From: a virus
Strand: one strand, 5' to 3'
Length of the DNA: 26,593 bases
Virus record (IMG/VR): IMGVR_UViG_3300032245_000754
Location: 1 to 26,593 of that record
Shown here: positions 1 to 26,593 of the stretch, one piece after another
Numbering within the stretch: the first letter of the stretch is position 1
How the letters are laid out: every line of letters begins with the position of its first letter
Notes under the pieces: model-generated
The model's input: only the letters and a program-made list of their open reading frames with translations
Database searches by the model: none
Told to the model about the DNA's origin: nothing
Position numbers and translations under genes: made by a program

Positions 1-2195
1 ACTTCTTCTTTTTCTCCTCGTCCTATGCCAACCATGGACATGTCTGAAGTATCTACTGGTGCTTCTTGCATTGCATCTGCGTGTCTTTCTGCATGATCCT
101 GCTGCACCCAATCATTGAAGTCCGTATCAACCATTAATTTTTCCATTTGTTCATCGGATAACTCTGTGCCATCTGTGAATTGAGCATTTTGTAGGTCGAA
201 TATATTATCACCAACATCTTGCATTTCGTATTCTATGGTGTTTAGATCCACTTGCTTACCATCAATCATGACAGGTCTATCAGATTCTTTTACCACTGAT
301 TCTGCCGGTGCCTTGGTTGTGCTAAGTGCATAATCAAAAGAATCATCTGACTTGTCGTCTTTTTTATTTGTTCTATTATCTGAGGCAGATGCAGCATCTT
401 GTAGAGCTGTGATCTGTTCTGGTGTGTAGTAATTTTGTATGTTTGGACTCTTTAATAGAGTGTTCATGATATAGTTCTTAACAGTATCACAAGCACAAGC
501 ATCTGGTCCTTCTCGATCTGCTAATTCGCCCAACTGATCAAATAGATCATCATCGCCAAATCCTAAGCCCTGTAGAGTTGACACAGCATTAACTGCTTCG
601 TTGCCCACAGGGAAATGTTTGCTCATTACATCTTTTAATTTACTAAAATTCTCACCAGCATGATCTTCGTCTGGTAAAGAATGAATTCCTTCGGTAACTT
701 TAGATTCTGTTCTATTAGCCCACTTTTCAAATTCTTCACCTTCGCCTTTGGCTTTGCCTTGACGATCTTTTTTAGGAGCAAACTTGCTGGGATCTTGTCT
801 TACTTCGTCAGCGTATGCTGGATTCTGTTGCATTTTTTTATAATCATCAATATATCTTTTTGCCAATTGTATTGCAATCTTTTTATTTTTTGTATAATTT
901 TCATCTGGTTTGAAGAACGGTGCTCCTTCGTTGCCCATATCGTCGGCTACTTGGCTAGCAAAATTAGCAATTCTATCTTCTTCGTCGTTTCTAGTTAACA
1001 TTCTTGAAGCGATATCTGATAGAATAGAACTTAACATAGTATTCTTATTATTAAATTTTGTTACTGATAACATCCTATCAGCAGCAGGATCTGCTCTTAA
1101 TACTAATTTTTTTTCTGGATTAGCTAGGAATGATTGTACCATTGCTGAATGATCCACCGGTGGAGATATCTCGCCATCTCGGTCATCATACTCTTTCATG
1201 ATTGAATGAATCAATGGTAGAGCCGATTCTACTTTGTCATCAAGGTGTTTTAATGTAAATTTTTCTCTTAAACTATTTCTAGTAGCATCATCTAATTCAG
1301 CAATAGTGGTAGGTTGAAAACTTTCTTTAGTTTTCATATAATGTGCTTGCTTGCTTAAATTTTTTACATAATTTCTCATGTTCTCTAATTTAAGTCGACT
1401 TTTTTCTATAATGTCACCTACTGAATTGTTTAACTGATCTTTGTTAGTGGCATATCGAGCAAAACTATTAAGCTGAGCAATCTGTTCACTCATTGATATA
1501 ATATGTTTACCAAAATCATCATGAGGTACGCCACCATTGGCCACGTGTCGAGCCATTGCTCTTGCACCTGCTAAATGTTTCATTGGATATTTGAATCTTT
1601 CGCCTTGTGCGTTTTCAATGTACAGACTATTAATTTGTCTGCTTCTAGCACCTGGTACAGATTCATCCACTGCTTTTGCATGTCTAATTATTAATCTTGT
1701 TTTGTCTAAATTTTCGTAAGAAGATTTCTTAGTTCCTCTAAGACTTTCTGCTACTGGAATACCTGCTAATCTTGTTAATCGGTTTAATTCTTCAGACATA
1801 TTATCGTCTGTATTTACCGTTTGATTCACATCTGCAAGATTCTTGAAATCCTGCTGTGTAAGGCTGCTTTTTGTGATATCTCTTACATCAAAACTCACTT
1901 GATGCTCTACTGCAAAGTCTTTTAGTTCTTTAAGGAAATTGTACCAATCGGCTCTAGCAGTGTCATCAATTTTCTCTACTAGTCCTTGATTATAGAACAC
2001 TTTCATGCTCTCACCATCAGCTATACTGATACTCACTCTGCCAAAATTGTCAGAATTTTCACTGAATTCAAAATCAAAGAACACTGCTGATTTAGGATCT
2101 GCAGTTACGTTACCTGCGCTGTCTCCTAACTGTATGTTAGAGAACTTGCTGCGTATTTTATTGAATAAATCCTGTGATGTTTTGGGCTTGATCAT
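1..2195 (-). CDS. Conserved marine T4-like phage protein, unknown function (C-terminus cut by window edge)
   Basis: The reading frame is open from an ATG at 2195 to the left edge with no in-frame stop, giving at least 731 residues. It starts MIKPKTSQDLFNKIRSKF, 10 nt after the gp17 stop. The visible part is acidic and mostly hydrophilic, with no signal peptide or membrane segment. A distinctive central block reads YIENAQGERFKYP, then HLAGARAMARHVANGG, and long helical, Lys/Glu-rich stretches follow. I recall similar blocks in unnamed proteins of marine T4-like phages, but this is memory and not a search. AATAAATA lies just before the ATG. Its place directly after terminase suggests a late virion or head-assembly role, which is inference only. 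The true length is unknown because the end lies outside the window. Confidence 0.85.
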   Translation of the reverse strand, partial: MIKPKTSQDLFNKIRSKFSNIQLGDSAGNVTADPKSAVFFDFEFSENSDNFGRVSISIADGESMKVFYNQGLVEKIDDTARADWYNFLKELKDFAVEHQVSFDVRDITKSSLTQQDFKNLADVNQTVNTDDNMSEELNRLTRLAGIPVAESLRGTKKSSYENLDKTRLIIRHAKAVDESVPGARSRQINSLYIENAQGERFKYPMKHLAGARAMARHVANGGVPHDDFGKHIISMSEQIAQLNSFARYATNKDQLNNSVGDIIEKSRLKLENMRNYVKNLSKQAHYMKTKESFQPTTIAELDDATRNSLREKFTLKHLDDKVESALPLIHSIMKEYDDRDGEISPPVDHSAMVQSFLANPEKKLVLRADPAADRMLSVTKFNNKNTMLSSILSDIASRMLTRNDEEDRIANFASQVADDMGNEGAPFFKPDENYTKNKKIAIQLAKRYIDDYKKMQQNPAYADEVRQDPSKFAPKKDRQGKAKGEGEEFEKWANRTESKVTEGIHSLPDEDHAGENFSKLKDVMSKHFPVGNEAVNAVSTLQGLGFGDDDLFDQLGELADREGPDACACDTVKNYIMNTLLKSPNIQNYYTPEQITALQDAASASDNRTNKKDDKSDDSFDYALSTTKAPAESVVKESDRPVMIDGKQVDLNTIEYEMQDVGDNIFDLQNAQFTDGTELSDEQMEKLMVDTDFNDWVQQDHAERHADAMQEAPVDTSDMSMVGIGRGEKEE

Positions 2196-2199
2196 ACTG

Positions 2200-2207
2200 T
2201 ATTTATT
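2200..2207 (-). promoter_or_regulatory. Late-promoter-like AATAAATA before the left-edge gene
   Basis: Reading the minus strand, AATAAATA ends 4 nt before the ATG at 2195 and overlaps the gp17 stop codon. One base differs from the T4 late consensus TATAAATA. No Shine-Dalgarno is visible between it and the start. Confidence 0.5.
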
Positions 2208-3801
2208 AAGAACCCAGGTTAGCAAATATAGGCATTGGGACAGTCCATTCTGTGGTTCTGTCAGTCCATCTTTCAAATATTTTAGGGTCAAATGTGGCTA
2301 AAACCTGCATCATACGAGTCATTAATAGACAAGCACTCACAAGGTCATCGTGCTGTCCGGGCTTGCCTTTGAAAGAAATACCTGATGCTACGAAGTCTTT
2401 TAACTCTGATATCAGTGGTTTGCTGTTAATCTTCATTTTTCCTGATTCTACTAATTCTTTAAATTTAGCACAGGCTGCTATTTTATGTTTAGCAGTTGTG
2501 TTAAATCCTCTTCGAAATTTTCTACGATGTCCTTTTCGTATAGGTTCACTTAAAAATTGCCCATGAATATTTTCTTCTCCTAGATCCATTACTCTCAATA
2601 ACACTGCTTCTCCTAGAGTATTGTTCTCCATACTGTAATATATTGCAGGAGTTTCAGAAGGATTTTTTTCTACAATTGACTCATGTATATGTTTTGTGAT
2701 TGCTTGTAATATTCTAACCTGTTGGTTGGCAGGTGTGGTATTGTTATGCCATTCTCCCACTTGTTCAAAACTCGGTAATTCAAATATCTGTATGGCTGCA
2801 AAGTCTCCTCCTGTGCCCAAACTAGGATCCAGTGCCACCATGTAGGCATTGCCCGGTGTGGGTGTTTTCCACCAACGCACTTGTCCCATATTAATCAATG
2901 GATCTTTGCCTTCTAACTCTACTAATTTTATACTAGAGATTAATGTTTCATCAAAGATTAAGAATTCGCACTCGTGCTCTCGACGAAATCTTTCTTCCCC
3001 AATTCTACTTTTTTCTTGCTCGGCCCATTTTTCATCTCGATCTGGATGTTCTGACCAGTGAGCTTTCATAGCATAGAAACCATTAGTTCCTACAGTGTTA
3101 TCGTTACCATAATCATCATATCTTTTTAAGGCTTCTTTCCAAATCAAAGCGAACTGATCTTCATCTGAGTTTGGTGTTGAAGTAATTAAACATTTTCCTC
3201 CTGTGCTCAATGTAGGAGATAATGAAGTCCAGAATTCTTTAGCTTTCTCAGGCGGTTGCACGAATGCAAACTCATCGCAATATATTAAAGAAAGTGACAT
3301 ACCTCTACCTGTGTTCTCAGTAGTGGTAGTTGCCATAATTTTAGACCCATTATCAAATTCTATAGAATTTCTATTGTATTGTGTAACACCTGCTTTGATC
3401 CATGATGGCAACATCTCATATCCATAACGCACCCTTGACATAATGTCTGATGCTCCTTGATATTTGTGTGCTGCAATTAGTATTTGTGAATCAGGTTTAA
3501 ACATAGCATACCATAGAAGATATCCAGCAGCACAGGTAGTCTTACCTGTTTGTCGTGGCAGCATGGCAATACTGAATCGATGATTATTGTAACTTTCAAT
3601 TAATCTTTCTTGATAAGGAAACGGAACAAAGTCCATAGATCCCTTAGTAGGATGTTGTATTTTAATAAATTCTTTCATGAAGAAAAGAGGACCGGTTTTT
3701 GGATCCATACATTTCTCTAATTTCAATACTTGGTCAGTGGTGTACTTGTGCTTCTTATGAGCTTTTTTTATTTGGTCTGAATCTAACGATATGTATGCCA
3801 T
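2206..3801 (-). CDS. 17: Terminase large subunit (T4 gp17-like packaging ATPase/nuclease)
   Basis: This is the DNA-packaging motor and headful nuclease, which acts at the portal of the prohead. The product has 531 residues (T4 gp17 has 610). The N-terminal ATPase shows a Walker A PRQTGKTT at residues 82-89, a Walker B LIYCDE at 172-177 (D176, E177) and a coupling motif TSTPN at 207-211. The C-terminal RNase H-like nuclease shows acidic candidates D325 (ALDPSLG), E392 (YSMENN) and D485/D486 (GQHDD), in the expected order. The start is ATG (MAYISLD), with CTTAAATA 6 nt upstream and no clear Shine-Dalgarno. The ATPase and nuclease motifs all look intact. gp16 lies three genes upstream in the same direction, so both terminase subunits are in one cluster, although T4 has them adjacent. 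Confidence 0.97.
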   Translation of the reverse strand: MAYISLDSDQIKKAHKKHKYTTDQVLKLEKCMDPKTGPLFFMKEFIKIQHPTKGSMDFVPFPYQERLIESYNNHRFSIAMLPRQTGKTTCAAGYLLWYAMFKPDSQILIAAHKYQGASDIMSRVRYGYEMLPSWIKAGVTQYNRNSIEFDNGSKIMATTTTENTGRGMSLSLIYCDEFAFVQPPEKAKEFWTSLSPTLSTGGKCLITSTPNSDEDQFALIWKEALKRYDDYGNDNTVGTNGFYAMKAHWSEHPDRDEKWAEQEKSRIGEERFRREHECEFLIFDETLISSIKLVELEGKDPLINMGQVRWWKTPTPGNAYMVALDPSLGTGGDFAAIQIFELPSFEQVGEWHNNTTPANQQVRILQAITKHIHESIVEKNPSETPAIYYSMENNTLGEAVLLRVMDLGEENIHGQFLSEPIRKGHRRKFRRGFNTTAKHKIAACAKFKELVESGKMKINSKPLISELKDFVASGISFKGKPGQHDDLVSACLLMTRMMQVLATFDPKIFERWTDRTTEWTVPMPIFANLGS

Positions 3802-3807
3802 GATTAT

Positions 3808-3815
3808 TATTTAAG
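3808..3815 (-). promoter_or_regulatory. Late-promoter-like CTTAAATA before gp17
   Basis: On the minus strand CTTAAATA ends 6 nt before the gp17 ATG at 3801. It keeps the TAAATA core but departs from TATAAATA at the first two bases. It lies in the 61-nt gap between the 133-residue gene and gp17. Confidence 0.45.
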
Positions 3816-3862
3816 TGTAAAATAACAACACGTTCTATATAGATAATGAGTATTTGGTAAAA

Positions 3863-4264
3863 CTAAGCTACTGTTAATGATGTGGCTGCTGTAACAGTAG
3901 ATCCACTAATATCAACAGAGTTTGATCCTAACACAGTAGAAAAGTCATCGTTTGGATTTAAACCAACTCTTCTAACTCTTGTTTGCATATCTGCTGCAGA
4001 AGCATTTTTATCCATTACTAAATGAATTGTGCCTGCTGATGAGTTTGTGATTTGATAAGCAAGAGGATTAAGTTCTTTTAGAATCATTTCTACAACACCA
4101 TCGATATATACATCTATTCCATTGTTGGTAGATTCGTCTTCGGTTCTTAAATCAATAGCATTACCGTCTGCTTTTTTTACTGTTAATAAAAAAAGGTTAG
4201 CATTAACAGCATATAGTGTTCCTGCTGTTGCTTCTACTCCAGATACTCTTGTTACTGTTGCCAT
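3863..4264 (-). CDS. Small hypothetical protein, beta-rich, 133 residues
   Basis: I do not recognise this family. The protein starts MATVTRVSGVEATAG and is rich in Val, Thr, Ala and Ser. Its short alternating hydrophobic/polar segments suggest an all-beta fold. There is no signal peptide, membrane segment or catalytic motif. The start at 4264 follows the stop of the upstream 369-residue gene by 5 nt and has GGTAAATA 6 nt ahead of the ATG. Its position inside the packaging/structural cluster, directly before gp17, makes a minor virion component (for example a head-surface or tail accessory protein) the natural guess. The sequence does not prove this. Confidence 0.85.
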   Translation of the reverse strand: MATVTRVSGVEATAGTLYAVNANLFLLTVKKADGNAIDLRTEDESTNNGIDVYIDGVVEMILKELNPLAYQITNSSAGTIHLVMDKNASAADMQTRVRRVGLNPNDDFSTVLGSNSVDISGSTVTAATSLTVA

Positions 4265-4269
4265 ATGAA

Positions 4270-5379
4270 TTATTTACCTTTCGATTCTTTGTCTTTAAGA
4301 GCTTTTTTCATGGGCTCTGTTTTATTACCATCTTTGTCCATATCTAAAAAATCTGGTTTAGCTTTAGTTTCTTGATATGTTTGTTTAAAACTCTCATATT
4401 GAGCTCTTAGACTGTTGGATAATTGTTCTTCTGTGATTTCAGATTCTCCCATCTTAATTGCCATGGGATTATCTCCGCCTGCTGCTTTAACATAAGCACC
4501 TTTTTCACGATTTAAATCTGTTCCATTTGGTATTGCTGCTTTGATGTCGCTGTATTTTTCTTTTGGAGTGTTAGCATAGTCTTCATCTGCTTTTACTTCT
4601 GCTGGTTGATTGATCATATCTTGACTAACTGGTTGTACTCCTGCTAATTTTAATAATTGCATCATCATTGCTGCTTCTTCTGGATTGTCTGTAGCAATAA
4701 CAACTGATTCATTCATTTTCTTTTCTTTGTCTTTGATAGCTTTTTTCATAGGTTCCTTTTTGTTACCGTCTTTATCCATATCTAAGAAGTCTGGTTTCGC
4801 TTCTTGTACTGATTCATTTTCTTTTTCTTCTTTGTGTACTCTATCCCAAACATGAGCTTGTGATTGTCCATGTTTTTTAATAAATGCTTCTCTGCTCATA
4901 TCTACAGCATCTGATTCTAAATCCATTAACCAACTTTTTACTTTGCCTTCTTCCATTTCCTCTTCAGTTACTCCTGCTGCCTGCATGAATTTTGCATTAT
5001 CAAAATTTGGATTGAAATGTTGAAATATAGCTGAATGATGTTTAGCATATTCTGCTCTCTTGATTGGATCTTCGATTTGTTTTAATGTATCTGCAACATA
5101 TTGAAAATGTTGACGTGTCATATTCTCATCTATTTCGCCTTCGTTTTTTTCAACGCTTTTAGCAATATCATGAGCTTTAGTGATTGTGGATTTTTTAAGA
5201 GGAGGAGTATCTCCTGTAGATTTCATAGCCTGTGCCATTCCGATTGCATATGGATTTTTTGCTTTTTCATCTACTGCACCGTTGGTTTTTGCAACACTAG
5301 CGATTGCATCTTTAACATCTACGTTAGGATTGTTTTCTTGAATTTGTTTAAGTCTAGTTAAGATATCAATCATGTCCAT
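4270..5379 (-). CDS. Hypothetical charged protein with duplicated DxDxDG motif, 369 residues
   Basis: The function is unknown. The protein is highly charged and mostly helical, starting MDMIDILTRLKQIQ. It carries two near-identical segments, residues 195-220 and 341-366, each containing FLDMDKDGNK followed by EPMKKA. DMDKDGNKKE resembles a calcium-binding DxDxDG loop of the EF-hand or excalibur type, but it lacks the usual acidic residue at loop position 12, so metal binding is uncertain. A hydrophobic segment around residues 226-252 (SVVIATDNPEEAAMM, then LLKLAGVQPV) separates the two halves. The start lies 5 nt after the preceding gene, with AGGA about 10 nt upstream. I recall comparable DMDKDG-type repeats in unnamed marine T4-like phage proteins. 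A virion, scaffold or prohead-core role is inferred from context only. Confidence 0.85.
   Translation of the reverse strand: MDMIDILTRLKQIQENNPNVDVKDAIASVAKTNGAVDEKAKNPYAIGMAQAMKSTGDTPPLKKSTITKAHDIAKSVEKNEGEIDENMTRQHFQYVADTLKQIEDPIKRAEYAKHHSAIFQHFNPNFDNAKFMQAAGVTEEEMEEGKVKSWLMDLESDAVDMSREAFIKKHGQSQAHVWDRVHKEEKENESVQEAKPDFLDMDKDGNKKEPMKKAIKDKEKKMNESVVIATDNPEEAAMMMQLLKLAGVQPVSQDMINQPAEVKADEDYANTPKEKYSDIKAAIPNGTDLNREKGAYVKAAGGDNPMAIKMGESEITEEQLSNSLRAQYESFKQTYQETKAKPDFLDMDKDGNKTEPMKKALKDKESKGK
4271..4278 (-). promoter_or_regulatory. Late-promoter-like GGTAAATA before the 133-residue gene
   Basis: On the minus strand GGTAAATA ends 6 nt before the ATG at 4264. It overlaps the last codons and stop of the preceding 369-residue gene. 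No Shine-Dalgarno is seen downstream of it. Confidence 0.45.
4282..4359 (-). repeat. Direct repeat, copy 2, inside the 369-residue gene
   Basis: This segment encodes residues 341-366 at the C-terminus and matches the copy at 4720-4797, with a few conservative amino acid changes (for example KKEP versus KTEP). Confidence 0.8.
4720..4797 (-). repeat. Direct repeat, copy 1, inside the 369-residue gene
   Basis: This 78-nt segment encodes residues 195-220 and is nearly repeated at 4282-4359, about 438 bp away in the same frame. Third-position differences show the copies are not recent duplicates, while the amino acid sequence is almost unchanged. Confidence 0.8.
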
Positions 5380-5383
5380 AAAA

Positions 5384-6013
5384 TTATTTTCCTGCTGGGT
5401 TTGGGTTGCCTTTTACTGCGCCCTTGTGTGCTGGTTTAATTGGAGACACAGAATCTTTCTTATCGATTTCGTTTTTCTGTACTTCTTGTTCTACTTTAAT
5501 TTTAGCAGCAAATTCTATTTTTTGTTTTCTATCTTTTAATAATTCTTTTAATAAACTTTGATTAGCTCGATCTCCGTATACTTCATCTGCTTTTACTTTT
5601 GGAGCATCTTTGTATTCTACGTCTTGTAACATAGATTTAAATTCTGATTTTTTCTCAGCTTTTGCTTTCATTTCTTCTTGATACTCTTCTGTGGGCTCAC
5701 CAGGTTTTCTCACAACGATTTGATTAGGGTGCAATCTCATGCTGTCAGCAACCAATGTTCTCATCTCAAATACTGATGCTGGATACATTGTGGTTAATTC
5801 AAATATTGTTACTGCTTCGTTTTTTAAATGAGGAAAATCTAATGGCACCTCTTGTATAGGAGTTTTTTTGCCTTTTGACAAAGTTTTAACTTCGTATTTT
5901 TTTAGTACTGTCTCTAATTTAGAGCCAAAATCTTCGCTTAAATCACCAGCTACTTTGATTTTGTAGTTGTATTCTTTAGTTGATTCTGCTAGATATTGTT
6001 TAAAGTCTGTCAT
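5384..6013 (-). CDS. Hypothetical protein, 209 residues
   Basis: I cannot name this protein. It starts MTDFKQYLAESTKEYNYKIK. Residues 1-100 alternate strands and helices in a way that suggests a small globular alpha/beta domain, including HPNQIVVRKPGEPTEEY near residues 95-111. The second half is a Lys/Glu-rich, probably helical or disordered tail ending GNPNPAGK. There is no membrane segment or known motif. The ATG at 6013 has ACTAAATA 7 nt upstream and no Shine-Dalgarno. It sits between gp16 and the 369-residue gene with a 10-nt and a 4-nt gap. The same tandem pair (this protein plus a DMDKDG-repeat protein) is, from memory, common near terminase in marine T4-like phages, so a joint head-assembly role is plausible. 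Confidence 0.85.
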   Translation of the reverse strand: MTDFKQYLAESTKEYNYKIKVAGDLSEDFGSKLETVLKKYEVKTLSKGKKTPIQEVPLDFPHLKNEAVTIFELTTMYPASVFEMRTLVADSMRLHPNQIVVRKPGEPTEEYQEEMKAKAEKKSEFKSMLQDVEYKDAPKVKADEVYGDRANQSLLKELLKDRKQKIEFAAKIKVEQEVQKNEIDKKDSVSPIKPAHKGAVKGNPNPAGK

Positions 6014-6020
6014 AATGCAG

Positions 6021-6028
6021 TATTTAGT
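6021..6028 (-). promoter_or_regulatory. Late-promoter-like ACTAAATA before the 209-residue gene
   Basis: On the minus strand ACTAAATA ends 7 nt before the ATG at 6013 and overlaps the gp16 stop codon. No Shine-Dalgarno is apparent. Confidence 0.45.
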
Positions 6029-6545
6029 CTTTCTTCAGCAGTTTCTTCATTAACTCGTTACGATCGCTAATGATCATGCCTTCGCTTTCAACCGGTTCGC
6101 TAGTGTCGTCTGAGCCGCTTTTATCTATTTTTAACTTCTTAAGCTGTAGCTCTACCATCTGTAATTTTTTATCAATTTTTTGTGATTTTGCATCTATAGC
6201 ATTACGCAACATTGAACTAGCAACTTCAAAAATACGTCCTGAATACCTGCTGTCCACATTCATACCTAAATCCATTAAGTTTTTGTAACTCTCTTCTGCT
6301 TCCATAGCTAATTTGTCTAACTCTAGATCACTGAGTTCTCCCAGTCCTTTAACCTGCGGTAGTGCTGCTGCAATCTTATCAAATTCTTGATAGGTTTTTT
6401 CTAATGCTTTGGCAGTTTGGGGATCTACATTTTTGGGTATAGTGGGTTTATCTTTTTCTTCTCGAGATTTTTCTTTATCATCCACTTTAGCGAATGCTTC
6501 TTTAACATTTGGTAAATTCAGTATCTCTTCTAACTTGCGTGTCAT
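6024..6545 (-). CDS. 16: Probable terminase small subunit (T4 gp16-like)
   Basis: In T4-like phages gp16 forms a ring that recognises DNA and regulates the gp17 motor. The product has 173 residues, close to T4 gp16 (164). The N-terminal third is charged and probably disordered. The centre, about residues 60-145, forms two to three amphipathic helices (SYKNLMDLGM, then RIFEVASSMLRNAIDAKSQK, then LQMVELQLKKL). This resembles the coiled-coil core of gp16 with its Arg-x-x-x-Glu-Val-Ala helix. A charged tail follows (MKKLLKKD). The start is ATG at 6545 with AGTAAATA 6 nt ahead. It shares a cluster with gp17 and gp4. The assignment rests on size, helical pattern and context. Small terminases diverge quickly, so a structural match is needed. 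Confidence 0.65.
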   Translation of the reverse strand: MTRKLEEILNLPNVKEAFAKVDDKEKSREEKDKPTIPKNVDPQTAKALEKTYQEFDKIAAALPQVKGLGELSDLELDKLAMEAEESYKNLMDLGMNVDSRYSGRIFEVASSMLRNAIDAKSQKIDKKLQMVELQLKKLKIDKSGSDDTSEPVESEGMIISDRNELMKKLLKKD

Positions 6546-6551
6546 GTTTGA

Positions 6552-6559
6552 TATTTACT
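6552..6559 (-). promoter_or_regulatory. Late-promoter-like AGTAAATA before gp16
   Basis: On the minus strand AGTAAATA ends 6 nt before the gp16 ATG at 6545 and overlaps the end of gp4. No Shine-Dalgarno is seen. Confidence 0.45.
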
Positions 6560-6989
6560 TGCGATTGCCTTGATGGAATAATTGTTCTTCACTCAATACT
6601 CGAAAAGTGATTCTATTCTGTCGAGCATAAGCAGTAGCAGCCTCCCATTTGGCTCTATTAATAATCACCTGTGTTTGTCGTCCTGAGCTTTTACCAGCAC
6701 GTGCCATGGTAATTTGATTCATGGGTTTTACTTCTATTAATTCTGCATGCTTACTGCCATCTTTGTCCATGTAAACTATAAAAAAATCTGGCACATAAAT
6801 TGTATATTTTCCAGTGAGTGGATGACGATAAGGTATTTGTATGGACTCGCTGGCCCACTGATATACATTCGGATGTTCATCACACAATCGCATGAATGAG
6901 TGTTCCCAGCTACTTCTATAGGTTGGAGATTTTAAACCCACGTACTTGGCAGGATTCTTCATTATGAATTTTCCTCTAGCGAATTTCAT
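6555..6989 (-). CDS. 4: Head completion protein (T4 gp4/gp50-like, PD-(D/E)XK fold)
   Basis: T4 gp4 acts on DNA-filled heads before tail joining. Its family has a restriction-endonuclease-like fold. Here 144 residues carry the family pattern: NPAKYVG at 12-18, YRSSWEHSFM with E30, then PYRHP, VPDFF with D68, and LIEVKP with E86 and K88. E30, D68, E86 and K88 make an intact PD-(D/E)XK-type set. The length fits marine gp4 homologues (about 140-150). The ATG at 6987-6989 overlaps the TAA of the upstream 125-residue gene as TAATG, so translation is probably coupled. No separate promoter motif is seen here. Confidence 0.92.
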   Translation of the reverse strand: MKFARGKFIMKNPAKYVGLKSPTYRSSWEHSFMRLCDEHPNVYQWASESIQIPYRHPLTGKYTIYVPDFFIVYMDKDGSKHAELIEVKPMNQITMARAGKSSGRQTQVIINRAKWEAATAYARQNRITFRVLSEEQLFHQGNRK

Positions 6990-7366
6990 TAGGCTACGAT
7001 ATTTCTTGAAACTACGTCTTTACTATCTCTGTTTTTTCTCACACCCAATCGGCTGGATTTAAATCTGTTGGTGTTAAGAATAATTGTTATCAATTCACTC
7101 ATTTGTACAGGATCAGCTTTACCTAACGTATCTAATATTTCCATTACTGGAACAGAATCAATCTTTGCCTGTTGAAGTATAACATAAGCAGTCTCTTCGG
7201 CTGGTTGTCGATCAAATCCTCTCTTAACAAAGAATGCTACAGTGGCATCATAGTCATTGGCATTGAATTGAAATGGTTCCACATACTGAGTAGTTGTTAG
7301 AGCATCAATAGTTTTTTGTAAACTATCTTTGTCTTTCTGTGGTAGATTTGTATAAAATTCAGTCAT
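6989..7366 (-). CDS. Hypothetical protein, 125 residues, coupled between gp54-like and gp4
   Basis: I do not recognise this protein. It starts MTEFYTNLPQKDKDSLQ and looks mostly helical. An internal stretch (VAFFVKRGFDRQPAEETAYV) resembles a short helix-turn-helix-like or UBA-like arrangement but matches no family I can name. There is no membrane segment. Both ends overlap neighbours as TAATG: its ATG overlaps the stop of the gp54-like gene and its stop overlaps the gp4 ATG. The three genes are therefore probably one translationally coupled unit, and this points to a tail or head-completion role. gp53 was considered because of the setting, but the N-terminal motifs of gp53 are absent and it is too short. 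Confidence 0.85.
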   Translation of the reverse strand: MTEFYTNLPQKDKDSLQKTIDALTTTQYVEPFQFNANDYDATVAFFVKRGFDRQPAEETAYVILQQAKIDSVPVMEILDTLGKADPVQMSELITIILNTNRFKSSRLGVRKNRDSKDVVSRNIVA

Positions 7367-8769
7367 TATAATACTGCCTTCTCTGCTATTATAGATACTT
7401 CATTAGTGATTCTATTAATTTTAATATATCCTTCGTTAACCAATTTAGTTATATCAGAAAGAGCTCGATTTCTATAAATGTTTTTAACAGCGACAGATGA
7501 AGAAGCAAATTCAACATCACTCTGTGCTATAGATAATCCTTTTCTAGAACCGTTGCGTTGATAATATATACTTGCAGCAACTCTATCTCTTGCAGATAGA
7601 TTGGTTTGTAACAAATTAAATGACTCTGTTGGACTCAAATAATTTTGTGTATCAATGATAGGATTGTTGATGACTCTACCGGTATTATTTTTATTGTCAA
7701 TTGTGCCTTTTGCTCCAGCTAAAGTTATTCCTACTCCTGCTACTACTGCTGCTGTGCCTACTGAAAAACTGCCCACAGGGTTAGTTATTGTGCCACTATT
7801 CTTGCCTATTTCTTGAACTCCCGTTTTAGAAATACCTTTTAATTCTTCCTTAACATCTTTGGCTTTGACTTTTTTTGCATTATTGTAAGTGTTTATACCG
7901 GTTAATATAGTACCTAAACTAATGTTACCGCCAGCAACGTCACTGATAACAGATCCCACACCATCTACTATTCCTCCTGGTCCAAATATTGAATTTGTTC
8001 CTCTGCCTAATACGCTCAGAGGTGATGGTTCGTTATCATAATGTAATGTTGCAAATCCACGAATGTCAGCTTTGTTTACATTGCCCGCTCTATACAACAC
8101 AGACTCATACATCACTTGCATGGTATTGCTCATAATTCCACCACCATCAGCTTGATCAAGGTCATCATGACTGAATGATGTTATCACAGGATTAACTAGA
8201 GTAAATGATGTAAATTTTTTTCTGTGTAATACAAATATCTGTATACCTCTTAATAATGGTTTTTTTCTTGCTTTGGCATTATCCATACCAAACTGTCTGG
8301 GAATACCTTCTCCGGATTCGTACATAGTATCTTTGCCAAAATTTGTAACAGTACCATTGGCTCCACCTAGAGTAACAGAATCTGCAATGTTGTACTCATA
8401 GTAAGATTTCCAAAAAGCATTCACAGTGTCTGCTTGGTCATCGTGAAATGATATATTAACCGGTTGATATTGTATTCTAGTGGCTACGAAAGTCTTTTTA
8501 TTGTATTGTAATTTTTCTTCATAATTTAAATTATATTTTGGCAACTGACAAGTTTTAACCAACATATTGAGTTCCAACTTCTCACCATCTGTGAATGGTC
8601 TTTCTCCTGTAACAGTATTGTCGATATCAAATACTACATGGAAAAGGAATTTATTTTTTGGTGCTAATTTAAAATTATCATCAAGATACAAACGACTGGC
8701 ATGTTGATAATCTTTCATGCCTGGAAGACCGTCTGAGAATCCTTTTAAGAAATTATTAATACTTGGCAT
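7366..8769 (-). CDS. Tail-tube-fold protein, probably baseplate tube initiator (gp54-like)
   Basis: The 467-residue product has an N-terminal part (about residues 35-235) with the layout of tube-fold proteins gp19 and gp54: FLFHVVFDID, then LVKTCQLPKYNLNYEE, VNISFHDD, FWKSYYEYN, a second half with IQIFVLHRKKF, then SFSHDDLDQADGG and MQVMYESVLYRAG. T4 gp54 (320 residues) has the same succession, and it polymerises on the baseplate to start the tube. The rest is Gly-rich with one hydrophobic segment near residues 335-355 (VGTAAVVAGVGITLAG) and a helical C-terminus. It lies after gp19, separated by a terminator and its own TATAAATA 6 nt before the ATG, and it leads the unit with the 125-residue protein and gp4. 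A gp48-like cap or a second tube protein are alternatives. Confidence 0.7.
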   Translation of the reverse strand: MPSINNFLKGFSDGLPGMKDYQHASRLYLDDNFKLAPKNKFLFHVVFDIDNTVTGERPFTDGEKLELNMLVKTCQLPKYNLNYEEKLQYNKKTFVATRIQYQPVNISFHDDQADTVNAFWKSYYEYNIADSVTLGGANGTVTNFGKDTMYESGEGIPRQFGMDNAKARKKPLLRGIQIFVLHRKKFTSFTLVNPVITSFSHDDLDQADGGGIMSNTMQVMYESVLYRAGNVNKADIRGFATLHYDNEPSPLSVLGRGTNSIFGPGGIVDGVGSVISDVAGGNISLGTILTGINTYNNAKKVKAKDVKEELKGISKTGVQEIGKNSGTITNPVGSFSVGTAAVVAGVGITLAGAKGTIDNKNNTGRVINNPIIDTQNYLSPTESFNLLQTNLSARDRVAASIYYQRNGSRKGLSIAQSDVEFASSSVAVKNIYRNRALSDITKLVNEGYIKINRITNEVSIIAEKAVL

Positions 8770-8775
8770 ACTCTA

Positions 8776-8783
8776 TATTTATA
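8776..8783 (-). promoter_or_regulatory. Late promoter TATAAATA of the gp54-like gene
   Basis: An exact T4 late consensus TATAAATA on the minus strand ends 6 nt before the ATG at 8769. It follows the gp19 terminator directly. No -35-like hexamer stands at the 17-bp position, as expected for a phage late sigma factor. No Shine-Dalgarno is seen before the ATG. Confidence 0.75.
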
Positions 8784-8788
8784 GTCAC

Positions 8789-8813
8789 AAAAAAAGCGCC
8801 GTTAAAGGCGCTT
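8789..8813 (-). terminator. Intrinsic terminator after gp19
   Basis: On the minus strand a perfect 7-bp stem (AAGCGCC with GGCGCTT, 8794-8813) with a 6-nt loop leads into a run of T (8789-8795 as A on the plus strand). It stands 26 nt past the gp19 stop and just before the next promoter. The plus strand has only an interrupted T tract, so the minus orientation fits better. Confidence 0.85.
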
Positions 8814-8838
8814 CTTTTGCTATAAACGAAATGTAAAA

Positions 8839-9465
8839 TTATATACCGCCGCCTGTTGCTAATGAACCGATAGTTCTTGTCAATGCTGTGCCAATTCCTG
8901 TGCCTTGTGGAGTTTGTACTGCGTTGTCATATCTGATCGATAAAGTGATTGTAACTGGATCAGATGTAGCATAAGCCAATGTGTTGTAGTTTACTGATTG
9001 TACGTAAGAGCCGTAAAGTTCCCAAGTTTCTAATATGCCTGGTGCTGTTGCGCCATTACCACCATCCAGCATTTCAATTCTAGTGGTGAATTTGTAATCA
9101 ATTCCTGAAGCAGCTGAAGATTGTTCAAAGAAATCAAATTGTTTCTGAACTTGTTCACCAACCAATTTAGAAACTGAGTTATTAACATCGTCTCTTAAAT
9201 TTAATGTGATAGCTTCCCACGTGTGTTTTCCAGCCATATAAATTCTTGAGTTGTAAACATCTAGTGTTACATCATCAAAAGTTAAATTAGGTCGGGTAAC
9301 ATCAATAACTTGTTTGGTTAATTCTGATCTTGGAGTTGATACACCGAAGTTTTCAAGAACTACTCTAAAACGATACTGAAGTTTTGGCATCAATAAACCT
9401 TGTGATGCTGAACTCTGATCGTTTGCTAATGGTACTGTAAATTTACTTAATGTTGAGATTGCCAT
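8839..9465 (-). CDS. 19: Tail tube protein (T4 gp19)
   Basis: This is the main subunit of the inner tail tube, through which DNA passes into the cell. The product has 208 residues (T4 gp19 has 163). It is an obvious marine-type gp19: GLLMPKLQYRFRVVLENFGV near residue 23, then RPNLTFDDVTLDVYNSRIYM, AGKHTWEAITLNLRDD, FDFFEQSSAASGIDYKF, and WELYGSYVQSVNY. The start is ATG with AAGGAAC about 8 nt ahead. GGTAAATA lies 15 nt upstream, so unlike its neighbours this gene would have a short leader. It follows gp18 by 28 nt, as expected for sheath and tube, and is closed by a strong terminator. Confidence 0.97.
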   Translation of the reverse strand: MAISTLSKFTVPLANDQSSASQGLLMPKLQYRFRVVLENFGVSTPRSELTKQVIDVTRPNLTFDDVTLDVYNSRIYMAGKHTWEAITLNLRDDVNNSVSKLVGEQVQKQFDFFEQSSAASGIDYKFTTRIEMLDGGNGATAPGILETWELYGSYVQSVNYNTLAYATSDPVTITLSIRYDNAVQTPQGTGIGTALTRTIGSLATGGGI

Positions 9466-9480
9466 ATTTTTGTTCCTTTT

Positions 9481-9488
9481 TATTTACC
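9481..9488 (-). promoter_or_regulatory. Late-promoter-like GGTAAATA before gp19
   Basis: On the minus strand GGTAAATA ends 15 nt before the gp19 ATG. The Shine-Dalgarno AAGGAAC (minus strand, about 9472-9478) fits between the two. Confidence 0.5.
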
Positions 9489-9493
9489 GGGTA

Positions 9494-12400
9494 TTAAACT
9501 CCCAAGTTAGCTATTTCTCCTGTGTTTTTAATTCTTAAAGGTATGTAGATAAACTCAACTGATTTCACAGGCTCAATTGCTATGTCAACATACAGTTCAT
9601 TTCTGTCAATCCTTGTGGCAGTGTTGTTTGTTTCATCGCACACCACTAAGAAGTCATATAATGCTCTTTGACCTACTAGTTCTAACAAGAATGATTCGAT
9701 AGCTGCTTTGATTTCATTTCTTGTTAAAGAATCATTTGGTTCAAATATAAACGGTTTAGCTATTTTGTCTAATTGTGTTCTTAGATAAACAGTTAATCTT
9801 GAAACGTTAATTCTATCTAGTGCTGAACTTTCAGAAGTTTTAGTTAAGTTACCAAAGTTTAATATTCCTGTGCCTGAGAAGAAAGTAATTGGATTTACTT
9901 TAGCAGAGTGCATGCTGTCTCTGATAGATTCAGTCAAAGCAATCTGTTGGAACTCGCCGGTAGCACTGTCAATGTATCCCACTGAAGTTGCATTGTCAAC
10001 GATACCTCTTCTTGTACCAGCTGGAGCAAACCATGGGAATGCCACGTTGTCATTGTTAGCTAATACTCTCAGCATCATGTGACTTGGTGGAACAACGATT
10101 GTGTTACCGGTGTTGTCTGTGGTTCTTCCTGATGGATAAAACACACCAAGATAATCACTTGACGTAACAAGACCTTGGTCTCCGTTATCAGATGCACCTG
10201 CTGAGTTATTCGCCCAGTTAGTGATAGCTGTTGAATTACCTGCTAATCTCATTGGAGAATCTCCCACAACAAAAGATGTATTGTTTCTGTCAGTGTTAAG
10301 ATTAACTAGGTTAGCAATTGCTTCAGGATATCCTGGACATGCTATAATGTTAAATCCTCTTTGATCTTCTCTGATTGCTTGGTTAGTATCAATTTCTGAT
10401 TTTAATTGTTGAACAATTACTTTTCTCACAGCTTTTCTTCCAAAAGTGCCTGAACCGTTATCGTTATTAGCATTTTTAGTTACCCATCTGTCTGGGAAGT
10501 AAGTAGATACTGATTCGTTACCGTATCTAATGTTACCTTTGCCTGATGATCCAGAACCTGGATATGTAGTTGTAGTTACGTAGCTGTTTCTGTATTCTTT
10601 AACATTGTATCCTGATCTTCTTGTGTTGAATAACAAGATTGATTTTGGATATAGAGCTGGATTTGGACAATCTGGATCTACAAAATCATCACTTAAAAGA
10701 TTTTTAATTGAACTTGCTGTGCCTGCACCACCAGATGATAATGAATCATCCTTGTCAGTGTCAGTTTGCCATCTAGCATCAGCAAAAACTATACCATTTT
10801 CTGTGGTTTGATCTGTGTTATCAATTAATACGAAATCAGCACCATCTGTTAATGTTGTGTCGTATCTGTAAATTTTTGGATAGTTTTCTAAATCTGAAGT
10901 ATCAATCCATAAATCGTTTGCAACTAACGCAGTACCATCTGATTGCGTGGTAGGTTTAGTTGATGAGAACTGAGGTCCATTTGGATCAGTTGTAGCATAA
11001 ACTTGTACATAACCTTTCCATGCAGTTCCGTTGTGAACCATGATATCAGCTTCTAAATTGGTGTTGTACCATAAAGTTCCATTGCTTGGTTCGTTGCTTG
11101 GCTCTGAAGAGGAAGCTGTGTAGCTCAAACGTTTCCAGTTAGTAGCAACAACCACTGCTGGTTGTGTAGAATCTTCTGTGTAACCTGCTGGAGCAACATA
11201 TAAGTTGTCCACTTTGGTTGCAGAATTTGCTGTGTAAGAACCGTAGTCATGTGCATTAGATGTTCCAAAACCTGCATCAGCTAGAGCTGTGCCTGAAGAA
11301 ACGTTCCACATTCTAAATTCTCCACCCAGTGCATGAGTAATTTTAATAGCACCAGTTGAAAGTTTAGTTGCAGAAATATTTGTAAATCCTGCTGCACTAA
11401 TTGCTGCAACAAAATCATCAGCACCAGTTCCACCTAGAGTTACAGTTTTTGCTGTGTCTAGAGCAGATTGACCTTTTAATGATTCTTGAATTTTAATTGC
11501 ATGTCCATTAGTGAAACTTGGAGTTGTGTTTTTAGAAGTGATTGATGTAACACCACCTTCGTATTTGAAAACTGTAAAGTCAGCCAATTTAGGAGTAGTG
11601 TCAAAAGCACCCAGAGTTGATTGCTCTGCTGCGTTGTATTGAGTGTAAAGTGTTCCTGCTGATATACCAGAACCACCATTCACAGAATCTATACCATAGA
11701 TTGCTGAATGATTGTTAGCATATAGTGGAGCATCTACCACTGACCAAGCACTTGTGCTAGAATTGTATTTTTTAATAGCAACATCTGCTCCTGAATTTGG
11801 AGTGGTTGTCTTAAACCACACAGATCCAGTTGGAGCATTATTTTCTGCTGTTTTCCATTCTGGTCTGCTAGAGTGTGCAGACGTTTGGAATAGTTTAGTT
11901 CCGCCTGACCAAGTAGAAGTTCCTACTTGTACCCAAGCATTAGAACTATTCTTATAATAAATCTTATTTGCATTGTTTGTTGTATTGATTGCATAATCAC
12001 CCTGTGAACCAATTGCTGTTTTTGGTGTACCTGTAGATACTGAACCAACTAGATCACTTGTTGATGTGATATAGATTGGATCAATAGTAGTGAATGCTTG
12101 ATCAGTTGATGACCATTCAAATAGTCCTGGCACAGTTGATGATAAATCAAACCAATAGCTGCCATTGGTTGGAGCAGCTGACGGAGCAGTTGCACTGCCA
12201 ATTAATTGTGAAAGATTGATGTTTGCTCTTAATATAAAAGCTCTGTTAGCAATACCTAAGAATGAATAAGCTGCTTGCAAGCCATATTCGTTTAGCTCAT
12301 AACCATTCAATGAATTGTTTGCTGAATCTGTATAGAATTTTGGATCTCCAAAAGTCTCTGTTAATTCTCTTTGAGAAGAGATCAAATATACTGAATTTGC

Positions 12401-12559
12401 GTTAGCAGATTTAGTGCCTGCTGCTACAGCCGATCCTGCGCCGTTTAATTTGTCTTGTGCTGAAGCAACAATTATTAGTGGTGTTGTTCCCGCATCTGAT
12501 GGTACATAGAAACTCTCGTTTATTACTGTAACTTCTACGCCTGGTGATGTTAATGCCAT
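9494..12559 (-). CDS. 18: Tail sheath protein (T4 gp18), enlarged
   Basis: This is the contractile sheath subunit around the gp19 tube. It has 1021 residues from the ATG at 12559; T4 gp18 has 659. The N-terminus MALTSPGVEVTVINESF and C-terminal part (LRTQLDKIAKPFIFEPND, LLELVGQRALYDFLVVCDE, then FIYIPLRIKNTGEIANLGV) are the conserved sheath core. About residues 120-590 are an extra Ser/Thr/Asn-rich region of repeated short units such as SNGTLWYNTN followed by HNGTAWKGYV. The start is fixed by AAGGAG 8 nt upstream. A TTG 18 nt further out overlaps that Shine-Dalgarno and is unlikely. AATAAATA lies 30 nt upstream. The core is well supported. The role of the insertion, perhaps exposed on the sheath surface, is inference. 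Confidence 0.97.
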   Translation of the reverse strand: MALTSPGVEVTVINESFYVPSDAGTTPLIIVASAQDKLNGAGSAVAAGTKSANANSVYLISSQRELTETFGDPKFYTDSANNSLNGYELNEYGLQAAYSFLGIANRAFILRANINLSQLIGSATAPSAAPTNGSYWFDLSSTVPGLFEWSSTDQAFTTIDPIYITSTSDLVGSVSTGTPKTAIGSQGDYAINTTNNANKIYYKNSSNAWVQVGTSTWSGGTKLFQTSAHSSRPEWKTAENNAPTGSVWFKTTTPNSGADVAIKKYNSSTSAWSVVDAPLYANNHSAIYGIDSVNGGSGISAGTLYTQYNAAEQSTLGAFDTTPKLADFTVFKYEGGVTSITSKNTTPSFTNGHAIKIQESLKGQSALDTAKTVTLGGTGADDFVAAISAAGFTNISATKLSTGAIKITHALGGEFRMWNVSSGTALADAGFGTSNAHDYGSYTANSATKVDNLYVAPAGYTEDSTQPAVVVATNWKRLSYTASSSEPSNEPSNGTLWYNTNLEADIMVHNGTAWKGYVQVYATTDPNGPQFSSTKPTTQSDGTALVANDLWIDTSDLENYPKIYRYDTTLTDGADFVLIDNTDQTTENGIVFADARWQTDTDKDDSLSSGGAGTASSIKNLLSDDFVDPDCPNPALYPKSILLFNTRRSGYNVKEYRNSYVTTTTYPGSGSSGKGNIRYGNESVSTYFPDRWVTKNANNDNGSGTFGRKAVRKVIVQQLKSEIDTNQAIREDQRGFNIIACPGYPEAIANLVNLNTDRNNTSFVVGDSPMRLAGNSTAITNWANNSAGASDNGDQGLVTSSDYLGVFYPSGRTTDNTGNTIVVPPSHMMLRVLANNDNVAFPWFAPAGTRRGIVDNATSVGYIDSATGEFQQIALTESIRDSMHSAKVNPITFFSGTGILNFGNLTKTSESSALDRINVSRLTVYLRTQLDKIAKPFIFEPNDSLTRNEIKAAIESFLLELVGQRALYDFLVVCDETNNTATRIDRNELYVDIAIEPVKSVEFIYIPLRIKNTGEIANLGV

Positions 12560-12567
12560 TTTTAGTT

Positions 12568-12597
12568 CTCCTTGCAAGTATAACTGATGTATTTATT
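12568..12597 (-). promoter_or_regulatory. gp18 late promoter and ribosome binding site
   Basis: On the minus strand AATAAATA (12590-12597) is followed by a leader and a Shine-Dalgarno AAGGAG (12568-12573) placed 8 nt before the ATG at 12559. This Shine-Dalgarno decides the gp18 start. Confidence 0.65.
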
Positions 12598-12636
12598 GTT
12601 CTGCACGGTTTTTGCGGCGTTATATTGACAATTTTG

Positions 12637-12653
12637 GTGCCTATATAGGGCAC
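12637..12653. promoter_or_regulatory. Palindrome upstream of the HNH gene
   Basis: GTGCC-TATATAG-GGCAC forms a 5-bp inverted repeat around an AT core. Its right arm touches the TAAATA motif of the HNH gene. It could be an operator for a dimeric protein or an RNA hairpin in read-through transcripts. No T run follows, so a terminator is unlikely. Confidence 0.4.
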
Positions 12654-12660
12654 GTAAATA
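12653..12660 (+). promoter_or_regulatory. Late-promoter-like CGTAAATA before the HNH gene
   Basis: CGTAAATA ends 5 nt before the ATG at 12666. No Shine-Dalgarno is seen. The gp18 promoter lies about 60 bp away on the opposite strand, so this is a divergent promoter pair. Confidence 0.5.
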
Positions 12661-12665
12661 CACAT

Positions 12666-13016
12666 ATGAAACGACCCCTATGTAATACCTGTAAATCCAA
12701 GCCCAGAGCATATGGCTATAAAAAAGGCACTAAAATCTATTGGCGTAGTCAATGCGATACCTGTATACGCAAACGTAAGAATTTAAAAACTAATGGCATT
12801 GCTCGTTGGATTCAATCAGGTTATCGTAAAAAAAATCGTTGCGAGTTATGCGGATTTAAAGCTATCAATGAGCAACAAATGGATGTGTTTCATGTGGATG
12901 GCAACAGGAATAACACTTCTGTATATAATTTAAAAACTATCTGTTCTAATTGTCAACGTTTAAAAAGCACTCAAGAATTAGGTTGGTCTATTGGGGATCT
13001 TGAAGCAGATGCTTGA
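12666..13016 (+). CDS. HNH endonuclease with zinc knuckles (free-standing homing type)
   Basis: This 116-residue protein carries two zinc-binding pairs at the N-terminus (C6xxC9 and C30xxC33) and an HNH-like core with C59xxC62, FHVDGN (H76, D78, N80), NLKTICSNC (N88, C93, C96). Such small proteins nick or cut DNA, and in T4-like phages they act as mobile homing endonucleases. The ATG at 12666 is the only ATG at the 5' end; earlier codons would need a TTG start at 12612 and cross the promoter. It stands alone on the plus strand between gp18 and gp1, and its last 29 nt overlap the gp1 coding end. Lys/Arg-rich stretches fit DNA binding. The HNH class is clear, but homing activity is inferred. 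Confidence 0.88.
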   Translation: MKRPLCNTCKSKPRAYGYKKGTKIYWRSQCDTCIRKRKNLKTNGIARWIQSGYRKKNRCELCGFKAINEQQMDVFHVDGNRNNTSVYNLKTICSNCQRLKSTQELGWSIGDLEADA

Positions 13017-13569
13017 TCATATCATCTACTTTTATTTTTAAATCTTCTAGATTGCCTGAATTATCTATTTCATAATCAAACTTCTGTCCTATCCAATCCC
13101 ACTCGCTCTGATGCACTGCTCTTTCCTGCATCTCTTGTTGTGTGGGTATAGTTCCTCGTCTAACGAGCACGACTCGGCCTTTTAATGCTCTAATAGTTTC
13201 TATTTCATTAATAAATCTTGTGTCGCTGAGCACTATTTTTCCACCTTTGTAACGAGCTGTAAAAGAATCTATCCAAATGCTGTCATGGAAATGTCCTCGC
13301 ATGATTTCCGTACCCCAATATTGTAACACATATCGTGGAGTCACCGCTTTATTGAGTTTATTGCTCCAGTAAGGATCTATTCTTTCTCTCCACATTCTGC
13401 TCTCTTGTGTGGCTCCTTCTAATAATTCTCTATCCCAACCAAATATTGCACTGACAGCATCTTTTAATGATTTTGCAAAACTGTCTCTTTGAAATTCGTG
13501 TTCTTTAACCAAGAACTCTGCCACTGTGTCTTTGCCAGACCCAATTAATCCTACTAATCCTATAAGCAT
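12988..13569 (-). CDS. 1: Deoxynucleoside monophosphate kinase (T4 gp1-like)
   Basis: The product has 193 residues. This family phosphorylates dNMPs to dNDPs for phage DNA synthesis (T4 gp1 has 241 residues). The P-loop GLIGSGKDT is at residues 7-15. Further matches are DSFAKSLKDAVS near 29-40, an Arg-rich lid region (TQESRMWRERIDPYW), the block VLQYWGTEIMRGHF, then KIVLSDTRFINE followed by VRRGTIP, typical of the gp1/dNMP kinase family. The start is ATG at 13569, 9 nt after the upstream 58-residue gene, with only a weak GTAATATA ahead. It is cytosolic and metabolic, and is embedded among structural genes. Its 3' end overlaps the convergent HNH gene by 29 nt. The exact nucleotide range cannot be read from sequence. 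Confidence 0.9.
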   Translation of the reverse strand: MLIGLVGLIGSGKDTVAEFLVKEHEFQRDSFAKSLKDAVSAIFGWDRELLEGATQESRMWRERIDPYWSNKLNKAVTPRYVLQYWGTEIMRGHFHDSIWIDSFTARYKGGKIVLSDTRFINEIETIRALKGRVVLVRRGTIPTQQEMQERAVHQSEWDWIGQKFDYEIDNSGNLEDLKIKVDDMIKHLLQDPQ

Positions 13570-13578
13570 GTAAGTATA

Positions 13579-13755
13579 TTACAGGTTTTTTAATCTTTTT
13601 GCAATCTCTTGCTGAGTTTTTTTAACGGTGTTTAATATTTGTTCTTGCATTGCAGGTTTATCAGCAACTCTGCTCATATTTTCCAATGCGGTTACTAGAT
13701 CTTCTAGCTCGTCAAGTGTTAGATCGTGAATTTTTTTAATGCCTATATTAGCCAT
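13579..13755 (-). CDS. Small helical hypothetical protein, 58 residues
   Basis: The function is unknown. The ATG at 13755 (MANIGIKKIHDLTLDELEDL) is preferred over a TTG two codons upstream, and ATTAAATA lies 9 nt ahead of it. The product is almost entirely charged helix with heptad-like Leu/Ile/Val spacing, so a short coiled coil or helical hairpin is likely. It is tucked between gp13 and gp1 with 53 and 9 nt gaps on the same strand. It may be co-transcribed with gp1. Confidence 0.75.
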   Translation of the reverse strand: MANIGIKKIHDLTLDELEDLVTALENMSRVADKPAMQEQILNTVKKTQQEIAKRLKNL

Positions 13756-13764
13756 AATCAAATA

Positions 13765-13772
13765 TATTTAAT
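13765..13772 (-). promoter_or_regulatory. Late-promoter-like ATTAAATA before the 58-residue gene
   Basis: On the minus strand ATTAAATA ends 9 nt before the ATG at 13755, inside the AT-rich 53-nt gap after gp13. This is a weak case, because the gap is AT-rich throughout. Confidence 0.35.
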
Positions 13773-13808
13773 CTGAAGTGTTAAAGAATTAAAAGATAAT
13801 AAAAAGAA

Positions 13809-14567
13809 TTAACCGATAATAAAACTAGTTGCCGCACCACCATCCATATTAAGAACAATTTCTTGATCTAATTTTTCCATCATGGCCATACCTTCTTGTT
13901 TTAATGTTTCTCCATTTAGAGAAGTTCCACCTTGTGGTCCTGCAATAGTTCCAAATTTACTTCTTGCTTCGCCTAGCATTACTTTACAAACTGCAAGAGT
14001 ATAATCTCTAAGCCAAGGTTTAACATATATGTCTTTCATTAAAGTTATGTCTGGTCTATAATTGTCTGTGTGTAATAAAACTCTCTCAGTGTCAATTCTT
14101 GGACGCTGTGTTATGGTCAACGTTTTTGTAGCATTGTCATAATGAAATTGTATAAAAGAACCAAACATTTTTCCCACTAATTCTTGATATGAAGCAAAAG
14201 CATAATAGGTAGCTAATCCGCCCGCTGCACCCGCTCTCATAAGATAGGTGTTGGTGTAGGCCAAGTTAAATGGTTCAAATAAAGTTCCACCTTGTCCATC
14301 ACCTCGAGTTCCCACAGTAGCTCGTGCTATTTCTCTTACATTGATAATTTCGTCTGGTAGAATGTATTTGTTTTGATTTTCTTTAAGATCTAGAAAAGCA
14401 TAACTTTCTTCCACAGAATTGTTAGATCTCTGTCTAAAACGGTTTATGGCTCTTTCTAGTGCAACTTGGTAGTGTTTTGGGTCCAATTCCACCTCAATCA
14501 TACCATCGCCTAGGTTGGTTTTAACGTATTCAAATACTTCTTGCTGTGCTGTTTGTAACTCTGACAT
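13809..14567 (-). CDS. 13: Neck protein (T4 gp13-like)
   Basis: gp13 closes the filled head at the portal and makes the platform for the tail. The product has 252 residues from the ATG at 14567 (MSELQTAQQEVFEYVK). T4 gp13 has about 309. Family-like features are a helical N-terminus with VELDPKHYQVALERAINRFR, YILPDEIINVREI, SYQELVGKMFGSFIQFHYDN, TLTITQRPRIDTERVLLH, then IYVKPWLRDYTLAVCKVMLGEARSKFG. The longer frame to 14648 crosses the promoter and runs into gp14, so it was not used. CATAAATA lies 5 nt upstream. In T4 gp13 and gp14 are neighbours on one strand. Here they are still neighbours but are divergent. Confidence 0.88.
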   Translation of the reverse strand: MSELQTAQQEVFEYVKTNLGDGMIEVELDPKHYQVALERAINRFRQRSNNSVEESYAFLDLKENQNKYILPDEIINVREIARATVGTRGDGQGGTLFEPFNLAYTNTYLMRAGAAGGLATYYAFASYQELVGKMFGSFIQFHYDNATKTLTITQRPRIDTERVLLHTDNYRPDITLMKDIYVKPWLRDYTLAVCKVMLGEARSKFGTIAGPQGGTSLNGETLKQEGMAMMEKLDQEIVLNMDGGAATSFIIG

Positions 14568-14572
14568 ATGGA

Positions 14573-14580
14573 TATTTATG
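14573..14580 (-). promoter_or_regulatory. Late promoter CATAAATA of gp13
   Basis: On the minus strand CATAAATA ends 5 nt before the gp13 ATG at 14567. It is one base from the T4 late consensus. It is one half of the gp13/gp14 divergent pair. Confidence 0.65.
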
Positions 14581-14594
14581 GCTGCTGTCTTTTC

Positions 14595-14602
14595 TATAAA
14601 TA
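14595..14602 (+). promoter_or_regulatory. Late promoter TATAAATA of gp14
   Basis: The exact consensus TATAAATA ends 8 nt before the gp14 ATG at 14611. It is separated by 14 bp from the opposing gp13 promoter. No -35-like hexamer or Shine-Dalgarno is visible. Confidence 0.72.
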
Positions 14603-14610
14603 TGGTTAGT

Positions 14611-15771
14611 ATGCCACGTTTATCAATATACAAGCCGGAAAAGGGCAACGATTATAAGTTTTTTGATCGCAATATAAATGAGATGTTCCAAGTGGGTGGA
14701 GTGGATATCTTTTTGCACAAATATGTAGGCACATACGATCAGGGTGCTACAAACAAAGACGGCCCTGCTAGTCCCACATTGCCTGCTGAAAGCACACTGG
14801 GTGAAAGAACCATACAAGATCTGCTTTTCTTAGAAAATAGAGACAGAAAATACGATGCAGATGTATATGTTATTAGAGGCATATACAACGTGCAAGATAC
14901 AGATTTTAATCTTAGCCAATTTGGTATGTTTCTGCAAAATGATACGTTATTTCTAACAGTGCATTTAAATGATGTCGTAGAACGACTAGGTAGAAAACCC
15001 ATGTCAGGAGATGTGGTAGAATTTCCTAATTTAAAAGATGATTACAGTCTAGATGCTAGTATACCTATAGCTCTAAAAAGATTTTATGTTATTGAAGATG
15101 TGAATAGATCAGCAGAAGGCTTTTCTCCTACATATTGGCCACACCTATTAAGATTAAAATTAAAAACCATAGTGGACAGTCAAGAATTCCGAGATATAAT
15201 AGGAGATGCCACCACTGCGGGTTCTCTTGCAAGTTACATGAGTACCTATAACAAAGAGAAAGAAATCAACGATGCTATTATCGCTCAAGCCGAAGCAGAT
15301 GCTCCCAAATCAGGATTTAATTACAAACAATTTTATGTTACACCTATAGATGAGCGAGGAAATATACGATTAGAAGGTGCAAATTCGGAAGAAACAATAT
15401 CATCAGACCAACCTATCAATGCTGTGATAGACACACCGGCTAGCAGCCACTATGGATTCTATTACAACGGTGATGGCATACCACCTAATGGATATGTTGC
15501 AGGTGCAGGAACCAGTTTCCCAACATCAAATGTTAACAAAGGTGATTATTTCTTAAGATTAGATTTCTTACCTAATAGATTATTCCGATTCGATGGTATA
15601 CGATGGATCAAGGTAGAAGATTCGGTAAGATTGACCACAACCAATAACAATACCAGAAATACATTTAAAACTGGCTTTGTTAATAACAGCAGTACAACCA
15701 CAATCAATGGATTAACTGTGGAGCAAAGACAGACATTGTCCAATGCTCTTAAACCCAAGGCTGACAACTAA
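14611..15771 (+). CDS. 14: Neck protein (T4 gp14-like) with C-terminal add-on
   Basis: gp14 joins gp13 at the head neck before tail attachment. The product has 386 residues from the ATG at 14611 (MPRLSIYKPEKGNDYKFFD); T4 gp14 has 256. Residues about 20-160 match gp14 in style: VGGVDIFLHKYVGTYD, TIQDLLFLENRDRKYD, FGMFLQNDTLFLTVHL, SGDVVEFPNL. The extra C-terminal part contains GDYFLRLDFLPNRLFRFDG then RWIKVED near residues 311-335, a module also seen in marine gp14 from memory. The open frame extends upstream to 14515 but only by crossing the promoter and gp13. The stop overlaps the gp15 ATG as TAATG, so gp15 is probably coupled. Confidence 0.9.
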   Translation: MPRLSIYKPEKGNDYKFFDRNINEMFQVGGVDIFLHKYVGTYDQGATNKDGPASPTLPAESTLGERTIQDLLFLENRDRKYDADVYVIRGIYNVQDTDFNLSQFGMFLQNDTLFLTVHLNDVVERLGRKPMSGDVVEFPNLKDDYSLDASIPIALKRFYVIEDVNRSAEGFSPTYWPHLLRLKLKTIVDSQEFRDIIGDATTAGSLASYMSTYNKEKEINDAIIAQAEADAPKSGFNYKQFYVTPIDERGNIRLEGANSEETISSDQPINAVIDTPASSHYGFYYNGDGIPPNGYVAGAGTSFPTSNVNKGDYFLRLDFLPNRLFRFDGIRWIKVEDSVRLTTTNNNTRNTFKTGFVNNSSTTTINGLTVEQRQTLSNALKPKADN

Positions 15772-17156
15772 TGTTGCATTTTTACGACGGACAGATTAGA
15801 AAATTTATGACTCAATTCGTTAGAGTATTGAGTAATTTTTCTATTGAATTAGGCAAAGGCAAAGATGGTGTGGTACAATTACGACAAGTACCAGTGACCT
15901 ATGGTGACATGACTCGTCAAGTGGCCAACATCATTAGAAATAACAGTGAAAATGCTCTACAATCAGCACCAAAAATTGCTGCATATATCACAGCATTAGA
16001 ATATGATCGTGAAAGAATGCAAAATCCTTATCACATAGAAAAACAACATCTCAAAGAAAGAAATTATAATGAGACCACCGGAGAATATGATAATACCCTA
16101 GGTGCTGGATATACCATAGAAAAAGTAATGCCAAGTCCATTTAGATTAAATGTTAACGCTGATATCTATACCACAAATACAGATATGAAATTACAGATAT
16201 TAGAACAAATTCTATATCTTTTTAATCCAGATTTTGAAATTCAAAAGAGTGACAACTATATCGATTGGACCAGCTTGAGTTATATTGAGCTGACAGGAAT
16301 AACATTCAGTTCAAGGACCATTCCGGTGGGTGCTGATACAGAAATAGACGTGGCGTCGATTAGCTTCAGCATGCCTATATGGTTGTCACCACCAGTTAAA
16401 GTTTCTAAATTAGGAGTAATACAAAAAATTATTATGAGTGTGTATGATGACAACGGTGGTATTTCTGAAGGATTAATAGATGGTACTCTAATATCAAAAT
16501 CTTATGTAACTCCTAACAACTATGCTTTATTATTAACAGGTAATCAGTTGAGAATATTGGGCAGTACAGGCACCAATGTAAGTTCAGGTGGAGATGGATT
16601 CTACACAGGCGCTCGAGCAGAAACAACGCTGGATCCTTTTGAACAATTTGGTCCTCCAATAAACTGGAACATATTATTAAATCAATATGGAAGAATTACA
16701 AACGGTTTAAGTCAAATTAAATTAGAACAAGAAAACGGCAATGAAGTGGTAGGTACCATATCAGTATCTCCTCTAGATGAAACTATTCTTCTATTGAATA
16801 TTGACAGTGATACAATACCTGCCAACACTATACCATCAGTTAATAAAATTATAAATCCATTAACATTTGATGCTAGTGTTGCTCCTGCCAATGGTACAAG
16901 GTATCTTATTACAGCAGATATTGGAGACAGCACACAATACTGGCAAGGCGGATTAAATGCTCAAGCCAACGATATTGTACAATATAACAGTGCTACTGAT
17001 ACATGGAGTGTGGTATGGTCAGCAGCGGATTTTGATTCCACAGTGGAATATGTTACCAATCTTAACACAGGTATTCAATACAAATACAATGGCACAAACT
17101 GGGTTAAGAGTTACGAAGGTATCTATATTGCAGGCAAGTGGACACTCGTGCTATAA
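15771..17156 (+). CDS. 15: Tail completion / sheath terminator (T4 gp15-like), extended
   Basis: gp15 forms the ring that caps the finished tail and joins it to the neck. The first 230 or so residues match T4 gp15 (272 residues) in order: LHFYDGQIRKFMTQFVRVLS, QVPVTYGDMTRQ, PKIAAYITALEYDRERMQNP, MPSPFRLNVNADIYTTN, ILEQILYLFNPDFEIQ, then SFSMPIWLSPPV. The protein reaches 461 residues through a C-terminal extension holding QYNSATDTWSVVW and QYKYNGTNWVKSYEG near residues 410-445, similar in style to parts of gp14 and gp18. The ATG overlaps the gp14 stop (TAATG), and no Shine-Dalgarno or promoter motif is seen, consistent with coupling. Confidence 0.92.
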   Translation: MLHFYDGQIRKFMTQFVRVLSNFSIELGKGKDGVVQLRQVPVTYGDMTRQVANIIRNNSENALQSAPKIAAYITALEYDRERMQNPYHIEKQHLKERNYNETTGEYDNTLGAGYTIEKVMPSPFRLNVNADIYTTNTDMKLQILEQILYLFNPDFEIQKSDNYIDWTSLSYIELTGITFSSRTIPVGADTEIDVASISFSMPIWLSPPVKVSKLGVIQKIIMSVYDDNGGISEGLIDGTLISKSYVTPNNYALLLTGNQLRILGSTGTNVSSGGDGFYTGARAETTLDPFEQFGPPINWNILLNQYGRITNGLSQIKLEQENGNEVVGTISVSPLDETILLLNIDSDTIPANTIPSVNKIINPLTFDASVAPANGTRYLITADIGDSTQYWQGGLNAQANDIVQYNSATDTWSVVWSAADFDSTVEYVTNLNTGIQYKYNGTNWVKSYEGIYIAGKWTLVL

Positions 17157-17163
17157 TAATTAC

Positions 17164-17592
17164 ATGCAAGAAAATATCATATGTTCTGGTGCGTTGTTTT
17201 ACGCCGTAAACACGAAAAGATTCTTATTTCTACAACGCAATGATGAAAAAACTCGTGGCATGTGGGGATTAGTGGGCGGAAGAAACAAATACACAGAGAG
17301 TGCATTTGAGGGATTAAAAAGAGAAATTCAAGAAGAAATTGGCTTAACTGCTGCCTTTAAAAAAGTAATACCATTGGAATTATTCACCAGCAATGATCAA
17401 AAGTTTTTTTTCAATACATACGTAATCTGCGTCTCTGAAGAATTTTTACCAAAATTAAATGAAGAACACAGCTCATATGCTTGGTGTGCGTTTGAATGCT
17501 GGCCAAAAAATCTTCATGCTGGATTGAGAAATACTCTTAATAATAAAAGTATCAAAGGCAAATTACAAACTATATTAGATTTAATTGTTTAG
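17164..17592 (+). CDS. Nudix hydrolase
   Basis: This 142-residue protein has a complete Nudix box at residues 39-61: G39, five residues, E45, seven residues, then R53-E54-I55-Q56-E57-E58-I59-G60-L61. The box supplies the metal-binding glutamates for hydrolysing a nucleoside diphosphate linked to another group. The preceding RGMWGLVGG is typical. The substrate cannot be read from sequence: damaged or excess NTPs, ADP-sugars, NAD-type compounds or capped RNA are all possible. The ATG at 17164 is 7 nt after the gp15 stop. The open frame extends back to 16957, but that part overlaps gp15. There is no Shine-Dalgarno, only a weak TATAATAA. It closes the gp14-gp15 transcript and overlaps the convergent 79-residue gene by 12 nt. 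Confidence 0.93.
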   Translation: MQENIICSGALFYAVNTKRFLFLQRNDEKTRGMWGLVGGRNKYTESAFEGLKREIQEEIGLTAAFKKVIPLELFTSNDQKFFFNTYVICVSEEFLPKLNEEHSSYAWCAFECWPKNLHAGLRNTLNNKSIKGKLQTILDLIV

Positions 17593-17820
17593 ATCAGGAT
17601 ACATTTTTTGTAGAGCTGATCGGTCTATCCAAGGGTACCAATAAGCAGTGACCAAATCAATGCATCGGTACACATGATTCCAGTGAGCTTCCATCCATTC
17701 TAATTCGTAAGTGTATTCTTGGAAATTGCCTGCGTTGGGATCAATTTCTATATTGGATACATGCACAGGTTCTGTCTGTGAGGACACAAAATTAGGAAAG
17801 AAATCCATTGGATTGAACAT
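17581..17820 (-). CDS. Hypothetical protein, 79 residues, Trp/Tyr-rich
   Basis: I do not recognise this protein. It starts MFNPMDFFPNFVSSQTEPVH and has an unusually aromatic C-terminal half (ELEWMEAHWNHVYRC, AYWYPWIDRSALQKMYPDL). There is no membrane helix. The small size and cluster of Trp, Tyr and His suggest a compact fold or a peptide that binds a larger partner. The start at 17820 has no Shine-Dalgarno, and a degenerate GATAATTACAGT stands directly ahead. Its end overlaps the convergent Nudix gene by 12 nt, and the 58-residue membrane protein is 30 nt upstream on the same strand, so these two may be co-expressed. Confidence 0.7.
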   Translation of the reverse strand: MFNPMDFFPNFVSSQTEPVHVSNIEIDPNAGNFQEYTYELEWMEAHWNHVYRCIDLVTAYWYPWIDRSALQKMYPDLNN

Positions 17821-17850
17821 ACTGTAATTATCTAAAATAATTCAATTATA

Positions 17851-18027
17851 TTAGTTGCTTATTTCAAAGAAACTGTCCAGTGATGTTATTAAGGCTAAAA
17901 TCAACAGAGTGATTAGCATGATTGCAGACAGAGCTGCATACAAGGGCTCATGTTTCTCGTAATGATCTTTTACTCTTTTTTTAATTTTGCTTAACCAGCA
18001 ATTTTCGAATTCGTTGTACGGTAACAT
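17851..18027 (-). CDS. Small single-pass membrane protein, 58 residues
   Basis: This short frame runs from the ATG at 18027 (MLPYNEFENCWLSKIKKRVK) to the TAA at 17851. The first 28 residues are polar and Lys-rich. One clear hydrophobic helix follows (about residues 30-50, YAALSAIMLITLLILALITS) with a short tail DSFFEISN. The positive charge before the helix suggests N-in, C-out topology. Membrane insertion is well supported but function is not: a small lysis, superinfection or membrane-modifying peptide is possible. A classical holin usually has a more charged C-terminus or more helices. There is no good Shine-Dalgarno (GAGAATTAAAAA precedes the ATG). It stands between a hairpin and the 79-residue gene. 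Confidence 0.72.
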   Translation of the reverse strand: MLPYNEFENCWLSKIKKRVKDHYEKHEPLYAALSAIMLITLLILALITSLDSFFEISN

Positions 18028-18046
18028 TTTTTAATTCTCTATTACA

Positions 18047-18072
18047 CACTGAGCCCGTTGCCGAGCTCAGTG
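18047..18072. other. Strong inverted repeat (hairpin) between small genes
   Basis: CACTGAGC and GCTCAGTG form a perfect 8-bp stem around a 10-nt loop, in the 60-nt gap after the 129-residue gene. On the minus strand, where all nearby transcription runs, no T run follows, so it may be an mRNA processing or stability element. On the plus strand TTTTT follows after four bases, so it could stop read-through from the Nudix side. Confidence 0.6.
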
Positions 18073-18087
18073 AGTCGTTTTTGGGTA

Positions 18088-18477
18088 TTAGTTTTTAGCT
18101 ACACCGTTTGTGAAAACTGAATAGAATTTCTGAACATTGTCTTGAAATTCTTTCACATTCTTCTGAATGGTTTCAGGTTTAAAACTTTCCTGAACTTTAT
18201 CATTGAACTTCTTCACGTTCTCAACCAAAACTTGAGCCTGCTCTGTGTAGTTTTGACCATTGGTTACAAAGTCATTGAATTTTTTTGCTGTATCAATGAT
18301 ATCTTCCGCAGTAACCACCGGAGCCTTGAATTCAGCAACCACTTGGTCACCATCTTTCTTTAGGCTGTACTCGTACTCGGCTTGTTTGATTGTGTAGTTG
18401 AACTCAGCGATTTGTTTCGCAAGTCCTAATAGATCGGCACGTATTTCGTAGCCGCTTTTTGATTTAATGTTTGACAT
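18088..18477 (-). CDS. Conserved phage hypothetical (GYEIR type), 129 residues, strongly expressed
   Basis: The function is unknown. The protein starts MSNIKSKSGYEIRADLLGLA and is nearly all amphipathic helix. Two or three long helices carry repeated FNDFV, KFNDKV and FQDNV type patterns near residues 67-115, so a helical bundle or coiled coil is likely. I recall SGYEIR-LL-LA proteins as unnamed families in marine T4-like phages. The helical pattern also resembles phasins, but only generally. The start is certain: AAAGGAG lies 8 nt ahead. It has the best promoter of the window, with TTGACA, 17 bp and TATAAATA, and a CA-rich unstructured leader. This all points to an abundant product, perhaps made early as well as late. 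Confidence 0.85.
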   Translation of the reverse strand: MSNIKSKSGYEIRADLLGLAKQIAEFNYTIKQAEYEYSLKKDGDQVVAEFKAPVVTAEDIIDTAKKFNDFVTNGQNYTEQAQVLVENVKKFNDKVQESFKPETIQKNVKEFQDNVQKFYSVFTNGVAKN

Positions 18478-18484
18478 AACTAAA

Positions 18485-18557
18485 CTCCTTTCTGTGTGTG
18501 TGTTTGTGTTTTTGTTGTGTCAGCTATATTTATAACACAGAATTTGAGATTTGTCAA
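18485..18557 (-). promoter_or_regulatory. Hybrid sigma70/late promoter, CA-rich leader and ribosome binding site
   Basis: On the minus strand a perfect -35 TTGACA (18552-18557) is followed by a 17-bp spacer and TATAAATA (18527-18534), which serves both as a -10 hexamer (TATAAA) and as an exact late consensus. The predicted start near 18521 gives a leader of about 44 nt, made of C and A with few G or T, ending in AAAGGAG (18485-18491). It drives the 129-residue gene. Confidence 0.8.
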
Positions 18558-18570
18558 CTATTTGGTAAAA

Positions 18571-21500
18571 TTACACTATGGTTCTATGTCTAACCATGGT
18601 TACTTTAAGTATTGCTTCCCCATTGGATACTGCTTTTAATCTCACATTGTTACCGCTGATATCTGAAGATATAGTTACCAATCCATTTGGATAACTATCA
18701 CCGGTGGTTATAAGGTTATACACAGTATTGTAAGCATCAGATCCGTTGTGTACCACTGCCACTTCCTGAGCATTGTATTCTCCTAGGTTAGTAGCTGATA
18801 CAGTGATGAAATATTTCGCACCACGGTACGTTGCTTTTGCCCAACTATCCAGTACTTTAAATGGATCTGCTGCTGTAGGTTCTGGCAATTGCCATCTGTA
18901 AGCATTCACAATTGTGTTTCCGCCGCTGTTGCTGGTAGCACTTAATGTCACTACACCGTTGGTGTGTTCCACATCAAATGTTAGCATAGGACCAGATTTA
19001 GAAGAAACGAAACTGCTGCAAACGGCTGCAGTTACTTTTTCTGTAGCCACATATACATCATATGCTGAAGCAGTGCCTTCTGCGGCATTGTAAGCAATCA
19101 CAGTATAATTTACACCTAGGAAATCATCTGAATTAAACTCGTCCACAGTTGTGGCATCTGATGTCACTGTTACTGTGTCTAATAATTTCGTATATGTTCC
19201 TAGACTAGCAGTTTCGGAGTCTGACAATCTTATTCTGTACATTCTCACATCATAATTCACTGATGTAGGAGCATTGGCTAATAATCTCACATTGCCTCCA
19301 GATACATCGGCTGCTAGAGTAATTAATGGTACATCTCCCGAATTTGTATTGTTTTGATTGTAAGGCATCACGTAAGCCACAGATCCATCATGCACCAACA
19401 GAGCTTCCACATTGGATACTTCGCCGGTATCAGTATCTTTCGCAGAAATGTAGTATTTTGCTCCGCGGAATGATGCCTTACTCCAGCTGTCAATAGTGTT
19501 TAATCCAGCATTGGCTTCTCTGAATAAGTTAGTTCTATAAGCACTCACTGAGGTTGAACTGCCGCTGGTACTAGCAGCATACAGAGTCACTGTACCACTA
19601 CTGTATTCTGCAGTAAATGTTAATTGAGTAGTATTTTTACTATCTAAACCGTGACTCGATACATAAGCATCGCTGCCGTCGGTTACTACAAAAACTTCTG
19701 ATACAGAAGACGTACCTTCTGAGGAGTTATAACCTGTAACAATATAATGAGCTCCTGTAACTGTAGATGATGTGAATGTGTCTATGGCTTGTGCAGACGA
19801 CCCCACAGATGTTCCGGCTACCACTTTATTGTAAGTTGAGGAAGAACCCGATGCTGAATCTTCTAATAATACTCTATACATTCTCACAGTAAAGTTTTTT
19901 TCTCGAGGGTTTTTTGCTAATAGTCGGAAAGTACTAGCCTGTATTTCCACATCAAAATCCATTAGAGCACTGCTGCCAGTGTACAGAGGATTATAAGTCA
20001 CTATGTAAGGAGTAGTACCATCGTGAGTAACCAAAAGCTCAATGTTCTGTTTTTCTCCTGTGTCTGTGGCACTAGCAGAAACATAATATTTGGCACTTCT
20101 ATAAGTGGATTTACTCCAGCTGTCTAATACTCTGTAACCTCCAGAGGATCTCAATAGATGATTTCTATAAGCATTTAATGTATAGCTGGTTCCATTGTAG
20201 GTGGCAGCTTTTACAGTAATAGTACCTGAAGAATAAGTGGCAGTAAAATTTAAATGCGGATTTTCATCAGATGATGCATAGTTATAAGACACATAAGCAT
20301 CCACACCATCATGAACCACAAATACATCATACACTGACGCTGTGTTCAGTGTAGAATTAGACACAGAAACTATATAATGCACACCATTATATGAAGCTCC
20401 AGAGAATGTATCAAACGTTTCTCCTGTGGTTGCTGATATTGATGTTGAACCAATCACTCCTGTGTATGTGCTGATTGATCCAGATTCTGAATCACTCAAT
20501 CTTATTCTATAACTTTTTACATTGGTATTAAAATTACAAGAAGCCAATAATCTCACATTGCCTCCAGAGATATTAGTAGTCAATGTTACTAAAGGATTAT
20601 TACCTGAGTATATGCTGTTGAATGTGTTGATGTAAGATGTGGTACCATCGTGGAATAATCTCACTTCTATATTTTGAACTTCTCCGTTAGCCGATGTAGC
20701 ACTGATATAATATCTTGCTGCTCGATATGTAGTTTTACTCCAGCTGTCTAACACAGTAGTAGTTGAACCTAATCCTGTAGAAACCAAAGTGGCAACATTG
20801 CCTGAAGATCCAGCTGTGGTACTAGTTCCTAATCCCATTCTATAATAAGTTACAGAGTTAAGATTAGTAGCTCCTGTACCAGCTAATCTAACTTTGCCAC
20901 TGTTTATATCAGCACCAAAAGTCATTTGATGATTAGTAGTTCCAGATTGACACACGTTACCTGATGATACATAAGCTGTAGATCCATCGTGTAACAGAGA
21001 AATCTCTGCAGTACCTATCTCACCATTAACCTCATCTCGAGTGACTGCATAATAGAATGCACTGTTTAAAGCCGATGTTGTAAATACATCAGCAACTTTT
21101 TCATTCAATCCGATATTCGTCATCTCTCCCACTTGTACATTGGCATTAACCACAGTATTGTTGTATGCTTCTGCAGCTAATAAACTCATTGCTGTCCCTG
21201 GAGCAGATTCAATTGTGGAAGAACCTAAATTTATTCTGTGATATTTTATTGAGTTTAAATCTGTGGATCCTGTGGCATACAATCTCACAGTTTCATATGT
21301 GGAATCGTGATCTAGATCAACCAAAGAAGCCGAATAATTTACTTGATTATTATTATTTCCGGATGCTGTTACACCATGTGTAGAAATATATGCATCAGCG
21401 CCATCTTGTACTAGAGAAACAAGCGCGGTGCCTACTTCTCCACTGATCTCATCTTTGGAAACTGCAAAATAAAATGCACTATCGTATGCAACAGTGCTGT

Positions 21501-21925
21501 CAACGCTGTAACCATTAAATTGGTCTGCAATTTTAGTGGCAGTTGTAATACCCACTGTGTCGCCCACAGATACGTTATTGTTCACTGCTGTGGCAGAAAC
21601 TGCAATGTTATTAACCACAGCCATGGCCTGTGATGTGGTCACCGATGTGGTAGTAGAATCTCCTAGTGCTATTCTAAGATAGCTGGCAGTGTTATTAGCA
21701 CTTGCTCCTGTACCATACACAGTTACGTTATCAGTAGATAAACCTGCTGAATAAGTCAATTGACCTGTGGTTCCTGTGGCCACAATACCACCAGATGATA
21801 CAAAAGCATCTGTGCCATCTGTGGTTACTGAAATAGAAGCAGTACCATATTCGGTTACTGTGTTGTTCAATGTGGCGGCAATATAGAATGCACTGTCATA
21901 ATCATTAGCACTCCATGTATCAAAT
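18571..21925 (-). repeat. About ten tandem repeats in the giant fibre gene
   Basis: Repeat starts fall at about residues 740, 872, 1016, 1128, 1240, 1337, 1452, 1548, 1667 and 1764. The first three are one type (AFYYAVTRDE, then GTAEISLLHDG). The last seven alternate: type A has VLDSWSK-TYR-AKYYISA and ends YRIRLSDSE; type B has DTFS-------GVHYIV, VFVVHDG and ends AYR-NL. The A-B pair is about 210-215 residues. Copies stay similar even in DNA (for example the segments near 19480, 20114 and 20737). Confidence 0.85.
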
Positions 21926-24144
21926 GTTCCTGGAGAAGTTCCAATGGCTTGTGAAGCATCCACAGCACCATATTGAACCACTCCTGCTAGATCCACAGAT
22001 ATGTTGGGATCTGATATAACAATATTGTTGCTGCCGAATCCTGTGAATGTAACCGAGTCCGCTGCTATGTTCGATCCACCACCACCGGTTAATGTTGCCC
22101 ATTCCACATTGCCTGTACCTGTGCTGCTTAATACTTGACCATTATCTCCCACTGTAGTAGGATATTGTAATCCACCCAATCTCACAGAACCAGTTACATT
22201 GATACCACCGTTGATTTGAATAGCTGTGCTGTCTTCTGAACTAATGTTGGTGGTTACTAGAGTTTTGGCATTTAGAGTACCAGACACGTTCACACCATCT
22301 GTGATTTGTATAGCAGTAGAATCTGCTGAATTAATTGTGTTAACACTTAATGTGCCTGTAACTGAAGGATTTGCAATGGTAGGAGCAGATGCTCGTACAA
22401 AATTACCTGTACCAGTGCCGGTATATTCTGATTCAGTTAAATGGTAGAATTCGCCCACTGTACCACCCTGTAAACCTGCCAAACTGTCGTGCAACAGTGA
22501 CAGAGGAGACACCACCAATGAAGCATTGTCTGGCCCGTCATACACATAGGTCAGTGTTCTAGCTGTGGTTGTGGTACCAAACACGATCATGGCTAATTTT
22601 GTAGCAGCAGTGATAGAGTATAAAGGTTGTGTGGATTCTGTGTTGTAGTTGGCAGCCACAGTGGAATTAACCACAGGTGATGCATTAGAAGCAAATAATT
22701 TCTTCCACACAGTACCAGCCACAGCTGATTCGTTGGTGTAGCCCGATGGAGTGGTGATAGTGACCACTGTGTCGGACGATCGAGCAGTAATTTGATACAG
22801 ACCTTGTGGTGTTTGTAGATATGAAGCTGTGGTATTGGTAGCTGAAGCATCGATAGCTGCGGTAGCAAATGGCGTGCCTGCGGACGCTGTGGCAGTGCGT
22901 GATGTGCCTGTGCCTGTGATGGTCACAGTGCCGGTTACGAAAGGCACTGCTTTGTATATGTAGTTCGCAATAGTGGTTGTGCCTGAACTGCTGTCCACAT
23001 AAACATGGTTAATGAATGACCAGTTACCTGCATCAATGGCTGTTCTGTTTAGAGCAGAAGTAATAACGAAAGCTGCCAATACATCTGTGGTGTTGTTGAT
23101 GGCTTTAGAAACTGTCTGTTCTCCTGCAGTGCCAGGAAAGTTCTGCATGGTGATAATTTCGTTATCATTGTTAGCACCTGTGGCAGTGATTGTAGGATCT
23201 GTGAGATAGAAAGAAACTCCCACACCTGCAGAAACTGCAGCACCTGATCCGTTCACCCACTGGGTGCCGTTGTATCTTAAGAATTGATCCAGCTGTGGAT
23301 TTTCTACGTCCACATCAGCAAGATCTGATAGATATGCAGTTTCTTTATATAAAACTTCTCCACCAGCTGCAAAATTAACCGGAGCACCATTAATGTTGAT
23401 ATTACTAGAATCATCGGTTACAATTCTATTAATAACAGCATTACTAACTGTCAATGTGTTGCCCACTTTTACTGATCCAGTTACATTCACAGAATCATCA
23501 ATTAATATTGTGGTTGAATCATCACTGGATATTGTGTTGGTTACTAAGGTAGGCAGAGTGGCAGTGCCAGTTGTGGTCACATTGTTTAGATAAGCAGTAC
23601 CAGTTACTTCTAGGTTGCCTTCAACATAAACTCTACCCGAAGCACTGGCCGTTAAAACAAGATTATCATTGGAACGAATGGCTGAAATATTATTACGATA
23701 AATCGATAATCCTTCGGTATTAAAAGTGTAGGCAGTTAGGTTTCCAGACACATTTACAGCATCGTTGATCTGTATTGCTGTGCTATCAGAGCTGGATAAT
23801 TCATTGACATCTAAATTTTTACTAACAGAGATGGTTAATTCATCACCAATTACTGTTGTGGTGATATTGTTTCCGCCTTTGAATTTAAATGTTTCCCCAA
23901 GATTAACTGGAGTACCAGTGGAGTCATCGCCCACAAATATAATTGGAGAAGTTTCTAGAGTTGAAGCAGCCGCGACCCACGCTCTATTTCCAAGAGTGTC
24001 GCTGGTTAGTACGTAACCCGTTGACGATGGTACACCTAAATCCGGTTCTGTTTCTGACAACTGTATAAAATTATACCTATCCGCGGATACCGCTGTAGGT
24101 GCAATCTTTTTTACCTTGCCGCTCTTTATTCTTCCACTACTCAT
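18571..24144 (-). CDS. Giant tail-fibre-like protein with tandem beta repeats, 1857 residues
   Basis: This is very probably a structural fibre or fibre-associated protein. It starts MSSGRIKSGKVKKIAPTAVS, with AAGG about 10 nt before the ATG. Residues about 65-110 hold a beta module (FVGDDSTGTPVN, then GETFKFKGGNNITTT). Residues about 110-260 and 600-650 carry repeats of the form DSTAIQIND-VNVSG. Then come FLRYNGTQWVNGSG near 300 and a trimeric-fibre-like HLTESEYTGTG near 570-580. From about residue 740 to the end there are roughly ten repeats of about 95-120 residues. The protein is rich in Ser, Thr, Gly and Asn with almost no Cys. There is no signal peptide or enzyme motif. It closes a four-gene fibre cluster. 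Host binding is inferred. Confidence 0.88.
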   Translation of the reverse strand: MSSGRIKSGKVKKIAPTAVSADRYNFIQLSETEPDLGVPSSTGYVLTSDTLGNRAWVAAASTLETSPIIFVGDDSTGTPVNLGETFKFKGGNNITTTVIGDELTISVSKNLDVNELSSSDSTAIQINDAVNVSGNLTAYTFNTEGLSIYRNNISAIRSNDNLVLTASASGRVYVEGNLEVTGTAYLNNVTTTGTATLPTLVTNTISSDDSTTILIDDSVNVTGSVKVGNTLTVSNAVINRIVTDDSSNININGAPVNFAAGGEVLYKETAYLSDLADVDVENPQLDQFLRYNGTQWVNGSGAAVSAGVGVSFYLTDPTITATGANNDNEIITMQNFPGTAGEQTVSKAINNTTDVLAAFVITSALNRTAIDAGNWSFINHVYVDSSSGTTTIANYIYKAVPFVTGTVTITGTGTSRTATASAGTPFATAAIDASATNTTASYLQTPQGLYQITARSSDTVVTITTPSGYTNESAVAGTVWKKLFASNASPVVNSTVAANYNTESTQPLYSITAATKLAMIVFGTTTTARTLTYVYDGPDNASLVVSPLSLLHDSLAGLQGGTVGEFYHLTESEYTGTGTGNFVRASAPTIANPSVTGTLSVNTINSADSTAIQITDGVNVSGTLNAKTLVTTNISSEDSTAIQINGGINVTGSVRLGGLQYPTTVGDNGQVLSSTGTGNVEWATLTGGGGSNIAADSVTFTGFGSNNIVISDPNISVDLAGVVQYGAVDASQAIGTSPGTFDTWSANDYDSAFYIAATLNNTVTEYGTASISVTTDGTDAFVSSGGIVATGTTGQLTYSAGLSTDNVTVYGTGASANNTASYLRIALGDSTTTSVTTSQAMAVVNNIAVSATAVNNNVSVGDTVGITTATKIADQFNGYSVDSTVAYDSAFYFAVSKDEISGEVGTALVSLVQDGADAYISTHGVTASGNNNNQVNYSASLVDLDHDSTYETVRLYATGSTDLNSIKYHRINLGSSTIESAPGTAMSLLAAEAYNNTVVNANVQVGEMTNIGLNEKVADVFTTSALNSAFYYAVTRDEVNGEIGTAEISLLHDGSTAYVSSGNVCQSGTTNHQMTFGADINSGKVRLAGTGATNLNSVTYYRMGLGTSTTAGSSGNVATLVSTGLGSTTTVLDSWSKTTYRAARYYISATSANGEVQNIEVRLFHDGTTSYINTFNSIYSGNNPLVTLTTNISGGNVRLLASCNFNTNVKSYRIRLSDSESGSISTYTGVIGSTSISATTGETFDTFSGASYNGVHYIVSVSNSTLNTASVYDVFVVHDGVDAYVSYNYASSDENPHLNFTATYSSGTITVKAATYNGTSYTLNAYRNHLLRSSGGYRVLDSWSKSTYRSAKYYVSASATDTGEKQNIELLVTHDGTTPYIVTYNPLYTGSSALMDFDVEIQASTFRLLAKNPREKNFTVRMYRVLLEDSASGSSSTYNKVVAGTSVGSSAQAIDTFTSSTVTGAHYIVTGYNSSEGTSSVSEVFVVTDGSDAYVSSHGLDSKNTTQLTFTAEYSSGTVTLYAASTSGSSTSVSAYRTNLFREANAGLNTIDSWSKASFRGAKYYISAKDTDTGEVSNVEALLVHDGSVAYVMPYNQNNTNSGDVPLITLAADVSGGNVRLLANAPTSVNYDVRMYRIRLSDSETASLGTYTKLLDTVTVTSDATTVDEFNSDDFLGVNYTVIAYNAAEGTASAYDVYVATEKVTAAVCSSFVSSKSGPMLTFDVEHTNGVVTLSATSNSGGNTIVNAYRWQLPEPTAADPFKVLDSWAKATYRGAKYFITVSATNLGEYNAQEVAVVHNGSDAYNTVYNLITTGDSYPNGLVTISSDISGNNVRLKAVSNGEAILKVTMVRHRTIV

Positions 24145-24156
24145 TCTTTGCCTTTA

Positions 24157-24492
24157 TTACTCGTTTGCGCTCTCTAGTATACTCAAAGTAAGTTTGAATT
24201 TACTGTTTGCACTTGCTGAAATTTTAAATTCACAGCCAGTCTCAATAACTAATTTTCCAGATACTGCCGATGCTGCATCATAAGCTGGTATAGAAAAATC
24301 TTTCAATAATTCTGTTACTGTGGATGCAGAGTTTGTTACACTGCATGTTACTGTGCCAGCTGTGCCTGTCACGTTAGTAATCTGTGCCAACAGTACGATA
24401 CCTGTGTATGATACTGGTGCTGTATAAACAGTGGTAGTTGCAGTTGTAAATTCTGCTGTTACTGTTCTGAATACGTTCAATGCCAATGCCAT
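24157..24492 (-). CDS. Small structural-type protein in the fibre cluster, 111 residues
   Basis: The product starts MALALNVFRTVTAEFTTATT and is beta-rich, with Val/Thr alternation (GIVLLAQITNVTGTAGTVTC) and a C-terminal FKISASANSKFKLTLSILES. The sequence looks like a single beta-sandwich domain, with no membrane segment. The strong GGAGGA about 8 nt before the ATG fixes the start and suggests high translation. It sits 12 nt from the giant fibre gene and 18 nt from the 535-residue gene on the same strand. I recall small proteins of this style next to fibre genes in marine T4-like phages. A collar, fibre-attachment or fibre chaperone role is possible, but none is shown. Confidence 0.82.
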   Translation of the reverse strand: MALALNVFRTVTAEFTTATTTVYTAPVSYTGIVLLAQITNVTGTAGTVTCSVTNSASTVTELLKDFSIPAYDAASAVSGKLVIETGCEFKISASANSKFKLTLSILESANE

Positions 24493-24510
24493 TTTTTATC
24501 CTCCTCTCCC

Positions 24511-26118
24511 TTAGTTGTTTAATGAGCCCTCTAGGGCTAATATATAAGGAGTTAAAACCGCAAATAAACTTCGGCTGAACGTCCTTCCGGTTATTGTTCC
24601 TGTCGCTCTGTTGAACAACAGGTCATCACCAATCCTAAAATCACCTTTGTGATCCGTACTGGTGTAGTAAACTTGTCCATCGTTGGCCTGTACGATCTCG
24701 TTCTCTTGTACAGGCACTCCGCCGCCTGATGGCAGTGCAGTGGTTAAATCATCGCCTGAACCCACATATTCGAATGTGTGGCCGCTGGCAGATATTAAAC
24801 TTCTCTTATAGAATGTTGCTGTGGTGTTGTTGGCGATAGCGTCTCTCACAGTTTCCAATAATTCCACAGTGGATTCTCCGCTGCTGTTCACAGCCGTGGA
24901 AGATACTATGGTATAATAATTCACATCTCCGTCAAATTTTACCACATCATTGACAGCTGGCCTAGAGGACAACCCGTCTATGATGATAGTGGTTCCGCTC
25001 TGGTTGGCACCATTGGTCAATCCTGTGAATAAAGCAGTGCCCACTCCATCAGCTTTCAATCCATATGTACCGAAAGATGTGTTAGAGTTTGTGATAGAAC
25101 ACTGTCCACCACTCTCGCACAGCACACCGATATTGCAACAGATAGTGAACAAGCTCACCAATTGTGCGTAACCGTCATTGAGAATGTGTACTCCTCGTCC
25201 GCCTGAGTTGAATTGTGTGTAGGCATCCACAACCATGGATTTTAATCCTGCAGCGTGTGATCCATCAATTCTCATACCTGTTCCTGTGGTTGTGATACTG
25301 GAACAGTTTTGCACATAAGGACTGGTTACAATTGTGCCTGCTGAACCATTGGGATTGAATGCAAATGCTGCTCCTGGACTCACATGGCTTCGGAAAGTAA
25401 ATCCTGTCACATAAACTTTGTTGTTCATATAGAATAAATCGGCATTGGTAGTGAGTGGTCTCACTGTGGTAGTTCTCAAATTGTCTCCCACTAGAGCCAC
25501 ACCAGCTGGTATGGTCACAGGATTGGCTTCTGTGTAATCTCCGCTCTTGACAAATACTGTGGTTCCTGTGGTGGCCACTGCTAGAGCTGCTTTGATAGTT
25601 AAGAATGATGTGGCTAGAGTTTGACCGTTGTTGCTGTCTGATCCACTCTTGGAAACGTACAGCACATTGGCCACTGCAGTGGTTCCGTCAGCACTGATAA
25701 CCAATACGTCACCAGTGGAATCTGATGACATTGATGTACTGATGCCTGTGCCTCCAGCAATTTTTATTGTCTCTCCATCAGAAATTCTTATGCCAGTAGA
25801 GTCATCGCCTACGAATGTGATACCTTGTGCAGGACTGGTAGCACTGATAGTTAGTGTGTCATCTACCAGTGATGTGGTTATGATTCCTGATCCTTTTACA
25901 TTCAGTGTTCGACCTGAATAGAATGATTCTGAAGTAGAATCATCATCTGATATTGTGAATTCTGTTCTTACGTAGGCTAGATCGTTCCATGCAGAGACAC
26001 CATCTCCAATTTTAATTCGGCGAGTGTCCAATTCATAACCGGCTTCTCCAGCAGCTAGTGTAGGATTGGCTGATGTCCAGTTTGCTGCCTGATCTCTTCG
26101 TAGTCTAATTTGTGCCAT
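24511..26118 (-). CDS. Fibre protein with beta-helix (pectate-lyase-like) domain, 535 residues
   Basis: The N-terminus (MAQIRLRRDQAANWTSANPT, then AAGEAGYELDTRRIKIGDGV) is the short domain found at the start of many phage receptor-binding and fibre proteins. Two beta modules follow (about 50-95 and 97-142, FVGDDSTGIRISDGETIKI). Residues about 149-390 look like a right-handed parallel beta-helix: LYVSKSGSDSNNGQ, FLTIKAALAVA, TVFVKSGDYTEANPV, IPAGVALVGDNLRTTTVRP, then repeated short strands. The C-terminus includes GQVYYTSTDHKGDFRIGDD and LFNRATGTITG. The ATG at 26118 has GGAGGA about 15 nt upstream, inside the preceding gene. This is probably a virion protein that binds or degrades surface sugar. 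No catalytic residues could be assigned. Confidence 0.9.
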   Translation of the reverse strand: MAQIRLRRDQAANWTSANPTLAAGEAGYELDTRRIKIGDGVSAWNDLAYVRTEFTISDDDSTSESFYSGRTLNVKGSGIITTSLVDDTLTISATSPAQGITFVGDDSTGIRISDGETIKIAGGTGISTSMSSDSTGDVLVISADGTTAVANVLYVSKSGSDSNNGQTLATSFLTIKAALAVATTGTTVFVKSGDYTEANPVTIPAGVALVGDNLRTTTVRPLTTNADLFYMNNKVYVTGFTFRSHVSPGAAFAFNPNGSAGTIVTSPYVQNCSSITTTGTGMRIDGSHAAGLKSMVVDAYTQFNSGGRGVHILNDGYAQLVSLFTICCNIGVLCESGGQCSITNSNTSFGTYGLKADGVGTALFTGLTNGANQSGTTIIIDGLSSRPAVNDVVKFDGDVNYYTIVSSTAVNSSGESTVELLETVRDAIANNTTATFYKRSLISASGHTFEYVGSGDDLTTALPSGGGVPVQENEIVQANDGQVYYTSTDHKGDFRIGDDLLFNRATGTITGRTFSRSLFAVLTPYILALEGSLNN

Positions 26119-26119
26119 T

Positions 26120-26593
26120 TTAAGCAGTTCCTCCGTCGATCAACGCTTCGGAAATGGCATTGTACACTGAATAAGCACTGCCGCCATCGATTTCCAGCTG
26201 CGTCGAAGTATTTGTTATAGTTATCACATTTCCTAGGATAGAAGTGCTGATACCCTCTCCGCTGGTAATTTGTAATGCTCCTCCATCGGGTATTGCTGTG
26301 CTTGTAGAAGCATCATCAAAGAATGTAATACCCTGTGCTTGATTAGCACCAGTAATAGTTAGGGTATCTCCTGATACTGCTGTGGTAATTCCGCCTGACC
26401 CAATGATTCTTAGAGTGTCTCCAGAATCGATTGTGGCAATAGTAGATGTGCCATCTTCCACATAGAATGAAGTGGACACACCAGAAAGTTGACTGTCCAC
26501 ATAATTTTTTGTTGCAGCATCTTGGTTAGCTACTGGATCACTCACATTGGAAATAACATTGCCACTCACACTCAATATTCCAGCAATGTTTAC
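26120..26593 (-). CDS. Tail-fibre protein, C-terminal part only (start beyond the right edge)
   Basis: The frame stays open to the right edge, so only the last 158 codons including the stop are present. A TTG at 26575 is not a convincing start because the frame continues past it. The fragment contains the fibre hallmark VANQDAATKNYVDSQLSG and two beta modules (FYVEDGTSTIATIDSGDTL and ITFFDDASTSTAIPDGG) like those in the next two large genes. It ends YNAISEALIDGGTA. The stop is 1 nt before the next ATG, and the next gene's Shine-Dalgarno lies inside it. This indicates one co-transcribed fibre operon reading right to left. Confidence 0.85.
   Translation of the reverse strand, partial: VNIAGILSVSGNVISNVSDPVANQDAATKNYVDSQLSGVSTSFYVEDGTSTIATIDSGDTLRIIGSGGITTAVSGDTLTITGANQAQGITFFDDASTSTAIPDGGALQITSGEGISTSILGNVITITNTSTQLEIDGGSAYSVYNAISEALIDGGTA

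Follow-up and report, generated by a model that had tools for sequence, protein, structure and literature searches.

The stretch of DNA analyzed here (hereafter designated the window) is a 26.6-kb IMG/VR virus record with a T4-type virion cluster, which contains the genes for the terminase, a gp16-like protein, the gp4 head closure protein, the tail tube, the sheath, gp13, and a gp14-like protein, the sheath gene being assigned from its position and from synteny with PA5oct. A megablast search with the window gave no DNA-level match to known phages. The window terminase shows about 56% identity to those of PA5oct-like Pseudomonas jumbo phages and 41% to that of XaC1, and the gene order from gp14 to the terminase is that of PA5oct. 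In a tree of 69 terminase sequences, the window falls inside a clade of environmental phages with good support (group A), which is adjoined by a broader environmental set as its sister group (group B); PA5oct and XaC1 lie further out, and T4, Syn9, and HTVC008M lie on the other side. The lineage is one of uncultured T4-related giant phages. Close relatives (n = 80) were gathered by their terminases, and all group-A contigs are partial.

TAAATA sites and Shine-Dalgarno sites in the window

An earlier note on this DNA had claimed that ten genes carry the hexamer TAAATA 4–9 nt before the ATG, and all ten pairs are indeed present. On the minus strand, the motif is found at 2200..2205, with a gap of 4 nt to the ATG of the left-edge gene (2195); at 3808..3813, 6 nt from that of gp17, the terminase large subunit (3801); at 4271..4276, 6 nt from that of a 133-aa gene (4264), where it overlaps the stop codon of the upstream 369-aa gene; at 6021..6026, 7 nt from that of a gene for a 209-aa virion structural protein (6013), where its TAA is the gp16 stop codon; and at 6552..6557, 6 nt from that of the gp16-like gene (6545), where its TAA is the gp4 stop codon. 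The gp54-like tail-tube-related gene (ATG at 8769) has the motif on the same strand at 8776..8781, inside TATAAATA and with a gap of 6 nt, and an intrinsic terminator (8789..8813, minus strand; AAGCGCC-loop-GGCGCTT followed by a T run; stem, 8794–8813; −24.3 kcal/mol, z −5.6) stands 7 nt ahead of it. The HNH gene (12666) is preceded by the motif at 12655..12660 on the plus strand (gap, 5 nt) and a 58-aa gene (13755) by that at 13765..13770 on the minus strand (gap, 9 nt). The genes for gp13, the head-tail adaptor (14567), and the gp14-like protein (14611) form a divergent pair, with motifs at 14573..14578 on the minus strand (gap, 5 nt) and at 14597..14602 on the plus strand, inside TATAAATA (gap, 8 nt), respectively. 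The motif is likewise near the ATG in group-A orthologs of the left-edge gene (80/80), gp17 (73/78), the 209-aa gene (68/68), the gp16-like gene (63/65), the gp54-like gene (56/56), and the HNH gene (29/29).

The absence of a clear Shine-Dalgarno site, also claimed for all ten genes, stands for nine of them (pairing energy of −2.2 or weaker); the 133-aa gene scores −3.9, but its AAAGG sits upstream of its TAAATA. Three further minus-strand motifs are more distant from the ATG, in gaps described earlier as being filled by a good Shine-Dalgarno site. This description is apt for the gp18 tail sheath gene (motif, 12590..12595; 30 nt ahead of the ATG at 12559, with AAGGAG between) and for a 129-aa gene (18527..18532; 49 nt ahead of the ATG at 18477, with AAAGGAG between), both of which have strong sites and belong to the leadered class; the case of the gp19 tail tube gene (9481..9486; 15 nt ahead of the ATG at 9465) is not clean, as its Shine-Dalgarno site nearly touches the motif. 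The TAATG overlaps reported for gp4, a 125-aa gene, and gp15 are correct, and among three genes said to use Shine-Dalgarno sites, those of 111 and 535 aa have strong ones and that of 1857 aa only a weak one (−3.2).

Motif placement and Shine-Dalgarno pairing across relatives

TAAATA is rarer in the window than expected by chance (15 observed against 32.6 expected from shuffling), and 10 of the 15 stand 4–9 nt before the ATG of an ORF of ≥50 aa, whereas dinucleotide-preserving shuffles (n = 200) gave 0.15 on average and never more than 2. Gaps of 4–8 nt account for 60% of TAAATA in the window and for no more than 13% of 14 other permutations of the hexamer. When the 80 relatives and the window were taken together, 551 of 850 TAAATA were located 3–10 nt before an ORF ATG, the corresponding share of the other 14 permutations being 3–15%. 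Chance or A/T richness as the cause of the placement is ruled out by the shuffles and the permuted hexamers. The gap peaks at 5–6 nt in the close relatives and the window, and in group B it is bimodal, with one peak at 5 nt (range, 4–8) and a second at 17–22 nt. As the relatives are non-independent samples, identical contexts were removed, leaving 362 (group A) and 168 (group B) unique near sites.

A Shine-Dalgarno pairing energy of −4 kcal/mol or stronger was found in group A at 3% of near starts, 71% of far starts, and 15% of random positions, and in group B at 1, 58, and 12%, respectively. Since near starts have fewer such sites than random positions, they are depleted of Shine-Dalgarno sites and not merely indifferent to them. 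Moreover, motif distance and Shine-Dalgarno strength change together in group B, with near and far values of −0.1 and −4.8 for p209 (p = 5e-7) and of −0.2 and −3.7 for the gp54-like gene (p = 3e-6), and at p < 0.05 for the left-edge gene, gp16, and HNH; no Shine-Dalgarno difference between near and far was seen for gp17 in group B, and gp13 gave too few cases there for the comparison. One 354-kb group-B contig holds 38 near starts, 3% of them with Shine-Dalgarno sites, and 62 far starts, 74% of them with such sites, and gp18 has a far motif and a strong Shine-Dalgarno site in every relative measured. Start-codon identity was also considered as a test for leaderless genes; near starts in group A are ATG throughout (258 to 0), which is uninformative because Shine-Dalgarno starts are almost all ATG as well.

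The division of the late genes into two classes, one leaderless and unit-first and the other led by Shine-Dalgarno sites, had been inferred from the window alone, and it gains support from the bimodal gaps of group B and from the same ortholog swapping mode together with its Shine-Dalgarno site. The term "unit-first" nevertheless overstates the case: some half of the near starts come ≤20 nt after the previous stop codon, and at gp16 and the 209-aa gene the motif itself includes the stop codon of the preceding gene.

Inferred start points of late transcription

The hexamer would be the late promoter element of the lineage, situated at the position of a −10 box and recognized by the host RNA polymerase together with a gp55-type sigma factor of the phage. 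A sigma of this type (PHROG 12791/234) was detected in two group-A relatives, PA5oct, and XaC1, including one of the PA5oct type in a 138.7-kb group-A relative (PHROG 12791, E = 6e-82); it is larger than and distant from that of T4, and the window fragment itself contains no sigma gene. The genes with near motifs are of the late virion type (terminase, head-tail adaptor, tail-tube, and structural proteins), and on the 138.7-kb contig few near starts belong to genes for replication and metabolism. The TAAATA core matches the TATAAATA, NATAAATA, or CTAAATA criterion with variable flanking positions; only TAAATA is conserved at the motifs of the lineage, the first TA of TATAAATA not being kept, and position −13 is likewise reported as not kept in other T4-like phages (PMC1524935). 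No conserved −35 or other upstream box was shared by the upstream regions of groups A and B: no conserved block was found in group B, and overrepresented orthologs best account for the scattered signals seen in group A.

The T4 late promoter element lies at −13 to −6 (PMC1524935). As it ends at −6, transcription would begin at the sixth base after TAAATA, and the gaps of 4–9 nt would put the ATG at +1 itself or no more than about 5 nt from it. The far-motif genes of group B provide a comparison within the lineage's relatives: the Shine-Dalgarno core begins ≥5 nt after TAAATA in 86 of the 90 genes in which a core was found (63 others have no strict core), and hence almost never before the sixth base, which corresponds to the T4 +1. 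This spacing fits an RNA start about 5–6 nt after the motif, thereby placing the ATG of near starts between about +1 and +5. The promoter-start spacing is borrowed from T4, and gaps of 7–9 nt imply leaders of 2–4 nt. Leaders beyond a +1 AUG are translated less efficiently in mycobacteria, and a broad definition of leaderless mRNA admits start codons at +1 to +5 (PMC4633059). The first T of TAAATA is 10–15 bp before the ATG, matching the −10 box criterion for leaderless genes; a −10-like signal about 10–12 bp before the start codon is accepted as a hallmark of leaderless genes among bacteria (PMC3160421).

Two further features bear on the start of these messages. Terminator-like hairpins were found directly upstream of near motifs at 25 of the 362 sites in group A against 10 of 4000 random positions (0.25%), and at 24 of the 168 sites in group B against 24 of 4000 (0.6%), the distance from hairpin to motif being mostly 7–14 nt in both groups. 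In addition, 10 unique divergent pairs of near starts have only 26–43 nt between the start codons (43 nt for gp13/gp14 of the window), and the shortest one has space only for two motifs and short spacers. TAAATA might instead be a translational element or an A/T-rich spacer on longer mRNAs that come from other promoters and whose translation either needs no Shine-Dalgarno site or is coupled to the preceding gene. Initiation without Shine-Dalgarno sites on long leaders does exist, and the many near starts close behind a stop codon, as well as the stop codons contained in the motif at gp16 and the 209-aa gene, agree with this reading; thus, coupling is not excluded for the starts within 20 nt of a stop. 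However, at the divergent pairs, at the oppositely oriented HNH gene, and at the motifs 7–14 nt behind terminators, there is no upstream transcript to couple to. The hexamer also occurs 14–45 nt ahead of Shine-Dalgarno genes, where translation does not need it, and neither the lack of enrichment of other A/T permutations nor the depletion of Shine-Dalgarno sites below the random level is expected of such an element, which we consider very unlikely.

It is conceivable that the promoter is real and the true start codons lie further upstream or downstream, giving ordinary leaders. In-frame upstream alternatives are available at the left-edge gene, gp13, gp14, the 58-aa gene, and HNH, but at gp17, the 133-aa gene, the 209-aa gene, gp16, and gp54 no possible start lies between the preceding stop and the ATG. 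Furthermore, homologous N-termini align across relatives, and the annotated starts deposited for HTVC008M are the same kind of ATG; such misplacement of the starts is hardly credible.

Collectively, the observed geometry and its conservation, the Shine-Dalgarno anti-correlation, the terminators, the divergent starts, and the late sigma in relatives make it highly probable that T4-type late promoters give leaderless mRNAs, or mRNAs with leaders of 0–4 nt, at the near-motif genes. "Leaderless" stays an inference because transcript 5′ ends have not been measured. Promoter activity, the exact transcription start, and initiation at a 5′ AUG are inferred likewise. Presumably, where the late promoter abuts the start codon, the message would begin there, leaving a ribosome-binding site no space, and ribosomes would recognize the 5′-terminal AUG and not a Shine-Dalgarno site. 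Other late genes, such as those for gp18 and the major capsid protein, keep strong Shine-Dalgarno sites.

A weaker form of this explanation is mixed use, in which leaderless mRNA is only part of the supply and read-through from upstream also carries the gene. The close packing of gp54, the 125-aa gene, gp4, gp16, and the 209-aa gene is compatible with it, as is gp19. In most group-A gp19 genes, the Shine-Dalgarno site abuts TAAATA directly (TAAATAGGAG...) and would be lost from a T4-type transcript, so that not every TAAATA fits; it would be usable only on gp18 read-through mRNA, and gp19 is probably translated from that mRNA, or else the motif is not its promoter. On the other hand, the terminator ahead of gp54 blocks read-through, and read-through mRNA would be of little help to near genes, as they lack any Shine-Dalgarno site. 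We regard mixed use as rather unlikely, though well within possibility.

Distribution among T4-related phages and biological meaning

The share of TAAATA at gaps of 4–8 nt, 60% in the window, is 30–41% in three long group-A contigs, 1% in PA5oct (whole genome), 2% in T4 and MaF61, 3% in Aeh1 and Melnitz, and 0 in XaC1, Syn9, Phosso, Vibrio BX-1, P-SSM2, AG-345-F15, and Atu_ph07. T4-type late promoters are classical, and T4 keeps promoter and translation signal separate. Its late promoters (TATAAATA, gp55/gp33/gp45) resemble those of the window lineage in the core hexamer, the lack of a conserved −35 box, and their location before late virion genes, whereas the T4 motif is mostly 23–40 nt before the ATG with a leader, in contrast to 4–9 nt in the window genes; in T4, Syn9, and XaC1 it is mostly 20–50 nt upstream of the start, a placement shared by PA5oct and the other eight T4-superfamily phages just listed. 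Pseudomonas phage PA5oct (Arenbergviridae), among the closest described relatives, has far-motif genes that are mostly led by Shine-Dalgarno sites.

Pelagibacter phage HTVC008M (Kyanoviridae) is the exception among isolates, with 17 TAAATA at gaps of 4–8 nt, most of them exactly 5. The annotated genes with near motifs include the tail-tube cap, the tape measure, gp2, gp3, gp4, and gp25; for gp13 the gap is 8 nt. As in the window lineage, several of its late genes have the motif close to the ATG (at exactly 5 nt), and Shine-Dalgarno sites precede those for the capsid, sheath, and tube; it belongs, however, to a distant branch that adjoins the leadered Syn9 in the terminase tree, and its design is apparently of independent origin. 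Ribosomal protein bS21 was considered as a correlate and rejected: it does not track the trait, since it is present in the leadered PA5oct, as well as in HTVC008M and relatives and two group-B contigs, and no bS21 above the cut-off was found in the group-A contigs, all partial.

Outside the T4 superfamily, the middle and late mRNAs of Thermus phage φYS40 are mostly leaderless (PMC3594737). This lytic phage is comparable with the window lineage, where leaderless messages are inferred, but phage and host are unrelated and most of its middle/late transcripts are concerned, in contrast to a subset chosen gene by gene in the window lineage. Leaderless genes of Actinobacteria and Deinococcus-Thermus similarly have a −10-like box about 10–12 bp before the start codon (PMC3160421), although theirs are host sigma-70-type promoters and not a phage late promoter. 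For T4-superfamily phages, no description of leaderless late mRNAs was met with in the literature searched, which was open-access only and does not prove absence; nor was the fusion of late promoter and start codon into one element, gene by gene, found in that literature. One study attempted to predict pelagimyophage late promoters and failed (PMC7029224); as a practical rule, these promoters may have escaped notice by lying directly against the start codon.

Strong Shine-Dalgarno sites on the sheath, tube, and capsid genes are common to the window lineage and HTVC008M, and the near motifs are found at connector, baseplate, or gp54-like genes or, in the window lineage, at the terminase gene. 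Connector, baseplate, gp54-like, and terminase proteins are low-copy parts of T4. That the leaderless/leadered split serves stoichiometry is a hypothesis. In its fullest form, which can be offered only tentatively, the late program would be a translation-level code, with leaderless messages for low-copy parts (terminase, connectors, gp54-like, and baseplate) and Shine-Dalgarno-led messages for high-copy ones (sheath, tube, and capsid), both written with the same motif at differing distances from the ATG; it would have two or more origins, one in this lineage and one in the Pelagibacter phage, and in some phages their own bS21 may retune the ribosome. Under the promoter reading itself, a single 6-bp element 4–9 nt from the ATG would set both the start of transcription and the entry of the ribosome, and because the switch between the classes is visible ortholog by ortholog, these phages offer a natural experiment on the uses of leaderless initiation.

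Possible late promoter motifs at the HNH gene, the left-edge gene and gp19

The HNH gene (window 12655-13016, plus strand) lies on the strand opposite to gp18 and the 193-aa gene and has its own near promoter motif, TAAATA within 4–9 nt of the ATG, which is kept in 29 of the 29 orthologs from group A, the close environmental relatives. A further TAAATA was found on the minus strand inside the left-edge gene (window 1811-1816), 11 nt upstream of an in-frame ATG (MSEELNRL...), and is conserved in 14 group-A relatives. This hexamer could be an internal late start, for which T4 gene 17, with its annotated internal late starts, is a proposed parallel, or it could merely reflect codon constraint. 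In seven sequences (L037, L040, L056, L063, L065, L073, and L074), TAAATA immediately adjoins the gp19 Shine-Dalgarno sequence (TAAATAGGAG...), which would consequently be positioned upstream of a T4-type transcription start.

Possible short leaders in the cultured Pelagibacter phage HTVC008M

In HTVC008M, the start codons of the divergent gp2 and gp4 genes are separated by 26 nt (L086 18916-18943), and TAAATA is placed 5 nt upstream of the ATG in both, providing an independent case from a cultured phage. At the DNA polymerase start of the same phage (L087 47000-47061, record 97061), TATAAT with a TG extension stands a short distance before the ATG and no Shine-Dalgarno sequence was found; short leaders may extend beyond the late genes in HTVC008M.

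A phage gene for ribosomal protein bS21

A 354-kb record of the sister environmental set, group B (G013 contig), encodes ribosomal protein bS21 (232944-233180, minus strand, in L310). Because TAAATA is located 7 nt upstream of its ATG, bS21, a ribosome component, may itself be the product of a leaderless late mRNA.
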